A stretch of DNA of 64,000 nt, from positions 1-64,000 of the forward strand of contig JAQUKH010000009.1 of NCBI GenBank assembly GCA_028719205.1, in the 5' to 3' direction. The position numbers were made by a program, and so were the translations under genes. The DNA comes from a bacterium. GTDB taxonomy: Bacteria; JACRDZ01; JAQUKH01. Positions 1 through 64,000 of this stretch are shown here, piece after piece. The notes below the pieces were generated by a model. It was not told the DNA's origin, did no database searches, and saw nothing but the letters and a program-made list of their open reading frames with translations. Every line of letters starts with the position of its first letter. Within the stretch, counting starts at the first letter, position 1.

Positions 1-1
1 T

Positions 2-82
2 GAAGATTTTATGTTTCAACTTTCAAAGGAAGAATCTCAATTCCTCGTATCGCAAAATCTGATACCATCGATGAAAAGTTAA
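2..82 (+). pseudogene. C-terminal remnant of an ORF6N-type DNA-binding protein (partial)
   Basis: The window opens inside a reading frame that reads EDFMFQLSKEESQFLVSQN and stops after 26 residues. The FMFQL-[TS]-KEE-F/Q pattern followed by L-x-SQN is typical of the ORF6N domain of phage and plasmid regulators. In that family a glycine- and arginine-rich stretch and an AFTEQGV motif normally follow, and here a stop codon comes first. The gene therefore looks truncated, although its 5' part lies outside the window. The domain name rests on a short motif only. It fits a mobile-element setting for the left end of the window. Confidence 0.4.
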
Positions 83-112
83 GGATTTACAAGGATTAAA
101 AAGGAGGTAAAT

Positions 113-259
113 ATGCCAGTAATGGGAATGATGGGATTAATATTTATTGTTTTGGCTATACTATATGCCGGATTTTTATTCTTTTTTCCATTGCTAATTA
201 ATTCCAAGTTAAAAATAATTATTGAAGAATTAAGAGATATAAAAAGCAAAATAAAATGA
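113..259 (+). CDS. Small single-pass membrane protein (48 aa)
   Basis: This 48-codon frame starts at an ATG that follows a near-perfect ribosome binding site (AAGGAGG at 102-108, short spacing). Residues about 7-31 form one hydrophobic helix, and the remaining lysine- and glutamate-rich tail (EELRDIKSKIK) would be cytosolic if the N-terminus faces out. No family is recognised. The strong binding site, membrane segment and charged tail support a real gene. It sits between the ORF6N remnant and a gene-poor stretch in the accessory island. Confidence 0.55.
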   Translation: MPVMGMMGLIFIVLAILYAGFLFFFPLLINSKLKIIIEELRDIKSKIK

Positions 260-584
260 ATAAAAAAAACACATAGCCTTGGCGAAGTGTGGCTGCCCCT
301 GATGGATGAATTATACAATTGGTGTTGCTCGGAAGATACAAGAATCCTATCTGTATATTCTCAAGAATTATCAGTATTTTAACCATTCATATATTTTGTA
401 ATTTAAAATTGACCTACTTTGGCATATTATCCTGTTTGTTTAATAAGCAGAAAAGGACTGTTGCTTTATTAGACAGGTACTCACCATTGCGAAATCATAA
501 AAACAGATGTGGAAAGTTACAGATTAAAATCAAGAAAAGGAAAAGAAAACATAGAAACGTAAGTTTAAAAGTGATATAATTTTT

Positions 585-610
585 GGGTTCAATATTAGAC
601 TACAAAACAC
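585..610 (+). repeat. Left copy of imperfect direct repeat flanking the island genes
   Basis: The 26-base segment beginning GGGTTCAATATTAGACTA matches 4632-4656 (GGGTCAATTTTAGACTAT) with one gap and three mismatches. The two copies bracket the nuclease-like, AlbA_2 and 244-aa genes. This may be an insertion footprint or a dispersed repeat. Confidence 0.45.
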
Positions 611-723
611 AAATTGAATAAATTAAAACAATAAAATTTAATTAAGATTTCGAACAAATAGGTGAAATAAACTACCCTAGTAAAGGATAAATCCTAACGG
701 AAGTTCACTTATCTTACCGTTGA

Positions 724-742
724 GTAATATAAACAATATTAC
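724..742 (+). promoter_or_regulatory. Operator-like inverted repeat upstream of the DUF4041 gene
   Basis: The arms GTAATAT and ATATTAC are perfect 7-bp inverted repeats around a 5-base centre. The repeat lies directly before the ribosome binding site (AAAAGGAG, 743-750) of the gene at 759. The position suits a repressor site or an mRNA hairpin that masks the ribosome binding site. This is inferred from position and symmetry only. Confidence 0.35.
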
Positions 743-758
743 AAAAGGAGATGTCTAA

Positions 759-2435
759 ATGGCACAGACATACTTGATTCTTTTAGCAATATTTTGTGTT
801 GGAGTCGTATTTCTTTATTTAAAGCTATTACAGCAATCTAAAACAACAGAAAAATTACGGAAAGAAATTCATAATAAAGCGGATGAGTACAATAATTCTT
901 TAAAGATACTAAATGACAATGTCATAAAAATGGAGAGAGAGAATCTCCGATTATCAAAATGGCAAGTGGTTGAAGATGCTCAAGGTAAAGCTGACGAAAT
1001 TTTAAAAAATGCTCAAAATACACTTGAAATTACTAATCGTGAGGTAACAGACCTTCGTGTTAATTCACAAACACAAGCAACATCCATTCTTAATAATGCA
1101 AAAGAAGAAGCTAAATCAATTATAGTGGAAGCCAAGAAAGAAGCTAATATCCGTACAGATGAATCAAAAACTTCTTTAGATTTAGCGACAATTGAAGCAG
1201 GGAAAATAATAAATACCGCTAAAAAACAAGCCGAAGAAATTGCAGGGTCTGCATACGAGGCAATGAACAATGCAAAATTATACGAAGAAACATCCAAGGC
1301 GATGAAGAACATCATTGAAGGTTATGGCGATGAGTACATTATCCCTGGGCGCAGTCTTCTCGATGACCTATCGGAAGAATTTGGGCATACAGAGGCTGGA
1401 AATGAATTAAAGAAAGTTAGAGAACGATCAAAATTAATGGTCAAAAACAAAACAGCAGCCACTTGTGAATATGTTGAAATTAATAGACGAGATACTGCTA
1501 TTAATTTCGTGATTGACGCATTTAATGGGAAAGTCGATTCAATTCTTTCGAGGGTTAAAAATGATAATGTAGGAAAACTTGAACGAGAAATTAAGGATGC
1601 CTATACAGTTGTGAATTATAATGGAAAAGCTTTTAGAGAGGCTAAGATTAATGAAGAATATCTTGCTTCGCGACTCGAAGAATTGAAATGGGCAGTAATT
1701 GTACGACAGCTAAAATTAGATGAAAAAGAAGAGCAAAGAAGAATTCGTGAGCAAATTCGAGAAGAAGAAAAAGCACGAAAGGAATTTGAGCGTGCTATAA
1801 AAGAGGCAGAGAAAGAAGAAGATATACTTCGCAAAGCTATGGAAAAAATCCAGTCACAGCTAGGTCAAGCTAATGAAGAGCAGAAATTAAAGTATGAAAA
1901 GCAAGTTATAGAGCTGACCGAAAGGCTTAGAGTAGCAGAGGAAAAGAGTCAGCGTGCACTGTCTATGGCTCAGCAAACTAAACGTGGATATGTATACATA
2001 ATTTCTAATATTGGCTCTTTCGGAAATAATATATTTAAAATAGGAGTCACAAGAAGATTAGAACCTATTGATCGGGTTAGAGAATTAGGTGATTCGTCTG
2101 TACCTTTCGAGTTTGATGTGCATGCAATGATATTTAGCGAGGATGCTCCTGCGTTAGAAAATCAACTTCACAAGCACTTTGCTACTATGCAAATGAATAA
2201 GGTCAACTATCGAAAGGAATTCTTTAAGGTAGATATATCACATATTCGTGAGGAAGTAGAAAAACTTGGGCTAACTGTTAAATGGACAATGAAAGCAATC
2301 GCCAATGAATATCATGAAAGCATAGCCGTTGAAAAAGCTATTACTCAAGATTCATCGAAACGAGAAGCATGGTTAAATCGTCAACTTGAACTTGATCCAA
2401 CGGCTATGAAGATTGAAGTCGAAGATATTGAATAA
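759..2435 (+). CDS. DUF4041 protein with C-terminal GIY-YIG (T5orf172-type) nuclease-like domain
   Basis: The 558-aa product begins with one membrane helix (about residues 5-22). A long alanine-, glutamate- and lysine-rich coiled coil (about 40-190) follows, then a DUF4041-like region (about 190-330) that opens with IIPGRSLLDDL, a second coiled coil, and a C-terminal domain from about residue 410. The C-terminal domain reads GYVYIIS...FKIGVTRR...DRVRELGDSSVPFEF and later ALENQLHKHF and EFFKV. This is the pattern of T5orf172/MUG113 proteins of the GIY-YIG superfamily, with FKIG in place of YIG. Such proteins are common in phages and near defence genes. The start has a good ribosome binding site (AAAAGGAG). 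A nuclease or anti-phage role is inferred. The membrane anchor suggests action at the cell envelope. Confidence 0.75.
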   Translation: MAQTYLILLAIFCVGVVFLYLKLLQQSKTTEKLRKEIHNKADEYNNSLKILNDNVIKMERENLRLSKWQVVEDAQGKADEILKNAQNTLEITNREVTDLRVNSQTQATSILNNAKEEAKSIIVEAKKEANIRTDESKTSLDLATIEAGKIINTAKKQAEEIAGSAYEAMNNAKLYEETSKAMKNIIEGYGDEYIIPGRSLLDDLSEEFGHTEAGNELKKVRERSKLMVKNKTAATCEYVEINRRDTAINFVIDAFNGKVDSILSRVKNDNVGKLEREIKDAYTVVNYNGKAFREAKINEEYLASRLEELKWAVIVRQLKLDEKEEQRRIREQIREEEKARKEFERAIKEAEKEEDILRKAMEKIQSQLGQANEEQKLKYEKQVIELTERLRVAEEKSQRALSMAQQTKRGYVYIISNIGSFGNNIFKIGVTRRLEPIDRVRELGDSSVPFEFDVHAMIFSEDAPALENQLHKHFATMQMNKVNYRKEFFKVDISHIREEVEKLGLTVKWTMKAIANEYHESIAVEKAITQDSSKREAWLNRQLELDPTAMKIEVEDIE

Positions 2436-2440
2436 AAATT

Positions 2441-2530
2441 ATATTAAAAAAGGCGCTGCATAGGATTCTTAATAGCGGCGAAAATCACGTTGCCATTAAG
2501 AACCGTTGCGTTTTTAGCGTTAATTGCATA
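2441..2530 (+). repeat. Imperfect palindromic intergenic element between two island genes
   Basis: TTCTTAAT (about 2466-2473) and ATTAAGAA (about 2494-2501) are inverted arms. The flanking sequence is weakly symmetric: AAGGCGCTGCA on the left, and CCGTTGCG followed by AGCGTTAA on the right. The next gene starts a few bases later without an obvious ribosome binding site. The arrangement resembles a gene-cassette attC site, but the GTTRRRY core is not perfect and no integrase is visible. Confidence 0.35.
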
Positions 2531-2533
2531 AAA

Positions 2534-3736
2534 ATGGAATTCAATAAAGAATATATAAATTCATTGCTTTTTGAAGAAGAAAGTGTTGTTTTAGATTTTA
2601 AAGCCGAACAATATAAATTTATTAATGCCTCAGACGAAGAAAAATCAGAGTTATTGAAAGATATATTATCTTTCACCAATGCTTGGCGTCGTAGTGATGC
2701 ATTTATACTTATAGGTATTAAGGAAATTAAAGGGGGAAGAAGCCAACTTATAGGAATATCTAAACATTTGGATGATGCAAATTTACAACAATTTGTGAAT
2801 ACAAAGACTCAAAAACCAATTACTTTCTCATATAGAAACATTGAAATTGATAATAAAATAATAGGAGTTATCCACATTCCAATTCAACAGAGACCAGTAT
2901 ATTTGAAAAAAGAATTTGGGAATTTATTAAAAGAGATTGTATATATTCGTAGAGGAACTTCAACTGATACTGTAAAACCTGATGAAATATCAATAATGGG
3001 GTCAAATTCAGAGTTGAATCATCTTGATGCACCAGAAATCGAAATACATTTAACTGATAGAATAAATAGAAAGTTACTTGCTGATACAATAACTCTTAAA
3101 TCCCTTGTACTAAAAACTCCTTTAAGTATTGACATTCCAGATTATAAGGAAGATAGAACAAATATACGGCCAAACTATTTTTTATTACACACTAACTATA
3201 ATTACTATCGAGAACTATCTGAGTATACGAAAATATATAACACTGTAAGTACTGTACAATTTGCCATAAAAAATAATGGAACAGTTGTTGCTAAAGAGGT
3301 AAAACTTGAAATCAAAATTGAAGATCCTGAAAATAAATTAGTTTTACTTGATTCACATAATTTCCCCAAAAGGCCAAAAAGCTCATATGATCCTCTTAGT
3401 GCAATTTATAATAAACCACGCAAGCATGACATATCTGTCAAAAAAATAAGTAACTATTGGCTTATTGAAGGAACTATTAATAAAGTTCAACCTAAAGGGA
3501 ATGAATGGTTCCAGAGCAATTTATTTATTGGTGCAATTGAATCTCTCTCATTACAATTATCATGTAATTTATTTGCAGATAATTTGCCAAATCCAATAAT
3601 AAAAACATTAAATATCCAAATCTCTGCTGAACATAGAACTGTCGATCTTGAAGAAATATTAGAGCTTGAGAACGAACGCTTCCTTTCCTCAGATGAAGGT
3701 AAAGAGTTTCTGAAAAGGATGAAGTTGTTAGAATAA
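2534..3736 (+). CDS. AlbA_2 (Schlafen-type) domain protein
   Basis: The first about 160 residues of this 400-aa protein match the AlbA_2/Schlafen-like DNA- or RNA-binding domain. The motifs are ESVVLDFKAEQY, then LLKDILSFTNAWRRSDAFILIGIKE, then QQFVNTKTQKPITF and VYIRRGTSTDTVKPDEI. The rest (about 170-400) is beta-rich, has no recognised motif and ends in a charged helix. No AAA ATPase or winged-helix tail typical of many family members is visible. No clear ribosome binding site precedes the ATG. AlbA_2 proteins occur in defence and mobile regions, and this one lies between two other accessory genes. Its function is unknown. Confidence 0.65.
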   Translation: MEFNKEYINSLLFEEESVVLDFKAEQYKFINASDEEKSELLKDILSFTNAWRRSDAFILIGIKEIKGGRSQLIGISKHLDDANLQQFVNTKTQKPITFSYRNIEIDNKIIGVIHIPIQQRPVYLKKEFGNLLKEIVYIRRGTSTDTVKPDEISIMGSNSELNHLDAPEIEIHLTDRINRKLLADTITLKSLVLKTPLSIDIPDYKEDRTNIRPNYFLLHTNYNYYRELSEYTKIYNTVSTVQFAIKNNGTVVAKEVKLEIKIEDPENKLVLLDSHNFPKRPKSSYDPLSAIYNKPRKHDISVKKISNYWLIEGTINKVQPKGNEWFQSNLFIGAIESLSLQLSCNLFADNLPNPIIKTLNIQISAEHRTVDLEEILELENERFLSSDEGKEFLKRMKLLE

Positions 3737-3843
3737 TTATAGTTGAGGATGAGCTGACTTTTGGTTATAGGAATAGAACTTGATGCAAAAAGTGCATAAA
3801 TAAAAAAAGATATAAAATAAATAAAGATTTTGGCAAGATTAAT

Positions 3844-3876
3844 CCAGAGGACGGTTAGTAGTCCACCTCTGATTTT
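3844..3876 (+). terminator. Possible hairpin terminator after the AlbA_2 gene
   Basis: AGAGGAC pairs with GTCCACCTCT, leaving a two-base bulge, and GATTTTTAT follows. It lies about 110 bases after the AlbA_2 stop and just before the next start codon, so it could equally be a 5' leader hairpin. Confidence 0.3.
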
Positions 3877-3893
3877 TATCGTTATCGAAAAAA

Positions 3894-4628
3894 ATGATAT
3901 ACAAAACCGAACAAATGATTAACAAATCAGAAATCGAACAATTTCGAACAATTCCCGAGTTTAATCAGTGGATAGAGTCGAAATTAGTATTGCTTAAAAA
4001 ATATTATAAAAAAATAAGAAAACAAGAACTTTTGCGAGAAGGTATTTCAAAGCAATTTTGGGAAGAAGTTTACCCTTTATATCGGCTTTTAAAAAAGCAA
4101 ACTCTATTAGGAGGTAATTTTAAAGTTAAAAATATTATCGGAAGCCAGCCATATGATGTGGAAATAAAATATTTAGATTGCAATAAACATATAATTAACA
4201 AATTAGAATTCACTGAAGCCAAAGATGGACGAGATTCATCTCTAAGAATGGAAAAGTTTGTGGAAACTGGTTCCGTTTCTTTAACTGGCGAAATTAAATT
4301 TAGCGGGACTAAAAAATTAGGACGTAAAATATATATATCAGATGATTGCGCAGACAAGAAAGATTCACTTGACCGTAAATTGAGCCTCATTAGGGCATGC
4401 ATATCAAATAAGAAAGGGAAAAAATATTCTTCCGACACAGCTCTAGCTATTGTTATAGATGACTATTTGCCACCTCGATATGATAATAATAATGATTTAG
4501 ATTATGTTAACAATTTTTTACAAAATGATAGTATTTTTGAAAACACAGGATTTGCAGCTTTGTTTTTTGTGGGTTTGTCTGGAGGGTTGTTTTTTGAAAA
4601 ACATAAGATGACCATTCCTTCCAACTAA
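3894..4628 (+). CDS. Hypothetical protein, possibly nuclease-like (244 aa)
   Basis: No family is recognised. The N-terminal about 70 residues are helical and lysine-rich. The middle contains PYDVEIKYLDCN and KLEFTEAKDG, an acidic-strand pattern that could be read as a D...E-x-K nuclease core, but this is weak. The C-terminus has a hydrophobic glycine-rich strand (GFAALFFVGLSGGLFF). The gene has no obvious ribosome binding site and its start lies just after a hairpin, like the AlbA_2 gene before it. Being the last gene before the right direct-repeat copy and the tRNA-like remnant, it is probably accessory. A defence or restriction role is speculation. Confidence 0.5.
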   Translation: MIYKTEQMINKSEIEQFRTIPEFNQWIESKLVLLKKYYKKIRKQELLREGISKQFWEEVYPLYRLLKKQTLLGGNFKVKNIIGSQPYDVEIKYLDCNKHIINKLEFTEAKDGRDSSLRMEKFVETGSVSLTGEIKFSGTKKLGRKIYISDDCADKKDSLDRKLSLIRACISNKKGKKYSSDTALAIVIDDYLPPRYDNNNDLDYVNNFLQNDSIFENTGFAALFFVGLSGGLFFEKHKMTIPSN

Positions 4629-4631
4629 TAT

Positions 4632-4656
4632 GGGTCAATTTTAGACTATAAAACAC
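4632..4656 (+). repeat. Right copy of imperfect direct repeat flanking the island genes
   Basis: This 25-base segment matches 585-610 with one gap and three mismatches. It starts four bases after the stop of the 244-aa gene and about 35 bases before the tRNA-like remnant. Confidence 0.45.
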
Positions 4657-4688
4657 ATTTGCTCTGTCAATTCGCCAGAGGCGAATTG

Positions 4689-4852
4689 CTGGGGCGGAAG
4701 GAAATCGAACTCGCTACGGCATTTTATGCCTTCGCTCTCCATAGGGGCTCCGCCCCTCTGGCGTTCACTTCGTTCACTGTCACCCCTCGAAGAAAACTTT
4801 CGTTTTCTCCGAGCCTCTTTCCCAGTTCGAATCCTTAGGGTTTACTAACAGT
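4689..4852. repeat. tRNA 3'-end remnant plus chain of hairpins (tRNA-associated repeat)
   Basis: On the minus strand, positions 4689-4712 repeat the last part of the neighbouring tRNA-Gln: an acceptor stem reading CTTCCGCCCCAGC preceded by a T-loop-like GAGTTCGA. The right side (about 4833-4850) contains GTTCGAATCC, another T-arm-like piece, in the opposite direction. Between them lie short palindromes: GGCATTTTATGCC, GGGGCTCCGCCCC, GTTCACTTCGTTCAC and GAAAACTTTCGTTTTC. No complete cloverleaf can be folded by eye. The remnant probably marks an attachment site or a tRNA-derived repeat. Confidence 0.5.
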
Positions 4853-4896
4853 AAAATAAATTCTATTGGTTTTTTAGGTAAGTTTAAAGATGAAAG

Positions 4897-4971
4897 TGGC
4901 TGGGGCGGAAGGATTCGAACCTTCGAGTGCGGGATCCAAATTCCCGAGTCTTGCCGCTTGACGACGCCCCA
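4897..4971 (-). tRNA. tRNA-Gln (anticodon TTG), CCA encoded
   Basis: The minus strand gives an acceptor stem TGGGGCG paired with CGCCCCA, discriminator G and an encoded CCA. The anticodon stem CGGGA/TCCCG encloses the loop ATTTGGA, whose anticodon TTG reads glutamine CAA. The T-loop is GTTCGAATC. A first base pair U1-A72 is characteristic of bacterial tRNA-Gln. The gene lies downstream of spoVG on the same strand, an arrangement seen in several candidate phyla. Its 3' end faces the accessory island, as expected for an integration target. Confidence 0.93.
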
Positions 4972-4985
4972 GTAATAGGTATGAT

Positions 4986-5047
4986 GTAGGGGCGAACCTG
5001 TGTGTTCGCCCTTTGAATTATTAGGGCACGATGAATCGTGCCCCTAC
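4986..5047. repeat. Palindromic GTAGGGGC repeat, double hairpin
   Basis: Two adjacent hairpins: GGGCGAACC/TTCGCCC and GGGCACGAT/ATCGTGCCC, bounded by GTAGGGG on the left and CCCCTAC on the right. Related copies lie at 47856-47917, 55365-55392, 55466-55491, 55534-55559 and 56148-56172. The element separates tRNA-Gln from spoVG. Confidence 0.7.
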
Positions 5048-5061
5048 AATAAAATTGCAAA

Positions 5062-5095
5062 GGGGCCAATCTAATAACATTTTAAGACTGACCCC
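5062..5095. repeat. Imperfect inverted repeat (GGGGCCAATCT / AGACTGACCCC)
   Basis: The arms GGGGCCAATCT and AGACTGACCCC are imperfect inverted repeats around a 12-base AT-rich loop. The element lies just downstream of spoVG on the minus strand. It may be a REP-like element; no T-run identifies it as a terminator. Confidence 0.35.
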
Positions 5096-5135
5096 ATTGT
5101 ATATCGGTCAAATAAAATTATGAATCTACTTTTTG

Positions 5136-5516
5136 TTACGCAGGAATTCCCTCTTCCTTAACTTTTTGTTTATACGCCTCGATTACTTTATCCTGTATAT
5201 AATTTCTCATTTCAGTCGTGATCGGATGAGCTATATCTTTATGTTCTTCTTTACGGTCAATACTTTCCTCGTTAATAGGGTCAAGAGGGCCGCCGCAATG
5301 GCCGCAAAAACGGCTATGGAGGTTATTTTTATGATTGCATTTAGGACAGCCTACGCGCATTCTGCGGCTGGGCATAGCAACAAAAAGTCCATTTTTACCG
5401 TCCAGGATCTTCAGGTCACGGACAACAAAGGCATTATCAAAAGTCACCGTAATGTAGGCTTTAACTTTTTCAGTTTCGTCCTTTCTTAAGAATACTCTTA
5501 CTTCAGTGATTTCCAT
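5136..5516 (-). CDS. spoVG: SpoVG family protein with an inserted zinc ribbon
   Basis: SpoVG is a small site-specific nucleic-acid-binding regulator, first known from Bacillus sporulation. Residues 1-52 (FVVRDLKILDGKNGLFVAMPSRR) and the later part (KDIAHPITTEMRNYIQDKVIEAY) match the family. Between them, at the normally short loop, sits a Cys4 element with Cys57, Cys60, Cys71 and Cys74 (CPKC...CGHC), which should bind zinc. This makes the protein 126 aa rather than the usual about 90-100. An AAGGAAGG binding site precedes the ATG. It follows ispE on the same strand and precedes tRNA-Gln. The identification is firm; the effect of the zinc ribbon is not known. Confidence 0.92.
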   Translation of the reverse strand: MEITEVRVFLRKDETEKVKAYITVTFDNAFVVRDLKILDGKNGLFVAMPSRRMRVGCPKCNHKNNLHSRFCGHCGGPLDPINEESIDRKEEHKDIAHPITTEMRNYIQDKVIEAYKQKVKEEGIPA

Positions 5517-5535
5517 AGATGTACCCTTCCTTTCG

Positions 5536-5558
5536 CAAAGTGATCCGCCTGAGGCGGG
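5536..5558. repeat. Short palindrome CCGCCTGAGGCGG between ispE and spoVG
   Basis: CCGCC and GGCGG pair around TGA, followed on the plus strand by GCCTTTTTTC. It resembles a terminator on the plus strand but no plus-strand gene precedes it. A related palindrome (GCCTGCCTGCGGCAGGC) lies at about 59711. Best read as a dispersed repeat. Confidence 0.4.
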
Positions 5559-5565
5559 CCTTTTT

Positions 5566-6420
5566 TCAGTGATGTCTTGTTTTTGCCAGGAAGACCTGTT
5601 CTCCCTTAGCCTTTAGATTGTTATATACTGATTCGGCTTTTTCCTTTTCCTGGGTAATTCCAAACACTGCCGAACCGCTGCCCGACATTAAGGCGTTTAA
5701 CCCAAAACATTCAAGTTCTTTTTTCTTTTCCCCGATCTTTGGGAATTCTCTTATTACACAGGATTCAAACTTGTTATAAAGATTATTCTTTAATGTAATA
5801 AAATCATAGTTTGTATCAGTAAAAAAAGGACAATTGATTCTATCCATATTTTTAGTGTTTGTCAACTCTAATTTTTGATATGCCCATTGCGTTGAAACAG
5901 ATATTTCAGGTTTTATTATCACCAGCCAGAAGGGCGGGGAGTTATGAACAGGGATCAGGATCTCTCCCCTGCCTTTTCCTATGCATGTGCCGCCTATAAG
6001 AAAAAAAGGCACATCGGATCCGGACTTAAAGGCTAATGATAAAATTTTTTCATTCGGGATCTTCGCCTGCCACAGGAGATTTAATCCTTTTAATACGGAA
6101 GCCGCGTTGCTGCTGCCGCCCCCCAGTCCCGCGGAGACAGGGATCTTTTTTATAAGGTTTATACTTACGCCTTTTTTTATTTGGAAGGTTTCTTGAAAAA
6201 GCCTGGCGGCTTTTACAACGAGATTATTATTTCCTTCAGGAACTTTTATCCCCTCAGAATGTAATGTAATCCCTTCCGGTATTTCTTCGAGAACAATTTT
6301 GTCGGCAAGGTCGATTTCCTGGAATAAGCTTAAAATATTATGGTAATTATCAGGGCGTTTGTCCAGAATATCAAGGTAGAGGTTTACTTTGGCGTAACTG
6401 AGAAGGGAAATAGAGTTCAT
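5566..6420 (-). CDS. ispE: 4-diphosphocytidyl-2-C-methyl-D-erythritol kinase
   Basis: IspE is the GHMP kinase that phosphorylates CDP-methylerythritol in the non-mevalonate isoprenoid pathway. The 284-aa product shows the family pattern: N-terminal YAKVNLYLDI, the ATP-binding glycine-rich loop PVSAGLGGGSSNAA at about residues 92-105, SGSDVPFFLIGGTCIGKGRGE in the middle and LMSGSGSAVFGI near the end. Length is normal. It overlaps the upstream TPR gene by four bases (ATGA), so the two are translationally coupled, and spoVG follows after about 50 bases. The pathway supplies the undecaprenyl carrier that the nearby sugar transferase would use. Confidence 0.95.
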   Translation of the reverse strand: MNSISLLSYAKVNLYLDILDKRPDNYHNILSLFQEIDLADKIVLEEIPEGITLHSEGIKVPEGNNNLVVKAARLFQETFQIKKGVSINLIKKIPVSAGLGGGSSNAASVLKGLNLLWQAKIPNEKILSLAFKSGSDVPFFLIGGTCIGKGRGEILIPVHNSPPFWLVIIKPEISVSTQWAYQKLELTNTKNMDRINCPFFTDTNYDFITLKNNLYNKFESCVIREFPKIGEKKKELECFGLNALMSGSGSAVFGITQEKEKAESVYNNLKAKGEQVFLAKTRHH

Positions 6421-8024
6421 TTAGAGTTTTTGTTTTTGAGTATTTCTTTTACTTTATCCAATTTTTCCTGAACCTTCGGGTCCTTTTTAAGAGCTATAGA
6501 TTTTTCCCATATCCTGGCGGCTTCTTCGAATTCTCCTTTTTTAAAAAGGATGTCTGCTAAATGATCAAATACTATCGGGTCCTCTTTGACATATCTTATG
6601 GCTTTCGTGATCTCGTATAAAGCATCATCTAACCTGTCCATTCGAAAATATGCCCATCCAAGGCTATCGATATAATAACCGTTCTCCGGTTCAATTTCCA
6701 GTGCCTTTGATATTAAAGATACCGCTTCTTCCAGTTTTTCTCCGCGGTCGGCATAAATATAGCCAAGATAATTATAAGCGTCCGCTTTTTTAGGATTTAA
6801 CTCGATAGTTTTATAAAAGGCTTTTACTGCCTCATTAAAATTTCCGATCTTATCATTAAGTATTCCAAGATGATAATAAAGCTCGGCATTTTGAGGATTT
6901 ATTTTTATAGCATCGGATATCGCGGTTATAGCATTTTCATTTTGTTCCGCGCGGGTGTAGCTTAGAGCCAGATAAAATAAGATATCCGGGTTGTTGGGAT
7001 GTAATTTATTGGAATTTTCCAGGATCTGAATGGTTTTTGAGTTTTGATTTGTTTTGTCATATAAAAAAGCGAGCTGGATATAAGCCTCTAAAAAATTCGG
7101 GTAGAATTTTAATATTTTCTCAAAATATGAAATAGATTCATCGTATTTTTCATTATTCTTGGCTATTAACGCCAGATAATACAGCGCGTCAATATCATGG
7201 GGATTTTTTTCTAAAACACTTAAGAAATAATTATTCGCCTCTTTTTCCTCTTTTTTCTGCATATAAATTTCACCGAGTATTTTATTGACCATAGTGTTCT
7301 TAGGCGCTATGTTTAATATTTCCTTTAACTCATTGATGGCGGAGTTAAAATCTTCTATTTTGCGATAGGCGTCTACTAACCCGTAATGGGAAAGCAGATA
7401 ATTTGGATTCGCTTCAATCGCTAATTTATATTCTTTAATAGCCTCATTATAATTTTTCAGGTCCATATAAGCATTACCCATATAAAAATGAATAAGTTCA
7501 GTATTGGGATCTAATTTTATTATAGTATTATATTCATCTATGGCTTCCTGGAAAAAATTCTTTCTTGAATAAAATTGTGCCAGAAGCTGGTGTGTCCCTA
7601 TATTTTCCGGTTCAAGTTCAGCGGCTTTTTTGAAATATTTAACTGCCTCATTACTTAAATTTTGGTAATTATATATGGTTCCTAAAAAAACATAAGGCAG
7701 CGCGAAGTTTGGATCCAGAGAAATCGATGTTAATAATTCTTTTATTGCTTCTTCATAAAGGCCCAGTTTAAGATACATATGGCCCAGTGATGTATGGAGA
7801 AAAGCGGAGTCCGGAGAAAGAAGGATCGCGCCTTCAAACTCATTGGCCGCTTCTTTGTATAATCCCTGTTCGTCATACATGGTTCCCATTAAATAATGGG
7901 AGTAAACATCCGGTGATAAATTTTGCGGTGAAGGCGCAGCGGAGCCGGTCTCCAGTCTTCTTTTGGAGCAACCAAAAGATAACAGCAGGCTAAATATAAA
8001 GATAAAACACAAAAATTTTTTCAT
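6417..8024 (-). CDS. TPR-repeat lipoprotein
   Basis: The 535-aa product starts with a lipoprotein signal ending in LSFGC, so it should be lipid-anchored in the envelope. From about residue 40 to 520 it is an almost unbroken series of 34-residue tetratricopeptide repeats, about 13-14 in number, with the usual A-x-x-x-F/Y-x-x-A-I and P-[ND]-x spacing (for example DAYNYLGYIYADRGEKLEEA). TPR arrays hold together protein complexes, here probably in the periplasm or at the inner leaflet of the outer membrane. It is coupled to ispE by an ATGA overlap. The specific partner cannot be told from sequence. Confidence 0.85.
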   Translation of the reverse strand: MKKFLCFIFIFSLLLSFGCSKRRLETGSAAPSPQNLSPDVYSHYLMGTMYDEQGLYKEAANEFEGAILLSPDSAFLHTSLGHMYLKLGLYEEAIKELLTSISLDPNFALPYVFLGTIYNYQNLSNEAVKYFKKAAELEPENIGTHQLLAQFYSRKNFFQEAIDEYNTIIKLDPNTELIHFYMGNAYMDLKNYNEAIKEYKLAIEANPNYLLSHYGLVDAYRKIEDFNSAINELKEILNIAPKNTMVNKILGEIYMQKKEEKEANNYFLSVLEKNPHDIDALYYLALIAKNNEKYDESISYFEKILKFYPNFLEAYIQLAFLYDKTNQNSKTIQILENSNKLHPNNPDILFYLALSYTRAEQNENAITAISDAIKINPQNAELYYHLGILNDKIGNFNEAVKAFYKTIELNPKKADAYNYLGYIYADRGEKLEEAVSLISKALEIEPENGYYIDSLGWAYFRMDRLDDALYEITKAIRYVKEDPIVFDHLADILFKKGEFEEAARIWEKSIALKKDPKVQEKLDKVKEILKNKNSK

Positions 8025-8092
8025 AATTTTTTAAATAAATTTTAATTTTATCATATAAAATAAGATAAGTCAAAAATATTTGATTTATTAAA

Positions 8093-8665
8093 TTATTTTA
8101 TTGAAATTACTTCGATGATATCTTTAGCGAATGTTTCAGAGGCCAGCGGGCCGTTAGCAGTAATGATATTCCCGTCAATTTCCACTAATGAACCGATGTA
8201 TTTTCCGCCATATTCCGTAATTTTATTTTTAGCTGTTCCAAAACACGTCGCGCGTTTATCTTTTAAAACCCCGGCTTTAGCGAGGATTACCGGCGCAAGG
8301 CATATAGCACCTAATATCTTATTTTGTTTTATTGCTTCCTGAACGATTTTATGGGCCGTTTTATTGTCCCAATATCCCTGCGCCCCGACGCCTCCAATAA
8401 AAATAACAGCATCAAATTCGTTAACTTTTACGTTTTCAATAAGTATATCAGGTTTTACCTCAAGGCCCATCATACCTTTACTTATGTTTAAACTGGAAGA
8501 CGCGACAGTAATTTTTACACCGGCTTTTTCAAATAATTCTCTTGGTTTTTGATATTCTTCATCCCGGAAATCGGATGGTGCGATAATAATTAAAATTTTT
8601 TTGTTTTCCGCAAAGACAAAACCTGAAATTGCTAAAACAATAAAAAATACAATGTATTTTTTCAT
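8093..8665 (-). CDS. Exported DJ-1/PfpI family protein
   Basis: This 190-aa protein has a signal peptide (cleavage expected after GFVFA). The remainder is a DJ-1/PfpI fold: the strand ILIIIAPSDFRDEEY contains the conserved acidic residue, VKVNEFDAVIFIGG precedes the nucleophile, and GAICLAPVILAKAGVL places a cysteine at the elbow. Family members include glyoxalases, chaperones and peptidases. An upstream in-frame ATG at 8713 would add 16 residues but hide the signal peptide. The ATG at 8665 has a ribosome binding site (AAAGGAAC) and lies inside the end of the preceding gene. Export is unusual for this family. Confidence 0.8.
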   Translation of the reverse strand: MKKYIVFFIVLAISGFVFAENKKILIIIAPSDFRDEEYQKPRELFEKAGVKITVASSSLNISKGMMGLEVKPDILIENVKVNEFDAVIFIGGVGAQGYWDNKTAHKIVQEAIKQNKILGAICLAPVILAKAGVLKDKRATCFGTAKNKITEYGGKYIGSLVEIDGNIITANGPLASETFAKDIIEVISIK

Positions 8666-8670
8666 GTTTT

Positions 8671-9600
8671 TTAAAATGTTCCTTTTAAAATCCCGTTTTT
8701 TGTCCCCACCCAAAGGGTATTGCCTTGAATAGCTAAGGAGAGTACATGGGAAATTTCTTCAGGGGCCACCTTACTCCATGTTTCCCCGTCAAATTTACTA
8801 AGTCCCTGAGATGTTCCCACGTAAAGAATATTATTACTCAATACCAAAGCTAGAATATCATTACCCTGAAGCTCAGAAGTCTTGGACGTAGTGTATTTTA
8901 CCCATGTGTCTTTTGCGATATCTAACCTGTTGAGGCCATTGGCAGTTCCAGCCCATAAAAATTTACCGTCGGTAGCAACGGATTTTACGATATTGTTTGT
9001 TATATCTGGAGTGGTATAGGTTTTAACCGGAGAACCATTATAAAGTTTTCCAAGCCCGCTTTCTGTTCCTACCCACATATTTTGCTGATCAGAAGCAATA
9101 GAACTTATTTGATTTCCAGGGATATTGTTAAAAGTTCCAACTATATTACCTTGCGAATCTAACCGAAAAAGCCCGTTATTTGACCCTAACCAAAGGTTCC
9201 CATTTTGATAATATAAAGACTCGACAAGTACATCTCCTATTGAATCTACTCTCTTCCATGAGGTGGAGTCAAAAAAATACAAACCTCTGGATGATCCTGC
9301 CCAAATACCGGTGTCTCCTTGAGCTAAAGAATATATATTATTACTGCCAAGGCCATTTTTTGTAGTATAAGAAGTCCACTCATTATAATCAAACACATTA
9401 ACCCCGTTATCAGTGCCTGCCCAGAGTTTATTATCAGAAGTTACAATAACGTTAAAAACATTGCTGCTTGGGTTATCGTTATTTATCCAGTAAGATGTCC
9501 AATTTTTTTCGTCTTGATATTCCAGCGGGCTGAGAATGCAGCTGCAAAATAGCAATAAAAATACGGTTGTAAAAAATCTAAACAAAAATTTTATTTTCAT
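8671..9600 (-). CDS. Beta-propeller lipoprotein (two-component-regulator propeller type)
   Basis: The 309-aa product has a lipobox (LLLFCSC). Six to seven repeats of about 40 residues follow, containing the Reg_prop signature W-x-G-T/S-x-x-G-L/V (for example LWAGTDNGVNVFD, IWAGSSRGLYFFD, MWVGTESGLGKL, LWVGTKNGILKG). These repeats form a seven-bladed propeller in sensor kinases, but no kinase follows here. It overlaps the start region of the sugar transferase by four bases and the start of the DJ-1 gene lies next to its end, so the three genes are co-transcribed. The ligand is unknown. Confidence 0.8.
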   Translation of the reverse strand: MKIKFLFRFFTTVFLLLFCSCILSPLEYQDEKNWTSYWINNDNPSSNVFNVIVTSDNKLWAGTDNGVNVFDYNEWTSYTTKNGLGSNNIYSLAQGDTGIWAGSSRGLYFFDSTSWKRVDSIGDVLVESLYYQNGNLWLGSNNGLFRLDSQGNIVGTFNNIPGNQISSIASDQQNMWVGTESGLGKLYNGSPVKTYTTPDITNNIVKSVATDGKFLWAGTANGLNRLDIAKDTWVKYTTSKTSELQGNDILALVLSNNILYVGTSQGLSKFDGETWSKVAPEEISHVLSLAIQGNTLWVGTKNGILKGTF

Positions 9601-10994
9601 CTTGCTCCATATTGAGTTAAAACTACAATTATCGTTTTTAAAAGAATTTTAACATCAAGCACAAACGAATGGTTACGGATATAAAAAAGATCGTATTTAG
9701 CTTTTTCATGTATAGTTAAATGATATCGCCCGTTAACTTGCGCTAATCCCGTGATCCCCGGTTTAACCAGAAGCCTTTCATCCTGGAGCTCCGTGTGTTT
9801 TTGAATAAAGAACTCTCTTTCAGGCCTCGGCCCGACTAAGCTCATATCGCCTTTAAGAATGCACCAGAGTTGAGGTATCTCGTCCAGGCTGGTCTTTCTT
9901 AATATATTTCCTAAGCGGGTTATGCGGTTATCATTTTCCTGAGCCCATACAGGGCCGGTGTGTTTTTCAGCATCTTCCATCATTGACCGGAATTTATAGA
10001 GGTTAAAAGGAATACCTCTTTTTCCTATACGTTCCTGTTTGAAAAATATTTTCCCGGGGCTGTCGAGCTTGATCAGTATCATGATGATTAAAGCCGGTAC
10101 AGTAAATATCAGCAGGGCGATCAGAGAAACAACTACATCCGTTGTTCTTTTTAGTATTTTAGACCAGCCGTAGATAGGCTCGCCGGCTAATTCGATCAAT
10201 GGAATCTCTTCCACATTCCGTATTTTAACTTTTCCGATAACTACTTCCAAAAAGTCAGGGACTATTTTAAGAGTGGTATTGGTATCTTTTAATTGTAATA
10301 ATAATTCGTATATAGCCTTATGCGATGTGGGAGGGATTGAGATTATTATCTCTTCGATCGATTCGGATACTATAATATTTTTTAAATTTCCGTCATTCCC
10401 CAGTACTTTTAATTCATGTATCTCTTTATTTAATTTTTCGGGATCATTATCTATGAACCCGATTACTTTATAACCCAGTTTCGGGAAATTTTTAAGCTCT
10501 TCCGCGATCCTTATCCCTGTTTCACCCGCGCCGATAATTAATGTGCGGCATAAAAACATACCTTTTTCTCTGCTGTTTAACCTGTATTGTATTATAATAA
10601 ACCGTAATATTGACAGATAAAGAAGGTTTGTTAACCATGTATATACAACTGTTAATCTCCAATCGTATAATGTTTTAGAAAGAAATGTTCCGATCGTCAG
10701 GATTATTATTGCGGTTGATACACTTTTAACAATTAGATGAAATTCGGATATTTTAGAAAGTCCCCTGCGCAGATCATACATTCCCATAATACTGAAAACA
10801 AAAATCCATAAAAAATTAATTGAGATTAATATCGGAATGTTGGTAAATATTATGGGAGGAGGGGGAATATATTTTACAGGAACCAGATTAGCCCTGAAAC
10901 TGATCCAATATGCAGTTGAAAAAGCAAGGTTTATCCCTATAATATCAAGCAATATATTAAGGCCGGTAAAAACTAATTCATTTTTCTTTTTCAT
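9597..10994 (-). CDS. Polyprenyl-phosphate sugar-1-phosphate transferase (exopolysaccharide initiation)
   Basis: The 465-aa product has about five N-terminal membrane helices, a Rossmann-like CoA-binding-type domain (LIIGAGETGIRIAEEL, about residues 150-250), another helix, and a C-terminal bacterial sugar transferase domain. Key motifs are KLDSPGKIFFKQERIGKRG, KFRSM, the DEIPQLW helix, GDMSLVGPRPE and KPGITGLAQVNGR. Enzymes of this family attach the first sugar phosphate to undecaprenyl phosphate for capsule or exopolysaccharide. No other glycan genes are in view, so the product is unknown. The gene heads a minus-strand operon and is divergent from nuoA. Confidence 0.9.
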   Translation of the reverse strand: MKKKNELVFTGLNILLDIIGINLAFSTAYWISFRANLVPVKYIPPPPIIFTNIPILISINFLWIFVFSIMGMYDLRRGLSKISEFHLIVKSVSTAIIILTIGTFLSKTLYDWRLTVVYTWLTNLLYLSILRFIIIQYRLNSREKGMFLCRTLIIGAGETGIRIAEELKNFPKLGYKVIGFIDNDPEKLNKEIHELKVLGNDGNLKNIIVSESIEEIIISIPPTSHKAIYELLLQLKDTNTTLKIVPDFLEVVIGKVKIRNVEEIPLIELAGEPIYGWSKILKRTTDVVVSLIALLIFTVPALIIMILIKLDSPGKIFFKQERIGKRGIPFNLYKFRSMMEDAEKHTGPVWAQENDNRITRLGNILRKTSLDEIPQLWCILKGDMSLVGPRPEREFFIQKHTELQDERLLVKPGITGLAQVNGRYHLTIHEKAKYDLFYIRNHSFVLDVKILLKTIIVVLTQYGAR

Positions 10995-11003
10995 CGCTGA
11001 ATA

Positions 11004-11031
11004 ATTCTAACATAATTTAGAAAAATTTCAC
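11004..11031 (-). promoter_or_regulatory. Possible promoter for the sugar transferase operon
   Basis: On the minus strand GTGAAA is followed after 16 bases by TAGAAT, with an upstream TG extended -10 feature (TATGTTAGAAT). It ends about 10 bases before the ATG of the sugar transferase. Weak match; inferred from spacing. Confidence 0.3.
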
Positions 11032-11078
11032 TAGTATTTTTTTATCAGCATAATGGTATATCCATTGAGGTATATAAA

Positions 11079-11156
11079 ATGCCCGTTCAACTAATTATTT
11101 TGCTGCTCAATATTAATGTTTTTGTGTTTATCAGCTTTTACGTGTTAGAATCTTAA
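11079..11156 (+). CDS. Possible hydrophobic micro-ORF upstream of nuoA (25 aa)
   Basis: An ATG with GAGG eight bases upstream opens a 25-codon frame, most of whose residues are hydrophobic (PVQLIILLLNINVFVFISFYV). It ends 34 bases before nuoA. It could be a leader peptide or a tiny membrane subunit, or it could be chance, because the possible nuo promoter overlaps its end. Confidence 0.2.
   Translation: MPVQLIILLLNINVFVFISFYVLES
11122..11151 (+). promoter_or_regulatory. Possible promoter of the complex I locus
   Basis: TTGTGT and TAGAAT are separated by 18 bases and would start transcription about 30 bases before the nuoA ATG, leaving room for its GGGAG binding site. No better candidate is visible in the 196-base divergent region. 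Weak. Confidence 0.3.
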
Positions 11157-11190
11157 AAAATAAAATAGGAATTTTTTTGGGAGTAATTAT

Positions 11191-11547
11191 ATGATGAACG
11201 ATTATACTGGAGTTCTTATTTTCTTAATAATAGCCATAGGTTTTGTGGCTATTATGTTTTCTGTAAGTTATGTTTTACGCCCGAGTAAACCCGATTTGAA
11301 AAAACTCCTGCCTTATGAATGTGGAAATATAGTTAACGAAGATGCCCGCGGACTTGTTTCAGTCAAATACTATCTAATAGCTATTATCTTTGTTCTTTTT
11401 GATGTAGAAACTGCTTTTATGTTTCCCTGGGCAGTTGTCTTCAGAGATTTTGGAATGTTTGGTTTAATTGAAATGGCTATATTCCTTTTAATTATTTTAA
11501 TCGGCTTTTGTTATGCATGGAAGAAAGGTGCTTTAGAATGGGATTAA
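11191..11547 (+). CDS. nuoA: NADH-quinone oxidoreductase subunit A
   Basis: NuoA is a three-helix membrane subunit at the junction between arm and membrane of complex I. The 118-aa product has the conserved loop [29 protein letters not shown], a variant of the YECG loop near the quinone tunnel, and the [17 protein letters not shown] helix with its acidic residues. Length is standard. It is the first gene of the locus and overlaps nuoB by 10 bases. Confidence 0.95.
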
Positions 11548-12017
11548 TAGAAAATAAATTTGAAAAAAATATTTTAATTACTTCTGTTGATAAATTATTT
11601 AATTGGGCGCGCACGCGCTCTTTATGGCCGATGACGTTCGGATTGGCCTGCTGCGCGATCGAGATGATGGCTGCGGGAGGCGACCATTATGATCTGGATA
11701 GGTTTGGTATGGGAGTGTTTCGGGCTACTCCGAGGCAGGCGGACGTTATGATCGTGGCTGGGACGGTTACAAAAAAAATGGCGCCTATCGTCAGGCATCT
11801 TTATGACCAGATGCCTGAGCCAAAATATGTGATCGCTATGGGAAACTGCGCCATAAGCGGTGGTATTTTTAAAACATATAGTGTTGTGCAGGGAGTTGAG
11901 AAGATTATTCCGGTAGATGTTTATATACCGGGGTGCCCGCCGCGGCCGGAGGCTTTATTTTATGGCCTGTTTAAACTTCAAAAAAAGATTGAAAAAGAAA
12001 CAATCGCGAAAAAATAG
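11538..12017 (+). CDS. nuoB: NADH-quinone oxidoreductase subunit B
   Basis: NuoB carries cluster N2, the last iron-sulfur centre before quinone. The product shows [10 protein letters not shown] (two adjacent cysteines), [10 protein letters not shown] and [11 protein letters not shown], which give the four ligands. The chosen ATG at 11538 has AAGGTG upstream and gives [11 protein letters not shown]; an earlier in-frame ATG at 11508 lies deep within nuoA and is unlikely. The length of 159 aa is normal. Confidence 0.95.
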
Positions 12018-12020
12018 ATT

Positions 12021-12491
12021 ATGGATATACAAAAGGATGTTGTAGAAAAAATAAAAGAGCGTTTCCCTGATGCGGTGAAAGATGTTTCTTCTTTCCGTGA
12101 CCAGCAGACAATAGTGGTAGATAAGAAATTTATTATTGATGTCTGTAAGTTTTTGAAAGAAACGCAGGAATTAGATTTTAGTTATTTGGTTGATTTAACG
12201 GCGGTTGATTTTCCTGAAAGAGATGCCCGGTTTAAAATGGTTTATAATTTATATTCAATATCTCAATCTAAAAGAATATTTATAAATGTGAATGTTGATT
12301 TGGATGATTTGGTTGTTCCTTCTCTTACCTGTTTATGGGAATCCGCTAATTGGGCAGAACGTGAAGCCTATGATATGTTTGGAATAAAATTTTCAGGGCA
12401 TCCGAATCTAAAAAGGCTTTTTATGCCGGAAGATTTTGAAGGATTTCCTTTGCGTAAAGATTTTTTATTGGATGGGGAGGGCTTAGAATAA
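12021..12491 (+). CDS. nuoC: NADH-quinone oxidoreductase subunit C
   Basis: The 156-aa product is the 30-kDa-type peripheral subunit. The signature SANWAEREAYDMFGIKFSGHPNLKRLFMP is split into W-x-E-R-E-x-Y-D-M-F-G and H-P-x-L-x-R-L. It is separate from nuoD, not fused as in enterobacteria. Spacing to nuoB is three bases and to nuoD one base. Confidence 0.95.
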   Translation: MDIQKDVVEKIKERFPDAVKDVSSFRDQQTIVVDKKFIIDVCKFLKETQELDFSYLVDLTAVDFPERDARFKMVYNLYSISQSKRIFINVNVDLDDLVVPSLTCLWESANWAEREAYDMFGIKFSGHPNLKRLFMPEDFEGFPLRKDFLLDGEGLE

Positions 12492-12492
12492 G

Positions 12493-13665
12493 ATGTTTCA
12501 GCAAAACGAGATGACTATAGAGATGGGCCCCCAGCATCCCAGTACGCATGGTGTGTTGAGGCTTACCTTGCGTATAAGAGGCGAAACTGTTATTAATGTG
12601 GATCCGACGGTAGGCTATCTGCATAGGGGAATAGAGAAGATCGCTGAAAATTTGATGTATACGCAGTTTCAACCTTATACGGACAGGCTGGATTATATTT
12701 CCGCTCCGGCTAACAATTTAGCTTATGTTCAAACGGTTGAAAAATTATTGGGCGTTGACGTTACTCCCAGGGCCAAATTTATACGGGTTATTCTAGCGGA
12801 ATTAGCAAGGATCTCCAGCCATTTAGTATGGTTAGCTACTCATGGGCTTGATCTTGGCGCTATGAGTATGTTCCTTTATTGTTTCCGTGAGAGAGAATTA
12901 ATTATGGACCTTCTTGAGCTTTATTGCGGCTCAAGATTAACAACTACCTGTATGGAAATCGGCGGTGTCCGGGGTGATATCAGCCAGGAATTTATAGACA
13001 AACTTAATGATTTTATAAAGATGTTCCCTGATAAGATCCAGGATTATGAAACTCTACTGACAAAAAACAGGATCTGGTTGAAACGGACAAAAGGTATTGG
13101 AATAGTTTCAGCCGAACAGGCAATTAATTTTGGATTAACCGGGCCGACATTGCGTGGTTCAGGTGTCAAATACGATGTCCGGAAGGCACAGCCTTACGCG
13201 GCATATGACCAAATTGATTTTGAAGTTCCAATAGGTACGGTAGGGGATGTGTATGATAGATATCTTGTCAGAATGGAAGAAATGCGGCAGAGCACTAAAA
13301 TTATCCGGCAGGCATTAGAAAAATTACCGGAGGGATCAGTTAGAGTTCAGGATTCCAGGATCACCAGGCCTGACAAAGCTTTGCTTGCCACCAGTATGGA
13401 AGCTCTTATTCAATATTGTTATTTGATCATGGAAGGAATTATTCCACCCAAAGGAGAAGTTTATTCAAGTGTTGAAGGGTCTAAGGGAGAATTAGGTTTT
13501 TATATTTACAGTGACGGGACGTCTAAACCATATCGTTTAAAAATAAGGACTCCTTCATTTTATAATGTTGGAATTTTGCCCTCTATGGCTAAAGGGGCTT
13601 TCCTGGCTGACATGACGGCGTTTATTGCAAGTATTGATATAGTATTGGGTGAAATAGACAGATAG
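12493..13665 (+). CDS. nuoD: NADH-quinone oxidoreductase subunit D
   Basis: NuoD forms the quinone site with NuoB. The 390-aa product has GPQHPSTHGVLRL with the quinone-site histidine, GYLHRGIEK, and PYTDRLDYIS with the quinone-site tyrosine. The C-terminus is DMTAFIASIDIVLGEIDR. The CxxC pairs that hold NiFe in group 4 hydrogenases are absent at both ends. This makes the whole locus a quinone-reducing complex I rather than an energy-converting hydrogenase, which matters because the extra antiporter genes downstream could otherwise suggest one. Confidence 0.96.
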   Translation: MFQQNEMTIEMGPQHPSTHGVLRLTLRIRGETVINVDPTVGYLHRGIEKIAENLMYTQFQPYTDRLDYISAPANNLAYVQTVEKLLGVDVTPRAKFIRVILAELARISSHLVWLATHGLDLGAMSMFLYCFRERELIMDLLELYCGSRLTTTCMEIGGVRGDISQEFIDKLNDFIKMFPDKIQDYETLLTKNRIWLKRTKGIGIVSAEQAINFGLTGPTLRGSGVKYDVRKAQPYAAYDQIDFEVPIGTVGDVYDRYLVRMEEMRQSTKIIRQALEKLPEGSVRVQDSRITRPDKALLATSMEALIQYCYLIMEGIIPPKGEVYSSVEGSKGELGFYIYSDGTSKPYRLKIRTPSFYNVGILPSMAKGAFLADMTAFIASIDIVLGEIDR

Positions 13666-13673
13666 GAGTTATT

Positions 13674-14627
13674 GTGGCGCTTTTACTTTTAATATTAGAA
13701 TCTCTATTGATATTTGTTTTTATACTACTTTTTTGCGTAGCTTATATAATTTTAGCTGAACGAAAAATTTTGGGGCATATGCAAGGACGTTTTGGGCCAA
13801 TGCATACAGGCTGGCACGGGATGCTGCAGCCGATCGCGGATATCCTTAAATGTTTAATTAAAGAAAATATAATGCCGACGGCGGCTGATAAGATCGTGTT
13901 TATTCTGGCCCCGGTTATGTCAATTTTGCCTGCTATTATGTGTCTGGCAGTTATTCCTTTCAGTAAAAATATCTATGCGGCCGATTTAAATATCGGGGTG
14001 CTTTATCTTCTCGCGCTGGGTTCTTTGGGTGTATACGGAGTAGCCACATGCGGTTGGGCGGGAAATAGTAAATACGGGCTTTTAGGAAGTATCCGTTCCA
14101 CGGCTCAATTAATAAGCTATGAGGTTCCCATGGGCCTGGCTGTTTTAGGGCCCGTTATGATGGCAAGGTCTTTGAATTTGATAAAAATAGTTGAAGCGCA
14201 AAAATCCTTTTGGTACATACTTATTCAACCTGTCGGATTTTTTATTTTCGTGGTATGCTCCGCGGCAGAGACTAATCGTATCCCTTTTGATTTACCTGAA
14301 GCTGAAACAGAGTTGGTCGCGGGTTTTCATGTTGAGTACAGCGGATTTAAATTTGTCGCGTTTTTTCTGGCAGAGTATATGCACATGTTTGTGACATCGG
14401 CTATGGCGGCTATCCTGTTTTTAGGCGGGTGGAAGGGGCCATTTTTCCCGGGGCCTATCTGGTTTATGATCAAGGTCTATTCATTTTTAGTACTTTATAT
14501 ATGGGCAAGAGGGACATTCCCGCGGTATCGTTATGATCAACTGATGCAGTTAGGATGGAAATTTTTGCTTCCGCTTTCTCTGGCAAATTTAGTATTAACA
14601 AGTATAGGAATAGTTATTTTTGGATAA
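13674..14627 (+). CDS. nuoH: NADH-quinone oxidoreductase subunit H
   Basis: NuoH is the eight-helix membrane subunit next to the quinone tunnel. The 317-aa product has AERKILGHMQGRFGPMHTG, the E-rich channel loop ETNRIPFDLPEAETELVAGF and a later ARGTFPRYRYDQLM. The start is a GTG at 13674 behind TAGGAG. The gene follows nuoD by eight bases. Confidence 0.95.
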   Translation: MALLLLILESLLIFVFILLFCVAYIILAERKILGHMQGRFGPMHTGWHGMLQPIADILKCLIKENIMPTAADKIVFILAPVMSILPAIMCLAVIPFSKNIYAADLNIGVLYLLALGSLGVYGVATCGWAGNSKYGLLGSIRSTAQLISYEVPMGLAVLGPVMMARSLNLIKIVEAQKSFWYILIQPVGFFIFVVCSAAETNRIPFDLPEAETELVAGFHVEYSGFKFVAFFLAEYMHMFVTSAMAAILFLGGWKGPFFPGPIWFMIKVYSFLVLYIWARGTFPRYRYDQLMQLGWKFLLPLSLANLVLTSIGIVIFG

Positions 14628-14630
14628 AAT

Positions 14631-15101
14631 ATGGGTAACTTTTTAGAAAAAATATTTTTATTGGAACTTTTTAAAGGGATGGGGGTAGTCTTTAAGCATG
14701 TGTTTATTAAGCCTGTTACAAGAATGTATCCTTTTGAAAAGCCGGTTTTGCCTAATTCTTCCCGCGGGCTGCATACTTTAATGCGTGACGCGGATACCGG
14801 GAATGAGCGTTGTGTCGGATGTTCATTATGCGTAAAGATATGCCCCAGCGGTGTGATCCATATGGTTACATCAAAAGGTGAAATGAATCAAAAACGGATA
14901 GATGAATATGAAATTGATATCAGCCGGTGCGCGTTTTGCGGTTTATGCGTGGATATTTGTCCTAAGAGCGCGATTGTTATGTCTGACCGTTTTGAGTTAG
15001 CTGTTTATGATAGAAAAAATTTATCATATAACAAGAATTTACTTTTAAAGATCGGTGAAGTGAAACAGAAGGAAAGTAAAGAGAAAGGAAAAGACAAATA
15101 G
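14631..15101 (+). CDS. nuoI: NADH-quinone oxidoreductase subunit I
   Basis: The 156-aa product carries two ferredoxin-type 4Fe-4S motifs, CVGCSLCVKICPSG and CAFCGLCVDICPKS, which form clusters N6a and N6b on the route to N2. The N-terminal amphipathic helix region and length are standard. It ends in a lysine-rich tail and its stop overlaps the GTG of nuoJ by one base. Confidence 0.95.
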   Translation: MGNFLEKIFLLELFKGMGVVFKHVFIKPVTRMYPFEKPVLPNSSRGLHTLMRDADTGNERCVGCSLCVKICPSGVIHMVTSKGEMNQKRIDEYEIDISRCAFCGLCVDICPKSAIVMSDRFELAVYDRKNLSYNKNLLLKIGEVKQKESKEKGKDK

Positions 15102-15616
15102 TGAAACAGGTTGTGTTTTTTATACTCTCTATTATTTCAATTTTTTCGGCATTAATGGTTATCAGCCGGAAAAACGTTGTTCACAGCGCGCTTTCTCTGG
15201 TTTTATTATTTTTCTCAACTTCAGGGCTTTTTGTTTTAATAGGGGCGGAATTGGTAGCCGCGCTGCAGATTTTTCTTTATGCCGGCGCTATAATAGTTAT
15301 CTATCTTTTTGTTATCATGATGATAGACCTGAGAAAAGGAACAACCGATGATATCGGTACAATGCCTAAGATGTTTATTGTCGGCGCGGGGGTTTTATTT
15401 TTCGCGGAAATAATTTATTTACTTTCAAAAGCAAATTACTCCGGGATCAAGGATATTTATTCCGGTGAAAAAATAAAAGAGTTAGGCGGCATGACTGGAG
15501 TTTTAGCAAAAATAATGTATACAAAATATTTATACCCGTTTGAGATAGTTTCACTGATTTTACTTATAGCCATGATCGGGGCGATCGTTTTAGCAAAAAG
15601 GGCGGATAAAAAATGA
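15101..15616 (+). CDS. nuoJ: NADH-quinone oxidoreductase subunit J
   Basis: Five-helix membrane subunit of complex I. The conserved helix LVAALQIFLYAGAIIVIYLFVIMM corresponds to the third helix with its pi-bulge; the acidic residue stands in the preceding GAELVAAL. 171 aa, GTG start, four-base overlap with nuoK. Confidence 0.92.
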   Translation: MKQVVFFILSIISIFSALMVISRKNVVHSALSLVLLFFSTSGLFVLIGAELVAALQIFLYAGAIIVIYLFVIMMIDLRKGTTDDIGTMPKMFIVGAGVLFFAEIIYLLSKANYSGIKDIYSGEKIKELGGMTGVLAKIMYTKYLYPFEIVSLILLIAMIGAIVLAKRADKK

Positions 15617-15915
15617 TACCTTTATATTATTATACTATTTTAAGCGCGGTTTTATTTGTGATCGGCCTTATCGGATTTTTGATAAGGAGGAATATAATTC
15701 TTTTGTTCATGAGCATTGAGGTTATGCTGAACGCGGTTAATATTAATTTAGTGTCATTTTCATCTTATTATGATTCTTTAGACGGGCAAATACTTTCAAT
15801 ATTTGTTATGGCGATAGCGGCGGCAGAAGCCGCGGTAGGATTTGGTATACTTATTGCGTTTTATCGTAATAAGAATGTAATTGACAGCGATAAGGCTGAC
15901 TTAATGAAATGGTAA
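15613..15915 (+). CDS. nuoK: NADH-quinone oxidoreductase subunit K
   Basis: The 100-aa product has three helices with the two conserved glutamates of the MrpC/NuoK family, in LLFMSIEVMLNAVNINLV and AIAAAEAAVGFGILI. It links the quinone module to the antiporter chain. The first antiporter gene follows after six bases. Confidence 0.95.
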   Translation: MIPLYYYTILSAVLFVIGLIGFLIRRNIILLFMSIEVMLNAVNINLVSFSSYYDSLDGQILSIFVMAIAAAEAAVGFGILIAFYRNKNVIDSDKADLMKW

Positions 15916-15921
15916 AAATAA

Positions 15922-17421
15922 ATGGATAAAAATAACATGATGGTCCCTATACTTATTATTTTTCCCTTGATCTGTACCGCGCTTGTAACATTTTTCGGCG
16001 AGAAAAACAAATTTACGCGTAATTTGTTCGCTATGATCCCGGCGCTGGTTACGTTTATTCTTGTAGTTAAATTAGCACCGGCGGTTTTAGACGGGGAAAG
16101 ATTCTATTTTACGTTTATAGACCGCGCGCCTTTTTTAATTCAATTCCGTATAGATTGTTTCGCGCTTTTAATGCTTATCGTTGTATCGTTTTTATGGATA
16201 TTTACTGTTTCGTACTCATATGGATATATGGCGGATGAGCATTCCCAGACACGGTATTATACCGCGTTGACCGGCTGTTTAGGAATAGTTGTCGGAATAG
16301 TTGTCGCGGCAAATTTATTTACGCTGTTTATTTTCTTTGAAATATTTACCTGTTGCGTTTATCCGTTAGTAATACATGAAGAGACCGATGAGTCATTTCG
16401 GTCCGGTGTAATGTATGGGGCTTATCTTTTAGGCGGAGGTTCTCTTATTTTCGCGGGGATGTTATTGCTATATTATTATTCAAACGGAAATTTAACATTT
16501 ACTAATTTTGGTATCCCGGGATTGGCTTTGGCGCCAAAATGGGCGCTATATCTTATGTTTTTTCTTTTCATGGCGGGTTTCGGCGTGAAGGCCGCGATCA
16601 TGCCTCTGCATGCGTGGCTCCCGCGGGCGATGGTGGCTCCAACCCCGATCAGTGCCCTTCTTCACGCGGTAGCAGTAGTAAATATGGGGCTTTACGGGGT
16701 AATAAGGGTTATTTACAATATTTTTGGGCCACAGTTATTCTCAGCCCTTCAGATGGATACCATTTTAGCCATTTTTGCCGCGATGACGATCATAAGCGCG
16801 GCGCTTATCGCTTTAAGGCAGAAGCAGATTAAGAAAATGCTGGCATATTCAACAGTTAACCAGTTGAGTTATGTTATTCTTGGTGTTTCCTCGGTGAATC
16901 CATACGCTTTTATGGGCGCGCTACTGCATATTTTTTATCACGCGCTTATGAAAATTACTTTATTTTATTCCGCTGGAACTATAATTAAACAGACCGGAAA
17001 GACTGATCTTAAGGATATGTCCGGGCTAGCCAAAAAAATGCCGATCACTTGTTTAGGTTTTACGATCGGCGCTATCGGGATAATCGGATTGCCGCCGATC
17101 GCAGGATGGATAAGTAAATGGAATATGGTTGAAGGATTTCTGAAAATTAACCAGCCTGTACTGGCGACAGTTTATATGATAAGCAGCATAATTGAATTAG
17201 GATATTTTTTACCTCCCATACTATGGGCATATTTCGGGAAAGAGATAGAATATGATCCTAAAAAATATAAAGTTGATAAACAAAAATGGGAAGCACCTGT
17301 TAACATGCTGGTCCCGATCGGCATGGTAACAATATTGTCTCTGGCTTTTGGATTATTCGGCTCGGTTCCGGTTCAGTTGTCAAAGGCTGTGGTAGCGGAA
17401 TTGCTAACAAAGACCTTTTAA
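15922..17421 (+). CDS. Extra antiporter-like complex I subunit, MrpD/NuoM type (first of the additional three)
   Basis: This 499-aa protein has about 14 membrane helices of the proton-conducting antiporter family. The glutamate of helix 5 is present (IFFEIFTCCVYP), the lysine of helix 7 is in GFGVKAAIMPLHAWLPRA, and VAPTPISALLHAV precedes helix 8. A lysine-rich loop (RQKQIKKMLAYSTVNQLSY) is typical. It occupies the position where nuoL usually lies, but it has no lateral helix and ends after helix 14. The sequence is closest in appearance to MrpD. It is the first of six related genes in a row. Confidence 0.88.
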   Translation: MDKNNMMVPILIIFPLICTALVTFFGEKNKFTRNLFAMIPALVTFILVVKLAPAVLDGERFYFTFIDRAPFLIQFRIDCFALLMLIVVSFLWIFTVSYSYGYMADEHSQTRYYTALTGCLGIVVGIVVAANLFTLFIFFEIFTCCVYPLVIHEETDESFRSGVMYGAYLLGGGSLIFAGMLLLYYYSNGNLTFTNFGIPGLALAPKWALYLMFFLFMAGFGVKAAIMPLHAWLPRAMVAPTPISALLHAVAVVNMGLYGVIRVIYNIFGPQLFSALQMDTILAIFAAMTIISAALIALRQKQIKKMLAYSTVNQLSYVILGVSSVNPYAFMGALLHIFYHALMKITLFYSAGTIIKQTGKTDLKDMSGLAKKMPITCLGFTIGAIGIIGLPPIAGWISKWNMVEGFLKINQPVLATVYMISSIIELGYFLPPILWAYFGKEIEYDPKKYKVDKQKWEAPVNMLVPIGMVTILSLAFGLFGSVPVQLSKAVVAELLTKTF

Positions 17422-17433
17422 CGAAGGGGGCGT

Positions 17434-18921
17434 ATGTTTCTGTCACCTAATTATTTACCTTTAATTGCAATTGTTGTCCCGATCATATCTATTTTGATCA
17501 GGCCGATAGTTGAGAACAAAAAGCATTATTTAGTGGCGTGCATAGCGCATTCTATAAGTTTTCTATGTGTGCTTGGAATGTATCCTTCAGTTGTCATGGA
17601 AGGAAAAACACTGGAAATTTTGTTTGACACAGGACTTGGGCCTCAATTACATTTCAGGGCTGATCTGGTCGGTTTCTATTTTGCTTTTGTCGCGTCTTTC
17701 ATGTGGGTACTGGCATCCATTTACTCTATTGAGTATATGAAAAAGGAGCATGAGGAGAGGAGATTTAATATATTTTCTTCTCTGTCTTTTGCTGGTATGC
17801 TCGGTGTTGTTTTTACCGGGAATTTATTCAGTTTATATTTGTTTTTTGAATTACTGACTGTGTCCTCATCAGTTCTTGTGTTTCATGAACAGAGCGAAGA
17901 GGCTATACGGACCGGATTAAAATATCTTTTTATGGGAGTTTTTGGCGGGCTGCTTTTGCTTTTTGCGATCATTGCTACATATTCAGTAGCGGGGCATGGA
18001 GATTTGAATAATTTAGGGATAAAGGAATTGCAGTCGTCACCGCTTTTGATGTTTATTTTCTGGGGATATATTATCGGGTTTGGTGTAAAGGCCGGAATGT
18101 GGGGTGTCCATATATGGCTTCCCAGCGCGCATCCGATCGCGCCCAGTCCCGCATCAGCTTTGCTTTCAGGCGTAATGATCAAGGCCGGGGCTTATGGGAT
18201 TTTTAGAACAGTGTATAATATTTTTGGCGCTGAATTTTTGGGCCAGAATCATGTGTTTATGATAAATTGTGTTCTGATGCTTGGGCTCGCGGGTATTTTT
18301 TACGGGTCGGCGGCGGCTATTACACAGAAAGAGCTGAAGAAAATGCTGGCTTATTCGAGCATATCACAGATAGGTTATATTATTATGGGGATAGCCCTTC
18401 TGACTAAAAATGGATTAGAGGGCGCGTTGATACATGTTTTGAACCATGCAATATTCAAAGGGCTTTTGTTCTTTTGCGCAGGGGCTTTTATATATAAAAC
18501 AGGAAAACGGCAATTAAGCGATTTAAAAGGAATTGGGAAGATAATGCCGAAAACAACATTAATGTTTACAATAGCCGCGGCGTCGATTATCGGGCTTCCG
18601 CTATTTAATGGTTTTGTCGGTAAATGGTTTTTGGCATGGGGGGCATTGGACGCGGCAAAGGCCGGAGTGTATGGAAAAAGCACAGGTATCGTTGCCTTGG
18701 GAGTTCTTCTTTTAAGCAGTTTAATGAATTTAGTATATTATGCTCCGATAGTTATCGGCGCGTGGTTTGGGGAAGCGGGAGAAGTATCTGATAAAAAGGA
18801 TCCAAATTTTTTAATGCTGATACCTATGTATATTTTGGGCGCGCTTATTTTGATCTTAGGTATTGCCCCGGCAATACCCGTAAGTATTTGTCAAAGAATT
18901 GCGGGAGGATTTTTCCAATAA
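17434..18921 (+). CDS. Extra antiporter-like complex I subunit (second)
   Basis: 495 aa and about 14 helices. Key residues are conserved: LFFELLTVSSSVLV (helix-5 glutamate), GFGVKAGMWGVHIWLPSAHP (helix-7 lysine) and IAPSPASALLSGVMIKAG (helix-8 region with a lysine). KELKKMLAYSSISQIGY follows. It resembles the third copy (19413) more than the first, for example FAGMLGVVFTGNLFSLYL is shared with only small changes, so copies two and three probably arose by duplication. The stop codon overlaps the next start by one base (TAATG). Confidence 0.88.
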   Translation: MFLSPNYLPLIAIVVPIISILIRPIVENKKHYLVACIAHSISFLCVLGMYPSVVMEGKTLEILFDTGLGPQLHFRADLVGFYFAFVASFMWVLASIYSIEYMKKEHEERRFNIFSSLSFAGMLGVVFTGNLFSLYLFFELLTVSSSVLVFHEQSEEAIRTGLKYLFMGVFGGLLLLFAIIATYSVAGHGDLNNLGIKELQSSPLLMFIFWGYIIGFGVKAGMWGVHIWLPSAHPIAPSPASALLSGVMIKAGAYGIFRTVYNIFGAEFLGQNHVFMINCVLMLGLAGIFYGSAAAITQKELKKMLAYSSISQIGYIIMGIALLTKNGLEGALIHVLNHAIFKGLLFFCAGAFIYKTGKRQLSDLKGIGKIMPKTTLMFTIAAASIIGLPLFNGFVGKWFLAWGALDAAKAGVYGKSTGIVALGVLLLSSLMNLVYYAPIVIGAWFGEAGEVSDKKDPNFLMLIPMYILGALILILGIAPAIPVSICQRIAGGFFQ

Positions 18922-19403
18922 TGAGAAAGATAAAGTTTTTGATATTATTATTAACATTATTTATGATTTTCTCCGTTTCTCTAAAAGCGGAAGAGAATGA
19001 AGTTGTGAGTGAGGAAGGCCAAAGCGCCCCGCATGAGACCGGAACGCCTTTAGTATATTATTTGAACTGGGCGGGCCTGATTGCGATGTGTGTGATTGTT
19101 TTGAGGGAGGTTAAAAATAAAAAAAGTGATAAAAAACACCAGGAAGATAAAAAAGATATTGAGTTTTATGAAGCCGGTTCTGAAAAACCAAATGATCCGG
19201 AGCATAAGTTCCAAAAACCGGTGCTTAAACCGGTTCTTTTGATACTTTTAGCGGTGTTAATATTTTTTGGCGAGCAGTTGCCGGTATTATCTGATTTTCA
19301 TGAAAATTTAGCTGCCGGGTATTTTAGATTTATTTTTAAAATTCTTATAGGTGTTTTAATGTTATCGTACGGCCTTTCCAGTATGGAAGAGGAACATCAT
19401 TAG
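18921..19403 (+). CDS. Unrecognised membrane protein inside the antiporter series (160 aa)
   Basis: No family is recognised. The chosen ATG overlaps the preceding stop by one base. The product has a signal peptide or first helix (ILLLTLFMIFSVSLKA), an exported acidic segment, a helix at about 44-60 (YYLNWAGLIAMCVIVL), a charged cytosolic loop (KNKKSDKKHQEDKKD), and two C-terminal helices (VLLILLAVLIFFGEQLPVL and FIFKILIGVLMLSYGLS). Its place between two antiporter genes with tight spacing suggests an accessory subunit that packs between modules, perhaps analogous to small Mrp subunits. This is inference. Confidence 0.6.
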   Translation: MRKIKFLILLLTLFMIFSVSLKAEENEVVSEEGQSAPHETGTPLVYYLNWAGLIAMCVIVLREVKNKKSDKKHQEDKKDIEFYEAGSEKPNDPEHKFQKPVLKPVLLILLAVLIFFGEQLPVLSDFHENLAAGYFRFIFKILIGVLMLSYGLSSMEEEHH

Positions 19404-19412
19404 GAGATATTA

Positions 19413-20963
19413 ATGGTTATCGAAAGCAGTTTACCTTTATTTGCTATCTTTATTCCTTTATTGGGATCAATTGCGATTCCGATATTAAGGGGGAAAATAG
19501 AGAAATATGTTAATCAATTTACTGTATTAATAACGGTCTTGACCTTTGCGATGGTTTTGCTGATGTATCCGGATATAGGCCGCGGGAATATTCTGGAGAA
19601 GAGCTTTAATTCAGGATTTAGTATTGGTTTTCTTTTTCAGGTAGACGCTTTAGGTTATTTTATTGGATTTATTTCCGCCTTTATCTGGATGCTGACAAGT
19701 TTTTATAGTATTGAGTACATGGCTAATAAAGGCAATTTACTGAGATATAATATGTTTTCTTTGCTTTCTCTTGCAGGTATGCTCGGAGTTGTTTTTACCG
19801 GGAATCTTTTTAGTTTGTATCTTGCGTTTGAATTATTGACGGTTGCGTCCTATGTTTTAATTATACAGGAAGAAAATTCTAAAGCCATGCGGGCAGGTAT
19901 GATCTATCTTTTTATGGGGATCGCAGGCGGATTGATACTTTTATTTTCGATTTTAGCAACATACGCAATGGCGGGAACCGGAGATTTTACGGGTCTAGCC
20001 TCAAAATTATCAGGGAGCCCTTTATTACATTCTTTATTGCCATATGTTTTCTGGGGTTATATTATCGGTTTTGGAGTAAAGGCAGGCCTTTTCCCATTTC
20101 ACGTATGGGTTCCTGAAGCATATTCCATAACGCCTTCTCCTTCATCTGCGCTTTTTGCCGGTGTAATGAAAAAAGCGGGGGCATATGGTATTTTACGCGC
20201 TATTTACAGTATTGTAGGGATGGATTTGCTTAGAGGTGAAACCATGCTGACAGTCTTGTTAGTTTTTTCACTGATAAGTATATTTTTAGGTTCTGCCATA
20301 GCTATATCACAAACAGAATTAAAAAAGATGCTTGCATATTCCAGTATCGCTCAGATCGGATATATTGTGTTGGGTTTTGCGCTCCTTACTCCAAGAGGCG
20401 CGACGGGCGGGACTTTACATATTTTAAATCACGCGTTAACAAAAAGTACTTTATTTTTAGCCGCAGGAAGTTTTATTTTTAAAAAAGGAATAGTAAATAT
20501 AGCTGATCTGGAAGGAATAGGGAAAAAAATGCCTGTTACTACTGCCTGTTTCACTATTGCCGGCTTATCAATGATCGGATTTCCGCCTTTTTGTGGTTTT
20601 ATCAGTAAATGGTTTCTGGCGTTAGGTTCATTGGATGTGGTGAATTATGGCTCATATAGTTTTTATGTCGGGGTGATTGCGTTAAGTACACTAATGCTTA
20701 GCAGTTTTATGAATCTGGTTTATTACGGGCCTGTTATTTATAAGGCATGGTTTGGAGGAGAAAATTCAGACAATCCTTCACTGGAATACGCGGTGACTGA
20801 TGAGGAATCAAAAATCGAGGATCCAAGTTTATATATGTTAATACCTTTAATTATTTTAACTGCCGGGATCGTGTGTTTTGGTATTTTTCCGCAGTTTCCT
20901 GTATCGTTCGTTCAAAAGATCGTAGATGGCTTTTTTTCTGCCGGAGGGTGTATAGTTAAATGA
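19413..20963 (+). CDS. Extra antiporter-like complex I subunit (third)
   Basis: 516 aa with about 14 helices. AFELLTVASYVLI holds the helix-5 glutamate, GFGVKAGLFPFHVWVPEAYS the helix-7 lysine, and ITPSPSSALFAGVMKKAGAYG the helix-8 region. QTELKKMLAYSSIAQIGY follows. All residues needed for ion transfer appear intact, so it should be a working pump module. It overlaps nuoL by four bases. Its close likeness to the gene at 17434 suggests local duplication, with the 160-aa gene between them. Confidence 0.88.
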   Translation: MVIESSLPLFAIFIPLLGSIAIPILRGKIEKYVNQFTVLITVLTFAMVLLMYPDIGRGNILEKSFNSGFSIGFLFQVDALGYFIGFISAFIWMLTSFYSIEYMANKGNLLRYNMFSLLSLAGMLGVVFTGNLFSLYLAFELLTVASYVLIIQEENSKAMRAGMIYLFMGIAGGLILLFSILATYAMAGTGDFTGLASKLSGSPLLHSLLPYVFWGYIIGFGVKAGLFPFHVWVPEAYSITPSPSSALFAGVMKKAGAYGILRAIYSIVGMDLLRGETMLTVLLVFSLISIFLGSAIAISQTELKKMLAYSSIAQIGYIVLGFALLTPRGATGGTLHILNHALTKSTLFLAAGSFIFKKGIVNIADLEGIGKKMPVTTACFTIAGLSMIGFPPFCGFISKWFLALGSLDVVNYGSYSFYVGVIALSTLMLSSFMNLVYYGPVIYKAWFGGENSDNPSLEYAVTDEESKIEDPSLYMLIPLIILTAGIVCFGIFPQFPVSFVQKIVDGFFSAGGCIVK

Positions 20964-23464
20964 TAGTACAATCAATAACTAATCAAATGGGGTTGGAATC
21001 CGCTCTTCCGATATGGATAATTCTGGTTCCGATATTAACGGCGTTTATAAGTATATTTGTCGCAAGGTTCAGCGAAGTTATGCGTAAATTTGTTGTTATA
21101 GGCGGATCTGTCCTGGATTTTATTCTTGTCTTATTAATGGGCAAACCTGTTTTATCCGGAGGCGGGATAGCAATTTCAATGCCTTGGATGGAAAGATTTA
21201 ATCTGGGATTCCGGGTGGATCATATTGGTTATTTAATGGTGCTTTTAGTAAGTTTTGTCTGGCTGTTGGCCACGATTTATGGCCAGGGTTATTTTAAAAA
21301 GGAAGACAAAGGCGCCCGTTATGACTTTTTCAGTTTGATTACAATGTCAATGAACCTGGGGGTTATGCTTGCGGGAGATTTCCTCACTTTGTTCATATTT
21401 TTTGAAGGGCTGGTAATATTTCCTTACAGTATGATAGCTCACAAGGGTGATGACAAATCGATTAAAGGCGCGAATTTTTATCTTTATGTTGGTGTTGTTA
21501 CAGGTTTGATGCTGTTAGGCGGAATGATCATGCTGAACTATTTTACCGGAAGCCTGGATATAATCAGCCAGGGCGCGAAATTAAGCAGTATTCCGAATCA
21601 GGCAAAATATATTATAGCCTTCTTAATGATTGCTGGTTTTGGCGGAAAGGCCGCATTGTTCGGCGAACATATCTGGGTTCCCAGGATGTATCCGAATACA
21701 TTAAGCATTACAGCCTGCTTATCAAGCGGCGCGATGATCAAGGCGGGGGCATATGGAATATTCAGGGTTTTAAACTTAATTTATAGCGGATTTGACAGTA
21801 ATTTGCTTACGCAGGAAAATATAGGTTATGTGTTGATCATGGTTGGTGTCGTGACAATGTTTTTAGGTGTTTTAAACGCGCTGATCAGCAGTGATTCGCA
21901 GGAAATGCTGGGGTACCATAGCGTAAGCCAGATGGGTTATATCATGATGGGTTTAGGCTGTGCGGCTTATATGGGGAAAGACGGGGCAATGGGATTGTCG
22001 GGCGCGATATATCATATTGTAAATCACAGCCTTTTTAAGGCAAGTTTGTTTTTATGCGTAGGCGCGGTGTATTACGCCACAGGCGAACAGGACATGTATA
22101 AATCAGGCGGATTATTTAAAAAAATGCCTTTGACCGCGATCTGTCTGTTAATAGCTGTACTGGGTATTTCGGGGGTGCCGGGCTTTAACGGTTTTGCCAG
22201 TAAAACATTATTACATCATTCCATTTTAGAAGCGTATGAACATTCCGCGCTTTATTTTGGCAAGCCTGATATTATGCTGCGATTAGCGGAAATAATTTTT
22301 GTTTTAACCGCGGCAGGGACATTCGCTTCAAATATTAAGCTGTTCATTTTAGTATTTTTAGGTAAAGAGAAAGAGGTATCGAAAGACGCGAAAGAAGTAC
22401 CTGTTTTAATGAAGATAAGCTTAATAGGTTTTTCAGCTGTAATAATATTTTTAGGATTATTCCCAAATTGGCTTTTAGAGCATATAATCGGGCCGGGCCT
22501 CAGTGCTTATGGATATGATCCTTCATCTCACGCGTACCATCTGATTTATAATATTCATGCAAGCGATATCCACTCTACTTTGCCTATCTTGTATGAACCG
22601 TTGACAAAGGCGTTTTTTACGAGTTCAGCTGTTCTTCATAATTTATTGCCCGGCGCTACAGCTATATTTTTTGGAGGTATGTATTTTATATTAGGAATGC
22701 GGTTTGGATGGTTTCATGTTTATGTTACGGAAAAATTTACCGTGGAGTTTTATTACAGAAAAGTTTTTGACGGTTTCAAATATTTTTGTGTAAAGCCGTG
22801 CGTTATTTTTGCCATGTGGGTCAGAGAGTTGATTTCTGTTTTGATGGTTTATATCTGGGTGCCCGGAAGCCATGAAGGAATTTTCATAAAACGTCCTGCG
22901 CCTAAAGCAAAAGGTTTAGAACTTTTTAGCGACGCGGAAACCAAATTCAATCTGGTTTATGATGAGAAGGATAAGCAGCAGCCAGGCGCGCTGGATATGC
23001 TGGCGCGTGTAGAAGGCGGAACAAATGGCCAGAAAAGGCCGGGAGCGTGGGAAGTGTTTGGAAGGGCGGATACAAATTACGATAACATGCTTGGCGGGGC
23101 TATTCAAAGACAGGGAGGTTTGTGGAGGATTTTTGGCAGTACTGATATGACATATGATACGATTTTAGATCGTGTTATTGCCGCTATCGTAGGTTTAGAA
23201 GAAATACCGATTTCGAGAATTGAAGAAGTAAAAGTTTTAGAAAAGCTGCCTGGAGAGGATTTGGTGGCGAATTATTATATATTCTGTGACGCGAATAAAT
23301 CAGTAGATATGAATGTTATTGATGGTTTTGTAAATTATATAGCGGATATGACAAGCGGGCTGGGCAGTATATTAAGGAAATTACAGACGGGCAGAGTTTC
23401 AAGTTACGCGTACAGTTTTGTTTTGGGCGCGGTAGTTTTAATGGCTGTATTATTGTTGAGATAG
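20960..23464 (+). CDS. nuoL: NADH-quinone oxidoreductase subunit L with large insert before the C-terminal helix
   Basis: The 834-aa product is the only antiporter here with a NuoL-type tail. The core shows IFFEGLVIFPYS, GFGGKAALFGEHIWVPRM and QEMLGYHSVSQMGY. After helix 14 comes VEFYYRKVFDGFKYFCVKP, the usual lead into the lateral helix, and the end reads MNVIDGFVNYIADM, RKLQTGRVSSYAYSFVLGAVVLM, as in NuoL. Between these, about residues 630-780, is an insert absent from ordinary NuoL, with four degenerate repeats of the form [LW]-x-hydrophobic-F-x-x-x-[DE]-x-x-[YF]-[DN]. Usual NuoL is about 600-680 aa. Which face of the membrane the insert occupies is not certain. Confidence 0.88.
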   Translation: MIVQSITNQMGLESALPIWIILVPILTAFISIFVARFSEVMRKFVVIGGSVLDFILVLLMGKPVLSGGGIAISMPWMERFNLGFRVDHIGYLMVLLVSFVWLLATIYGQGYFKKEDKGARYDFFSLITMSMNLGVMLAGDFLTLFIFFEGLVIFPYSMIAHKGDDKSIKGANFYLYVGVVTGLMLLGGMIMLNYFTGSLDIISQGAKLSSIPNQAKYIIAFLMIAGFGGKAALFGEHIWVPRMYPNTLSITACLSSGAMIKAGAYGIFRVLNLIYSGFDSNLLTQENIGYVLIMVGVVTMFLGVLNALISSDSQEMLGYHSVSQMGYIMMGLGCAAYMGKDGAMGLSGAIYHIVNHSLFKASLFLCVGAVYYATGEQDMYKSGGLFKKMPLTAICLLIAVLGISGVPGFNGFASKTLLHHSILEAYEHSALYFGKPDIMLRLAEIIFVLTAAGTFASNIKLFILVFLGKEKEVSKDAKEVPVLMKISLIGFSAVIIFLGLFPNWLLEHIIGPGLSAYGYDPSSHAYHLIYNIHASDIHSTLPILYEPLTKAFFTSSAVLHNLLPGATAIFFGGMYFILGMRFGWFHVYVTEKFTVEFYYRKVFDGFKYFCVKPCVIFAMWVRELISVLMVYIWVPGSHEGIFIKRPAPKAKGLELFSDAETKFNLVYDEKDKQQPGALDMLARVEGGTNGQKRPGAWEVFGRADTNYDNMLGGAIQRQGGLWRIFGSTDMTYDTILDRVIAAIVGLEEIPISRIEEVKVLEKLPGEDLVANYYIFCDANKSVDMNVIDGFVNYIADMTSGLGSILRKLQTGRVSSYAYSFVLGAVVLMAVLLLR

Positions 23465-23471
23465 GAGAAAT

Positions 23472-25007
23472 ATGTTTCCAATTTTGTCAATTTTAACTTT
23501 TTTACCTCTTGCAGGCGCGTGTCTGGTTCTTCTCTTTATCCCTAAAGATAAAGAAGAGCTGATCAGAAAAATTACATTAGTAATTTCACTTGTGGAATTA
23601 ATTTTGGCAGTATTCCTTGTTTATGAATTTAATCCGGGAAAGATCGAAATGCAATTTGTGGAAAAATTGCCGTGGATCCCGTCGGTAGGCATTGAATATT
23701 TTATGGGTGTAGACGGAATAAGTGTTTTGATCATTCTTTTGACTGCTATTTTAACGTCGGTTTCCATCCTTGCCTCTTGGACCTCGATTAAAAACAGAGT
23801 TAGAGAATTTTATCCTTTACTTCTTTTTATTGAAACTGCTGTAATAGGTTCACTGGCTTCATTAGATTTTGTGCTTTTTTATATTTTCTGGGAAATTATG
23901 CTTATTCCGATGTTTTTCCTGATCGGCGTTTGGGGTGGAGAGAATAGGCTGTACGCGGCTGTAAAGTTTTTCCTTTTTACCTTGTTTGGCAGCGTATTAA
24001 TGCTTGTAGGTATTTTGGCTTTATATTTTAAATTTTATGAATTGACCGGTGGGGCATTAGGTGGCGGTGAATTAACTTTTAATATTTTAAAATTAAGATC
24101 TGTTTCTTATCCGATTAATTTTCAGCTTTGGGTATTCGCGGCATTTTTTGTGGGATGGGCGATCAAAATACCGATGTTTCCATTCCATACATGGCTTCCG
24201 GATGCCCATGTACAGGCTCCGACCGCGGGGAGTATTATTCTTGCGGGTGTTTTATTAAAGATGGGAGCATATGGATTTTTACGTTTCAGTTTACCTTTAT
24301 TCCCATATGCGAGCCATGCCTTTGCGCCTTTGGTCGGGATCTTAGCGGTTATCGCGATAATATATGGGGCATTTCTGGCTATTTCTCAAAAGGATATGAA
24401 AAAACTGGTGGCATATTCCAGTGTCAGCCATATGGGTTTTATAGTATTGGGAATTTTTTCATTCAGTCAATTCGGTCTGGAGGGGGCAATACTTCAATTA
24501 TTTAATCATGGTGTTACTACCGGGGCATTATTTTTGTGTGTTGGTTTGCTTTATGACCGCGCGCATACAAAACAGATAGAGGATTTTGGGGGATTATCTA
24601 AACAGGTTCCGATATTTACTTTTTTCTTCACTTTGTTCCTGCTGGCTTCAATGGGGGTGCCGGCCCTTTCAGGTTTTATGGGGGAATTTTTGATACTGAC
24701 CGGGGCGGTAAAAAATAATGTTATTCTTCATAATGGATTATATAGATTTTTTGGTGTTTTTGCGGTAGCGGGTATTCCTTTAGGCGCGGCTTATTCCTTG
24801 TGGTTGTATCAGCGAGTAATGCTGGGGCATAAGGTAAATCCTAAACATGTTAATATGCTTGACCTGAATCTTAGGGAGGGCATATGCCTGGCAACACTTG
24901 CAATATTTGTTATCTGGATCGGTGTTTATCCTGATCCATTTTTAAGGATTTTTCGCGTTGCCGCTGAACAAATTGTTTTACAGGCAGGAAAGGCTGGAGG
25001 TATTTAG
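23472..25007 (+). CDS. nuoM: NADH-quinone oxidoreductase subunit M
   Basis: 511 aa. The NuoM signature YFMGVDGISVLIILL is present, with IFWEIMLIPMFFLIG (helix-5 glutamate), FVGWAIKIPMFPFHTWLPDAHVQAPT (helix-7 lysine and the HTWLPDAH motif) and KMGAYGFLRF. The C-terminal SLWLYQRVMLG is typical. A ribosome binding site TAGGAG lies upstream, and nuoN follows by five bases. It is the fifth of six antiporter-type subunits. Confidence 0.95.
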   Translation: MFPILSILTFLPLAGACLVLLFIPKDKEELIRKITLVISLVELILAVFLVYEFNPGKIEMQFVEKLPWIPSVGIEYFMGVDGISVLIILLTAILTSVSILASWTSIKNRVREFYPLLLFIETAVIGSLASLDFVLFYIFWEIMLIPMFFLIGVWGGENRLYAAVKFFLFTLFGSVLMLVGILALYFKFYELTGGALGGGELTFNILKLRSVSYPINFQLWVFAAFFVGWAIKIPMFPFHTWLPDAHVQAPTAGSIILAGVLLKMGAYGFLRFSLPLFPYASHAFAPLVGILAVIAIIYGAFLAISQKDMKKLVAYSSVSHMGFIVLGIFSFSQFGLEGAILQLFNHGVTTGALFLCVGLLYDRAHTKQIEDFGGLSKQVPIFTFFFTLFLLASMGVPALSGFMGEFLILTGAVKNNVILHNGLYRFFGVFAVAGIPLGAAYSLWLYQRVMLGHKVNPKHVNMLDLNLREGICLATLAIFVIWIGVYPDPFLRIFRVAAEQIVLQAGKAGGI

Positions 25008-25012
25008 TTTTT

Positions 25013-26470
25013 ATGGAACAATTAAATTATTTGAGTTTATTACCGGAAATAGTTATTATTTTGGCAGGAATACTGGTTATTGCTGCTGATCTTATAATAG
25101 ATAAGAAGGATAATATTATCAGCGAAGTGATCTCCGTACTTGGATTAATTATTGCGCTTTTTTTAACAGGCAATCAATTCTTAAATCCGGAGATCATATC
25201 TCAGAATAATATGCTGATATCTGATTCCTATGCTGTGTTTTTTAAGGTAGCTCTGATCATACTTTCTTTAATGGTCATTTTAATCTCATCACATCATATC
25301 AGAGAACGCGGTATTACTCATCGGGCTGAATATTTTACTTTTATTCTTTTCGCCACAGTAGGTATGATGATTATGGCCGGAAGTTTGGATCTTGTAACTG
25401 TTTATGTCGGACTGGAGTTAATGGCAATTTCCATATATATTCTTGTCGGGATTTCCAGGACGGAATTCCTTTCAAATGAGGCAGCGTTAAAGTATTTTCT
25501 TTTAGGCCTGTTAGCTACCGCTTTTCTGCTTTACGGGATCTCGTTCACTTATGGAATGTTCGGGACAACTAATCTGGTTGTAATTAAAAACTTTTTGCAA
25601 AATAATACAACTGCTAACAGCGGTTATATACTGGTTTTGGTTTTTCTTGTAATAGCGTTTGGTTTTAAGGTTGCGGCTGTTCCCTTTCATATGTGGACCC
25701 CTGACGCGTATGAGGGCGCGATGACTCCGGTTACCGGTTTTATGTCTGTCGGCCCGAAATTGGCCGCGTTCGCGGTGTTAGGCAGGGTTTTTGTTTATAG
25801 CTTATTGACATTAAAGGCTGAATGGACGCTTATTTTGACTATTGTTTCAATATTAACTATGACTGTGGGAAATGTGGTTGCGATCGCGCAGACTAATATA
25901 AAAAGAATGCTGGCTTATTCCAGTATTGCCCACGCGGGTTATTGCTTAATGGGGCTTGTGGCGGCAGGCGGGTTGGCGGGAAGCCTGGGATTGCAGTCAG
26001 TTCTTTTTTACCTGAGCGGGTATCTTTTTATGAATGTAGGCGCGTTCTCTATTATAATATTTTTAAATAAGAAAGGTATTTCAGGATCTGAGCTGGATGA
26101 TTTTTCAGGTTTAAATGAACGCTATCCCGGTATCGCGTTAATGATGAGTGTTATTTTGCTTTCTCTGGCGGGGGTACCGCCGACGACGGGCTTTGCCGGA
26201 AAATTGTATGTTTTTATGGCCGCGGTAAAATCAAAATATATGTTTTTAGCGGTTATAGGTGTGCTCAATAGCGTAATTGCTTTATATTATTATCTTAGAA
26301 TAATTGTTTATATGTATATGAAAAAACCTGCTGACCTGAAAGAGGAGACTAATAGGTCTGTGCCGTTATTATTAGTGTTAGGAATCGCGGTAGTTGCGAT
26401 TTTGGTGCTTGGTATTTATCCTGAACCGGTACTAAATTTTGCAAAATCGGCTGCTGGAGGTATGTTTTAA
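25013..26470 (+). CDS. nuoN: NADH-quinone oxidoreductase subunit N
   Basis: 485 aa. The family signature LDLVTVYVGLELMAISIYILVG contains the helix-5 glutamate, and AFGFKVAAVPFHMWTPDAYEGAMTPVTGF contains the helix-7 lysine. LAGVPPTTGFAGKLYVF and a C-terminal YYYLRIIVYMYMK are also typical. It ends immediately before nuoE with no intergenic base. Confidence 0.95.
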   Translation: MEQLNYLSLLPEIVIILAGILVIAADLIIDKKDNIISEVISVLGLIIALFLTGNQFLNPEIISQNNMLISDSYAVFFKVALIILSLMVILISSHHIRERGITHRAEYFTFILFATVGMMIMAGSLDLVTVYVGLELMAISIYILVGISRTEFLSNEAALKYFLLGLLATAFLLYGISFTYGMFGTTNLVVIKNFLQNNTTANSGYILVLVFLVIAFGFKVAAVPFHMWTPDAYEGAMTPVTGFMSVGPKLAAFAVLGRVFVYSLLTLKAEWTLILTIVSILTMTVGNVVAIAQTNIKRMLAYSSIAHAGYCLMGLVAAGGLAGSLGLQSVLFYLSGYLFMNVGAFSIIIFLNKKGISGSELDDFSGLNERYPGIALMMSVILLSLAGVPPTTGFAGKLYVFMAAVKSKYMFLAVIGVLNSVIALYYYLRIIVYMYMKKPADLKEETNRSVPLLLVLGIAVVAILVLGIYPEPVLNFAKSAAGGMF

Positions 26471-26938
26471 ATGGAACTTTCACCTAAACTTATAAAAGAA
26501 ATAAATGAGTTAGCGGATGCATGCCCGAATAAAAAAGGGGCCTTGCTTCCGGTTCTATATTTGGTTCAGAAAGAATATGGTTTTCTTTCAGAGAGCATTT
26601 TAAAGGATATAGCTTTTATTTTAAATATACCGGAGGTTTTTGTTTTTGGCGTGACGACTTTTTATACAATGTTCCATACAAGTGAGCAGGCTAAAAATAT
26701 TATTTCAGTTTGTACAAATATAACCTGCTCATTATTAGGGAGCGAACATATTATTAAGACATTAGAAAATATCTTAAAGATAAAGCCGGGTGAGATGACA
26801 AAAGACAAAAAGTTCAGTTTGAACCTGGTGGAATGTTTGGGTTCCTGCGGAACTGCGCCTGTTATGATGGTAAATGGGGACCTTCATGAGAATCTTACAG
26901 AAGAAAAAATAAAGAGAATTTTAGATACATATAAATGA
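26471..26938 (+). CDS. nuoE: NADH-quinone oxidoreductase subunit E (first copy)
   Basis: The 155-aa thioredoxin-like 2Fe-2S subunit carries all four ligands in the usual arrangement, C-T-N-I-T-C and E-C-L-G-S-C. An N-terminal helical bundle (LLPVLYLVQKEYGFLSESIL) precedes VTTFYTMF. It pairs with the NuoF at 26957 to form the NADH-oxidising module. It starts directly after the nuoN stop. Confidence 0.92.
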   Translation: MELSPKLIKEINELADACPNKKGALLPVLYLVQKEYGFLSESILKDIAFILNIPEVFVFGVTTFYTMFHTSEQAKNIISVCTNITCSLLGSEHIIKTLENILKIKPGEMTKDKKFSLNLVECLGSCGTAPVMMVNGDLHENLTEEKIKRILDTYK

Positions 26939-26956
26939 TCAATTGTGGAGATATAA

Positions 26957-28231
26957 ATGGATTATCCTAGTATAACTTTGCGGAATATTAAAGAGCCTGA
27001 TTCACATAAAATAAATACTTATTTAAAATCGGGCGGATATAAAGGATTAACACGTGTTTTGGATGATATGGTTCCGGAAGAGGTTATTGGAAGCATAAAA
27101 CGTTCAGGGCTGCGCGGCCGCGGCGGAGCTTCATTTCCTACCGGGTTGAAATGGGAGTTTGCCCGCAGGGACAGGAATTTCCCGAAATATATTGTATGTA
27201 ATGCGGATGAGGGCGAGCCGGGAACGTTTAAAGACAGGATCCTTATTGAAAAAGATCCGTTCGCGATCATTGAAGGAATGACGATAGCGGGTTTTTCAGT
27301 GGGAGCTGAAAAGGGATATATTTATATAAGAGGTGAATATGTTAAAGGGGCGGAGATCCTGAGAAAGGCGATAAAAGAAGCAAAGGAAAAAAATTTTCTC
27401 GGGAAAAATATCCAGGGGAAAGATTTTAATTTTGACTTGGATGTTTATATGGGCGCAGGGTCATATATCTGCGGTGAAGAGACCGCCTTGATCGAATCTC
27501 TGGAGGGTAATGTGGGATATTCTCGTATTAAACCGCCTTTTCCGATAAATGTCGGATTATGGGATAAGCCTACAGTATTGAATAATGTTGAGACATTTTC
27601 TCTGGTCGCCCCGATCATTGTTAACGGCGATGAATGGTTCTCGAATATAGGCGCCCGTGATTTTCCCGGCACAATGATATATTCTTTGAGCGGGCATGTA
27701 AATAAACCGGGACTGTATGAACTTCCGACAGGGATAAATTTAAAAACTATTATTTATGAGTTTGGCGGAGGTATAAAAGACGGTAAAAAATTGAAGGCGG
27801 TTTTTCCCGGAGGCCTTTCTTCCGGATGTTTAAATGAAAATGAAATTGATATCCCGATGGACCATAAAGCGCTGGCAAAAGTGGGCAGCATGTTAGGTTC
27901 GGGCGCGATAATAGTAATTAATGATGAAACTTGTATGGTAGAGATCGCACGCCGGGGAATGAAATTTTTCAGGCATGAGTCTTGCGGCAAATGTGTGCCA
28001 TGCCGTGAAGGGACATTTTGGATCTCAAAGATAATGTTACGGATCGTGAATGGAGAGGGGAAAAAAGAAGATCTGGATCTGATTAAGGACCTTGGACAGG
28101 GTATGAAAACCGCGGCGTTTTGCGGGTTGGGCTTAGCAGCGGCAAATCCTGTTTTAAGTATTATAAAGAATTTCCCTAAGGATTTTGAATCGCATATTAA
28201 TGATAAGAAATGCGCGTATAATAATAAGTGA
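26957..28231 (+). CDS. nuoF: NADH-quinone oxidoreductase subunit F (first copy, classical type)
   Basis: NuoF holds FMN, the NADH site and cluster N3. The 424-aa product has GRGGASFPTGLKW (FMN and NADH loop), CNADEGEPGTFKDR, CGEETALIESLEG, an SLBB-like segment, and the 4Fe-4S ligands SCGKCVPCREG and CGLGLAAANP. The EPGTF sequence matches respiratory NuoF rather than the bifurcating type. It lies 18 bases after nuoE and starts at an ATG after TTGTGGAGA. Confidence 0.93.
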   Translation: MDYPSITLRNIKEPDSHKINTYLKSGGYKGLTRVLDDMVPEEVIGSIKRSGLRGRGGASFPTGLKWEFARRDRNFPKYIVCNADEGEPGTFKDRILIEKDPFAIIEGMTIAGFSVGAEKGYIYIRGEYVKGAEILRKAIKEAKEKNFLGKNIQGKDFNFDLDVYMGAGSYICGEETALIESLEGNVGYSRIKPPFPINVGLWDKPTVLNNVETFSLVAPIIVNGDEWFSNIGARDFPGTMIYSLSGHVNKPGLYELPTGINLKTIIYEFGGGIKDGKKLKAVFPGGLSSGCLNENEIDIPMDHKALAKVGSMLGSGAIIVINDETCMVEIARRGMKFFRHESCGKCVPCREGTFWISKIMLRIVNGEGKKEDLDLIKDLGQGMKTAAFCGLGLAAANPVLSIIKNFPKDFESHINDKKCAYNNK

Positions 28232-28272
28232 ATAGCCGTTTGTGAATAGTAGAAAGAAAAATAGGAAGGATT

Positions 28273-31200
28273 ATGGTCAAAATAACAATAGATGGTAAAG
28301 AGGTTCTTGTTCCTGAAAATATAAATATTTTAGAGGCCGCGCAGCAGGCCGGTATTTATATACCTAAATTATGTTTTCATAGCAAACTAAGCCGGTACGG
28401 GGCCTGCAGGGTCTGTCTGGTTAAGATAGAAGGGGTTCCAAAATTATCGGCCGCTTGCGCTGTTATGTGTACGGAAGGAATGATCATAACTACTGATACC
28501 CCTGAGATAAATAAACTTAGAAAAACTGTAGTTGAACTTATGCTTTTGTATCATCCTCTGGATTGCCTGGTTTGCGATAAGGGCGGGGAGTGTGAGCTTC
28601 AGACTCTGACATTCAAGCTGGGAGTTACGGAAGACCGGTTCAAAATGCATTTCCAGAAATATGAGAGAATTGATGTTAATCATCTTATCGCGCGGGATAT
28701 GAAAAAATGTATTCTTTGCGGTAAATGTGTCAGGGTTTGTGATGAGATCCGCGGGAGGGGTGCGATCGGTTACACTTATCGCGGTTTTAATACCCGTGTA
28801 GATTTTCCATTCGGCCGTGTTTCGAATTGTGAGGTTTGCGGGCAGTGCCTTGCGGTCTGTCCTGTCGGAGCTTTGGCACCGCGATTTTCTGAATATGAAG
28901 CAAGGCCGTGGGAAATGAAACAGGTGAAAAGCATATGCCCTTATTGCGGATGCGGCTGTACGGTTATTTTAGATACTAAAGAAAATAAGATTGTAAGGAT
29001 CTCTTCTAAAGAAGGGCTTGGTGTTAATGACGGGAAGGTATGCGCGAAGGGCAGATTCGGGTATGATTTTGTAAATAATAAGTTCAGGTTAAAATATCCC
29101 CTGGCAAAAAAAGACGGGATGTTTGTTCCTGTGACATGGGATGAAGCATTAGATTTAATTGCCAATAATTTTAAGGAAATAACAGAAAAATACGGCAGTG
29201 ATAAAATTGGCGGCATTGGATCAAACCGGGTTACAAATGAAGAAAGTTATTTATTCCAGAAATTCATGCGGGCAGTCTTAAAGACAAATAACGTAGACAG
29301 CCAGATAAGAATCGAACACGCGGCTTCTTTCAAGGCATTAACTGATAGTTTTGGGTATGGAGCGGCTACTAATACCATACCGGAGATAGAAAATACAAAG
29401 GTTATTTTATTAATAGGAACAGATACTACTGAGACTATGCCTATTATTGGATTAGCAATTAAAAAAGCCATTAGAGCGAACAAGGCAAAATTAATTGTTA
29501 TTAACAGCCGCGAGATCGACCTGACAAAGTTTTCAGAAATGTGGTTTCAGGTAAAACCCGGGATAGAGCTTTTACTGCTTTCAGCCATGTTAAAGATAAT
29601 AATTGATGAGAAACTTTATAACGTGTCTTTTGTGGAAAAACGGACAGAAGATTTTGAAAAGGTAAAAATTAAACTCGAAAAATTATCCCTGGATAATGTG
29701 CAAAATGTAGCGGGGATCAGCAAGGAAAAAATTCAGGAGGCGGCAAGGCTTTACGCGGGCGCGGAAAGCGCGATGGTGATTTTCGGCCTTGAATTTGTTT
29801 TGCAGGAAAGAGCAGTTGATAACGTTTACACGCTGGTCAATCTGGTACTTGCATGCGGCCATATAGGTAAAGAAAATAACGGGATCATTCCCCTGCGCCA
29901 GACAAATAACGGCCAGGGAACTACAGATATGGGTGTTCTCCCGGATTATCTTCCCGGATATCAGTCAATATATTCTTCTTCAGTAAAAAATGATTTTGAA
30001 AAAAAGTGGAATACAAAACTTCCGGTTAATGTCGGTTTGACTGCCACAGAGATGATCCAGGCTATTCCTGAAGGGAAAATAAAGGGAATGTATATTGTCG
30101 GCTGTAATCCCGCGGTCTCCCATCCAAACGCGATACAAGTGGAAGAAAATTTAAAATCACTGGATTTTCTTGTTGTGCAGGATATATTTCTTTCTGAAAC
30201 AGCAAAGCTTGCGGATGTTGTTCTGCCCGCGGTAAGTTTCGCGGAAAAGGAAGGGACATTTACTAATACTGAGCGCAGGGTCCAGAAAATAAATAAGGCT
30301 ATAAAATCTTCCGCTGAAACCAGGCCGGATTGGAAAATAATCGTAAATCTGGCTATGAAGTTCGGATATGTAATGGAATATCTTTCAATAGAAGAAATAT
30401 TCCAGGAAATGACAAGCCTGGTTCCTATTTATAGAGGAATAACCTATTCAAGGCTTGAAGAAAAAGAACCTATATACTGGCCATGTGTTTCTCTGGAAGA
30501 TAAAGGCACGAAAATTTTATATCTGGACAGTTTTGAACGTGGAAAAGCAAAGTTTCATCCTGTTGAATATAAATATTCTACTTCACAGCCGACATTGCAT
30601 TTTCCTTACCGTATTATCACTAACGGTACCTTATTCCATCATAGAAGCGGGGTTATGACCAGAAGGTCAAAAGGAATGAGTTTTGTTGAGGAAGAGCCGA
30701 AATTATGTGTGCATCCTAATGACGCAAAGAAATTAGAGATAGAAGATAATTCGATAGTCAGGGTGGCAAGCAAGCAGGGCGAGATAGAAACTAAGGTTTT
30801 TGTTACAAATAAAGTTATGGAAGGAATGCTATTCCTGCCTTTGCACGCGAATTGGAATTCCTGTTTTAATATGCTTACTAAATCGACGCTGGATCCTTCA
30901 TCAAAGTCTCCTAATATGGAAGAAACCTTTGTGGATGTTATTCCTGTTACCAGAAAAAAAGAAATGGTGACTTTGAGCGTTAATGATAAAGAAATTACCG
31001 TTGAGCAAGGTACTACAATTCTGGAAGCCGCGAAAAAACTTGATATTTATATTCCAACACTTTGTTATCACAGTAAAATGTCTCCATTTGGCGCGTGCAG
31101 GCTTTGCCTTGTTGAGATCGAGGGAACAAATAAATTATTAGCCTCATGTATTACGCCTGTGTTAAATAACATGAAAGTTAAAACTGAGACGGATCCCGTG

Positions 31201-33639
31201 CGAAAGCTCCGGAAGATGATACTGGAACTTCTTTTAGCGAAACACCCTGTGGATTGTTTGGTTTGTGACAAAGGCGGGGAGTGTGATCTGCAGAAGCTTT
31301 CTTTTCTGTATGGTCCTGAAAGGAACCGTTTTGGCGCGCAGACACAGGAAAGTGTAACGGACGATACAAGAACATTAGTTGAACGGGATATGAGCAAATG
31401 TATTTTATGCAAGAAATGTGTCCGTGCGTGCAGTGAGATGCAGGGTGTAAATGCGATCGCGTTTTCACGAAGGGGTTTTAAGACAGAGATGGGGACGTTT
31501 TTCGGCAGGGGATTGGATTGTGAATTTTGCGGCAGATGTGTTTCTGTCTGTCCGACAGGGGCGTTAGCCAATAAGTTATCAAAACACGCCGCGCGGCCCT
31601 GGGAGATGAAAGAGTTTTCTACAATATGTTCCTACTGCGGGTGCGGGTGCAGTATGGTGTTAAATATAAAGGATAACAAGATCGTCAAGGTTACCGCTAA
31701 AGAAGGGGCAGGTATAAATAACGGAAATTTGTGCGTGAAAGGCAGATATGGTTATACCTATGTAAATGATCCGGAAAGACTGACTACGCCTTTAATTAAA
31801 AGAAGCGGGAAATTTATGCGCGCTTCATGGGAAGAGGCGATTAAATTAATAGCCTCTAAGTTTAAAACGATAAAGGAACAGGCTGGGCCGGATTCAATTA
31901 TGGGATTGGGTTCGGCATATTGCACTAATGAAGATAATTATTTGTTCCAGAAATTTATGCGGGCAGCAATTGGGACCAATAATGTTGACACAGCTTGTTT
32001 CCATTATGAACACGCGGCTTCATTAAAGGTTCTTACACAGGTGTTTGGCAGCGGTTCAATGACTAATTCTTTTAATGAAATTGCGAATGCCAAATCGATC
32101 CTTGTTATCGGAACGGATATTACAGAAACTCATCCTACATTCGCGTTAGAGGTTAAACGTGCGGTAAGAGAAAATAACGCGAATTTAATTGTTATCGATC
32201 CGAGACGCATAAAACTTACAAATATCGCCAAATTATGGCTTCGCCCGAATTATGGAACAGATGTGGCATTAATTAACGGTATTATTAATATTATTATCAG
32301 TCAGGGATTGCTGGACCAGAATTTTATTGAGAACCGGACGGAAGGATTCGAGGAATTACAGGAGACTATCAGGGAATATACACCGGAATTTGTTTCTAAA
32401 ATTACCGGTGTCGCGAAAGAAGATATTGTTAAGGCCGCGGAACTGTTTACTTCAAGCAGAAATGGCGCGGTTCTTTATGGAATGGGCGCGACACAGCATA
32501 CGTCAGGATTGCAAAATGTAGCCGCGTTAACCAATTTGATATTATTGACCGGTAATGTCGGCCGGCCGAATGTCGGGCTTTATCCGCTTCGCGGGCAAAG
32601 CAACAGCCAGGGCTCCTGCGATATGGGAAGCATTTCTGATTTTCTTCCCGGATACCAGAAAATGAGTGATCTCGCGATGATCAAAAAGTTTGAGAAGGCA
32701 TGGAAGATTACTTTGCCTATGTGGCCCGGATTCAACCTGCCGGAAGCAGTTTCAGCTATGGAGATAGGAAAGGTAAAAGCCCTTTATATTATGGCAGGCA
32801 ATTTGAAGATGAGTTATCCTAATTCCCGCCAGATCGAGGAGAGCTTAAAAAAACTGGAATTTTTGGTAGTTCAGGATATGTTCTTAACAGAGACCGGAAA
32901 AATGGCGGATGTAATTTTACCCTCCTGCAGTTTCGCGGAAATAGACGGGACGTTCACTAATATGGAAAGAAGGGTACAGTTGTTAAGAAAGGCATTGCCT
33001 CCGGTTGGAGAAAGCAAGCCGAACTGGAGAATTATTTCCAATTTATCAAAGGCAATGGGTTATGATATGAATTACAGCAATTCATCTGAAATAATGGATG
33101 AGATCAATCAATTAGTGCCGATATACGGTGGTATTACGCATAAACGTTTAAATAGCCATGGGTTACAATGGCCTTGTCCGGATAAAAATCATCCAGGTTT
33201 GCAATATTTGTATAAACAAGGTTTTCCCAGTGGAAAGGCAAAATTTATTGTGGAACGGTACATACCTATGGCTGAAAAGCCGGATAGAGAATATCCGTTT
33301 TTGTTATCAACCGGAAAATCGCTTTTTCATTATCATACAGGGGTTATGACCCAAAGGTCTCAAGGGATCATGGATGTTTGTCCTGAGGGTTTTATGGAGA
33401 TAAATCCAAAAGATGCGGATATATTGAATTTGAAGGATAAAGATAAAGTTCGTGTAAAATCCAGAAGAGGGGAACTTACTGTAAAAATTATCATAACTGA
33501 TAAAACACCGGATGGCGTTGTTTTCCTTCCTATGCATTTTAAAGAAATTCCGGTTAATGTTTTAACAAACGCTGCATTAGACCCTTATTCTCATGTGCCG
33601 GAGTTTAAATCTTGTGCGGTAAAAGTAGAAAAAATTTAA
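28273..33639 (+). CDS. Double-length NuoG/FdhA-like protein: two complete iron-sulfur/molybdopterin-type halves fused
   Basis: The 1788-aa protein contains two full copies of the NuoG/formate-dehydrogenase alpha architecture: residues 1-896 and 897-1788. Each has a 2Fe-2S domain (CFHSKLSRYGACRVC; CYHSKMSPFGACRLC), a His-Cys3 site (HPLDCLVCDKGGEC; HPVDCLVCDKGGEC), two 4Fe-4S motifs (CILCGKCVRVC and CEVCGQCLAVC; CILCKKCVRAC and CEFCGRCVSVC), a further 4Fe-4S site (CPYCGCGC; CSYCGCGC), a molybdopterin-type domain and a C-terminal beta-barrel. At the position of the formate-dehydrogenase Cys/Sec, both halves have Glu (Glu348 and Glu1246, in EHAAS), although FGYGAATN and FGSGSMTN are kept. Usual NuoG is 700-900 aa. 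An AGGAAGG site precedes the ATG. It would form a doubled electron wire in the complex I arm; any catalytic role is uncertain. Confidence 0.9.
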   Translation: MVKITIDGKEVLVPENINILEAAQQAGIYIPKLCFHSKLSRYGACRVCLVKIEGVPKLSAACAVMCTEGMIITTDTPEINKLRKTVVELMLLYHPLDCLVCDKGGECELQTLTFKLGVTEDRFKMHFQKYERIDVNHLIARDMKKCILCGKCVRVCDEIRGRGAIGYTYRGFNTRVDFPFGRVSNCEVCGQCLAVCPVGALAPRFSEYEARPWEMKQVKSICPYCGCGCTVILDTKENKIVRISSKEGLGVNDGKVCAKGRFGYDFVNNKFRLKYPLAKKDGMFVPVTWDEALDLIANNFKEITEKYGSDKIGGIGSNRVTNEESYLFQKFMRAVLKTNNVDSQIRIEHAASFKALTDSFGYGAATNTIPEIENTKVILLIGTDTTETMPIIGLAIKKAIRANKAKLIVINSREIDLTKFSEMWFQVKPGIELLLLSAMLKIIIDEKLYNVSFVEKRTEDFEKVKIKLEKLSLDNVQNVAGISKEKIQEAARLYAGAESAMVIFGLEFVLQERAVDNVYTLVNLVLACGHIGKENNGIIPLRQTNNGQGTTDMGVLPDYLPGYQSIYSSSVKNDFEKKWNTKLPVNVGLTATEMIQAIPEGKIKGMYIVGCNPAVSHPNAIQVEENLKSLDFLVVQDIFLSETAKLADVVLPAVSFAEKEGTFTNTERRVQKINKAIKSSAETRPDWKIIVNLAMKFGYVMEYLSIEEIFQEMTSLVPIYRGITYSRLEEKEPIYWPCVSLEDKGTKILYLDSFERGKAKFHPVEYKYSTSQPTLHFPYRIITNGTLFHHRSGVMTRRSKGMSFVEEEPKLCVHPNDAKKLEIEDNSIVRVASKQGEIETKVFVTNKVMEGMLFLPLHANWNSCFNMLTKSTLDPSSKSPNMEETFVDVIPVTRKKEMVTLSVNDKEITVEQGTTILEAAKKLDIYIPTLCYHSKMSPFGACRLCLVEIEGTNKLLASCITPVLNNMKVKTETDPVRKLRKMILELLLAKHPVDCLVCDKGGECDLQKLSFLYGPERNRFGAQTQESVTDDTRTLVERDMSKCILCKKCVRACSEMQGVNAIAFSRRGFKTEMGTFFGRGLDCEFCGRCVSVCPTGALANKLSKHAARPWEMKEFSTICSYCGCGCSMVLNIKDNKIVKVTAKEGAGINNGNLCVKGRYGYTYVNDPERLTTPLIKRSGKFMRASWEEAIKLIASKFKTIKEQAGPDSIMGLGSAYCTNEDNYLFQKFMRAAIGTNNVDTACFHYEHAASLKVLTQVFGSGSMTNSFNEIANAKSILVIGTDITETHPTFALEVKRAVRENNANLIVIDPRRIKLTNIAKLWLRPNYGTDVALINGIINIIISQGLLDQNFIENRTEGFEELQETIREYTPEFVSKITGVAKEDIVKAAELFTSSRNGAVLYGMGATQHTSGLQNVAALTNLILLTGNVGRPNVGLYPLRGQSNSQGSCDMGSISDFLPGYQKMSDLAMIKKFEKAWKITLPMWPGFNLPEAVSAMEIGKVKALYIMAGNLKMSYPNSRQIEESLKKLEFLVVQDMFLTETGKMADVILPSCSFAEIDGTFTNMERRVQLLRKALPPVGESKPNWRIISNLSKAMGYDMNYSNSSEIMDEINQLVPIYGGITHKRLNSHGLQWPCPDKNHPGLQYLYKQGFPSGKAKFIVERYIPMAEKPDREYPFLLSTGKSLFHYHTGVMTQRSQGIMDVCPEGFMEINPKDADILNLKDKDKVRVKSRRGELTVKIIITDKTPDGVVFLPMHFKEIPVNVLTNAALDPYSHVPEFKSCAVKVEKI

Positions 33640-33655
33640 AAGTGAGGTGACTAAA

Positions 33656-34126
33656 ATGACAGATGTAAAATTCATCAAGAATATTTCGATTTTTAAAGAT
33701 CTGGATGATGAAGAAGTAAAAAAAATCGCGGGCATCGCTACTGAAAAAACATATCCCGCTAAAACAGTTATTTTTACTGAGGGACAGACAGGCGCGAAAT
33801 TGTACATTGTTAAACAGGGGAGTGTTAGAATAACTAAGGTAATCCGGGAAGGGGAAAAACAGATTTTGGATATAATCGAAGAAGGGGAATATTTCGGAAA
33901 GATGTCTTTCATTGATGGCGGGGAACATTCAGCTACAGTCGAAACTGTTAAAGAATCTACATTAATATGTATTGAAAAAGCAGACTTTGAAAAATTGGCT
34001 CAGGATGATCCAGCCGGTGGTTTCAGAATAATGAAAGCATTGTCGGTTGTTACTATCGAGATATTGCGGGAAATGAATGATAAGTTTGTTGAGTTAGTAA
34101 ATTATATGTGGGGTGGAAGGAGATAG
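33656..34126 (+). CDS. Single-domain cyclic-nucleotide-binding-fold protein (first)
   Basis: The 156-aa product is a CNBD with no DNA-binding domain: KNISIFKDLDDEEVKKIAGI, then AKTVIFTEGQTGAKLYIVKQGSVRI, then the phosphate cassette EYFGKMSFIDGGEHSATVET. Compared with CAP-type sites, the ribose-binding Glu is Lys (FGK) and the cyclic-phosphate Arg is His (EHSA), so classical cAMP binding is doubtful. The C-terminal helix ends NYMWGGRR. The ATG at 33656 follows GAGGTG; an in-frame GTG at 33647 would add three residues. It lies 16 bases after the fused NuoG and 12 before the second NuoE, so it belongs to the complex I operon. Confidence 0.85.
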   Translation: MTDVKFIKNISIFKDLDDEEVKKIAGIATEKTYPAKTVIFTEGQTGAKLYIVKQGSVRITKVIREGEKQILDIIEEGEYFGKMSFIDGGEHSATVETVKESTLICIEKADFEKLAQDDPAGGFRIMKALSVVTIEILREMNDKFVELVNYMWGGRR

Positions 34127-34138
34127 GAGCGAAAAAAT

Positions 34139-34648
34139 ATGGTTATAGAATATGTTGCGGCTAAACAAACGAGTTTTGATACAACCAAAGCGTTAGAGAT
34201 AATAAAACAGTATAAAGGTAAACGTGGGTCATTAATTTCAGTTCTGCAAAGGATCCAGGATGCCTATGGATTTTTGCCTGAGCCGATATTGGACCTGGTT
34301 GCTGAAGGCTTGAATGTTTATCTGACAGATGTATATGGGGTAGTAACTTTTTATTCACAATTTTATTTGACGCCTCGGGGTAAAAACGTTATAAGGATTT
34401 GTCGCGGGACGGCATGCCATGTAAAGGGATCAGACAGAATTATGGAGAAATTGCTTGAAAAACTGGAAGTTAAGCCCGGGGAGATGACAAGAGACGGGAA
34501 TTTTACCATAGAAGAGGTTGCGTGCCTTGGCGCGTGCGGTATGGCGCCTGTTATGGTAATTAATAAAGATACATTTGGAGAGGTTACCACTGCTAAATCT
34601 TTAGAGATTGTTGAAAGCCACAGTGTTAACAAGGGAGAGAAAAAATGA
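34139..34648 (+). CDS. NuoE/HydC-like 2Fe-2S subunit (second copy)
   Basis: 169 aa, same fold as the NuoE at 26471, with the ligands ICRGTACHVKG and ACLGACGMAP. GVVTFYSQFYLTPRGKNVI and KPGEMTRDGNFTIEEV are typical of the HydC/HndA group of bifurcating enzymes as well as of NuoE. An AGGAG site lies before the ATG at 34139. It overlaps the next gene by four bases, so it forms a pair with the HydB-like protein. Its presence means the locus has two complete NADH-module pairs. Confidence 0.85.
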   Translation: MVIEYVAAKQTSFDTTKALEIIKQYKGKRGSLISVLQRIQDAYGFLPEPILDLVAEGLNVYLTDVYGVVTFYSQFYLTPRGKNVIRICRGTACHVKGSDRIMEKLLEKLEVKPGEMTRDGNFTIEEVACLGACGMAPVMVINKDTFGEVTTAKSLEIVESHSVNKGEKK

Positions 34649-36444
34649 ATCTGGATGAAGAGATAAAAGATGATAGAGTTCAGATATTAGTTTGTCTTGG
34701 AACAGGCGGACAAGCCGCGGGCGGAGACGCGGTTATTCATAAATTTGAAGAAGAAGTAAAAAAACACCACATTGACGCGGTGGTACAAAAGCCGTGTGTT
34801 GTAAGTAAGTCAGGATGCCGCGGTCTTTGCGCGAAGGATCTGTTGGTTGATATAATTATGCCTGGAAAAGGCCAGCATACATATATGAAAGTTACTAAAG
34901 AAATGGTTGTAAGGATCGTTGAGGAAGATATCCTGCAGGGAAATCCGATCCAGGAATGGCTGGTAACGGATGATTACCATAAATTTTATGATACTCAGGT
35001 ACGTAATATATTAAGCAGGTGCGGCAAAATTGACCCTGAAAATATTGATGAATATATTTCTCATGGCGGATATAAGGCATTAAGAAAAGTATTATTTGAG
35101 ATGACTCCTGATGAAGTAATTGAGGTAATAACAAATTCTAAATTAAGAGGCCGCGGAGGAGCCGGTTTTCCTACCGGAATGAAATGGAGTTTCGCGAAGA
35201 TGGCCCAGGCCGAGCATAAATATGTTGTTGTTAACGCGGATGAAGGAGATCCGGGCGCGTTCATGGATAGGAGCGTTTTAGAGGGTGATCCGCATTCAGT
35301 AATTGAAGGATTGATAATTGCCGCATACACTATGGGCGCTACTCATGGTTATTTTTACGCGCGGGCGGAATATCCTTTAGCTATAAAAAGGCTGGGGATC
35401 GCTCTTGAACAGGCAAGAGAAAAAAATTTATTAGGGAAAAATATCCTTGGCAAAGATTTTAATTTTGATATTGAAATTAAAGAAGGCGCCGGCGCGTTTG
35501 TCTGCGGCGAGGAAACCGCATTGATGGAATCAATTGAAGGGAAAAGAGGTATGCCGAGGATCCGGCCTCCTTTTCCGGCACGCAAGGGGTTATGGGAATC
35601 TCCTACAAACATTAATAATGTCAAAACCTATGCCAATATTCCTCTTATAATTAACAAAGGCGCGGAATGGTATCTTAATTTAGGGACAAAAAAAAGCCCG
35701 GGAACCGCGATCTTCGCGCTTACAGGGAAGATCAAAAATACCGGATTGGTAGAAGTCCCGATGGGTATGACATTACGGGCAATTATTTTTGATATATGCG
35801 GCGGTATGAGCGGGAAGAACCGAAAGTTTAAGGCTGCGCAGTTGGGCGGGCCTTCAGGCGGATGCCTTCCTGAGTCTCTTTTAGATACGCCTATTGATTT
35901 TGATTCATTAACTGCTGCCGGCGCTATGATGGGTTCCGGAGGTATTGTAGTTATGGATGATACTACATGCATGGTTGACATGGCGAGATTTTTCTTACAG
36001 TTCACGCAGAATGAGTCATGTGGTAAATGCACTCCCTGCAGGATAGGAACCCGCGCCATGCTTGAGATCCTTACAAGAATAACGGAGGGCAGAGGCCAGC
36101 CGAATGATATGGATTTACTCGCGGATATGGCCGGTGATATAAAAATGGCGTCACTTTGCGGTTTAGGACAGACCGCGCCAAATCCGGTACTCAGCACCCT
36201 CAGGTATTTCCGTGATGAATATGAGGCTCACATTATAGAAAAGCGATGTCCGGCAAGTTCATGTGTTAACCTGCTGAAATTTGAAGTTAATCCGAAACTT
36301 TGCAAAATGTGCGGTATTTGTATGAAAAATTGTCCGACCCAGGCAGTTATCTGGGAAAAGAAAACTGTCGCGAGAATAGATAAACCTAAATGTATAAAAT
36401 GCAGAACCTGCATAGATGTTTGTCCGTTCAGGGCAATAGGATAA
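34645..36444 (+). CDS. HydB/NuoF-like flavoprotein with C-terminal ferredoxin domain (second NuoF)
   Basis: The 599-aa protein has, in order, an N-terminal thioredoxin-like domain, a NuoF core (GRGGAGFPTGMKW, NADEGDPGAFMDR, CGEETALMESIEG), an SLBB segment, a 4Fe-4S site (SCGKCTPCRIG and CGLGQTAPNP), and two ferredoxin clusters (CKMCGICMKNC, CIKCRTCIDVC). DPGAF and the ferredoxin tail mark the HydB/HndC/bifurcating group. In the N-terminal domain the second cysteine is replaced (CLGTGG instead of CxGTGC), leaving three of four ligands. No HydA hydrogenase gene is present, so its partner is probably the fused NuoG-like protein. NAD(P)H specificity cannot be told. Confidence 0.87.
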   Translation: MNLDEEIKDDRVQILVCLGTGGQAAGGDAVIHKFEEEVKKHHIDAVVQKPCVVSKSGCRGLCAKDLLVDIIMPGKGQHTYMKVTKEMVVRIVEEDILQGNPIQEWLVTDDYHKFYDTQVRNILSRCGKIDPENIDEYISHGGYKALRKVLFEMTPDEVIEVITNSKLRGRGGAGFPTGMKWSFAKMAQAEHKYVVVNADEGDPGAFMDRSVLEGDPHSVIEGLIIAAYTMGATHGYFYARAEYPLAIKRLGIALEQAREKNLLGKNILGKDFNFDIEIKEGAGAFVCGEETALMESIEGKRGMPRIRPPFPARKGLWESPTNINNVKTYANIPLIINKGAEWYLNLGTKKSPGTAIFALTGKIKNTGLVEVPMGMTLRAIIFDICGGMSGKNRKFKAAQLGGPSGGCLPESLLDTPIDFDSLTAAGAMMGSGGIVVMDDTTCMVDMARFFLQFTQNESCGKCTPCRIGTRAMLEILTRITEGRGQPNDMDLLADMAGDIKMASLCGLGQTAPNPVLSTLRYFRDEYEAHIIEKRCPASSCVNLLKFEVNPKLCKMCGICMKNCPTQAVIWEKKTVARIDKPKCIKCRTCIDVCPFRAIG

Positions 36445-36479
36445 AAAATATAAAATAGATAGGATGAAAGGAGAAAACC

Positions 36480-36956
36480 ATGGTAGATAAAGCGGTGTTA
36501 AAAAATATTCCACTTTTTAAAAATTTGGATAATAAAGAATTGGATGTAATTGCCAAGATCGTTAAAGAGGAGGCTTACCCTTCAGAAGAGATAATTTTTA
36601 GCGAGAATATGCAGGGCGGCAGGTTATTTATTATAAAAAAGGGAACGGTTAAGATAAGTAAGACCCTAAGGGAAGGCGAGAGGCAAAATCTGAATATACT
36701 TAAGGAAAATGAGTTTTTTGGAGAATGTTCTTTTATTGATTCCAGGCCGCATTCAGCTACGGCGGAGACCTTAAAAAATACCGATTTATTTATTATAGAA
36801 AAATCAGATTTTGATAAATTAGAAGAAACTAATCCTATGTGCGGCTATAAAGTTTTAAGGACTCTGACTTTAACCATTAATGGTATTCTCCGGCAAATGG
36901 ATGAAAAATTTATTGATATGGTTAAATATGTTTGGGAATACGGAAGCAAATCTTAG
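36480..36956 (+). CDS. Single-domain cyclic-nucleotide-binding-fold protein (second)
   Basis: 158 aa, paralogous to the protein at 33656: KNIPLFKNLDNKELDVIAKI, then IIFSENMQGGRLFIIKKGTVKI, then FFGECSFIDSRPHSATAET. The ribose-binding Glu is kept (FGEC) but the phosphate Arg is again His (PHSA). No helix-turn-helix follows; the C-terminal helix ends in FIDMVKYVWEYG, like NYMWGG in the paralogue, which suggests a shared docking helix. An AAAGGAG site precedes the ATG. It closes the complex I locus, with the HydB-like gene 35 bases upstream. Confidence 0.85.
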   Translation: MVDKAVLKNIPLFKNLDNKELDVIAKIVKEEAYPSEEIIFSENMQGGRLFIIKKGTVKISKTLREGERQNLNILKENEFFGECSFIDSRPHSATAETLKNTDLFIIEKSDFDKLEETNPMCGYKVLRTLTLTINGILRQMDEKFIDMVKYVWEYGSKS

Positions 36957-36958
36957 TT

Positions 36959-37912
36959 GTGAAAAAGATTATTTTTTCTATCCTTCGGTTTTCTGTCAGT
37001 TTTTTTCTTATTTATTTCCTGTTACGGAAGATTAATTTCCGTGAACTATCCTCGCAATTTTTAAACATTAATTATTATTTTCTATTTTTAGGTTTCACAA
37101 TTCAATTATTGACGGTTTTTGTCGGATCCTATCGATGGCAGACTTTACTTTCAGCCAGAGATATAAGAATAGGATTCAAAAAATTATTAAGTTACAGTTT
37201 TATCGGGATGTTTTTCAATTTTTTTCTGCCGGGTACTTCAGGCGGGGATTTTGTCAGAATGTACAAAGTTATTGATCATACCGAAGACAAAATGTACGCG
37301 GGAATTTCAGTTTTAGCGGAAAGGATCATAGGGACATACACTATGATCAGTTTTGTGTTTATTGCCTCTCTTTTTAGTTTTAATTTATTGCCGCATAAAT
37401 TATTAATAACAATATTTTCGGTAATAATCATGTTTTTTTGCGCTTTGATGCTTTTTATATTCCTGAAAACATGGATCATAAGTTTGATAAATAAAATGCC
37501 GGGCAAGGGAAAGACATCAGCTAAGATCAAAGAAAATGTGATAATATTTTATGAGGCAATGCATTTTTTTATTACGCACAGGCAAGTTCTTTTTAAGATA
37601 ATGATCATCTCGTTTTTTATGCAGTTTTTGTCTATAATGAGCTGTTATTTTGTCGCGAAGGCTATAGGGCTTTCTCTGTCAGTATTTTATTTTTTTATTT
37701 TCGTTCCTGTTATGTTTTTTATTACGGCAATACCTATTTCGTTAAGTGGAATTGGAGTAAGGGAGGGAGTATTTGTATATCTTTTCAGCAAAGCCGGCGT
37801 ACCTTCTGATACTGCTGTTATGATTTCCTTATTATTTTTCAGCCTGGGAGTATTAATAGGCCTGGTCGGCGGTGTGGTCCATTTTTGGTCGGATATGAGA
37901 AAAACAGATTAG
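36959..37912 (+). CDS. YbhN/LPG-synthase-type membrane protein (flippase-like)
   Basis: The 317-aa product has seven to eight membrane helices and the family motifs YRWQTLLSARDIRIGFKKLLSY (split here as YRWQ and GF-x-LLSY), FFNFFLPGTSGGDFVRMY and PISLSGIGVREGVFVYLF. The family transfers or flips lipids and polyprenyl-linked sugars. The GTG at 36959 (MKKIIFS) follows GGAAG; a longer ATG start at 36932 would overlap the CNBD gene in a different frame. It is probably unrelated to complex I but may be read from the same transcript. Confidence 0.8.
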   Translation: MKKIIFSILRFSVSFFLIYFLLRKINFRELSSQFLNINYYFLFLGFTIQLLTVFVGSYRWQTLLSARDIRIGFKKLLSYSFIGMFFNFFLPGTSGGDFVRMYKVIDHTEDKMYAGISVLAERIIGTYTMISFVFIASLFSFNLLPHKLLITIFSVIIMFFCALMLFIFLKTWIISLINKMPGKGKTSAKIKENVIIFYEAMHFFITHRQVLFKIMIISFFMQFLSIMSCYFVAKAIGLSLSVFYFFIFVPVMFFITAIPISLSGIGVREGVFVYLFSKAGVPSDTAVMISLLFFSLGVLIGLVGGVVHFWSDMRKTD

Positions 37913-37925
37913 GCAAAAAAATATC

Positions 37926-37955
37926 TTGCCAAAAAATCCGGTCTGGTAGTATGAT
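37926..37955 (+). promoter_or_regulatory. Promoter for the small lipoprotein
   Basis: TTGCCA and TATGAT are separated by 18 bases. The predicted start lies about 30 bases before the ATG at 37994. Confidence 0.45.
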
Positions 37956-37993
37956 ATCTCTATAAAAAATAGTATCATAAGCAGGGAGAAAAT

Positions 37994-38170
37994 ATGAAAA
38001 AAGTTAAAATTTTGATATCTATTACCAGTATTTTTTTTCTCATTGGATTTTTGGGATGCAGCCGGACTAAAAAAGTACAGCCCCCAAAGGAAGAGCAAAA
38101 AGGCAATGCATGGGAACAAGATATGAATAAATTAATAGAAAAGGCCACACCAAAGGAAGGCGGAAAATAG
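37994..38170 (+). CDS. Small lipoprotein (58 aa)
   Basis: An ATG behind AGGGAGAA opens a 58-codon frame with a clear lipobox (LIGFLGC at residues 16-22) after a lysine-containing n-region and hydrophobic core. The mature part is short, polar and lysine/glutamate-rich (KKVQPPKEEQKGNAWEQ). No family is recognised. The signal, binding site and promoter support a real gene between the flippase-like and copA genes. Confidence 0.65.
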   Translation: MKKVKILISITSIFFLIGFLGCSRTKKVQPPKEEQKGNAWEQDMNKLIEKATPKEGGK

Positions 38171-38207
38171 CCTCAGTAAAATATGCCGAAAGAGGCGTTT
38201 TTGTTTT
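38170..38207 (+). terminator. Weak hairpin and T-run after the small lipoprotein
   Basis: GCCTC (38170-38174) can pair with GAGGC (38192-38196), followed by GTTTTTGTTTT. The loop is long, so this is only a weak intrinsic terminator candidate. Confidence 0.35.
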
Positions 38208-38211
38208 AGGC

Positions 38212-38240
38212 TGTCCATACCTAACAGGGGTATAGTATAA
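38212..38240 (+). promoter_or_regulatory. copA promoter with CsoR-like operator
   Basis: CATACCT-AACA-GGGGTATAG is a GC-centred inverted repeat of the CsoR type, placed between a -35-like TGTCCA and a -10-like GTATAA (17-base spacing). A very similar operator precedes csoR (40953-40971). Binding of apo-CsoR would block transcription and copper would release it; this follows from known CsoR behaviour. Confidence 0.6.
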
Positions 38241-38321
38241 GCAAAACGCGAAGGTTAAAAAAATAAAATTGCTTTTTCGAGTATTTTGGATGTAGAATTA
38301 AAATAAAAGGAGTTGATTGAA

Positions 38322-40943
38322 ATGGCTATTGATCCTGTATGCGGAATGGAGGTTGACGAGAAAACCGCCATTAAGGCTGAAAAAGACGGTAAGACTTATT
38401 ATTTTTGCAGTAATATTTGCAAGCGTAAATTCTTAGGCGAGGATCTTCCTTTTGAACATAAAAAAGTGCCTGAAGGGAAAAAATTGGAAAAAGCTATTAT
38501 AAGCATTTCGGGTATGACCTGCGCGTCCTGCGTTATGTCTATTGAGGTGGGGCTTAAGCGCATGAAAGGAGTGTATACTGCGAATGTTAATTTTGCTTCA
38601 GGTAAAGCTATGGTTGAATATGATCCGCAGGCAGTTAACTTGCAGAAGATTGAAAATACTATTGAAAAAATAGGGTATAAGGTTATAAAACCAAAAATAC
38701 CGGATACAGGAAATGTGCTTAGGCTTAAAATAATCGGGATGGATAATCCCCATTGCCTTAATACAGTTAAAGGGGCGATTGAAAGCCTGCCGGGGATCAT
38801 ATCAAAAGAATTGTTTATGAATGAACGCGGGATCATTACTTTTGATCCATCTAAAATAACTAAAGAGAAAATAAAAGAGGCAATAAAAAACTCAGGGTAC
38901 ACGCCTCTTGAAGAGGCTGAAACAACTGCTGACGCTGAAAAAGAGGCCAGAGAAAAAGAAATTAACACGCTTAAACTTAAAACTATATTTTCGTTTGTCC
39001 TGGGAATTCCGCTTCTGTATCTTGCGATGGGGCATCACGCTGGTTTGCCTGTGCCTGAGGTTATTCTTAATAACATGGCTCTTTTGCAATTTATTTTCGC
39101 GACTCCGATCATAATTATAGGGTACCAGTTTTATACGAGGGGAATAACATCTATTATTAAAACAAGAGTGGCTAATATGGATACGCTTGTTGCTATTGGC
39201 ACGGGTGCGGCATATATCTATAGCCTTTTTGTGTCTATTAATATCTGGCAAGGCAATACAAAGTTTGGCGGTATGGAAAATTTATATTTTGAAGTCGCGG
39301 GAATACTTATAGCGTTTATCCTTTTTGGTAAAATGCTTGAAGCAATCGCGAAGGGAAAAACTTCAGAGGCTATTAAAAAACTTATGGGGCTTCAGCCAAA
39401 AACCGCCTTAGTGGAACGGGAAGGTCATGAACAGGAAATCCCGATAGAAGATGTAATTTTGGGTGATATAGTTATTGTAAAACCGGGTCAAAAAATTCCT
39501 GTTGACGGGGAAGTTACAGAGGGGTATTCAAGCGTTGATGAATCAATGCTGACCGGTGAGAGTATTCCTGTTGAAAAATCCGTTGGGTCAAAGATTATCG
39601 GCGCGACGATAAATAAAACAGGCAGTTTTAAATTTAAGGCTACCAAGGTCGGTAAAGATACCGCTCTTGCCCAGATCATAAAACTTGTTGAAGAAGCGCA
39701 GGGGAGTAAAGCCCGTGTTCAGGAACTGGCGGATAAAATATCCGCTTATTTCGTGCCGGTAGTCGTAATTATTGCGATACTCGCTTTTATGGGCTGGATA
39801 CTGGCGGGAAAAGGATTTGTTTTCGCTTTATCGATCTTTATCTCAGTTTTAGTTATTGCCTGTCCATGCGCTTTAGGTCTTGCCACACCGACTGCCGTAA
39901 TGGTTGGCACGGGCCTTGGAGCGGAACATGGTATTTTGATTAAAAGCGCGGACGCGCTTCAGACAGCACATGAGATCAATACTGTGGTTTTTGACAAAAC
40001 AGGGACCCTTACAAAAGGAGAACCTGAACTAACGGATGTTATAACTCACGGAGAGTATAAAGAAAATGACATTTTAATGTTTGCCGCGCTGACCGAAAAA
40101 AAATCAGAACACCCGTTGGGAGAGGCAATTGTAAAAGGTGCCGGTAAGAGAAATATTAACATCCCGGAGGCTGAAAGTTTTGATTCGATAACGGGTAAAG
40201 GCGTGAAAGCCTTGTGGCAGGGAAAAACCATTTATCTTGGGAACCGCAAACTTATGGAAGATCTATCGATCGATGTATCTTCATTAGAAGCTGCTTTGCA
40301 GGATCTGGAAAAGCAGGGAAAGACTGCCGTACTTGTGGCAATAAACAACAAATTAGAAGGTTTGGTGGCGGTTGCTGATACGCTGAAAGAACATTCTCAG
40401 GAGGCGGTTGACGCGTTGAAAAAGATGGGTAAAAATGTAGTAATGATAACAGGTGATAATATCCGTACGGCAAAAGCCATTGCGGGACAGCTTGGAATAG
40501 AACGGGTATTAGCCGAAGTATTGCCTCAGGATAAATCAGAAGAAATAAAAAAACTTCAGGCTGAAGGATTAAAAGTCGCAATGGTTGGAGACGGCATAAA
40601 TGACGCTCCTGCTTTAAGTCAGGCTGATATCGGAATAGCAATAGGAACGGGAACGGACGTCGCGATCGAAGCCGGAGATATTGTTCTTATAAAAGATGAC
40701 CTCCGCGATGTGGCGATAGCGATAGGCCTTTCAAGCTACGCGATGAAAAAGATAAAACAAAACCTTTTCTGGGCCTTTTTTTATAACTCTATTGGGATCC
40801 CGGTTGCCGCGGGTATCCTTTATCCCTTTACCGGTTTCCTTCTCAACCCGATGATCGCGGGCGCCGCGATGGCTTTCAGTTCGGTATCCGTGGTCAGCAA
40901 TTCGCTATTAATGAAAAGGTATAAGCCGGAAATAAAAAAATAA
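38322..40943 (+). CDS. copA: Copper-exporting P1B-type ATPase with N-terminal YHS domain
   Basis: The 873-aa product starts with a YHS metal-binding domain ([18 protein letters not shown]), then an HMA domain with GMTCASC, then a second HMA-like domain that has lost the CxxC (GMDNPHC). The ATPase core has the CPC transport motif ([12 protein letters not shown]), the TGES loop, the phosphorylation site [10 protein letters not shown], the HP locus (SEHPLGEAI) and [10 protein letters not shown]. Copper(I) export is the usual role. The ATG at 38322 follows AAAAGGAG; a TTG three codons earlier is possible. It is followed after 41 bases by csoR, whose product should control it. Confidence 0.93.
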
Positions 40944-40948
40944 AGTTC

Positions 40949-40976
40949 TTGACATACCCTAGGGGGGTATGGTAAT
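40949..40976 (+). promoter_or_regulatory. csoR promoter with CsoR operator
   Basis: TTGACA at 40949-40954 is followed after 16 bases by GGTAAT. The spacer contains the near-perfect palindrome CATACCCTAGGGGGGTATG (40953-40971), a CsoR-type operator. Transcription would begin at about 40983, only about two bases before the csoR ATG, and no ribosome binding site is present, so the csoR message may be leaderless. Confidence 0.7.
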
Positions 40977-40984
40977 GTATAATT

Positions 40985-41263
40985 ATGGAAAAAGGCGCGT
41001 TACATTTAGATGAAATATCTAGATTAAAAAAAATTGAAGGGCAGGTTCGGGGTATTCAGAAAATGCTTGAGGAAAGAAGGTATTGCGTGGATATCCTGCT
41101 CCAGCTTTCCGCGGCCGGCGCGGCAATTAAAAAAGTCGAGAATAGTATTCTTAAAAGGCATTTAGAAACTTGTTTTTCAAATGCCTTTATTTCTGGAACT
41201 GAAAAAGAAAAGCATGATAAAATAAAAGAAGTTATTGATGTATTGGAAAAATTCAATAAATGA
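40985..41263 (+). CDS. csoR: CsoR-type copper-sensing repressor (DUF156)
   Basis: The 92-aa all-helical protein shows the family pattern: RLKKIEGQVRGIQKML, then YCVDILLQLSAAGAAIKKVENSIL, then HLETCF. The Cys in RRYCVD, the His and the Cys of HLETC are the copper ligands. The operator in its own promoter and in that of copA supports copper autoregulation. A nickel- or formaldehyde-sensing relative is less likely because copA is adjacent. Confidence 0.9.
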   Translation: MEKGALHLDEISRLKKIEGQVRGIQKMLEERRYCVDILLQLSAAGAAIKKVENSILKRHLETCFSNAFISGTEKEKHDKIKEVIDVLEKFNK

Positions 41264-41278
41264 TGAAAAGGATCAGAA

Positions 41279-41665
41279 ATGTTTAACTTTAAGGAAAAAT
41301 ATAAAAGATTATTTATTATAGGGATTATATTGTTGTTTAGCAATTCGGCAGTATTTGCTCATGTGAAGACCTGCTGTCAGATGGGGAAAACTCAAGAAAA
41401 TCATTCCTGTTGCGCAAATAAGGCTTCATTTAGTTATAAGCAGGCATCGAAATGCGAATGCAGGATCGGTATAGCCGGCGATCTTGTTTCTGAAAACAAG
41501 AGTGATGTAATAGATGATTTATTAAAACATTCCGTATCTTTCGCCCGGAATAACTCCGTTATTAATGTTCCTTCAGAAAATAATGATAAATCGCATGACA
41601 ATGAATTATTATTCAAATCTTGTTCTGTCCCAATATTCCTCAAAGATTGTTCATTCCTTATTTGA
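41279..41665 (+). CDS. Exported cysteine-rich protein, copper-linked (128 aa)
   Basis: The product has a signal peptide (LLFSNSAVFA) and a mature N-terminus rich in cysteine and histidine: HVKTCCQMGKTQENHSCC, then KCECRIG, then more cysteines at the C-terminus. Such clusters suit soft-metal binding. It follows csoR by 15 bases and is probably in the copA-csoR transcript. No family name is assigned. A periplasmic copper chaperone or buffer is a reasonable inference. Confidence 0.6.
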   Translation: MFNFKEKYKRLFIIGIILLFSNSAVFAHVKTCCQMGKTQENHSCCANKASFSYKQASKCECRIGIAGDLVSENKSDVIDDLLKHSVSFARNNSVINVPSENNDKSHDNELLFKSCSVPIFLKDCSFLI

Positions 41666-41688
41666 TCAAAAATCTTCCCAGTAAAAAA

Positions 41689-41718
41689 TTGACTTTTTAA
41701 AAATTAAAGTAGTATAAT
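41689..41718 (+). promoter_or_regulatory. Sigma-70-type promoter upstream of the porin
   Basis: TTGACT and TATAAT are separated by 18 bases, about 50 bases before the porin ATG at 41772. A clear near-consensus promoter for the downstream envelope cluster. Confidence 0.65.
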
Positions 41719-41771
41719 TCTATTAGAATTGTTTTCCGTTAAATTAAGTTAAAAACATAAATGGAGTAATT

Positions 41772-43049
41772 ATGTTCAGGATTATTTTGTCCTCAAAGAG
41801 GATAACAAGGACTAGAAGCGGTAAGAACCTGGCTTTCAGCCAGAACCTTACGCTTAAGTCTTGTTTATCAGCCTTATTGATATTTGTATTTATCTTTGGG
41901 AATGCCGGTTTTGCATCGGATGATATTCTGGATGACATTGGTGAGGGCCTGAAAGATGCCAAAACCTTTGAAAAGGAAAAGGCGGAGCCCTATTTTAAAA
42001 GCCTTTTTAAGGCAATAGGCAGAAGCGATAACTATATCATTTATAAAGAACTTTATATTTCTGAACGGTATTCATCTGAACTTGGGCAAATGGAAGGCAG
42101 AAATTCGCTTGGATTTATTTTATTCGGAACATTTTCCGGGCCTGAAGGACAGCTTGGTGATATGAATGTGCAATTCAGGGCCGCTTATTACAACAACCAG
42201 TTTGCCTACGGTGAAAAGATGAAACGGGAATATACAGAAAACCTGAATGATTTTGAAACAGAACTGCATAATGCCTATTTAAGGTTGAGAGTTTCCCCCC
42301 CAATGTTTACACTGAGGCTGGGCCATTTTTATGTTCCTTTCGGGATCCAGCCGTGGATCGATACTCATGGAACGCTTTTGCAAAGCCCGGCAATGGAATT
42401 CAGCGGTGTTGAAAGGGATTGGGGTATCGGTATAGAAGGACAAAATGATTTCTTTGAATACCAAGCGGCGGTTACCCGCGGTTCAGGTATGGAATATTTT
42501 GAACGGGACGGGAATTATGTCTTAGCCGGTAAAGTTTCTACCCCGAGGATAGGCGAACATTTGAATGAGTGGTTAGGAATATCACTTTTAGTAGGAAGGA
42601 TATATGATCCGATGGCAGTTATGAAACTTCGCAGTTTCACAATGCAGGAAAAAGAAGATGATTTAATGAGTAACATTATTAAAAAGTGGAGGATCGGAAC
42701 TGACGGGCAAAAGCTGTATGGCCCGATGAGGCTGCGCGGTGAAGTTTCATTCGGCCGGGATGCGGGTAAAGAAGATATCCTGGCGGAATTCGCGGAAATT
42801 AAATACGCGCTGGGCAGAGATAACCGCTGGTCAGGTTATGCGCAGATCGAAAATCTGACGCAGGATTTTAACAACCCGGACCGGGGCAGTAATACCGCGC
42901 TTCGCGGGGGATTGACTTATAGCTTTTCCGCGAATTACAATTTACAGTTTGTAGTGTCAAAGGATCTGGCTACTATCTTTGGTGAAAAGGATACATGGGT
43001 AGGAGTTTTATTTTATGGGCAAAAGGGCGGAGGATTCAGGGAATGGTAA
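41772..43049 (+). CDS. Outer-membrane porin-like protein with a repeat-derived signal peptide n-region
   Basis: The 425-aa product has an N-terminal signal ending about residue 54 (FVFIFGNAGFA), a short charged segment, and then alternating hydrophobic strands rich in aromatic residues, as in porins (for example NAYLRLRVSPPMFTLRLGHFYVPFG, NNRWSGYAQIENLTQDF-type girdle patterns). No strict family is assigned. The start ATG follows GGAG. Codons about 6-32 fall inside a palindromic repeat that also occurs at 60288-60377, so the repeat supplies the positively charged part of the signal (KRITRTRSGK). It heads an envelope cluster that follows the copper genes. Confidence 0.7.
   Translation: MFRIILSSKRITRTRSGKNLAFSQNLTLKSCLSALLIFVFIFGNAGFASDDILDDIGEGLKDAKTFEKEKAEPYFKSLFKAIGRSDNYIIYKELYISERYSSELGQMEGRNSLGFILFGTFSGPEGQLGDMNVQFRAAYYNNQFAYGEKMKREYTENLNDFETELHNAYLRLRVSPPMFTLRLGHFYVPFGIQPWIDTHGTLLQSPAMEFSGVERDWGIGIEGQNDFFEYQAAVTRGSGMEYFERDGNYVLAGKVSTPRIGEHLNEWLGISLLVGRIYDPMAVMKLRSFTMQEKEDDLMSNIIKKWRIGTDGQKLYGPMRLRGEVSFGRDAGKEDILAEFAEIKYALGRDNRWSGYAQIENLTQDFNNPDRGSNTALRGGLTYSFSANYNLQFVVSKDLATIFGEKDTWVGVLFYGQKGGGFREW
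41787..41867. repeat. Palindromic repeat element inside the porin reading frame
   Basis: The left arm AACAAGGACTAGAAGCGGTAAG and right arm CTTACGCTTAAGTCTTGTT (given in parts) are inverted repeats around a GGCTTTCAGCC hairpin. The same element, with a different tip (CCCGATAAAATCGGG), lies in non-coding DNA at 60288-60377. In the porin it is read in frame. Confidence 0.75.
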
Positions 43050-43054
43050 GAAAC

Positions 43055-43112
43055 GCCCCCTCTGTCCCCCTCTTTAATTAAAGAGGGGGAAGGGGGAGTT
43101 AAATTAAAGGAG
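43055..43112. repeat. Palindromic CCCCCTCT / AGAGGGGG intergenic repeat
   Basis: CCCCCTCTTTAATTAAAGAGGGGG is a perfect hairpin (centre TTAATTAA), inside the wider inverted pair CCCCCT / AGGGGG. A related GC-armed element lies at 44787-44860. Confidence 0.6.
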
Positions 43113-43117
43113 ATTAA

Positions 43118-44377
43118 ATGTATAAGAAATTAATTATTTATTTGATGATATTTATGCTTATAGGGACAATGAATGTTTTCGCCCAATCCCAAGTCGTTCC
43201 GTGCCAGTTAACGAACGCGGATCAGGATACGATCCGGCTTTTTCCGGAAAGGACCAATTACCGTTCGGAATTTATCCGGACTGATGAAGTGGGAGATAAG
43301 CGTAAGATTGGCGGCGAGGTATTGTATAAAGAATTGGAGAAGCGGTTAGGTGATAAATGGGATCCTATCTGGGAAACGAAGGATATTCCATATGTTTTTT
43401 ATGAAATTTTAAAAGGGCAGGAAACGATCGGCTGGGTCTTTGGCGCGAACCAGGGCTGGCCGGGAGCTGATAATTCACAGTTGATGATGGCCTTTGATCT
43501 GGATGAAAGGATCCAGGAATTTTTTTATCAGAAACTGCCTTCCGTGCAAAGGGAAAAGTTGCAAACTCCGGAGTTCTATTCTCAATTTATCGGGCTGACT
43601 TTGGAACATTTTTATATTAATGAATATCTGATAAGCCAGAAAATTGAGGATAAGAATATTTTGAGTTTAGACATGATTGGTCGCATCCGGAATCCGGCCG
43701 AGAAAGAAACCGAAGGCTTCCAAAAGACACTGCGCGGGATGAAAAAGGTTTTAGTTTATCTGGATGACTTCAAGTTTGGAAATAAAATAAAAAAGGACGA
43801 AGTAATTAATAAAACAAAAAAAATTATTGAAGCCAAAGTTCCATTATTAAGTGAAAATCCAATGGAAAGGATCAAAAAAATATTTCCAAACGCGTCGAGG
43901 TATGTGGTTGACCTTATATCAACGGATCCAGTTACTCCGGTTTATGTGGTTTACAAAGATGATGTGTATAAGAAGCCTTTTGTCAGGGGAATTCTTTTGG
44001 GATATGTCCTGCCGTTGGAATTAAATACAGCGCAGGGAAAATTCAGCTTGGTTATTTCCGTTGGCAGTCAGGATAAAGAAAAGGGCAAGATCCAGTCTTT
44101 GGAAATAAACAAAACCGGATTTAATCAGTTAAAAAATATATCCCTGGTTAATTTTTACGCGAAGGACGTACTGACGAGGACCAAATTGTCTGACGAGAAA
44201 ATAGATAAGATAGGGCCTTTAAAAGTTGAGGTTGAAGGTAAGGATATAACTCAGGATGTTCTTGCAATAGCACGAAAGGAATTGATCTTAGTTGATAACA
44301 CTTATCTTCATAATTTATTTAAAAAGGATGAGATCGAGAAAAAAATTGAAGATTATTTAAAAGGACAAAAAAAATAA
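43118..44377 (+). CDS. Secreted protein with two similar halves, possibly FMN-binding-domain-like
   Basis: The 419-aa product has a signal peptide (IGTMNVFA). Two regions look related: IRLFPERTNYRSEFIRTDEV...IGWVFGANQGW (about 37-130) and KKIFPNASRYVVDLISTDPV...RGILLGYVLPLEL (about 250-330). Both have LFP/IFP, a strand pair, then G-[WY]-V and a glycine-rich turn. This resembles the FMN-binding domain seen in NosR-type and RnfG-type proteins, but the flavin-attachment threonine motif is not clear. The assignment is tentative. It is followed by lipoprotein, thioredoxin and ABC transporter genes, a context of envelope redox or metal handling. Confidence 0.5.
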   Translation: MYKKLIIYLMIFMLIGTMNVFAQSQVVPCQLTNADQDTIRLFPERTNYRSEFIRTDEVGDKRKIGGEVLYKELEKRLGDKWDPIWETKDIPYVFYEILKGQETIGWVFGANQGWPGADNSQLMMAFDLDERIQEFFYQKLPSVQREKLQTPEFYSQFIGLTLEHFYINEYLISQKIEDKNILSLDMIGRIRNPAEKETEGFQKTLRGMKKVLVYLDDFKFGNKIKKDEVINKTKKIIEAKVPLLSENPMERIKKIFPNASRYVVDLISTDPVTPVYVVYKDDVYKKPFVRGILLGYVLPLELNTAQGKFSLVISVGSQDKEKGKIQSLEINKTGFNQLKNISLVNFYAKDVLTRTKLSDEKIDKIGPLKVEVEGKDITQDVLAIARKELILVDNTYLHNLFKKDEIEKKIEDYLKGQKK

Positions 44378-44393
44378 AATAGGAGGAACAACT

Positions 44394-44786
44394 ATGAAAA
44401 AGATATTGGTAATCTTAGGATTAATTTTAATAGGAGCGGCAGGATTATTTATATCAAGCTGCGGTTCAGGGATAGAAAAATTTGGCGAGGAGATCGGTGC
44501 AAATACAGCCAAAACAGCTATCGGGACAATACTGCTTAATCCCGGTGATTACGTTAATAAAGAAGTAATTATTGAGGGAAAAATAGCGAGTGAATGCCCG
44601 ACAGGCGGATGGATAAATGTTTCTGACGCTTCAGGCGGCGGGACAATTTATGTTGAAATGCACGGTACACCTATAACTATACCTCAAAGGGTGGGTAAAA
44701 ATGTAGAGGTTAAAGGGATGGTTTATCAGACAGAAAGCGAACCGAAAGAAACAAAAATCTTGGCGAAAGGATTAATAATAAAATAA
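44394..44786 (+). CDS. OB-fold-type lipoprotein (130 aa)
   Basis: A lipobox (LFISSC) follows a 20-residue hydrophobic signal. The mature part has the beta pattern of small OB-fold domains: NPGDYVNKEVIIEGKIASECPTGGWINVSDASGGGTIYVE and VGKNVEVKGMVYQ. Relatives occur in exported nucleic-acid-binding-like or metal-associated folds, and the two extra cysteines (Cys25 for the lipid, plus one in SECP) leave little room for metal binding. AGGAGG lies before the ATG. It is part of the cluster with the TlpA protein. Confidence 0.6.
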   Translation: MKKILVILGLILIGAAGLFISSCGSGIEKFGEEIGANTAKTAIGTILLNPGDYVNKEVIIEGKIASECPTGGWINVSDASGGGTIYVEMHGTPITIPQRVGKNVEVKGMVYQTESEPKETKILAKGLIIK

Positions 44787-44860
44787 CCCCCTTTCATTCC
44801 CCCTTATCAGGGGGATAATTGATTTCTCCCCTGATAAGGAGAGATCAAGAGGGGTTTGAA
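44787..44860. repeat. GC-armed palindromic intergenic repeat
   Basis: CCCCCTTATCAGGGGG and CCCCTGATAAGGAG are two hairpin-like units between the OB-fold lipoprotein and the TlpA gene. Related in style to 43055-43112. Some arms are imperfect. Confidence 0.5.
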
Positions 44861-44875
44861 TAAAGGTTAATATTT

Positions 44876-45361
44876 ATGAAAAAAATAATTGTGATTTCCA
44901 TGCTCTATGCTTTATGCTCTATGCTCTTTTCGAGTTGCGGCCCAAAACCACAATTTATGGCGGTAGGAGATGAAGCTCCAGGTTTTTCTATCCTGGATAT
45001 GAATGGCAATAAAGTTTCATTGAAAAGCCTTTTGAATGGGAAAGAGGTAGTATTAAATTTCTGGGCCAGCTGGTGTCCGGAGTGCCGTGCCGAGGTATCG
45101 CGTTTAAAAGAGTTTTCTGAGAAATATAAAGATAAGATAGAGATTGTGGGAATAAATCTGGAAGAATCCAAAGAAACGGTCCAATCGTTTATTGAATCTA
45201 ACGGGATAAAATACAAAATATTGCTGGATTCAAATGGAAAGACAGCAAAACTTTATATGGTGCGGGGCGTGCCGACGAATATTTTAATTAATAAGGATGG
45301 GTTAATTAAAAAACTTAATATAGATATCAGGGAAATGGAAAGTTATTTAATCCAAATATAA
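44876..45361 (+). CDS. TlpA-type thioredoxin lipoprotein
   Basis: The 161-aa product has a lipobox (LFSSCG) and a thioredoxin fold with the active site WASWCPEC, then VGINLEESKETVQSFI and the cis-proline VPTN. This fits periplasmic thiol reductases that act on cytochrome or metal-protein maturation. The signal peptide is encoded by four tandem copies of a 7-base unit (ATGCTCT) at 44900-44927. Because 7 is not a multiple of 3, slippage would shift the frame. The gene directly precedes the permease gene. Confidence 0.85.
   Translation: MKKIIVISMLYALCSMLFSSCGPKPQFMAVGDEAPGFSILDMNGNKVSLKSLLNGKEVVLNFWASWCPECRAEVSRLKEFSEKYKDKIEIVGINLEESKETVQSFIESNGIKYKILLDSNGKTAKLYMVRGVPTNILINKDGLIKKLNIDIREMESYLIQI
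44900..44927 (+). repeat. Heptanucleotide tandem repeat (ATGCTCT x4) in the TlpA signal peptide
   Basis: Four head-to-tail copies, the second with a T for C (ATGCTTT). It encodes MLYALCSML and lies within the first 20 codons. Confidence 0.8.
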
Positions 45362-45372
45362 GGAGAAGGATT

Positions 45373-47145
45373 ATGAGGAAATTTTTTAATTTGGCTTATA
45401 AAAATTTATACAGGCGAAAAATAAGGTCAATGCTTACGATCGGCGGTGTAGGCGTGGCAGTGGCGGTATTGGTGAGCCTTTTAGGATTTAATTCCGGGTA
45501 TCGTATCGCGCTGGAAAAGGATGTTTCCGGTATGGGATACCAGGTTTTAATTACCGCTAAGGGATGTCCATATGAATTGGCGACTGTGGCTTTATCCGGG
45601 ACAGGGGCACTGCGTTATCTTACGGATGACACGATAGCAAAAGTAAAACAGGACAAAGAGATCGCTGAATTAACTCCAATGTTAATGAATCCGCTGATTA
45701 AAGAAAACGGGAATGGTTTTTATACCTTCTGGGGGATAGACAAGGATAGTTACACGAAACTTCGCCCAATGATGCAGATAGCGAAAGGCAAACATAAAGA
45801 AAGGATTACTGATCCATCTTCGGGAAAAGAGACTGAAAAAGAAATAGACGGGCCAATGGGCAGGTGGTTTAAAACTCGTGAGATTAAAGCGGACGAGATC
45901 TATTTGAAGAATGGTAAAGTCTTAAAAGGTTTGATCACGGGCGAGGGAAAATATGAAAAGGTTGTGGGAACTGAACTTGATCCGGTCAGCGGGGATTTTG
46001 TCCAGAAAAAGAAAATGGTTTCAACGGTCAAGGTTATGCTTCCATCAAGAGTGTACAATAAAATAGATGTCGAAAGTGTAAAGACTGCAAAAATCGGAGA
46101 AGAACTGAAAGATGAATTGTATTTAAAGGATGGAAGTAAAATAACAGGAGTGATACTTAATGAGACGAAGGATGTATACAATGTAGGAGATGTAGAATTG
46201 GCTTATCCCAACAGTGAAGAAATTGATCTGGAACAGGTTGCTGTTGAGGCTAATGGCAGTCCGAAAATTATTAAATATGACAAGGGCGAGGAAATTGAAC
46301 TGGTTATGGGCTGGGAGGCCGCGCAAACGGGATTTGTTCAGGTCGGTCAGAAACTGGCGATTAATGTTAAAGAAATGGCAAGAGAAAAAGTTAAGGAAAA
46401 AATAACCGACCCGGTCAGCGGGAAATCAAAAGAGATCGAAAAAGAAATAGAAAAACCTGTATCAACTTCTTATACCTTCAGAGTAGTCGGGATCCTGGAA
46501 AAAGGAGGAGGCCAGGATGATGGTTCATATTTTATCCAGATAGAAGAGGCGCAAAGAATTTTCAGGAAATACAAAATGCTTACAGGTATCGGTGTCAGGC
46601 TGAATAATCTTGCCCAGCTTCCATTGTTTACAGACAGGATCTACAACCGTAAAGAATTGGGAGAAACACAGATCGTAAGCCTCGCGGAGGTGAAAGGAAC
46701 GATCCTCAATCTGGTGCAGACCGCGAAAATTCTGGTTATGTCGGTGGCGTTTATCGCGATCCTTGTCGCGTTGATCGGAGTAATGAACACTATTTTGATG
46801 AGCGTGTTTGAGCGGACCCAGGAAATAGGAATTATGAAAGCGATAGGCGCGTCGCGTATGGATATATTTAAACTTATCTGGCTGGAGACAATTGTTATCT
46901 GTGTATTTGGAGGTATTTTGGGGACGATTATTGCCGTAGTTGGAGGAAGTTTTATAGAAAAATTGATCAGAGCGGTAATGTCCAGGGCGGGTTATGTTCC
47001 CGCAGGCCAGATAATTAATTTTACACCTGGCATAATTATCGGTTCATTTGTCGGCGCGATCGTTTTAGGAATTTTATCTGGGATCTGGCCCGCATACCGC
47101 GCGGCAAAGATGAGGCCTATTGAGGCGATAAGAAGCGGAGAATAA
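45373..47145 (+). CDS. FtsX/MacB-type ABC transporter permease with internally repeated insert
   Basis: The 590-aa permease begins with LAYKNLYRRKIRSMLTIGGV (cytosolic helix and first membrane helix). The last about 140 residues hold three helices with ERTQEIGIMKAIGASRMDI and PAYRAAKMRPIEAIRSGE, as in FtsX/MacB permeases. Between them is an extracytoplasmic domain containing CPYE near the start and a long insert (about 140-380) with repeated elements: LKNGKVLKGLI and LKDGSKITGVI, and three DPxSG motifs (ITDPSSGK, LDPVSGDF, ITDPVSGK). Two ATPase genes follow. It may move lipoproteins or other envelope substrates, or act as a mechanical device as MacB does. The substrate is unknown. Confidence 0.8.
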   Translation: MRKFFNLAYKNLYRRKIRSMLTIGGVGVAVAVLVSLLGFNSGYRIALEKDVSGMGYQVLITAKGCPYELATVALSGTGALRYLTDDTIAKVKQDKEIAELTPMLMNPLIKENGNGFYTFWGIDKDSYTKLRPMMQIAKGKHKERITDPSSGKETEKEIDGPMGRWFKTREIKADEIYLKNGKVLKGLITGEGKYEKVVGTELDPVSGDFVQKKKMVSTVKVMLPSRVYNKIDVESVKTAKIGEELKDELYLKDGSKITGVILNETKDVYNVGDVELAYPNSEEIDLEQVAVEANGSPKIIKYDKGEEIELVMGWEAAQTGFVQVGQKLAINVKEMAREKVKEKITDPVSGKSKEIEKEIEKPVSTSYTFRVVGILEKGGGQDDGSYFIQIEEAQRIFRKYKMLTGIGVRLNNLAQLPLFTDRIYNRKELGETQIVSLAEVKGTILNLVQTAKILVMSVAFIAILVALIGVMNTILMSVFERTQEIGIMKAIGASRMDIFKLIWLETIVICVFGGILGTIIAVVGGSFIEKLIRAVMSRAGYVPAGQIINFTPGIIIGSFVGAIVLGILSGIWPAYRAAKMRPIEAIRSGE

Positions 47146-47159
47146 AGGAGGGGACCAAA

Positions 47160-47849
47160 ATGGAAAATACACAAGTTATAAATACAAAAGGATTAAAAAA
47201 GGTCTACCGCCTTTATGCTGAAGAAATAGCCGCGCTCAAAGGAATAGATCTTAGTATAAATAAAGGAGAATTTGTTTCAATAATGGGGCCATCGGGCGCC
47301 GGAAAAACCACATTTTTAAATCTTGTCGGATGCTTGGATCATATAACATCCGGGGATTTGACGGTGCTTGGCAAAAATCTTAATTCATTCGATGACTCCC
47401 GTATGCGTGACCTGAGGCTCCATCACCTGGGATTTGTTTTTCAGGAATTTTTTCTGGTGAAAGAGCTGACTGCCCTGGAGAATGTGGAATTACCCATGCT
47501 GTTTGCCGACAACAAGGACCTAAGCTGGGCAAAACATTTGATAGAAAGAGTGGGGCTTGGAAAAAGAATGAATCATTTGCCTAAAGAAATGTCTGGCGGA
47601 GAGATGCAGAGAGTTGCTATCGCGCGGGCATTGGCAAATAAGCCGGATATTGTATTGGCTGATGAGCCTACAGGAAATCTGGATACAAAGAACGCCCAGA
47701 GTATTTACGATCTTTTCAGGGAACTGGGTAAGGAAGAAAATCTTACGATTATCGCGGCTACTCATAATGTAAAACTGGCTTATCAGGCGGACAGGGTTGT
47801 GCATTTGCGTGAAGGGCGTATTGAAAAAGATGAAATTGTTAAACATTAA
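47160..47849 (+). CDS. ABC transporter ATPase, LolD/MacB type (first)
   Basis: The 229-aa ATPase shows Walker A GPSGAGKTT, Q-loop VFQEFFLV, signature MSGGEMQRVAIARAL, Walker B VLADEPTGNLDT and the H-loop AATHN. All catalytic residues are intact. It lies 15 bases after the permease, so the pair forms a typical FtsX-type unit. Confidence 0.88.
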   Translation: MENTQVINTKGLKKVYRLYAEEIAALKGIDLSINKGEFVSIMGPSGAGKTTFLNLVGCLDHITSGDLTVLGKNLNSFDDSRMRDLRLHHLGFVFQEFFLVKELTALENVELPMLFADNKDLSWAKHLIERVGLGKRMNHLPKEMSGGEMQRVAIARALANKPDIVLADEPTGNLDTKNAQSIYDLFRELGKEENLTIIAATHNVKLAYQADRVVHLREGRIEKDEIVKH

Positions 47850-47855
47850 TTAATT

Positions 47856-47917
47856 GTAGGGGCAGACCCATGTGTCTGCCCAAAAATAATGGGGCGAACA
47901 CATGGGTTCACCCCTAC
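47856..47917. repeat. Palindromic GTAGGGGC repeat, double hairpin
   Basis: GTAGGGGCAGACCCATGTGTCTGCCC followed by GGGGCGAACACATGGGTTCACCCCTAC, given in two parts. Same family as 4986-5047. It separates the two ATPase genes; the second ATPase binding site (AAAGGA) begins directly at its right edge. Confidence 0.7.
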
Positions 47918-47930
47918 AAAGGAAAATATT

Positions 47931-48623
47931 ATGAATGACATAGTTCTTGAAGCAAAAAACCTGAAGAAATATTATACCCGCGGCCCGGAAACCGTTAAGG
48001 CTCTGGACGGCGTGGATTTCTCGATCAGAAAAGGCGAGATTGTTTCGATCGTCGGGCCCTCGGGTTCGGGTAAAACTACACTGATGAATTTGATCAGTTG
48101 TCTGGATACGGCTACATCCGGTACCTTGAATGTAGGCGGCGAGGATGTTACGCATTTCAGTGAGTCACAACTCATTAATGTGCGGCGAAATTATCTCGGG
48201 TTTATCTTTCAGCAGTTTTATCTTATTCCAAATCTTTTCGCGGTGGAAAATATAGAATTGCCGCTGGTTTTCGCGAAAAAACCTATTGACCAGAAAAAAA
48301 TACTTGAGGTTATTGAACTCGTCGGGCTAAAAGGGCGAGAAAATATTCCGGCATTTATGCTTTCAGGCGGAGATAAACAGCGCATTGCGATTGCCCGCGC
48401 TTTGATCAATGACCCTAAGCTTCTCATTGCGGATGAGCCTACGGGAAAACTGGAGTTAAAAGTAAGGGATGACCTGCTGGTTTTATTTAACCAGCTGGTA
48501 AAAAAAGGAATTGCTATTTTTATAGCGACGCATGATCTGGAACTGGCAGGCATGACACAGAGGATAATTCATTTGCAGGACGGCAAGATAATTCCAAAAG
48601 AACAATCAAGTTTATATTATTAA
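47931..48623 (+). CDS. ABC transporter ATPase, LolD/MacB type (second, with altered signature)
   Basis: 230 aa. Walker A GPSGSGKTT and Walker B LLIADEPTGKLELK are recognisable and the H-loop is FIATHD. The signature is LSGGDKQRIAIARAL instead of the usual LSGGEQQR, and the D-loop reads GKLELK instead of GNLDxx. The D-loop Asp is missing, which could make this half a weak ATPase, as in asymmetric transporters. The ATG at 47931 has AAAGGA upstream; an earlier ATG at 47889 lies within the repeat and is rejected. One permease with two ATPases suggests an ATPase heterodimer. Confidence 0.82.
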   Translation: MNDIVLEAKNLKKYYTRGPETVKALDGVDFSIRKGEIVSIVGPSGSGKTTLMNLISCLDTATSGTLNVGGEDVTHFSESQLINVRRNYLGFIFQQFYLIPNLFAVENIELPLVFAKKPIDQKKILEVIELVGLKGRENIPAFMLSGGDKQRIAIARALINDPKLLIADEPTGKLELKVRDDLLVLFNQLVKKGIAIFIATHDLELAGMTQRIIHLQDGKIIPKEQSSLYY

Positions 48624-48645
48624 AATTTATGTGAAAGGGGAAAAA

Positions 48646-49161
48646 ATGAAAAAAAGTATTATATTGTTATTCGGATTTTTATTGTTCGCGCAAAGCAATA
48701 TTTTTGCGATGGATTGTAGTGCGACAGACGATAAAGATACTACTGCGCATGGCGAATCAAAGCATAAAGACATGGAAATGGCAAAGAAGGATTCAAATGA
48801 TACAGCTTCAGTCAAGGCGAAAAATATTGGCAATACCGTCTGCCCGGTTACCGGCGAAAAGATCAATGAGAAGTATAAATCTTCTTACGAATATAAGGAC
48901 ACGACTTATAATTTCTGCTGTGCCGGATGCGTTGATGAATTTAAAAAAGACCCGGGTAAATATATTAAAATAATCGGAGAAGAACTCCAAAAAAAGTGGG
49001 ATTTAATGAACCTGAAAGTTAAAGACCCGGTTTGTAACAAGGAAATTAATTCCCAGGAAGCGGATGCGACTTCCGTATATAATGGGAAAACATATTATTT
49101 CGACTCTAATGAATGTAAAGCAAAATTTGATAAGGAACCGGGAAAGTATATTAAAGATTAA
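48646..49161 (+). CDS. Exported protein with two YHS domains
   Basis: The 171-aa product has a signal peptide (FLLFAQSNIFA). After a polar linker come two YHS domains: NTVCPVTGEKINEKYKSSYEYKDTTYNFCCAGCVDEFKKDPGKY (described in parts) and DPVCNKEINSQEADATSVYNGKTYYFDSNECKAKF. In the second, the first cysteine of the FCxxC pair is Asp. YHS domains often bind copper or other metals and occur beside copper ATPases; CopA here also has one. The ATG at 48646 (AAAGGGGAAAAA upstream) is preferred over a GTG at 48631. Confidence 0.8.
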   Translation: MKKSIILLFGFLLFAQSNIFAMDCSATDDKDTTAHGESKHKDMEMAKKDSNDTASVKAKNIGNTVCPVTGEKINEKYKSSYEYKDTTYNFCCAGCVDEFKKDPGKYIKIIGEELQKKWDLMNLKVKDPVCNKEINSQEADATSVYNGKTYYFDSNECKAKFDKEPGKYIKD

Positions 49162-49210
49162 TTTTTATTTTCGCTAAAAGAGAAAAAAACAAAAAAGGAG
49201 GGAAATGGAT

Positions 49211-49360
49211 ATGAAAGTAAAAGATCCGGTTTGCGGCATGGAAATTAATTCAGAAGAAGCGGAGGCTACCTCTGTGTATAATGGGAAAACTTATTATTTC
49301 TGCTCGCAAACATGCAAAAATAAATTTGATAAAGACCCGAAAAAATATATTAAAGTATAA
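49211..49360 (+). CDS. Single-domain YHS protein (49 aa)
   Basis: An ATG with AAGGAGGG about eight bases upstream opens a 49-codon frame that is one YHS domain, [35 protein letters not shown], given in parts, without a signal peptide. It is about 75% identical at protein level to the second domain of the preceding gene, so it arose by local duplication. Unlike that domain it keeps both cysteines of FCSQTC, so it could bind metal. An ATG two codons earlier (49205) is possible. Confidence 0.8.
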   Translation: MKVKDPVCGMEINSEEAEATSVYNGKTYYFCSQTCKNKFDKDPKKYIKV

Positions 49361-49393
49361 TTTGTTTTATCAATTTTAAATCAAGGAGAAAAA

Positions 49394-49822
49394 GTGAAAA
49401 AAGAAAATAAATTGCCGGGATTTGCGCTGATCTGCTGTCTTTTTATATCCATATCGACCGGTTGTACAACAAGCAGCAATAATGTCACACAGCCTTCCGG
49501 AACGGTAATTAATGTTTCGGGGGAATGGAATGGACCATGGACAAGCTCGGTTTTTATCGCGTTAAATGTTAAGGGTACTTTTAAGGCAACAGTAGTTCAG
49601 AGTGGAACGGTTTTAACCGGAACAATAAATGTCCCTGAGATAGGCATGACTAACGCGCAGCTAAAAGGGACGGTTGATACAACAAATATTACGTTCGGGG
49701 ATATAGATAATAAAATAGTTTTTACCGGCGTGGTAAGCGGTAATTCTTCAGCATCCGGAACTTATATTTATGCTTATGCTCCATTGAATGATAATGGGAC
49801 TTGGAGCGGTACTAAAAAATAA
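49394..49822 (+). CDS. Lipoprotein of unknown function (142 aa)
   Basis: GTG start after AAGGAG (49383-49388). The lipobox is ISTGC. The mature protein is beta-rich with glycine/threonine strands (GEWNGPWTSSVF, GTFKATVVQSGTVLTGTI, SASGTYIYAYAPLNDNGTWSGT) and looks like a small beta-barrel of the lipocalin-like type that starts with a W-x-G-x-W motif. No family is assigned. Its neighbours are envelope lipoproteins. Confidence 0.6.
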   Translation: MKKENKLPGFALICCLFISISTGCTTSSNNVTQPSGTVINVSGEWNGPWTSSVFIALNVKGTFKATVVQSGTVLTGTINVPEIGMTNAQLKGTVDTTNITFGDIDNKIVFTGVVSGNSSASGTYIYAYAPLNDNGTWSGTKK

Positions 49823-49835
49823 AAGTTTTTGTTTA

Positions 49836-49864
49836 TTGACTTTCTTATTAATGTATATTTGAAT
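49836..49864 (+). promoter_or_regulatory. Possible promoter for the QDTT-repeat lipoprotein
   Basis: TTGACT is followed after 17 bases by TTGAAT. It is 56 bases upstream of the ATG. The -10 match is moderate. Confidence 0.3.
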
Positions 49865-49919
49865 ATTGCCGATATTAGTGTTGTTTTATGGCAATTAATA
49901 TGCATAGGGAGGGTCTCAT

Positions 49920-50678
49920 ATGAAGAAAATATCTGTTTTCTTTGCAATTATAATGCTGTCAGCCTTTTCAGGTTGTGATCTAAATAACTTATCGCAAAAT
50001 ACTTCACCGGATACTACACAAAAATTTGTACAAGATACTACTCGATATATTACCCAGGACACAACCAACTATACTCAACAGGACACTACCAAATATACTA
50101 TACAAGACACTACACAACAACAGCAATTTAACATAGTTTTACCTTATTTTAATGATTTTGAAAACGGTTCACTGAACGGCCTTGAAACCTTCTTTAATGA
50201 GTGGGTAATTTTAAAGGATTCAGACAACAATAATGTTATTGTTCCCTATTATGCCGATGATAACTCTGATCTGTATCTTGCTGCTGATCTGAAAACTAAT
50301 TTTACAATAGAATTCAGATTCAACAGAAGGATGTCGCCCTGTTGGATGGCGTTTGATTTTTCTCAGTATAAGAGGGTTGGCATGAATTTGAATAACTGGC
50401 TTCTTGTTAACGATAACGGTCTCATTTTTGGAAGAAGAAGTGAATCCCCTTTTGGGTTTGTGAATTATATGACTAACATTAATCCGAATAAATGGTACAC
50501 CTTGAAAATACAGGTAATTAATGCCAACCGGTATGTAATCTCGTTTGACGGTATTCAGGTTATTGATTACACAGACGTCAGCATAAATACAACTTTAGGT
50601 TATAATCTTATTAAATTCGAGGGAAATCCATTAGATGGGTACTATTATCTGGATAATATAAAGGTATCTAATCCTTAA
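49920..50678 (+). CDS. Lipoprotein with QDTT tandem repeats and a concanavalin-like C-terminal domain
   Basis: The 252-aa product has a lipobox (LSAFSGC). Residues about 30-65 contain five QDTT units spaced seven to eight residues apart (VQDTTRYI, TQDTTNYT, QQDTTKYT, IQDTTQQQ and a degenerate SPDTTQKF), probably an extended linker. The C-terminal about 170 residues are a beta-sandwich: FNDFENGSLNGLETFF, then TIEFRFNRRM, then WYTLKIQVINANRYVISFDG and YYLDNIKV. This pattern fits LamG/3-keto-disaccharide-hydrolase-like sugar-binding domains. It is followed by a clear terminator. Confidence 0.65.
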   Translation: MKKISVFFAIIMLSAFSGCDLNNLSQNTSPDTTQKFVQDTTRYITQDTTNYTQQDTTKYTIQDTTQQQQFNIVLPYFNDFENGSLNGLETFFNEWVILKDSDNNNVIVPYYADDNSDLYLAADLKTNFTIEFRFNRRMSPCWMAFDFSQYKRVGMNLNNWLLVNDNGLIFGRRSESPFGFVNYMTNINPNKWYTLKIQVINANRYVISFDGIQVIDYTDVSINTTLGYNLIKFEGNPLDGYYYLDNIKVSNP

Positions 50679-50699
50679 ATATTTATTTTTCTATTTCAG

Positions 50700-50731
50700 G
50701 GGCTCCGGTATTTATCGGAGCCCTTTTTTTT
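50700..50731 (+). terminator. Rho-independent terminator
   Basis: Perfect 8-bp stem GGGCTCCG / CGGAGCCC with an 8-base loop, followed by eight T residues. It ends the lipoprotein cluster. Confidence 0.92.
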
Positions 50732-50899
50732 ATTGCAGAGACATGTCCACGTGCATATCTTCTATTTTTGAAATTGAATGGAATATTACGAAAAAGATAT
50801 AAATATTTTTTAAAAATATGGTATTATTCGTTGTGTATGCGTAGATTCTTCAAAAAACGGATTAATTATAAAACTTTTCTTAGAAAGGAAAATTCAATC

Positions 50900-51436
50900 A
50901 TGAAAAAAGTAATTGCAGGGCTTATTCTCGCTGTACTATTGTCTTTTAACCAAAACTTAATGGCAAGTGAGGAGACCCACAGAAAGACAACAGAAGAATT
51001 AATCAAGGTGCTGAAGGTCGAGGAAATGGAAAACCAGGGTTTTGAACAACTTAAACAGATGTTCATGGACCAGACGGATCAAATGCTAATGTCCCTGCAG
51101 GATGATGCAAAAATAAATGCAGCCAAGGAAAAGTATATTGGCATACTAAATAAGGAATTAACCTGGACGAATCTTAAAAGTAAATATATGGAACTTTATA
51201 TGGAATTATTTACTGAAGAGGAAATGAAAGGAATTATGGCTTTTTATAAAAGTCCGGCGGGACAAAAGTTTATGGAAAAAACTCCAGACCTTATGGATCG
51301 GTCCATGCAGATCGGAGAAAAAACGGTATCTGAAATAATGTTAAGAATAGGGAGTGATGATAATGAGAAAGGCGGAAAGGATCAGCAGAAAAATGAAATG
51401 CCGAAAGATAAAATGCATATGCAAAGGAACAAATAG
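50900..51436 (+). CDS. DUF2059 family exported protein
   Basis: 178 aa with a signal peptide (LLSFNQNLMA). The mature part has the DUF2059 pattern: EELIKVLKVEEM, a long helical middle, and ELFTEEEMKGIMAFYKSPAGQKFMEKTP. The C-terminal tail is charged and glutamine/lysine-rich. Function unknown in the family. The ATG at 50900 has AGAAAGGA upstream; an upstream in-frame ATG at 50768 lacks a signal and is rejected. The gene has its own unit after the terminator. Confidence 0.82.
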   Translation: MKKVIAGLILAVLLSFNQNLMASEETHRKTTEELIKVLKVEEMENQGFEQLKQMFMDQTDQMLMSLQDDAKINAAKEKYIGILNKELTWTNLKSKYMELYMELFTEEEMKGIMAFYKSPAGQKFMEKTPDLMDRSMQIGEKTVSEIMLRIGSDDNEKGGKDQQKNEMPKDKMHMQRNK

Positions 51437-51482
51437 TTGAACAATAAATATGTTATAATATATATAGTGTGAAAAGGAACAA

Positions 51483-53132
51483 ATGATGATTGACAATATT
51501 TTTGTGATAGGCCATAAAAACCCTGATACAGATTCGGTATGTGCGGCAATTGCATACGCGAAGCTTAAACAGTCGATGGGAGAGAAAAATGTAGTTTCTG
51601 CCAGGGCGGGGAGCCTTAATTTACAGACAGAATTTGTTTTATCATACTTCGGCGTTTCAGCGCCGGTATTTCTTCCGGACATCACCCCCAGTGTGGGGCA
51701 TGCTATGGAAAAAGAAGTAATTTCCTGCAGCAAGAATACATCGATAAAAGAATTATTGGCAATGATGGAAAAGCATAATATCCGTTTGATTCCGTTGGCC
51801 GATGAAACAGGCCTTTACAGCGGAATGATAAGCTTATTTGATATAGCTCACAATCTTTTTCGTGAGGTCAATCCGATAAATTCAAGGGAAATTTTTACTT
51901 CGATTAAATTTATTCATGCCTCGCTAGGCGGTAAATTGCTGAATGCCTACCAGCCGGATGATGTTTTTCAGGGAAATTTTCTGGTAGGCGCTATGAAGGA
52001 ACTTTCTTTTGGAAAAGTCTTATTCGGGCTGGACCATCAAAAATGCATTGTGATAACCGGGGATAGGGAAGAGATCCAGGAAATCGCGATCGAGAATGGG
52101 GTAAAGGCGCTGATAGTAACGGGCGGATTGCCTGTTTCAAAAGAGATACAACGTATGGCGGTTGAGCATAATGTAAACCTTATAGTTTCACCATATGATA
52201 CTGCTACTACAGTCGGGCTTGTTAAATTAAGTATCCCTGCCTATCGCGTGGCGCAGAATTACGATGGTACGCTTAATGAAAATGAATCGCTGGAAGATGC
52301 CCGGTTAAAGATCCTTAAGGCTTTCAATCGCGGTATGGCAGTGCTGGATGAAGAACATAAGCTTTGCGGAATGATCACTATGGCTGATTTTATGCAATTT
52401 TCTAAACCCCGGCTGATTTTGGTTGACCATAATGAGATCTCACAATCAGTTGATGGCGCGGACCAGTGCGAGATCCTGGAGATCATAGACCATCATCGTT
52501 TAGCTAACCGCGAAACTTTACACCCTATATTGTTCATAAATCAACCTGTGGGAAGCACCTGTACTTTAATAGCCAAGCTTTATTTTGAAAAAAATATCGA
52601 AATGGATAAAAAGATCGCGGGACTTTTAATTTCCGGTATAATAGCGGATACTTTAAATTTAAAATCACCTACCGCGACAGCCTTGGACAAGGAAATACTG
52701 GAAAAGCTGAATGAAACAGCAAAGCTCGATCTGAAAAAATATAGTGAAAAATTATTGGCTTCCGGAGTAAATATTAAAGGCCGCAATCCTGAAGAAATTA
52801 TTCTCAGCGATTTTAAAGAGTATAAAACAGGGAAGATCACTTTTGGGGTAGGGCAGGTGGAATTGGTAGGTTTCAGTGAATTTGAGGAAATTAAACACCG
52901 GTTCATGGAGGAACTTATAAAAATAAGGCGCAACCGCAAATATAATTTTGCCGCGTTAATGGTAACTGATATTTCGACATCAAATAGCCTGCTGATCTTT
53001 GATGGAGATGTTAATTTATGCCGCCGTCTGGGTTATCCTTTATTGGAACCGCATGTAGCTGAATTAAAAGGTGTCTTGTCCCGCAAAAAACAGCTGGCCC
53101 CGCATCTTTTGAGTATCTTCAAGGAAACTTAA
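51483..53132 (+). CDS. ppaC: Family II inorganic pyrophosphatase with CBS and DRTGG regulatory insert
   Basis: The 549-aa enzyme hydrolyses pyrophosphate and uses manganese. The catalytic part has GHKNPDTDSVCAAIAYA (N-terminal), then after the insert VDHNEISQSVDG, EIIDHHRLAN (the DHH motif) and GSTCTLIAKLYF, and a C-terminal DHHA2 domain ending RNRKYNFAALMVTD...SRKKQL. The insert between about residues 75 and 310 contains a CBS motif (SIKELLAMMEKHNIRLIPL), a DRTGG-like domain (IVITGDREEIQEIAIENGVKALIVTGG) and a second CBS. Such inserts bind adenine nucleotides and control activity. The first of two tandem ATGs (51483) was taken as the start. Confidence 0.92.
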   Translation: MMIDNIFVIGHKNPDTDSVCAAIAYAKLKQSMGEKNVVSARAGSLNLQTEFVLSYFGVSAPVFLPDITPSVGHAMEKEVISCSKNTSIKELLAMMEKHNIRLIPLADETGLYSGMISLFDIAHNLFREVNPINSREIFTSIKFIHASLGGKLLNAYQPDDVFQGNFLVGAMKELSFGKVLFGLDHQKCIVITGDREEIQEIAIENGVKALIVTGGLPVSKEIQRMAVEHNVNLIVSPYDTATTVGLVKLSIPAYRVAQNYDGTLNENESLEDARLKILKAFNRGMAVLDEEHKLCGMITMADFMQFSKPRLILVDHNEISQSVDGADQCEILEIIDHHRLANRETLHPILFINQPVGSTCTLIAKLYFEKNIEMDKKIAGLLISGIIADTLNLKSPTATALDKEILEKLNETAKLDLKKYSEKLLASGVNIKGRNPEEIILSDFKEYKTGKITFGVGQVELVGFSEFEEIKHRFMEELIKIRRNRKYNFAALMVTDISTSNSLLIFDGDVNLCRRLGYPLLEPHVAELKGVLSRKKQLAPHLLSIFKET

Positions 53133-53180
53133 ATCTGGTCTTTATTCTTAAATTAAATCTAAAAAATATCAAAGGGAAAA

Positions 53181-55328
53181 ATGAATATTGATTTTATAAT
53201 AGATAATATTGTTAACGATCTTAAACTTAAAAAAACACCGGTTAAAAATACAATAGACCTTTTTGAAGGCGGTGCGACCATACCGTTTATTTCAAGATAC
53301 CGGAAAGAAATGACAGGTGATCTTGATGAAATAAATGTCCGTTTGATCTCGGAAAAACTGGAATATTACAAAGTTCTGGAAGCGCGGAAAGAAACTGTAA
53401 TAAATACCATTAATGAGCAGGGTAAGCTCACGCCCGAGCTTGAACAAAAAATATCAGCCTGTACCGATAAAACGGTGCTTGAGGATATTTATCTTCCTTA
53501 TAAGCCTAAGAAATCTACTAAAGGAACAAAAGCGAAAGAAAAAGGTCTTGAACCCCTGGCTGATTTTATTTTTAAACAGGAAAATAACGGCAAAACTAAA
53601 GAAGAAATAGTTTCTGTTTTTATTGATCCCGCAAAAGGCGTCGCGTCCTGTGAAGAGGCTGTGTCCGGGGCGCTGGATATTATCGCTGAAAATATAGCTG
53701 ATAATGAAAATATACGCTCATGGATAAGGAATACTATCCAGACAACAGGTAAAATTACTTCGAAGGCAAGAAAAGAATGGGCGGAAAAAGAATCAAAATA
53801 TAAAAGCTATTATAATTTTTCCGAACTCCTTAAAGATTCTCCGTCACACAGGATGCTTGCCATACGGCGCGGGACAAAAGAGGAAGTTCTTTCGTGGAAT
53901 ATTGAAGTTAACGAAGATGAGATCATCAATTTTATAGAATTAAAAGTATTAAAACAACAGGATTTCATTTTTTATACGGACCTGAAAAAAGCTATCCGCA
54001 ACAGTTTTAAACGCAATTTATTCCTTTCCCTTGAACTTGAAGTTTTTAATCTCAGGATGGAAGAATCCGAGAAAGAGGCCATAAATGTTTTCTCGAGGAA
54101 CCTTAAGAATTTACTACTGGCGCCCCCGGCGGGAAACAAGGTTATAATAGGTGTTGATCCGGGTTTCAGGACCGGCTGTAAGGTTGCGGTGATCGATTCG
54201 AACGGGGATTTCAAAGAATATGCCGCGATCTTTCCTCACGAGCCGCATAATAAAAAAGATGCCGCTGAGAAAACTTTGCTGGGTTTTATCTCTAAATACA
54301 ACGCGGAAATTATTTCAATGGGTAACGGAACGGCCTCAAAAGAAACCGATATTTTTGTCAGGGATATAATAAAGAAAAATAAATTAAAAGCAAGATCGGT
54401 TGTTGTAAGTGAAGCAGGCGCTTCGGTTTATTCCGCGTCTCCCGCCGCTTCCGCAGAATTCCCTGAGCTTGATGTTACTGTAAGAGGCGCGATAAGCATA
54501 TCAAGGCGCCTGCAGGACCCTCTGGCGGAACTTGTCAAGATTGACCCGAAAGCGATAGGTGTCGGTCAATACCAGCATGATGTCGACCAGAATGGCCTGA
54601 AAACATCTCTGGATCTCACTGTCGAATCCTGTGTTAATTATGTTGGCGTTGAACTCAATACGGCATCGGTTGAGCTGCTCTCTTATGTATCCGGAATAAA
54701 CAAGGGAATAGCGAAAAATATAGTAAGCTACCGGTCAGAGAAGAACATGTTCAAGACAAGAGAAGAGCTTAAAAATGTTTCGAAACTCGGAGCCAAGGCG
54801 TTTGAACAATGCGCGGGTTTTTTAAGGATCAGGAATAGCGTGAACCCATTGGATAATTCAGCTATTCACCCTGAGACCTACTGGATCGTTGAAAAAATGG
54901 CAAAAGACGAGAATGTGCCTCTTGATAAAATAATCGGGAATGATAAGGCCATTTCAAAAATAAATATCAAAAAATATGTAACTCCCGAGTTTGGTATCCC
55001 GACCCTGAACGATATTTTGAACGAACTTAAAAAACCGGGTATCGACCCGAGAAAAGAATTCAATAGCATCGAATTCTCCTCAGAGATCAATGAAATTTCG
55101 GACCTGAAAACGGATATGCAGTTAACAGGTATAGTTACAAACGTCACGAATTTCGGCGCGTTCGTCGATATCGGCGTGCATCAGGACGGCCTCATACATA
55201 TCTCCAAATTAAGCAACCGCTTCGTTAAAAATCCCCACGATGTAGTTTCCGTCGGCGACACGGTCAATGTAAAAGTGCTGGCGGTGGATGCGGTGTTGAA
55301 GAGGATCTCGCTGGAGAGGGTGCAATAG
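53181..55328 (+). CDS. tex: Tex-family RNA-binding transcription accessory protein
   Basis: The 715-aa product has an N-terminal Tex domain (PFISRYRKEMTGDLDEI), a YqgF/RNase-H-like domain (IIGVDPGFRTGCKVAVID and SEAGASVYSASPAASAEFP), a helix-hairpin-helix (VELLSYVSGINKGIAKNIVSYR) and a C-terminal S1 domain (GIVTNVTNFGAFVDIGVHQDGLIHISKL). Tex affects transcription and toxin expression in several bacteria. Length and domain order are normal. Confidence 0.95.
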   Translation: MNIDFIIDNIVNDLKLKKTPVKNTIDLFEGGATIPFISRYRKEMTGDLDEINVRLISEKLEYYKVLEARKETVINTINEQGKLTPELEQKISACTDKTVLEDIYLPYKPKKSTKGTKAKEKGLEPLADFIFKQENNGKTKEEIVSVFIDPAKGVASCEEAVSGALDIIAENIADNENIRSWIRNTIQTTGKITSKARKEWAEKESKYKSYYNFSELLKDSPSHRMLAIRRGTKEEVLSWNIEVNEDEIINFIELKVLKQQDFIFYTDLKKAIRNSFKRNLFLSLELEVFNLRMEESEKEAINVFSRNLKNLLLAPPAGNKVIIGVDPGFRTGCKVAVIDSNGDFKEYAAIFPHEPHNKKDAAEKTLLGFISKYNAEIISMGNGTASKETDIFVRDIIKKNKLKARSVVVSEAGASVYSASPAASAEFPELDVTVRGAISISRRLQDPLAELVKIDPKAIGVGQYQHDVDQNGLKTSLDLTVESCVNYVGVELNTASVELLSYVSGINKGIAKNIVSYRSEKNMFKTREELKNVSKLGAKAFEQCAGFLRIRNSVNPLDNSAIHPETYWIVEKMAKDENVPLDKIIGNDKAISKINIKKYVTPEFGIPTLNDILNELKKPGIDPRKEFNSIEFSSEINEISDLKTDMQLTGIVTNVTNFGAFVDIGVHQDGLIHISKLSNRFVKNPHDVVSVGDTVNVKVLAVDAVLKRISLERVQ

Positions 55329-55364
55329 TTCACCCTGTTTAATTCTGTTTTTTAAATTCCTAAT

Positions 55365-55392
55365 GTAGGGGCGATTCGCGAATCGCCCCTAC
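55365..55392. repeat. Palindromic GTAGGGGCGATT repeat
   Basis: GTAGGGGCGATTCG paired with CGAATCGCCCCTAC forms a near-perfect 14-bp stem. Same family as 4986-5047. Confidence 0.75.
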
Positions 55393-55465
55393 AAGAAAAA
55401 TATTTTTACCTGAATGTGTATGGTATTTAATTATCCCATTAAAATTGTCAAACAAAAAATCTTAA

Positions 55466-55491
55466 GAGGGCAGGGCAAGCCCAGCCCCTAC
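55466..55491. repeat. Palindromic repeat, GGGCAGGGCAAGCCC variant
   Basis: GGGCAGGG and GCCCAGCCCC are imperfect inverted arms ending in CCCCTAC, as in the GTAGGGGC family. It lies in the tex downstream region. Confidence 0.45.
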
Positions 55492-55533
55492 ATTAATAAC
55501 CGTAATCAAAATTGTTAAAAAATATATTAAAAA

Positions 55534-55559
55534 GGGCGAACACATGGGTTCGCCCCTAC
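55534..55559. repeat. Palindromic GGGCGAACACATGGGTTCGCCCCTAC repeat
   Basis: GGGCGAAC and GTTCGCCC pair around ACATGG, with CCCCTAC at the right end. Matches the second hairpin of the 47856-47917 copy. The 270-base gap 55329-55598 holds little other than repeats. Confidence 0.7.
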
Positions 55560-55598
55560 AAATGCAAAAATTATGGAAAAAATTACTAATACTAACTT

Positions 55599-55964
55599 TT
55601 ATACCGCTATTTCTAAAGATATTTTATCATAATCTATGGTTGGTGCTATTTTTCTGTTTGTCTCTGTTTTTTCAATCAAGCCCATCTGCCCTAAGTATTT
55701 CACGTCATCAGCGACATTTTTTATATCCCTGTTTATCATCCTTGCAAGTTCATTAATAGAGGAAGGTTTTTTTGCCTTGATTATACGCAATAGTTCGAGC
55801 CTTTTAGGTGTTAAGGCCTTTCTGAACGCTTCAAAACTGGTGAAGTAAACGCCGGTTTCTTCTTTAATCATTTCCCCGCGTTCGATGGATTCACCTGTTT
55901 TTTCAAAATCATTTAATGCGCTTTTTAAATCTTTAATGCCTATTTTAATCTTTTTAAGTTTCAT
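55599..55964 (-). CDS. Winged-helix DNA-binding protein of the HVO_A0114 type (antitoxin-like)
   Basis: 121 aa. The N-terminal third is variable. The core ALTPKRLELLRIIKAKKPSSINELARMINRDIKNVADDVKYLGQMGLIEKT is a winged helix with the recognition helix in DIKNVADDVKYL. Proteins of this pattern are often the DNA-binding partner of small toxins. Directly upstream (minus strand, 55978-56032) a short frame ends DANLVRHEKIIDEFGGI and stops about 14 bases before this ATG. It may be the end of a lost partner gene. No complete toxin is visible. Confidence 0.65.
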   Translation of the reverse strand: MKLKKIKIGIKDLKSALNDFEKTGESIERGEMIKEETGVYFTSFEAFRKALTPKRLELLRIIKAKKPSSINELARMINRDIKNVADDVKYLGQMGLIEKTETNRKIAPTIDYDKISLEIAV

Positions 55965-55977
55965 AATTCACCTAAAT

Positions 55978-56068
55978 ACCGCCAAATTCATCTATGATTT
56001 TTTCATGCCTGACTAAATTTGCATCCATCAATGGTATTCTATACCAATAGCAAAAATTAATCAAATAT
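55978..56068 (-). pseudogene. Short open frame ending in DEFGGI, possible remnant of a partner gene
   Basis: The minus strand reads YWYRIPLMDANLVRHEKIIDEF and stops 14 bases before the winged-helix gene, after an upstream stop codon. No ribosome binding site is seen. It could be a remnant or chance. Confidence 0.2.
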
Positions 56069-56147
56069 ATTTTTATTTATTAGATATTTATTTTATGGTT
56101 GAAATTAATGATCAAAAGTAAAATTGTGGGGAAAATATATAAAAAAA

Positions 56148-56172
56148 GGGCGAACAAGGTAGTTCGCCCCTG
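56148..56172. repeat. Palindromic GGGCGAAC repeat
   Basis: GGGCGAAC and GTTCGCCC pair around AAGGTA; a decayed right end CCCCTGC. Same family as the other GTAGGGGC elements. It lies downstream of the exported Hsp20 gene. Confidence 0.55.
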
Positions 56173-56190
56173 CAAAAGAATAAATCATAT

Positions 56191-56787
56191 TTATTTCTTT
56201 GGAAGTGTAATGACCAGCTTATTACCCTTTCTTTCATACTGCATTTTTGACGTGTCCGCGTCGGCAGGGACGGGAATGGATTTCAGGAAGGTTGCGTAAC
56301 TTTTTGAACTGAAATGTATATTCCCTGTGTCCTGTTTTTGTTCTTCTGTTCTTTCTCCTTTAATTGTTATATTCTGTTCATTTACCCGAATATCAAGTAT
56401 TTTCTGATTCAGTCCCGTAACATCTAATTCAATGACATACTTATTTTTTTCATTTTTTATTTCAAACCGGTCATCATAAAAAATATCGCTTCTGAACATT
56501 CCTTTATTAGGGTTACCTGTCCCGCTGAATGAATCCCTGAACATTTGATCCATTTCTTCCTGCATTAATTTCATCTCCTGAAATGGATCCCAGATATTTT
56601 CATTCGTTTTATCTTTATCCTTTTGTTTATTTTCTCTGGTATTTTTTTCCAGCTCTTTGATCTTTTTACGCAACACCTGGATTTCTTTTTTTAAGTCTTC
56701 GACACTTTCTGCCGCGTATAATGGAAATGTTTCGAATATAAAAGCGGATAACATTAAGAAAATGATAAATATAATTATTTTTTTCAT
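56191..56787 (-). CDS. Exported Hsp20-family small heat-shock protein
   Basis: 198 aa. A signal peptide (FIFETFPLYA) is followed by a coiled-coil segment (EDLKKEIQVLRKKIKELEKN), a polar linker and an alpha-crystallin domain (FEIKNEKNKYVIELDVTGLNQKILDIRVNEQNITIKGERTE, in parts) that ends PADADTSKMQYERKGNKLVITLPK, with the LVITLPK end-motif. Ordinary Hsp20 proteins are cytosolic and about 145 aa. The ATG at 56787 follows GGAGG; an earlier ATG at 56805 overlaps the neighbouring gene. It lies directly downstream of the cytosolic hsp20, so the two are co-transcribed, giving chaperones for both sides of the inner membrane. Confidence 0.83.
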   Translation of the reverse strand: MKKIIIFIIFLMLSAFIFETFPLYAAESVEDLKKEIQVLRKKIKELEKNTRENKQKDKDKTNENIWDPFQEMKLMQEEMDQMFRDSFSGTGNPNKGMFRSDIFYDDRFEIKNEKNKYVIELDVTGLNQKILDIRVNEQNITIKGERTEEQKQDTGNIHFSSKSYATFLKSIPVPADADTSKMQYERKGNKLVITLPKK

Positions 56788-56804
56788 AAAAACCTCCAAT
56801 GGCA

Positions 56805-57251
56805 CTATTTAACTTCGATCTTTACTTCTTTTTCTTTAACTTCTTCAGTTTTTGGTACATGAACGGTTAAAATACCGTTAACATAGGAAGCCTTTATGTC
56901 TTTTGGATTAACAGAATACGGCAGATCGAAGCTTCGGAAAAATGAGCCATACTCCATTTCCTTCATAACATAATCCTTTTTCTTTTCTTCTTTTTCCTCT
57001 TTGCGTTCTCCGTGTAAAATAAGTTTATGGTCCTGCAAAGAAATTTTAATGTCTTCTTTTTTCATTCCGGGGACATCGGCTTTTATCGTGTATTCGTCTT
57101 TTGATTCTTCAATATCAACCAATGGTGACCATGCCGCCAACCCCTGGTTTTTTCCTCTTTTCGTCATAAAATAATCTCCGAATAACTTTCTCATGTCGCT
57201 GTCAAAATCAAATAGATCTCTTTCCGGTTCCCACTTAATCAAATTTGCCAT
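56805..57251 (-). CDS. Cytosolic Hsp20 small heat-shock protein
   Basis: 148 aa and no signal. The alpha-crystallin domain shows PLVDIEESKDEYTIKADVPGMKKEDIKISLQDHKLILHGERKEE (in parts), then GSFFRSFDLPYSV, ASYVNGILTVHVPK. The A-x-x-x-n-G-v-L motif is intact. It is an ATP-independent holdase in the family. An AAAAGGAGGC site lies upstream of the ATG. It precedes the exported copy by 18 bases. Confidence 0.93.
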   Translation of the reverse strand: MANLIKWEPERDLFDFDSDMRKLFGDYFMTKRGKNQGLAAWSPLVDIEESKDEYTIKADVPGMKKEDIKISLQDHKLILHGERKEEKEEKKKDYVMKEMEYGSFFRSFDLPYSVNPKDIKASYVNGILTVHVPKTEEVKEKEVKIEVK

Positions 57252-57437
57252 AATATGCCTCCTTTTTTTTGTTTTTAATTTAGAAAACTTTTATGTGATA
57301 TATCATATACTTTAAAAATAATAAGTAAATGGCCTGATTCTACTTTTGTTTGATTTTTTTCTAAGGCGATTTTAATTAAGTTTAAAGTCGACAAACAAAT
57401 TAAAAAGAGTTAATATTAAAAAAAGCAGGAGGTGCGA

Positions 57438-57644
57438 ATGGCCAATAAAAATGAAACAAAAAATGAAAAACTTGCAAGGCTTGAAAAGGACTTAAAAGAG
57501 GTAAAGGGGACGTTGCCGGAACATTGTTATGGGAAAAACGGTTATATTGATTATCATAACGCGCCGGTATCCCTGTGGCAAAAGATAGAAGGTTTAGAAG
57601 AAGAAATAAAAGTGCTTAAAAAGGAACTTGGAATAAAAGATTAA
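57438..57644 (+). CDS. Conserved hypothetical helical protein (68 aa)
   Basis: The sequence begins with two lysine- and glutamate-rich helices (NEKLARLEKDLKEVKGTLPEHCYGKNGYIDYH) and ends with a second (LWQKIEGLEEEIKVLKKELG). Similar short proteins with the EHC-x-G-x-x-G-Y-I core occur in many anaerobes, so it is probably genuine, but no function is known. The ATG at 57438 follows AGGAGG; a GTG two codons earlier also exists. It is convergent with the ABC-F gene and its stop overlaps that gene's end by four bases. Confidence 0.7.
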   Translation: MANKNETKNEKLARLEKDLKEVKGTLPEHCYGKNGYIDYHNAPVSLWQKIEGLEEEIKVLKKELGIKD

Positions 57645-59617
57645 TCAGAGGCGCATTGTCTTGCTCTTTCATCTAAAAATTCCAGGCGTTCATAAAGCTT
57701 TTTAATTTCTTCTGTTAAAAAGTTTGATCTGGATCTGGTAGAAGCAACTTCCTGCGAGTTTTTTTTATAAAAAGAGGCATCTGCGAAAAGCGCGAATATT
57801 TTTTTCTGTTCCGCCTCCAACTTTTCTATTTTAGGCATAAGCTCTTCCAGCTCGCGTTTTTCTTTAAATGATAGTTTTTTTAAAGCGGATTTTTCTTTTG
57901 GTTTTACTTGCCCGCCGTGGAGGGTAGGGTCTTTTACTTCCGACTTAGTTTTTTGGGCTGGAGCAAGGGCTTCCTGTTGTACCTTTGTTTCAACTTGTCC
58001 GCCGTGGCGAGCCTGCCCGGCTAGGAGGGACTGGCTTAGGTAATCATCATATCCGCCGGGATATTCATTGATCACTCCGTCCCCTTCAAAGCAGATCGTT
58101 GAAGTTACAACATTATTAATGAAAGATCTATCATGGCTGACCAGAAGGAGGGTGCCCTGGTATTCAAGCAGTAATTCTTCCAGAAGTTCCAGCGTTTCGA
58201 TATCAAGGTCGTTTGTTGGTTCATCCATCACGAGCAGATTAAAAGGTTTTGTAAAAAGCCTTGCAAGAAGAAGGCGGTTGCGTTCTCCTCCTGAAAGGAC
58301 TTTTGCCGGTGATCTGGCTCGATCCGGTGGAAAAAGAAATTCCTGCAGATAACCGATAATATGTTTGGGTTTTCCGTTTATGACCACTGTGTCATTATTG
58401 CCGCAGACGTTTTGAATTACACTTTTTTCTCCATCCAGCTGTTCCCGTAATTGATCGTAATAAGCAATTTCAAGGTTGGTGCCAAGTATTACTTTACCTT
58501 TTTGAGGAACAAGCTGACCAAGAAGCAGCCGTAACAATGTTGATTTACCGCATCCGTTCGGGCCGAGTATTCCTATTTTATCACCCCGTGAAATTATGGT
58601 TGTAAAATCCTGTATCAGGTGATTGTTTCCATAAGCATGTCCTAATTTTATCGCTTTTATTACCTGTTCGCCTGAAATAGAGGCTCCCTGCAGATTTACG
58701 CGGACTAATCCTGTTTGTTTACGCTGAGTTTTCTTTGTTGCGCGTAAACTCTCCAAAGCCCTTACCCGGCCTTCATTACGGCACCGGCGCGCTTTAACCC
58801 CACGCCTTATCCAGACTTCTTCCTGAGCTAATTTTTTATCGAATTTATCCCATTGGGATTCTTCAGCATCCAGCACCGCCTGTTTACGTTCGAGGAATGT
58901 TTTGTAATCACATTGCCAATTATATATTTTCCCGCGATCGAGTTCAATAATCCTTGTAGCGATATCAGTCATGAACATCCGGTCATGTGTGACAAAAAAT
59001 ATTGTGCCGGGATAATCCTTAAGAAATTGTTCGAGCCAGTTTATCGATTCTATATCAAGATGGTTCGTCGGTTCATCCAGTAAAAGTACTTCCGGTTTTA
59101 AAGCCAGGGCTCGCGCTAATAAGACCCGACGTTTTTGCCCACCTGATAATTTTTCAAAATCGCTTTCAGGGTCAAGTTTAACATGTTTGATGATATCTTC
59201 GATCTGATCGTTAACATCCCAGCCTTCTGAGTGGTCCAGTTCAGCTTGCAGGATGCCAAGCTGTTTCATCAATTCCGGAGTATGTTCTGTCTGCAGGCGG
59301 GCGGTAAGGTGATGGTAATCACTTAAAAGCTTTCCGGATCTGCCTAAACCGGACAGGACAATATCAAAAATATTTCCTTTTATATCTGAGGGGACTTCCT
59401 GCGGCAAATGAGCTACCTGGATTCCTTTCTGAACGACAACAAGCCCGGTGTTTATTTTTAACTGGCCCGCGAGAACTTTCATTAAAGTAGTTTTCCCTGC
59501 GCCGTTACGTCCAAGCAGGGCTATACGTTCTCCCGGTTCCACCTGAAGATTTAATTTATCAAAAATAAGCGGCCCGCCAAAAGCGAGCGTGATTTCCTGT
59601 AAACTGATTAATGCCAT
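57641..59617 (-). CDS. uup: ABC-F family ATPase (Uup-like) with repeat-derived linker
   Basis: The 658-aa soluble protein has two ABC domains. Domain 1: Walker A GRNGAGKTTLMKVL, signature LSGGQKRRVLLARALAL, Walker B LLLDEPTNHLD. Domain 2: GPNGCGKSTLLRLL, LSGGERNRLLLARL, LVMDEPTNDLD. A C-terminal coiled coil (KEKRELEELMPKIEKLEAEQ) fits Uup, which acts on nucleic acid junctions or ribosomes. Between domain 2 and the coil, the linker has two copies of HGGQV (ARHGGQVETK and LHGGQVKPK), matching an inverted-repeat-like DNA segment (57911-57930 and 57996-58030). Confidence 0.9.
   Translation of the reverse strand: MALISLQEITLAFGGPLIFDKLNLQVEPGERIALLGRNGAGKTTLMKVLAGQLKINTGLVVVQKGIQVAHLPQEVPSDIKGNIFDIVLSGLGRSGKLLSDYHHLTARLQTEHTPELMKQLGILQAELDHSEGWDVNDQIEDIIKHVKLDPESDFEKLSGGQKRRVLLARALALKPEVLLLDEPTNHLDIESINWLEQFLKDYPGTIFFVTHDRMFMTDIATRIIELDRGKIYNWQCDYKTFLERKQAVLDAEESQWDKFDKKLAQEEVWIRRGVKARRCRNEGRVRALESLRATKKTQRKQTGLVRVNLQGASISGEQVIKAIKLGHAYGNNHLIQDFTTIISRGDKIGILGPNGCGKSTLLRLLLGQLVPQKGKVILGTNLEIAYYDQLREQLDGEKSVIQNVCGNNDTVVINGKPKHIIGYLQEFLFPPDRARSPAKVLSGGERNRLLLARLFTKPFNLLVMDEPTNDLDIETLELLEELLLEYQGTLLLVSHDRSFINNVVTSTICFEGDGVINEYPGGYDDYLSQSLLAGQARHGGQVETKVQQEALAPAQKTKSEVKDPTLHGGQVKPKEKSALKKLSFKEKRELEELMPKIEKLEAEQKKIFALFADASFYKKNSQEVASTRSRSNFLTEEIKKLYERLEFLDERARQCASD
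57911..58030. repeat. Repeat-like GCCGTGG segments inside the ABC-F linker
   Basis: Two copies of a CTTG-[CT]-CCGCCGTGG core, the second extended by GCGAGCCTGCCCGGCTAGGAGGGA. In frame they encode HGGQV. The longer copy contains the palindrome CCTGCCCGGC... and looks like an inserted dispersed repeat. Confidence 0.5.
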
Positions 59618-59665
59618 ATAAAAACCTTATTAAGTATTTTGATGAAAATGGGTAATAAAAAAACT

Positions 59666-59692
59666 AAGGGCGATATATGAATCGCCCTTTTT
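59666..59692. terminator. Hairpin GGGCGAT / ATCGCCC with T-run, terminator-like
   Basis: AGGGCGAT pairs with ATCGCCCT (loop ATATGA). T-runs flank it on the plus strand (TTTTTG) and, on the minus strand, TTAGTTTTTTT follows the stem. It lies between the 36-aa gene and the ABC-F gene, both minus strand, so it probably terminates the former. Its arms resemble the GTAGGGGC family. Confidence 0.55.
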
Positions 59693-59710
59693 GTTGATCC
59701 TGTTATTTTT

Positions 59711-59729
59711 GCCTGCCTGCGGCAGGCAG
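59711..59729. repeat. Short palindrome GCCTGCCTGCGGCAGGC
   Basis: Near-perfect inverted repeat (CTGCCTG / CGGCAGG). Similar to the CCGCCTGAGGCGG element at 5536. Confidence 0.4.
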
Positions 59730-59749
59730 TAATGTAAAATTAAAACTTA

Positions 59750-59860
59750 TTATTTTTTCTTGTGACTCGCGCAGAATTTTGATTTGCCTGACGCGAAATT
59801 TTTACATTTTTTGCCTTCTTTTGTTTTACCTGCGCAACAAGCTTTTTTTGCATTTGCCAT
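59750..59860 (-). CDS. 36-aa cysteine/histidine mini-protein (zinc-knuckle-like)
   Basis: An ATG behind GGAG opens a 36-codon frame: ANAKKACCAGKTKEGKKC then KNFASGKSKFCASHKKK. The pattern C-x-x-x-T-x-x-G-x-x-C...F-C-x-x-H fits small zinc-binding proteins that carry one C-x10-C-x10-C-x2-H site. The lysine richness suggests nucleic-acid contact. Too short for routine gene finding. Terminator-like hairpin follows. Confidence 0.6.
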   Translation of the reverse strand: MANAKKACCAGKTKEGKKCKNFASGKSKFCASHKKK

Positions 59861-60007
59861 GTATTCTCCTTTTCGAATTAAAGACGGAAAAAATTATCCA
59901 TCCTGCGGTTAATACTCCAACCAGTTATATCGACAATCTAACAAATAATCTTAATTTTTTTATATTATAGCACTCTTTGCGCAGGAAATCAGATTTAATT
60001 TTAAATT

Positions 60008-60283
60008 TTATTTAATATTGGTTTTATTAATTCTTATTTTTCTTTTCAGGATCATCTCTTTTTTTTCTTTTGGAAGTTTTTTTATCGCGCTTTCGAGCCT
60101 GAGCGCTCTGCCTTTTTTCCCGATTTTTTTCTTAAATACTAATTCCAGGGGTGATTTTCCTCTTAAATATTTTGAGCCTTTACCCTCCTGATGTTCCTTA
60201 AACCTTCTTTTTATATCAGTTGTAATACCTGTGTATAAACTTTTATTTTTACATCTTATTATATACAAAAACCAGTTGATCAT
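60008..60283 (-). CDS. Small GIY-YIG nuclease-family protein (UPF0213/YhbQ type)
   Basis: 91 aa. The N-terminus NWFLYIIRCKNKSLYTGITTDIKRRFKEHQEGKGSKY carries the YII...YTG strand pair, the catalytic arginine (TDIKRR) and the later glutamate (LRLESAIKKLPKEKK). These single-domain proteins are common and their cellular role is not established. The start lies five bases from the palindromic repeat at 60288. Confidence 0.87.
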   Translation of the reverse strand: MINWFLYIIRCKNKSLYTGITTDIKRRFKEHQEGKGSKYLRGKSPLELVFKKKIGKKGRALRLESAIKKLPKEKKEMILKRKIRINKTNIK

Positions 60284-60287
60284 TAAA

Positions 60288-60377
60288 TTGTCCCCTTCGA
60301 GGATAACAAGGACTAGAAGCGGAAAGAACCTGGCTTTCAGCCATCCCGATAAAATCGGGACGCTTAAGTCTTGTTTA
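60288..60377. repeat. Second copy of the palindromic element found in the porin gene
   Basis: It shares GAGGATAACAAGGACTAGAAGC, AAGAACCTGGCTTTCAGCCA and CGCTTAAGTCTTGTTTA (given in parts) with 41787-41867. The tip differs: here CCCGATAAAATCGGG. Non-coding, between the GIY-YIG gene and the glycine-zipper protein. Confidence 0.8.
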
Positions 60378-60380
60378 TTC

Positions 60381-60554
60381 CTAGCTAAACTTGTAACCTA
60401 ACCATACGCCGATCATTCCACCGGCGCCGCTTCCAAGTATAGAGGCAACAGAAAATGTGTCAGCTCCCAGAAATATAACAAAATACTGTCCAATAATTGA
60501 GCCGGCGATCATTCCGATCAGGATCATTGTTTTTCGAGACATAATGTTAAGCAT
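60381..60554 (-). CDS. Small membrane protein with glycine-zipper motifs (57 aa)
   Basis: Two hydrophobic helices are separated by a short loop: MILIGMIAGSIIGQYFVIFLG and SILGSGAGGMIGVWLGYKF. Glycines at four-residue spacing (GMIAG, GSGAGG) allow tight packing. No ribosome binding site is obvious; a later ATG at 60542 is possible. No family is assigned. Confidence 0.45.
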   Translation of the reverse strand: MLNIMSRKTMILIGMIAGSIIGQYFVIFLGADTFSVASILGSGAGGMIGVWLGYKFS

Positions 60555-60732
60555 ACTACTATTTTTAATGGTTCTCAAGTTTTTTTATTTGTTGCCACTT
60601 TTTTCTAAGCATAATATAATAACAGAGTATGAAAAATGAAAAAATACCGTGCTAAAATAAAAAAATAAGTTTTTTACAAATTTTAAAAAATTTGGTATCA
60701 TAGATAGTTGCAATTTCAATAAGGAAAAGATT

Positions 60733-61617
60733 GTGAGATCAAAAAGGATATTTATATTAACTTTATTTTTTGGGCTTTTATTTGGTTTGGGAGATTCTCA
60801 ATCACAGACAAGCTCAGAAAAAATACAAGAGACTATTGATTTGCTTAAAAATCGGGATAGTGATATTCGTAAGAAAGCTGTAATGGAATTAGGCGAATTA
60901 AAGGACGGGCGCGCGGTAAAGAGCCTTATCGATACGTTTCAGGATAGTAATGCGAATATCCGGGAGGAAGCATCCGCAGCTTTATGCAAAATAGGTAAAC
61001 CTGCGATAGAGACCCTTATATCGGTACTCAGAGATGATAACGACAATCTTCGTGAAGGAGCCGCAAAAACTTTGAGTTGTATGGGTAAAACCTCAGTGGA
61101 TTTACTTATTTTAGAGCTTAAAAATACTTTCAGTTCTCTACATAAAGAAGTAATGGATGTACTTACTAAAATGGGCAATCCTGCCGTTGAACCGCTTATT
61201 AACACGCTTATAAATGATGAGGATACTGATGTTAAATTAAAAGCGGCTGAAGTTCTGGGCAGAATAGGGGATGTGCGCGCGGTTGACCCTCTTATAGCAT
61301 TTTTAAAATATAGAGAGGATATGTTCCTTCAATGCAGTGTGGCAGTTGCTTTAGGTAATATTAAAGATGCACGGGCGGTAGATCCGCTGATAGAAGCCTT
61401 TAAAACTGAAGAAGGCGGTGTCCGTCTGGCAGTATTGGACTCTTTAACTAAAATAAAAGATAAACGCGCGGTGGCACCTATGGTTGATATGATTAAGAAA
61501 GATAAAAGTATTCAGGCTGAATTAGTAAAAAGCCTGGCTAATTTAATGGACAGTACTGAATTTGAAGCGTTTATTCTTGCCAATAAAGATGAACTTAATA
61601 ATGTATTAGATAAATAA
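60733..61617 (+). CDS. Exported HEAT-repeat protein
   Basis: GTG start after AAGGAAAAG. Signal peptide (LFFGLLFGLGDSQS). The 294-aa product is a row of seven HEAT repeats of about 31 residues (PBS-lyase-type): DIRKKAVMELGELKDGRAVKSLIDTF, then NIREEASAALCKIGKPAIETLI, and later VKLKAAEVLGRIGDVRAVDPLIAFL. The A-x-x-L-G-x-x-x-D-x-R-A-V pattern is clear. Such scaffolds bind other proteins; the partner is unknown. The signal suggests the periplasm. Confidence 0.82.
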   Translation: MRSKRIFILTLFFGLLFGLGDSQSQTSSEKIQETIDLLKNRDSDIRKKAVMELGELKDGRAVKSLIDTFQDSNANIREEASAALCKIGKPAIETLISVLRDDNDNLREGAAKTLSCMGKTSVDLLILELKNTFSSLHKEVMDVLTKMGNPAVEPLINTLINDEDTDVKLKAAEVLGRIGDVRAVDPLIAFLKYREDMFLQCSVAVALGNIKDARAVDPLIEAFKTEEGGVRLAVLDSLTKIKDKRAVAPMVDMIKKDKSIQAELVKSLANLMDSTEFEAFILANKDELNNVLDK

Positions 61618-61638
61618 TAATAACCGACTTGACAATTT

Positions 61639-62574
61639 ATGGCTAAAAAGATAATTTTGTATATAATTCCGTTTTTTTTGCTGTTTTTGTTTGTTTTATA
61701 TTCTAATGTCCTGTCGGTTAAAGCTTCAGGAGAAAAAAAACCCGCCGTTATTTACGGTAAGAATAATTATATTTTAAAGAATCCTTCAGGTGTGGCAATA
61801 AATAAAACCAGCAAAAATATATATGTGACTGATACTGTAAACAGCAGAGTAGTGATTTTTAATCCTTCAGGCCAGTTTCTTTCTTCTTTTGGAGAAAAAG
61901 GAAAGGGTGAAGGACAATTTAATCTGCCTTATGATATCGCGATCGGGCCTGATGGAACTATCTATGTGAATGACCTTTCATCATATTTTATTCAGGTATT
62001 TGATCCTGATGGAAAGTTTAAATTTCGTTTTGGTAAACCGGGCAAAAAAAAGGATCAGTTCATCCTGCCTTTTGGTTTAGATGTAGATGCTAATGGCAAT
62101 GTTTATGTAGTTGATGTTGAAAATAATACTGTTCAGATCTTTACGGGACAGGGGCAATTTATGAAGAAGTTTGGCCAAAGCGGGGCAAGAAATGGCGAGT
62201 TTTCGCAACCTTCAGATGTCGCGATAGATAAAAATGGGAATATATATGTAGTTGAGATGCGTAACTGCCGCGTGCAGGTATTTGATAAAGATGGTAATTA
62301 TAAATTCAAATTTGCTCAACCGGGGTCAGGGCCAGGTGATCTTTCTTCTCCAAAAGGGATAGCTATATCTTCTGATGGAATGATATATGTCAGCGATTCA
62401 GGGAATGACAGGATCTCTGTTTTTTTAAAAAATGGATTATTCACTGAGTTTCGCGGAGATAAAGATGAATTAAAGGGAATAGAAAAAATAAATATTGATG
62501 ATGATAATTATTTATATATTCCAGATTCGCAAAACAGCAGAATAAGGATTTTTAGTATAGGAAATGGTTTATAA
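61639..62574 (+). CDS. Exported NHL-repeat protein (beta-propeller)
   Basis: The 311-aa product has an N-terminal hydrophobic anchor or signal. It then carries about five to six NHL repeats with the pattern D-x-x-G-x-[IV]-Y-V-x-D-x-x-x-x-R-[VI]-x-[VI]-F (for example GNVYVVDVENNTVQIF, GNIYVVEMRNCRVQVF, GMIYVSDSGNDRISVF), which form a propeller. No ribosome binding site is obvious and TTGACA stands close to the start. Follows the HEAT protein by 21 bases, so the two are probably co-transcribed. It overlaps pgpA's end by 23 bases on the opposite strand. Confidence 0.82.
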   Translation: MAKKIILYIIPFFLLFLFVLYSNVLSVKASGEKKPAVIYGKNNYILKNPSGVAINKTSKNIYVTDTVNSRVVIFNPSGQFLSSFGEKGKGEGQFNLPYDIAIGPDGTIYVNDLSSYFIQVFDPDGKFKFRFGKPGKKKDQFILPFGLDVDANGNVYVVDVENNTVQIFTGQGQFMKKFGQSGARNGEFSQPSDVAIDKNGNIYVVEMRNCRVQVFDKDGNYKFKFAQPGSGPGDLSSPKGIAISSDGMIYVSDSGNDRISVFLKNGLFTEFRGDKDELKGIEKINIDDDNYLYIPDSQNSRIRIFSIGNGL

Positions 62575-63010
62575 TTTGTAGTATGAAGTTGCTGTAGATC
62601 CCTGCCAGAATATCATCCGCCATTATGCCGGTCCCGCCGGGAAATTTTTGTAAATATGAGATCGGAAAAGGCTTCCAGATGTCAAAGATCCTGAATAAAG
62701 TAAAACCAAAGAAAATAAATTTAATGTTCAAGGGGATGAAAAGCATTGTTATAAGAAATCCGGCTATTTCATCAATAATGATCTTGGGGCTGTCATGTTC
62801 ATCAAATATGGTTTCTGCCAAAGAGGATATTTCTATTCCTAATATGATAAATAGAGTCGTGAAAATAATATAGATTTTGGGGCCCTTTAGAGAAAGAATA
62901 AAATATAAAGGAATACCTATTAATGTTCCAAGTGTTCCGGGCGCGACAGGGGAATATCCAACAAAAAAGCTCGCGAAAAATTTCACAAGCTTTTTCTGCA
63001 GTTTATCCAT
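62552..63010 (-). CDS. pgpA: Phosphatidylglycerophosphatase A
   Basis: 152 aa. The PgpA pattern is present: FASFFVGYSPVAPGTLGTLIGIPLYF, then DPKIIIDEIAGFLITMLFIP-like sequence (SPKIIIDEIAGF), then FRIFDIWKPFPISYLQKFPGGTGIMADDILAGIYSN. The Asp/Glu cluster for phosphate and metal is complete. It removes the phosphate from phosphatidylglycerophosphate, the product of PgsA, whose gene overlaps it by eight bases upstream. Confidence 0.93.
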   Translation of the reverse strand: MDKLQKKLVKFFASFFVGYSPVAPGTLGTLIGIPLYFILSLKGPKIYIIFTTLFIILGIEISSLAETIFDEHDSPKIIIDEIAGFLITMLFIPLNIKFIFFGFTLFRIFDIWKPFPISYLQKFPGGTGIMADDILAGIYSNFILQIINHFLY

Positions 63011-63611
63011 TTATCAATTCCTTGTTTTTATTGTAGTATTCAATGCCGGAAAGGACGGTAACTATTACTGTTGAAAACATTAAATAATATGGGCCTGAAA
63101 TAAAGATCCACAAGGTTAATTTGTCTAAAAACGTATTATGACTGAAGATCTGTTCTATGGGGACAAAAAAACGGGTGAAAGTATCCCTGAAAAGAATAAG
63201 ACAAATGCTTACTATGATAACCTCAAGCTGGTTTATGGTTTTATATTTGCCCGATTCTCTGGCCGGAATAACGTCGCCGTTAGAACTGGACAGTATACGG
63301 ATCCCCATGACCATAAATTCCCTGCCCAGTATAATGATAACCATCCAACCGGGGATGATCTTTCTTTCCGTGAAGGAAAGTAAGGCGCAAAGGAGCAGCA
63401 GTTTATCCGCTAAGGGATCAAGCATCTGGCCGAATTTCGAAACAACATTGTAGCGTCTCGCAAGATGGCCGTCATAAAAATCAGTGATAGTAGCAATGAT
63501 AAAACACAGAAACGCCAAATAATTCAAAAATAAATTATTGAATTCAAAAAGAAAATAGAATATTACCGCGAAAAAAATTCGGGAGATGGTGATTTTATTT
63601 ACTAGATGCAT
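63003..63611 (-). CDS. pgsA: CDP-diacylglycerol-glycerol-3-phosphate 3-phosphatidyltransferase
   Basis: 202 aa, about five membrane helices. The CDP-alcohol phosphotransferase motif is intact: DFYDGHLARRYNVVSKFGQMLDPLADKLLL, that is D-G-x2-A-R-x8-G-x3-D-x3-D. It makes phosphatidylglycerophosphate. It overlaps coaD by 17 bases upstream and pgpA by eight downstream, so the three are translationally coupled. Confidence 0.94.
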   Translation of the reverse strand: MHLVNKITISRIFFAVIFYFLFEFNNLFLNYLAFLCFIIATITDFYDGHLARRYNVVSKFGQMLDPLADKLLLLCALLSFTERKIIPGWMVIIILGREFMVMGIRILSSSNGDVIPARESGKYKTINQLEVIIVSICLILFRDTFTRFFVPIEQIFSHNTFLDKLTLWIFISGPYYLMFSTVIVTVLSGIEYYNKNKELING

Positions 63612-64000
63612 TTTTATTCAGTTTGGCGTTAATTTTATTCCTGACTATGTCAGGAACAAGCCCGTTAATGTTTCCGCCGTAGGAGGCGATCTCTTTTATT
63701 ACACTTGAAGAGACATATGAATATATCTCATTCGGCATGAGGAAAACCGTTTCAATTTTGTCATCCAGTTTACGGTTCATCAAAGCCATCTGGAATTCAT
63801 ATTCAAAATCAGTCATAGCCCTAACCCCGCGGATAATGACATGGGCCTTCTGTTTATTAACATAATTTATCAATAACCCGTCCAGTGAATCCACTTTAAC
63901 CCGTTTAAGTTTTTTGAGGGAATCTGTTAGCATTTCCAGTCTTTCTTCAAGCGTGAAAAAAGGTTCTTTATGCGGATGTTTCGCCACAGCTATGATAATA
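63595..64000 (-). CDS. coaD: Phosphopantetheine adenylyltransferase (5' end beyond window)
   Basis: The frame runs off the right edge; 135 residues are visible. It reads IIIAVAKHPHKEPFFTLEERLEML, VIIRGVRAMTDFEYEFQMALMNRKL, then TVFLMPNEIYSYVSSSVIKEIASYGGNINGLVP, all standard for CoaD in CoA biosynthesis. The N-terminal GSFDPxTxGH motif lies outside. First of the coaD-pgsA-pgpA operon. Confidence 0.92.
   Translation of the reverse strand, partial: IIIAVAKHPHKEPFFTLEERLEMLTDSLKKLKRVKVDSLDGLLINYVNKQKAHVIIRGVRAMTDFEYEFQMALMNRKLDDKIETVFLMPNEIYSYVSSSVIKEIASYGGNINGLVPDIVRNKINAKLNKNASSK

Follow-up and report, generated by a model that had tools for sequence, protein, structure and literature searches.

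The co-directional run of genes at positions 11191–36956 of the window (the whole 64,000-nucleotide stretch of DNA that was analysed, from an uncultured anaerobic bacterium) probably encodes a single hybrid respiratory complex I, in which an Mrp-type block stands in for NuoL and two input heads serve a low-gear, reversible pump. All of the genes lie on the + strand in the order nuoABCDHIJK, three MrpD-like antiporter subunits (ap1–ap3), a small membrane protein, the antiporter apL, nuoM, nuoN, nuoEF, a tandem NuoG and CNBD–NuoE2–NuoF2–CNBD, with intergenic gaps of −40 to +41 bases. Every gene of the run is an intact ORF, and profile matches (Pfam/NCBIfam) place them in the expected families; the small membrane protein has no Pfam or NCBIfam match. 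A first-pass annotation of this DNA had listed nuoABCDHIJK, six antiporter-type genes, nuoE–nuoF, a 1788-residue double NuoG, a HydB-type E/F pair and two CNBD proteins on one strand, and all of these were confirmed at their positions; the 160-residue membrane protein (18921–19403) had been missed. Scans for promoters and terminators within the run gave only chance-level matches.

The first eight genes, nuoA, B, C, D, H, I, J and K (11191–15915), specify the quinone-binding and proximal proton modules, with NCBIfam matches for NuoB/C/D/H/I/K above or near the cut-offs. NuoB, C, D, H and I are of the quinone type with their Fe–S ligands present, including the CC..C..C motif of NuoB, two 4Fe–4S motifs in NuoI and the GPQHPSTHG motif of NuoD. 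The same gene order had been proposed as something to look for in related genomes; it recurs unbroken in another species of the genus (G001), down to the 1788-residue NuoG fusion, which rules out an assembly artefact. Protein identities between the window genome (G000) and G001 are 77–91%, except for the small membrane protein (66%) and the repeat-bearing apL (76%).

The six antiporter subunits differ in type. Ap1 (15922–17421; best matches PRK07234/PRK08375), ap2 (17434–18921; best PDB match 6cfw_H, an Mrp-type subunit of MBH) and ap3 (19413–20963) are MrpD-like; apL (20960–23464; 834 residues) is NuoL/MrpA/HyfB-like, with a core (residues 1–∼520), a long repeat-bearing C-terminal extension and a NuoL-type end; and NuoM (23472–25007; TIGR01972, 614 bits) and NuoN (25013–26470; TIGR01770, 439 bits) are conventional by profile. 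The charged residues that serve ion translocation, Glu (TM5), Lys (TM7) and Lys or Glu (TM12), are kept in all six, and TM8 carries Lys or His in the five subunits other than NuoN. These positions are Glu140, Lys223, His248 and Lys399 in ap1, where the TM8 histidine is of the NuoL/MrpA type, Glu139, Lys219, Lys250 and Lys397 in ap2, and Glu140, Lys223, Lys254 and Lys399 in ap3; the TM12 residue of NuoM is Glu405. Such retention is expected under selection for ion transfer. The small membrane protein sits between ap2 and ap3, and homologues with 20–31% identity occur in most related antiporter clusters, where they adjoin ap2, ap3 or apL.

Canonical NuoL is absent. No protein scores above the TIGR01974 cut-off in G000, G001 or G390–G393, and only G002 contains one, whereas NuoM and NuoN of the locus are both above theirs. 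The position of NuoL is occupied by ap1, ap2, ap3 and apL, whose kinship with Mrp subunits is evident from tree, sequence and fold. The first-pass annotation was right in counting six antiporters, but rather than a 'doubled antiporter chain' they are more aptly seen as NuoM and NuoN with a four-protein Mrp-derived block in place of NuoL. The C-terminus of apL resembles the NuoL-type anchor, with QTG at residues 809–811 followed by a last TM helix. All six apL copies from nuo operons have this anchor, and all nine from Mrp or other non-nuo clusters lack it; two apL fragments of unplaced genomic context are also without it. The span from TM14 to QTG is 307–358 residues in six-antiporter loci, 203–235 in five-antiporter loci and 180 in the canonical NuoL of a relative. 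The extension does not scale strictly with the count of antiporters: between G000 and G001, which have the same six, its length changes by 51 residues. The repeat unit in G001 is 25 residues (∼37 Å as a helix), but a ruler of one repeat per antiporter was dropped because repeat number also differs between these two genomes. An AF2 model of apL, based on the six antiporters of the window, was confident for the core only, with pLDDT < 50 from residue 530 onward, and a subsequent Foldseek search matched MrpA/D and NuoL/ND5, as expected.

These observations bear on whether the operon instead encodes two machines, namely a conventional complex I without NuoL plus an independent Na+/H+ antiporter of Mrp type made of ap1, ap2, ap3 and apL. 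Stand-alone Mrp antiporter complexes are known (PMC7419157), and ap1, ap2 and apL group in the tree with free Mrp antiporters whose genes lie at another place in this genome. The first-pass annotation had named such a grouping as evidence against a larger complex; the grouping is literally there, but the genes occupy the nuoL position in a genome without canonical NuoL, and apL carries the anchor seen only in nuo-operon copies. Furthermore, MrpB, C, E, F and G are not among the ORFs of the locus and are found instead in a separate cluster (G000:C12), so that the locus has no complete MrpA–G set, and in a second phylum (G390:C24, G391 and G392) nuoK and nuoM likewise flank this Mrp-type block. 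We consider two separate machines quite unlikely. In the single hybrid enzyme, the quinone module and NuoH/A/J/K/N/M would be ordinary, with the distal NuoL exchanged for the four antiporters and the small membrane protein. ApL would be the most distal subunit, its elongated lateral helix running back along the arm and its NuoL-type last helix anchored at the proximal side.

The locus encodes two electron-input modules. NuoE1 (26471–26938; TIGR01958, 166 bits) and NuoF1 (26957–28231; TIGR01959, 561 bits) lack the marks of Bfu proteins: NuoF1 is an ordinary NADH:FMN subunit without ferredoxin-type extensions, has the motif GEPGTFKDR and lacks the second B2 cysteine. NuoE2 (34139–34648; PF01257 and alignment) is of the HydC/BfuC type, and NuoF2 (34645–36444) is of the HydB/BfuB type, consisting of an N-terminal Trx-like Fd domain with four cysteines, an FMN domain and a C-terminal 2[4Fe–4S] domain. 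Judged against the ferredoxin-using, electron-bifurcating BfuBC core (PMC9304861; PMC8880783), NuoF2 has the B2 site H-x5-C-x4-C, both C-terminal 4Fe–4S motifs, GDPGAFMDR and the ligands of clusters B1–B5, although one of the cysteines that normally make up the N-terminal motif sits at a displaced position. The completeness of these features rules out a spurious second NuoF. What had been called doubled NADH modules are indeed two modules, but only the first is an ordinary NADH module; the second is BfuBC-type and, from its sequence features, is expected to take NADH jointly with ferredoxin. NuoE1F1 would oxidize NADH, while NuoE2F2 would oxidize both NADH and reduced ferredoxin in one reaction (confurcation) or catalyse the reverse.

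Both modules would be served by one protein of 1788 residues (28273–33639), in which NuoG1 (residues 1–894) and NuoG2 (residues 895–1788) are fused and every NuoG/FdhA domain occurs twice. The double NuoG of the first-pass annotation therefore stands as a tandem of NuoG-like halves, with the amendment that both have FdhA-type C-terminal domains devoid of the catalytic Cys/Sec. All Fe–S ligands are kept in both. At the Mo site each half has a glutamate where five aligned formate dehydrogenase relatives, and further ones, have Cys or Sec; this loss rules out a formate dehydrogenase role for the protein, and it distinguishes the locus from NAD-dependent or bifurcating enzymes of the Hyl/Fds type, in which Cys or Sec coordinates Mo/W. 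That E2, F2 and NuoG2 make up a soluble formate dehydrogenase of the electron-bifurcating kind, or a transhydrogenase, fused to NuoG1 by accident, is accordingly highly improbable, even though the second half is 43–50% identical to HylA/FdhA-type proteins, and F2/E2 likewise to the partners of those proteins. In the tree the second half groups with NuoG2 of G392 (98/99), apart from all Cys/Sec formate dehydrogenases, and that unfused NuoG2 also has Glu at the Mo site and is located in a nuo operon. Both halves would act as Fe–S wires.

The two heads could also be alternatives, with the membrane arm taking NuoE1F1G1 or NuoE2F2G2 according to the available donor and never both at once. Such an exchange is favored by the single NuoI and single NuoB that could accept the electrons, and also by the G390:C24 locus, which has one NuoG and no E/F. 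We nevertheless regard it as very unlikely, since the two NuoGs form one polypeptide in both G000 and G001, which tethers both heads together, and since the paired HydA subunits of HydABC are electrically connected (PMC9499530). In the preferred hybrid complex the heads would be joined through the fused NuoG dimer, its halves probably connected like those two HydA subunits. The second module is not always encoded separately in relatives, a possibility raised at first pass: it is in the same operon, fused, in the only other genus member examined, and within one nuo operon in another phylum. The latter operon (G392) combines E1–F1–G1–G2–CNBD–E2–F2–CNBD with Mrp-type antiporters.

CNBD protein 1 (33647–34126; PF00027, 84 bits), which has no DNA-binding domain, and CNBD protein 2 (36480–36956; PF00027, 74 bits) flank the NuoE2–NuoF2 pair. 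In CAP-type domains the phosphate-binding residue is an arginine; both proteins have a histidine there, so that ligand binding is uncertain; the two may regulate the complex.

The genome contains a menaquinone gene, and no heme–copper oxidase was found in it. With menaquinone as acceptor, the enzyme would move as many as seven ions for every two electrons, running forward at low proton-motive force and, at ordinary proton-motive force, in reverse from menaquinol to ferredoxin and NADH. NADH to menaquinone yields about 0.41 eV per two electrons (potentials of PMC9304861), so that transfer of seven ions would stall above about 60 mV; not every antiporter need therefore be coupled. This limit favors a reading in which the added antiporters belong to the complex yet are uncoupled or serve chiefly a structural role, with pumping no greater than that of ordinary complex I. 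The conservation of the tested charged residues in all six subunits argues against such a reading, which we judge unlikely. The first-pass interpretation is partly supported: an enlarged complex, with additional pumping modules and electrons entering at two points, is the best-supported reading in view of the anchor, the absence of NuoL and the shared operon. Its fullest form is more tentative and somewhat less probable than not: a single enzyme of ∼22 different subunits in which two electrons drive at most seven ions, its NADH head and ferredoxin/NADH confurcating head fed simultaneously and wired via the fused NuoG dimer, with two CNBD subunits in control, suited to an existence close to the thermodynamic limit.

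Comparison with known systems places the locus closest to several without matching any. It shares with ordinary complex I (NDH-1; 14 subunits) the quinone module, NuoH/A/J/K, NuoM, NuoN and NuoE/F/G functions in one run, but has no canonical NuoL, six antiporters rather than three, two heads, a fused double NuoG, two CNBD proteins and an extra small membrane protein. The '2M' complex I has four antiporter subunits, and reverse electron flow to ferredoxin has been proposed for it in Nitrospira (Chadwick, 2018, as cited in PMC7419157 and PMC12342949). As described there, it has antiporters above the canonical number and the same gear-ratio logic, but arises by duplication of NuoM, so that two NuoM accompany NuoL and NuoN, whereas the present locus has six antiporters, a single NuoM and an Mrp-derived block for NuoL. 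Six antiporters exceed the four in published natural variants. Nuo-Bfu, found in Geobacter and others, carries BfuABC in place of NuoEFG (PMC9304861); the locus resembles it in having BfuB/BfuC-type NuoF2/NuoE2 in a nuo operon, with menaquinone the expected acceptor, but retains NuoE1F1 and NuoG1, to which the BfuA-like NuoG2 is fused. The Mrp antiporter is kin to ap1–ap3 and apL and differs by its MrpB/C/E/F/G subunits and by the lack of the NuoL-type apL end. The membrane-bound hydrogenase (MBH) and sulfane reductase (MBS) also join a redox module to Mrp-type antiporter subunits, but the locus differs from them in its NuoD, which is of the quinone type, its NADH modules and its six antiporters. 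A literature search found nothing describing Mrp replacement of NuoL, the coexistence of NuoEFG and Bfu in one complex I, or CNBD proteins in nuo operons.

Whether antiporter number sets the ion-to-electron ratio of complex I is a standing question, for which the six-antiporter form and a same-phylum relative with ordinary NuoL offer a natural experiment on gear ratio. Loss of NuoL, with its anchor on an Mrp-type protein, outlines a route for lengthening complex I in evolution, and the joining of two heads, of which one probably takes ferredoxin, hints at how anaerobes that have menaquinone could drive the pump or reverse it for ferredoxin. Recurrence in a second phylum speaks for a real machine, adapted to operate on little energy. 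In a tree of apL cores the copies that belong to complex I do not come together across the two phyla, and a single origin of all complex I-type apL is weakly rejected (AU p = 0.031); ap1 does not reject a single origin. The arrangement may thus have arisen twice, by two recruitments, or may stem from one transfer with gene conversion. A further locus, G390:C50, combines two NuoM with ap1, ap3 and apL.

The locus at 11191–36956 is a single-strand run of genes whose intergenic distances range from −40 to +41 bases, ordered nuoA, B, C, D, H, I, J, K; ap1, ap2, a small membrane protein (160 aa), ap3, apL; nuoM, nuoN; nuoE1, nuoF1; NuoG1–NuoG2 (1788 aa); and CNBD1, nuoE2, nuoF2, CNBD2. Six-frame ORF listing and family assignment with NCBIfam and Pfam confirmed the gene list of the first-pass annotation, except that the small membrane protein had been missed. 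The search of related genomes found an identical gene set and order in another species of the genus, G001, with protein identities of 77–91% except for the small protein (66%) and apL (76%); an assembly error is thereby ruled out as the source of the locus. The small protein (18921–19403) has a signal-like N-terminus and C-terminal transmembrane segments and matches no known family; weakly similar small proteins adjoin antiporters in two phyla, both in clusters of the nuo type and in those of the Mrp type. The last 25 bases of the locus also lie within a gene (36932–37912) whose transmembrane product belongs to the LPG synthase TM family.

NuoM (614 bits) and NuoN (439 bits) are both ordinary; the MrpD-like ap1, ap2 and ap3 and the NuoL/MrpA/HyfB-like apL score best with MrpD/MrpA/HyfB-type models and fall far below the NuoL cut-off. 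A NuoL-model search of eight genomes found canonical NuoL only in G002 (692 bits versus a cut-off of 407.5), a member of the host's phylum with an ordinary nuoABCDHIJKLMN run, and not in the host (G000), G001 or four genomes of a second phylum (G390–G393). The host also has a free Mrp cluster on G000:C12, in which relatives of ap1, ap2 and apL (48–53%) come after MrpE-F-G-B-C-D. In a tree of 73 antiporters, the NuoM and NuoN of the locus group with true NuoM and NuoN, and ap1, ap2 and apL with these Mrp copies (support 95–97). The block therefore either originated in an Mrp cluster or underwent exchange with one. The free cluster (L040, G000:C12:20000–39900, 5231–14808) has four large antiporter subunits and is longer than the usual MrpA–G set; its apL bears repeats and lacks the NuoL anchor. 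The TM5 Glu and TM7 Lys are retained in all six antiporters of the locus. TM12 carries a Lys except in NuoM, which has Glu there like the canonical G002 NuoM, and the five antiporters other than NuoN have Lys or His at aligned positions of TM8.

In Escherichia coli, NuoL has a long amphipathic helix whose anchor, at the proximal end of the membrane arm, is the last helix of the protein (PMC3274701). The 834-residue apL ends in the NuoL-type signature RKLQTGRVSSYAY and a last transmembrane segment. Among 17 apL proteins collected, this end is present in all six from nuo operons and absent from all nine from Mrp or other non-nuo clusters of two phyla, as well as from two fragments of unknown context; most Mrp-type apL proteins terminate instead in H-x-GD-[IV]-S-x-Y-[IV]-x-W. 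Since apL has the end seen in nuo-operon copies and absent from the others, the Mrp-derived block is taken, on these sequence grounds, to be part of complex I. The NuoL/MrpA-type TM8 His sits on ap1 and not on apL, so the features of NuoL are divided between two proteins. The stretch between the end of TM14 and QTG measures 180 residues in the NuoL of G002, 203–235 in five-antiporter loci (G390:C24, G391 and G392) and 307–358 in six-antiporter loci (G000, G001 and G390:C50), an inexact trend that would be expected for a helix bridging more subunits. The apL extension of G001 (L034, 15170–17851) contains four near-identical 25-residue repeats of the GGMWEVFGRADTNYDSMLGEAIQKQ type and that of the host two; these repeats are a recent tandem expansion.

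NuoF2 shows features reported for BfuB (PMC8880783; PMC9304861). Its N-terminal domain is thioredoxin-like and contains four Cys, its B2 site follows the penta-coordinate pattern His-x5-Cys-x4-Cys, two [4Fe-4S] motifs lie at its C-terminus, and Ala and Met are present in its GDPGAFMDR motif. In NuoF1 this motif reads GEPGTFKDR, and the other features are missing. Among solved structures, the best relatives of NuoF2 over its full length are of the HydB type and include several bifurcating ones. Both NuoG halves retain ligands for a [2Fe-2S], a His-Cys3 [4Fe-4S], two further [4Fe-4S] and an N7-type cluster. Both have Glu at the catalytic position, which is Cys in G002 FdhA, a G000:C28 protein and Scalindua and Sec in L001 and L010. 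The second half forms a group with the G392 NuoG2 (98/99), separate from the Cys/Sec enzymes (100/99); the tree does not settle the placement of the first half among NuoG-like proteins. In HydABC, two HydA subunits are joined via His-ligated clusters 9 Å apart (PMC9499530), and the fused NuoG1–NuoG2 could be wired similarly. Neither CNBD protein has a DNA-binding domain; our guess, based on where the two lie in both phyla, is that they are likely regulatory or structural subunits. Away from the nuo operon, L043 (G000:C11, 6960–11977) encodes a further BfuBC-type pair together with a NuoG-like protein that likewise bears Glu at the Mo site.

In the second phylum, apL-type genes occur in 9/9 genomes examined. 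G390:C24, G391:C36 and G392:C113 share the order nuoJ-nuoK-ap1-ap3-small protein-apL-nuoM-nuoN, and G390:C50 (K-M-M-N-ap1-ap3-small-apL) reaches six antiporters by a different route. The latter (L066/L067) is one nuo operon with two NuoM, NuoN, ap1, ap3 and apL; the whole G390 genome gives 15 NuoL-model matches. In G392, nuoA-nuoH-nuoE1-nuoF1-NuoG1-NuoG2-CNBD-E2-F2-CNBD precedes nuoJ, with NuoG1 and NuoG2 as adjacent genes sharing one base (NuoG2 is frameshifted in that assembly). The ordinary head, second head, CNBD pair and Mrp-type arm are thus linked in two phyla with the cassette placed differently, which argues for joint function. Among 386 genomes sampled around G000 and 385 around G392, apL was found in only these two phyla at E ≤ 1e-75, a threshold that more divergent apL would escape. 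In the apL core tree, complex I copies from one phylum do not join those from the other (AU p 0.031); in the ap1 tree they do, with weak support (79/83). This may reflect either one ancestral block that later underwent exchange with local Mrp copies or two separate recruitments.

Published counts of antiporter-like subunits per complex reach four (PMC7419157). The complex is close to both the 2M form, with four antiporters including two NuoM, and the predicted Nuo-Bfu complexes, where BfuABC stands in for NuoEFG and the third substrate is menaquinone (PMC9304861), but it lacks one defining feature of each; unlike Nuo-Bfu, the locus carries both head types. In the open-access literature and few subscription papers covered, we found no account of a complex I that contains a distal block derived from Mrp, combines NuoEF with BfuBC heads or is encoded with CNBD genes, and within this coverage we file the locus as a previously undescribed form of complex I. 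A second complex I/Hyf-like cluster of the host (L042, G000:C37, 1–5411, and the end of L041, G000:C13), whose large subunit seemingly lacks the NiFe cysteines (SGDSSFSHS, DPSFINW), is possibly an Ehr-type complex spread over two contigs.

A menaquinone gene (MqnA/D family) is present in G000, G001, G391 and G392, and no heme-copper oxidase was found in these four genomes. With potentials of −280 mV for NADH, about −500 mV for ferredoxin and −74 mV for menaquinone (PMC9304861), two electrons passing to menaquinone yield ∼0.41 eV when NADH is the donor, ∼0.63 eV when NADH and ferredoxin contribute equally and ∼0.85 eV when ferredoxin is the donor. Assuming one ion per antiporter and one via the NuoH/A/J/K channel, the computed balance with seven ions lies at ∼59, ∼90 and ∼122 mV, respectively, compared with 103, 158 and 213 mV for four ions. 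At such low balance potentials, the complex would work forward at low membrane potential, aided by ferredoxin, or backwards at ordinary potential, from menaquinol to ferredoxin, a mode that has been suggested for the Nitrospira 2M form (PMC12342949; PMC7784846). We favour a reversible low-gear pump, which could run in either direction. A sodium circuit in the host is possible from its gene content. The host encodes a V-type ATPase K subunit (L082, G000:C18, 1348–1950) with LPGTQG/YQG/ETY motifs, which resemble the Na+ site of Enterococcus NtpK, and a second V/A-type ATPase is found on G000:C1 (L086).

Follow-up and report, generated by a model that had tools for sequence, protein, structure and literature searches.

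A double-length NuoG-like protein encoded between two different FMN modules in a bacterial complex I operon

The complex I operon and its double G gene

The DNA analyzed here (the window) is a stretch of 64,000 nucleotides, positions 1 to 64,000 of contig JAQUKH010000009.1 (assembly GCA_028719205.1), from a bacterium of the GTDB lineage JACRDZ01; JAQUKH01. It contains a complex I operon in which a G gene of double length lies between the genes for two FMN input modules, designated E1F1 and E2F2. The features of this operon are as follows, with the basis of each assignment in parentheses:

11191 to 15616, + strand: NuoA, B, C, D, H, I, and J (NuoA, D, and J by family model; B, C, H, and I by inspecting the translations and by conservation in G001)
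15922 to 26470, + strand: six antiporter-like membrane subunits and a 171-aa protein (family models)
26471 to 26938, + strand: E1, a NuoE-like [2Fe-2S] subunit of thioredoxin fold (family models)
26957 to 28231, + strand: F1, a canonical NuoF of 424 aa with FMN and one 4Fe-4S site (models, alignment, and tree)
28273 to 33639, + strand: the fused double G protein of 1,788 aa (open frame, Pfam domains, and identical frame in G001)
28273 to 30963, + strand: half 1, residues 1 to 897, a Ga-type NuoG-like unit with five Fe-S clusters (domains, motifs, and tree)
30964 to 33636, + strand: half 2, residues 898 to 1788, a Gb-type unit with five Fe-S clusters (domains, motifs, and tree)
33647 to 34126, + strand: a small protein consisting of just a cyclic-nucleotide-binding domain (domain search)
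34139 to 34648, + strand: E2, a HydC/BfuC-like subunit (models)
34645 to 36444, + strand: F2, a HydB/BfuB-like FMN subunit of 599 aa with a C-terminal pair of [4Fe-4S] motifs (domains, alignment, and tree)
36480 to 36956, + strand: a second protein with a cyclic-nucleotide-binding domain only (domain search)

The antiporter-like set consists of three MrpD-like proteins, one L-like protein of 834 aa, NuoM, and NuoN; the 171-aa protein encoded among them had no family match. The entire set is also present in G001, a second species of the same genus, and most of it in G418, a genome from another phylum. More than three antiporter-like subunits also occur in the 2M-type complex I, which has an additional NuoM (Chadwick et al. 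2018, as cited in PMC7117926), but the operon described here differs from the enzyme presented there in its input arm and in encoding six such subunits, of which three are MrpD-like. Neither of the two cyclic-nucleotide-binding proteins has a DNA-binding domain, and similar proteins flank E2-F2-G modules, including Sec-type formate dehydrogenase (FDH) modules, in other phyla.

The double G gene starts with ATG and runs through 1,788 codons with zero internal stops. The original prediction had described a single polypeptide with two complete NuoG/FdhA-like halves, all iron-sulfur cysteines in place, about ten clusters in one chain, and a length unusual for NuoG, and each of these points was borne out. 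Both halves contain the Pfam domains Fer2_4, NADH-G_4Fe-4S_3, Fer4_Nqo3, Molybdop_Fe4S4, Molybdopterin, and Molydop_binding in the same order, and when the chain is cut at Met898, all cluster motifs of the two halves fall into exact register: the four cysteines of a [2Fe-2S] cluster at position 34, a His-Cys3 motif at 94, eight cysteines for two ferredoxin-type [4Fe-4S] clusters at 146, and a Mo-type [4Fe-4S] motif at 222. The ligands thus provide for five clusters per half and ten per chain, and the complete set is also found in G001.

Like NuoG/Nqo3, each half has the ordered cluster domains, including clusters N1b, N4, N5, and N7, and lies in a Nuo operon; the protein differs from NuoG/Nqo3 in having two complete G units in one chain of twice the length and, in each unit, an extra [4Fe-4S] cluster, as in FDH and some NuoG proteins. 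Both halves exceed the cut-off of the NCBIfam NuoG model, and both also pass that of the Fdh-alpha model (710 and 807 bits; cut-off, 666). FdsA of the Rhodobacter capsulatus FDH (6tg9; PMC7171172) aligns nearly end to end with each half.

The junction and the distribution of the fused gene

The two halves are joined at the following site:

30937 to 30972, + strand: junction, residues 889 to 900 (VIPVTRKKEMVT), stop-free and including an A7 run (sequence and comparison with G001)

At the joint, the protein reads ...VDVIPVTRKKE/MVTLSV, encoded around the boundary by AGA AAA AAA GAA ATG in the window and by AGA AAA AAG GAA ATG in G001. G001 carries the same fused 1,788-aa frame within the same flanking operon; the two proteins are 90% identical with zero indels, and the genes are 83% identical at the DNA level and indel-free across 5.36 kb. 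Within residues 889 to 900, the two species differ by three synonymous and no nonsynonymous changes. This pattern of synonymous changes only, without an indel, is that predicted for a translated in-frame joint.

A homopolymer lies exactly at the joint, and unfused relatives are known in another phylum (G418 and G419, described below), so that a one-base miscount of the A7 run might have wrongly joined two genes. In G001, however, the gene is fused, of equal length, and indel-free, and the run is interrupted by the synonymous AAG (A6G), which makes the chance of an assembly or indel error negligible. The double gene is therefore confirmed as a genuine fusion and not an assembly artifact, and the question of misassembly, which the original prediction had itself raised, was answered by the second genome. 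A programmed frameshift at the A7 run was also considered and was dropped because the run is A6G in G001.

If half 2 were also translated separately from a start at Met898, two proteins would be made and the fusion would be of little consequence. Single G proteins have their start at the position of Met898, and in G001 the sequence AAGGA stands directly 5′ of its ATG, but this distance is too small for a good ribosome site. In the window, only AAAGAAATG precedes the Met898 ATG, whereas clear GGAG-type sites precede most other genes of the operon, and a stop is absent from the joint in both species. We consider such a second product distinctly unlikely.

Among about 810 distinct genomes, the fused protein was found only in the source genome (G000) and in G001, which was thus the sole result of the wider search for double proteins that had been proposed; the other matches listed were single units. 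The sample comprised broad draws of 60 and then 386 genomes, four genomes of the host's phylum, genomes of four further phyla, and 396 genomes of one large phylum. For the large searches, two candidates per genome were scored, and a double would rank first. A contig scan with narrow patterns (13 loci) yielded no further fused copy, and a literature search for a fused or double NuoG gave nothing relevant. Long Clostridium spans from the contig scan were rejected as doubles: they combine an FDH domain with a separate N-terminal-arm match several kilobases apart.

Origin of the two halves and the Mo-ligand position

G418 contains a complex I operon with the gene order H, E1, F1, Ga, Gb, cyclic-nucleotide-binding protein, E2, F2, and cyclic-nucleotide-binding protein, continuing with J, K, an MrpD-like gene, an L-like gene, M, and N. 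The order from E1 to the second cyclic-nucleotide-binding protein is that of the window, except that Ga and Gb are separate genes in G418, overlapping by one base so that the Ga stop and the Gb start share TAATG. In G419, from the same phylum as G418, Ga likewise adjoins Gb, and two cyclic-nucleotide-binding proteins follow. The G418 Gb gene (L122 6997 to 9720, G418:C113) contains one in-frame stop and may be a damaged or misassembled copy; the G419 Ga gene (L116 1990 to 4642, G419:C172) has a frameshift in the assembly, through decay or assembly error. Relatives with two separate genes had been put forward as a test of the fusion, and here the result was divided: the closest relative, G001, is fused, while G418 and G419 have two adjacent genes. 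The fusion is accordingly a derived state of the host genus.

Over 898 aligned columns, the two halves share 45% identity, in register and far above chance, and the original prediction had attributed them to a local duplication followed by fusion. Trees without Ga and Gb relatives were unable to reject sister halves (p = 0.31 and 0.08). Once these relatives were included, half 1 grouped with Ga of G418 and G419 and the complex I G protein of G002 (support, 95/91), and half 2 grouped with Gb of G418 and G419 (support, 100/97); sisterhood of the halves was rejected under the model used (approximately unbiased [AU] test, p = 2.3e-4), in a test for which the Ga/Gb pair was chosen after the earlier trees had been seen and which includes a partial row for G002. 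The codon-aligned DNA of the halves is, moreover, just about 54% identical. The separate supported groups and the rejected sisterhood speak against a local duplication of the kind originally proposed, which we now regard as highly improbable. As judged from these sequence comparisons, the double gene is a fusion, within the host genus, of two old genes that already lay side by side.

Alignment placed the following residues at the position of the Mo-ligand Cys or Sec:

29314 to 29316, + strand: Glu348, half 1 (alignment)
32008 to 32010, + strand: Glu1246, half 2 (alignment)

Both halves have Glu at this position, as do G001 and the unfused Ga and Gb proteins, whereas the surveyed FDHs have Cys or Sec; in an FDH alpha subunit, this Mo/W ligand should be followed by His. 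In half 1, the neighboring His is replaced by Gln in G001, which argues against a strict catalytic role of that residue. The description of the halves as NuoG/FdhA-like was hence correct for the fold, but the FDH Mo ligand is missing from both. One or both halves could still be an active FDH that sends formate electrons to complex I, given that both pass the Fdh-alpha cut-off and keep the active-site Arg position; against this stand the Glu shared by the halves, G001, and the unfused relatives, the Gln in G001, and the Cys-type FDH that the source genome encodes separately on contig C28, and we consider the proposal very unlikely. Because the Mo-ligand Cys or Sec is replaced by Glu, neither half should act as an FDH, and both are best read as electron-wiring subunits. 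The Glu and the location in a complex I operon also set the protein apart from FdsA. Contig C11 of the source genome (L081 7879 to 12980) carries a further E2-F2-G module, encoded apart from the operon. Its G protein likewise has Glu in place of the Mo ligand, and Lys in place of the active-site Arg; this module is conserved in G001 and has a relative in G419.

Two input modules and a proposed mechanism

F1 and F2 descend from separate old families, their sisterhood being rejected at p = 4e-5, and the closest structural matches of F2 are of the HydB type. Hallmarks of the bifurcating BfuB are the B2-cluster residues, including a conserved His, and two C-terminal [4Fe-4S] clusters (PMC9304861). 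In F2, the B2-cluster residues are present as Cys, Thr, His, Cys, and Cys (alignment to 7t2r_B), as are both C-terminal [4Fe-4S] motifs; at the N-terminal [2Fe-2S] site, Gly replaces one Cys of the 7t2r_B set, and the cysteine set looks incomplete. F1 has the His linked to bifurcation (PMC9304861) but has neither the C-terminal clusters nor two of the other B2 ligands.

F2 and E2 match HydB and HydC of the bifurcating HydABC hydrogenases (7t2r, 7p5h) in domain make-up, but here a hydrogenase domain is lacking, and the partner is the double G protein. In Nuo-Bfu operons, for example in Geobacter, BfuABC takes the place of NuoEFG (PMC9304861). The present operon resembles these in that its complex I genes are accompanied by those for a BfuA/NuoG-like subunit and for an FMN pair of the HydBC/BfuBC type. 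It differs in that the BfuBC-like E2F2 does not replace the canonical NADH module, since E1F1 is also present, and in that two G units are joined in one chain.

Unfused complex I operons with two modules, in the order E1-F1-G1-cyclic-nucleotide-binding protein-E2-F2-G2, also occur in the phylum of G110 and G246. The two complete E-F-G modules of the G246 and G110 operons (L071 and L070) are separate genes, as they are in several species of that phylum, and their second F protein has 1,026 aa. In these operons, G1 has Trp or Thr at the Mo-ligand position, and G2 has Gly or Ala there.

The matching gene order around the unfused Ga-Gb pair in the G418 complex I operon, the different old families of F1 and F2 together with the bifurcation hallmarks of F2, and the unfused two-module operons of the G110/G246 phylum underlie our reading, which suggests that a complex I with the double G chain draws electrons from two different input modules simultaneously. 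Loss of the stop between Ga and Gb in the host genus would have caused both G-type Fe-S subunits to be made as one chain. We infer that half 1 most likely bears the canonical E1F1 NADH module and docks toward NuoI as NuoG does, and that half 2 most likely bears the HydBC/BfuBC-like module E2F2. The chain would place both FMN modules on a single membrane arm that has additional antiporter-like subunits; all would be parts of one complex, and electrons would flow between the halves. In the most likely function, NADH and reduced ferredoxin (by confurcation at F2) would drive ion pumping and the reduction of quinone, or the process would run in reverse, with electrons from NADH and ferredoxin converging on one quinone site. 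For this explanation as a whole, in which the fused chain links Ga and Gb and places both modules on one complex I, we estimate a probability of about 0.5 from the gene content and sequences.

E2F2 might instead form a separate complex. In a further alternative, E2F2 and half 2 would work as an independent module that is just tethered to complex I, and electrons would not pass between the halves. Stand-alone E2-F2-G modules are common, the Glu-type module on C11 being one of them; both modules, however, stay within the complex I operon in the host genus and in G418, and here halves 1 and 2 are covalently joined. We judge this alternative unlikely.

In the R. capsulatus FDH, the His-Cys3 clusters of two FdsA subunits face each other, and a Leu packs the contact between them (PMC7171172); here, two such units are covalently joined. 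Both halves have the contact Leu, as do the Glu-type relatives that were examined, whereas the other surveyed complex I G proteins have mostly Pro, and otherwise Thr or Trp, at this position. The retained Leu is consistent with a covalent pseudo-dimer of the halves. In complex I, the His-Cys3 face of NuoG meets NuoI. A contact of the FdsA type would need this same side, and a pseudo-dimer and complex I docking may therefore conflict.

The fusion provides good evidence for a single complex containing the two G subunits that relatives encode in tandem. It is possible, if somewhat short of even odds, that these operons represent a class of complex I, present in at least two phyla, in which canonical NADH and ferredoxin/NADH-bifurcating modules sit on paired G subunits, here one ten-cluster chain, and feed one quinone site and five or six antiporter-like pumps. 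The complex I and Nuo-Bfu machinery is known, and what is new is a variant of the complex I input arm. The idea of two merging modules lies near the Nuo-Bfu proposal yet outside its coverage, and the fusion opens to testing whether a single complex I can bear two input modules and combine electrons from NADH and ferredoxin.

Follow-up and report, generated by a model that had tools for sequence, protein, structure and literature searches.

The porin-like gene in the 64,000-nt window (the whole stretch of DNA analysed here), from the genome of an uncultivated groundwater bacterium of Ca. Desantisbacteria, contains a palindromic element directly behind its sixth codon. We consider this, with good probability, to be a hairpin-forming, non-autonomous mobile element which targets TTA, was inserted in frame and is tolerated as peptide. 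The sequence-only reading had proposed a mobile palindrome inserted into the gene, and this was borne out by a dispersed family and by a congener (G001), whose orthologue has the same start, Shine-Dalgarno sequence and hydrophobic core together with an exact empty site.

Table 1. Positions in the window of the porin-like gene, the element copies and their parts
Feature	Position	Strand	Description
Shine-Dalgarno GGAG	41763..41766	+	kept in congener
Porin-like ORF	41772..43049	+	425 aa; element inserted after codon 6
Target trinucleotide, porin site	41787..41789	+	TTG, 5' side of element; TTA in 16/25 copies
Palindromic mobile element, porin copy	41790..41867	+	78 nt, TCC...GTTTA; exact empty site in congener and family of about 26
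Hairpin 1, porin copy	41790..41802	+	TCCTC-AAA-GAGGA; 98% of cells paired, 24 copies
Hairpin 2, porin copy	41804..41865	+	long stem AACAAGGACTAGAAGCGG / CGCTTAAGTCTTGTT, inner arm CTGGCT-TTC-AGCCAG
Signal peptide hydrophobic core and AxA-like end	41868..41915	+	SALLIFVFIFGNAGFA; position kept in congener
Second window copy	60291..60377	+	87 nt, non-coding, different inner arm (TCCCGATAAAATCGGGA)
Element ends that a matching transposase gene would carry as flanks			TCCCCTNCGAGGATAAC and TTAASTCWWGTTTA

Copies and structure of the element family

The 2.59-Mb genome was searched by BLASTn, the check that the earlier reading had proposed, and with a covariance model trained on 24 copies. We found about 26 good copies, whose model E-values range from 1e-19 to 6e-9, and in addition a small number of degenerate ones. 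The porin copy folded as DNA at -18.8 kcal/mol (z = -6.1 against shuffles). Because of the copy number, the low E-values and this fold, the family is not a product of chance, and the palindromic element first placed at 41787-41867 is real, with bounds at 41790-41867. The second copy in the window, also recognised from the sequence as non-coding (then given as 60288-60377), lies just upstream of a GIY-YIG gene on the opposite strand.

The unit, TCC...GTTTA, ranged from 55 to 87 nt, with 78, 77 or 66-67 nt as the usual lengths, and is composed of two hairpins. Hairpin 1 takes the form TCCCC-TNC-GAGGA or TCCTC-ANA-GAGGA; hairpin 2 has a long stem, AACAANGASTARAAGCGG with CCGCTTAASTCWWGTT, and a varying inner arm, AAGAACCTGGCTTTCAGCCAGAACCTT or forms such as TCCCGATAAATCGGGA. 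The two ends of the element do not form an inverted repeat, and palindromes lie near both of them. Among the 24 copies 95.2% of stem cells were paired and six pairs were changed on both sides. Double-sided stem changes numbered 27 against 12 in shuffles, and the covariation score was reached by none of 500 shuffles, which ignore relatedness; much of this signal is a single split into two subfamilies (GGACT/AGTCT-like and TGAGT/ACTCA-like), and paired changes of the inner arm were also found in single copies.

Right ends (TTAACTCAAGTTTA) with no left end nearby were detected in G000 at C2:105481, C3:83730, C4:42858, C6:4647, C8:57161, C13:55788 and C36:14089. They are commoner than chance and perhaps represent half elements or a related family. 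At two loci (L017 and L005) a copy stands directly behind the right end of a seemingly older copy (TTAACTAAAGTTTA/TCC and TTAACTCAAGTTTA/TCC, respectively, the slash marking the junction); there an end of the element itself seems to have been used as the target.

The porin-like gene and its N-terminus

The ORF starts with ATG at 41772 just behind GGAG, as the sequence-only reading had it, and the order of its translated N-terminus is MFRIIL-SSKRITRTRSGKNLAFSQNLTLKSCL-SALLIFVFIFGNAGFA-SDD. The segment SSKRITRTRSGKNLAFSQNLTLKSCL (residues 7-32) is read from the element, and the basic stretch KRITRTRSGK, residues 9-18, does stand in frame before the hydrophobic core. The element was also said to supply the n-region of the signal peptide. 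This stood in part: it would extend a short n-region, MFRIIL, that is there already, and is not the sole source of one, for the congener orthologue, which has no element, has MFKTILSGFLMLIFIFG. The proposed comparison with an orthologue lacking the insert was thus met by the congener gene (about 77% identity); the orthologue of a third lineage (JACQWU010000108, 63-67%) likewise carries no element.

No match to the porin-like protein itself was found in Pfam, NCBIfam or PDB. A homologue at 34% identity (L067) matched PF07396 Porin_O_P with 21.2 bits against a cut-off of 20.9, so "porin-like" may be taken as a fair name, given through a distant homologue just above the cut-off. AlphaFold on two sequences gave no usable fold of the porin-like protein (pLDDT 28.5). 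The dN/dS to the congener was 0.14/1.43 for the whole gene, with dS near saturation.

Just upstream of the gene, at 38313-41263, a heavy-metal P-type ATPase (HMA, YHS) is followed by a CsoR-type repressor, and the neighbourhood may be a metal-handling cluster. Directly 3' of the gene there is a palindrome, CCCCCTCTTTAATTAAAGAGGGGG (43056-43100), a possible terminator or other dispersed repeat.

Empty sites and target

The covariance model revealed no copy of the element in the whole genome of congener G001 or in any further relative that was searched, and a profile search of high sensitivity, run on 1.87 Mb of G001, also gave none; about 70% of G001 was read letter by letter. For the empty-site test the unit TCC...GTTTA was cut out and the joined flanks were aligned with G001, whose sequence they spanned at 15 loci. 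At the porin site ATTTTG/TCAG was found both in the joined flanks and in G001, giving the exact empty site TTTTG/TCAGG. Clear empty sites were also found at L007 (ATTTA/TGGC), L018 (ATAATA/TACG), L020 and L022 (TTTTTA/TATC), and in queA (L019) the filled site TTTTA/AAAG corresponds to the empty site TTCTA/AAAG; those of L006 and L012 were less clean. In offset scoring, d = 0 was best at seven of the 15 loci (one tied), other offsets scattered, and several loci were too diverged for a verdict. Judged on the clear loci, insertion is therefore precise, with neither duplication nor loss of the target.

The left flank was TTA in 16 of 25 copies, compared with 3% in the surroundings (P ~1e-18), and TA in 21 of 25; the same end of the element always faces the target. 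The right end is itself TTA in eight of the nine copies whose left flank is not TTA, one of the eight being flanked by TTG. This right TTA is therefore part of the element and not a duplicated target.

Copies inside genes and reading phase

Besides the porin-like gene, the element stands in frame in at least two other genes, queA and a sulfatase-like ORF, and the three share one reading phase of the element. In queA it encodes 22 codons, SPSRITRTKNGSALVGPFKSCL, between EVFFL and KETGD, and the G001 gene reads EVFFLKETGD. The QueA protein with its insert matched PF02547 end to end, that is, on both sides of the insert, which sequence alignment places between residues 88 and 90 of the Bacillus subtilis enzyme of solved structure (1yy3). 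Its dN/dS to the congener was 0.14/1.22; with values near 0.1 to G001 and dS near saturation, both queA and the porin-like gene are constrained as whole genes, which does not date the inserts. The third case (L026) comprises 22 codons (SPPRITMSKSDPDKSGPFNSSL) in an ORF with sulfatase domain PF00884, where they come after a putative signal peptide; an orthologous site was sought and none was found, and the case rests on the open frame. That the element would be tolerated as in-frame peptide, also suggested by the earlier reading, was supported at the sequence level by the queA insertion, which has the same frame and an empty site of its own.

The target before the element is a Leu codon in each of them (TTG in the porin-like gene, TTA in the other two), and because target and Leu codon coincide, the three coding copies are read in phase 0. 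Of 25 copies, 17 are free of stops in this forward phase; of the two remaining forward frames, one is open in a single copy and the other in none. Entry in phase 1 adds a short tail, IPYEDNKD*, IPYEDNNE* or variants, with which the ORF ends in L004, L006, L015 and L018; the G001 orthologues of L006 and L015 have no such tail. The third phase leads to an early stop. One copy (L009) breaks a HEPN gene (L031, reverse strand, 2412-2879) located beside a nucleotidyltransferase gene and some 190 bp behind a RAYT-like gene.

The data did not support selection on the element to stay open: about 70% of copies are free of stops in one of the forward and one of the reverse frames, and in the other frames stops occur freely. 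No evidence was found for translational bypass or splicing of the insert, and the insert lengths in open genes are multiples of three.

Search for a mobilising transposase

No transposase with matching ends was found in the genome, which is 92.7% complete. The genome contains three Y1_Tnp genes, RAYT-like and located beside other palindromes. These were rejected as the source of the element, since none of the three loci inspected carried its ends; the copy near one RAYT-like gene lies inside a neighbouring HEPN gene. The open frame of one RAYT-like gene (L033:1168-1743) runs through a GTAGGGGC...GCCCCTAC palindrome. A TnpB search gave no match in the genome, nor did a Y2_Tnp search, which matched no control genome either and is uninformative; viral contigs and plasmids revealed nothing convincing for the element. 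The GIY-YIG gene next to the second copy was dropped as a candidate mover, with just two GIY-YIG genes in the genome against about 26 copies.

Mode of insertion and alternative explanations

The element would have spread in this lineage after its split from the congener, entering 3' of a TTA-like trinucleotide. A single-strand reaction of an HUH transposase, of the IS605/PATE type, is the likely route because inverted repeats and target duplication are absent, hairpins stand at the ends and the target is short and one-sided. In such a reaction the hairpins would be recognised and base pairing would define the target. In the present element, TAA behind hairpin 1 could pair with the TTA target, and AAC with the GTT of the right end; these matches would suit recognition by pairing, and the folds show one or the other pairing. 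In the porin-like gene the element would have landed behind Leu codon 6, downstream of the start codon and ahead of the hydrophobic core. As this codon is itself the target, reading enters the element in the one forward frame that has no stop, and a length of 78 nt, divisible by three, keeps the gene open. The resulting signal peptide is predicted to gain 26 residues, net basic, which may be tolerated because n-regions are permissive, as we propose.

It seems improbable that the element serves in the porin mRNA as a regulatory structure, either a cis-acting RNA or one resembling a terminator. Its hairpins are strong and covarying, and many copies are near gene starts or ends, as would be expected of such a structure. 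However, Rfam gave no match, copies occur in both orientations relative to genes and in coding, intergenic, C-terminal and gene-breaking positions, and the orthologous sites of the congener are empty.

We give as little credence to a translation start downstream of the element, for example at TTG 41878, by which the element would be a 5' leader and the apparent N-terminus would not be made. A stretch of 32 residues precedes the hydrophobic core, which is long for an n-region and favours this explanation. But ATG 41772 with its GGAG is kept in the congener, where it is the natural start, while TTG 41878 has no visible Shine-Dalgarno sequence and would leave no basic residue for an n-region; an insert length that keeps the frame would also be needless in a leader. 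The sequence-only reading had named such a start as the finding that would undo it, and this outcome is unlikely.

Still weaker is movement as a MITE by a classical DDE transposase: the element is short, non-autonomous, dispersed and palindromic, as a MITE would be, but its ends are not mutual inverted repeats and target duplication was not seen. Precise excision is known for IS605-like elements and would fit an ancestral element precisely lost from the congener, but this is hardly credible, as it needs parallel loss at all aligned sites with zero remnants in the congener, and the third porin orthologue likewise has no element.

Comparison with known elements

In-frame coding palindromes are established in Rickettsia (RPEs), together with Wolbachia palindromic elements, and one RPE is recorded in queA, the tRNA ribosyltransferase-isomerase gene (PMC3767692, PMC10969869). 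Like the RPEs, the present family is dispersed and palindromic (about 26 copies, two hairpins, covarying stems), lies both between and inside genes, where it adds extra peptide, and is read in frame in unrelated genes that stay open. RPEs are also characterised by insertion at solvent-exposed protein sites; the site of the present family in queA is the one between residues 88 and 90 of 1yy3. The likeness is one of behaviour, drawn apart from any sequence comparison; the units differ in length (78 or 66 nt here, about 100-150 bp for RPEs), the host phylum is unrelated, and the empty sites here show a TTA target with no duplication.

IS605-type elements and the PATEs of Haloquadratum have neither inverted repeats nor target duplications (PMC3119063), and marks of IS605-type single-strand transposition are also described in PMC6006769. 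The present element agrees with them in lacking terminal inverted repeats and target duplication, in its palindromes near the ends, in being too short for a transposase and in its short target at one end (TTA 16/25, TA 21/25). In contrast to them, it consists almost entirely of its hairpins, which lie at the extreme ends, and no IS605-type element with these ends was found in the genome at its 92.7% completeness.

Canonical REPs are marked by a GT[AG]G tetranucleotide before the hairpin (PMC6006769). The family shares with REPs and REPINs its short dispersed hairpins in a genome that also contains Y1_Tnp (RAYT-like) genes, but hairpin 1 is preceded by TTA instead of GTAG or GTGG, and the RAYT-like genes adjoin other palindromes. 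It differs from MITEs of DDE transposons, as terminal inverted repeats and target duplication are both absent. In Yersinia, among the enterobacterial RU/ERIC elements in genes, an earlier case of a mobile element lying in a signal peptide is known (PMC2759123); there residues 1-30 are repeat-derived, whereas here the repeat was added between start and core, and sequence, size and host are different.

We therefore did not file the element as REP or PATE, because the REP tetranucleotide is absent and no matching IS605-type element was found; nor is it filed as an RPE. It is RPE-like in genes and PATE-like in insertion.

Repeats in the same gene of relatives

The G001 porin orthologue (L065, minus strand) contains an in-frame 21-nt insert, TCACGAAGTGATCAGTTCCTG (SRSDQFL), that neither of the two remaining orthologues has. 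The core of this insert is a two-hairpin dispersed repeat found at seven places elsewhere in the G001 stretches read. In the third orthologue (JACQWU010000108; L077:2908-2955) the N-terminus is MMDTKPQRHRGTEN, the start codon being uncertain, and the n-region is written in a dispersed repeat, ACCACAGAGGCACAGAGG. This repeat was found at six places in G003, where the same gene is present, and the reversed control pattern at none. Three lineages thus have three different repeats in the 5' coding part of the porin gene, three cases being few.

A wider explanation, which we regard as rather doubtful, is that a Leu-codon target phase-locks a TTA-targeting single-strand element, so that invasion of coding sequence would be built in, and that the early coding region of secreted proteins would be a recurrent landing pad; this would explain the different repeats in the porin gene of the three lineages.

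Protein-coding palindromes have been described mainly from Rickettsiales, and their movement was left open in the papers cited here. The novelty lies in the host lineage and the family, in exact empty sites that display the target, and in the link of the target codon with reading phase. The family belongs to an uncultivated phylum unrelated to the Rickettsiales, and its filled and empty pairs are exact; target, ends and reading phase can be read from them, so that tests of how repeats enter genes can use a donor and a target that are both defined. The case of the porin-like gene is one of a mobile element lengthening the predicted signal peptide of a gene that is still under constraint.
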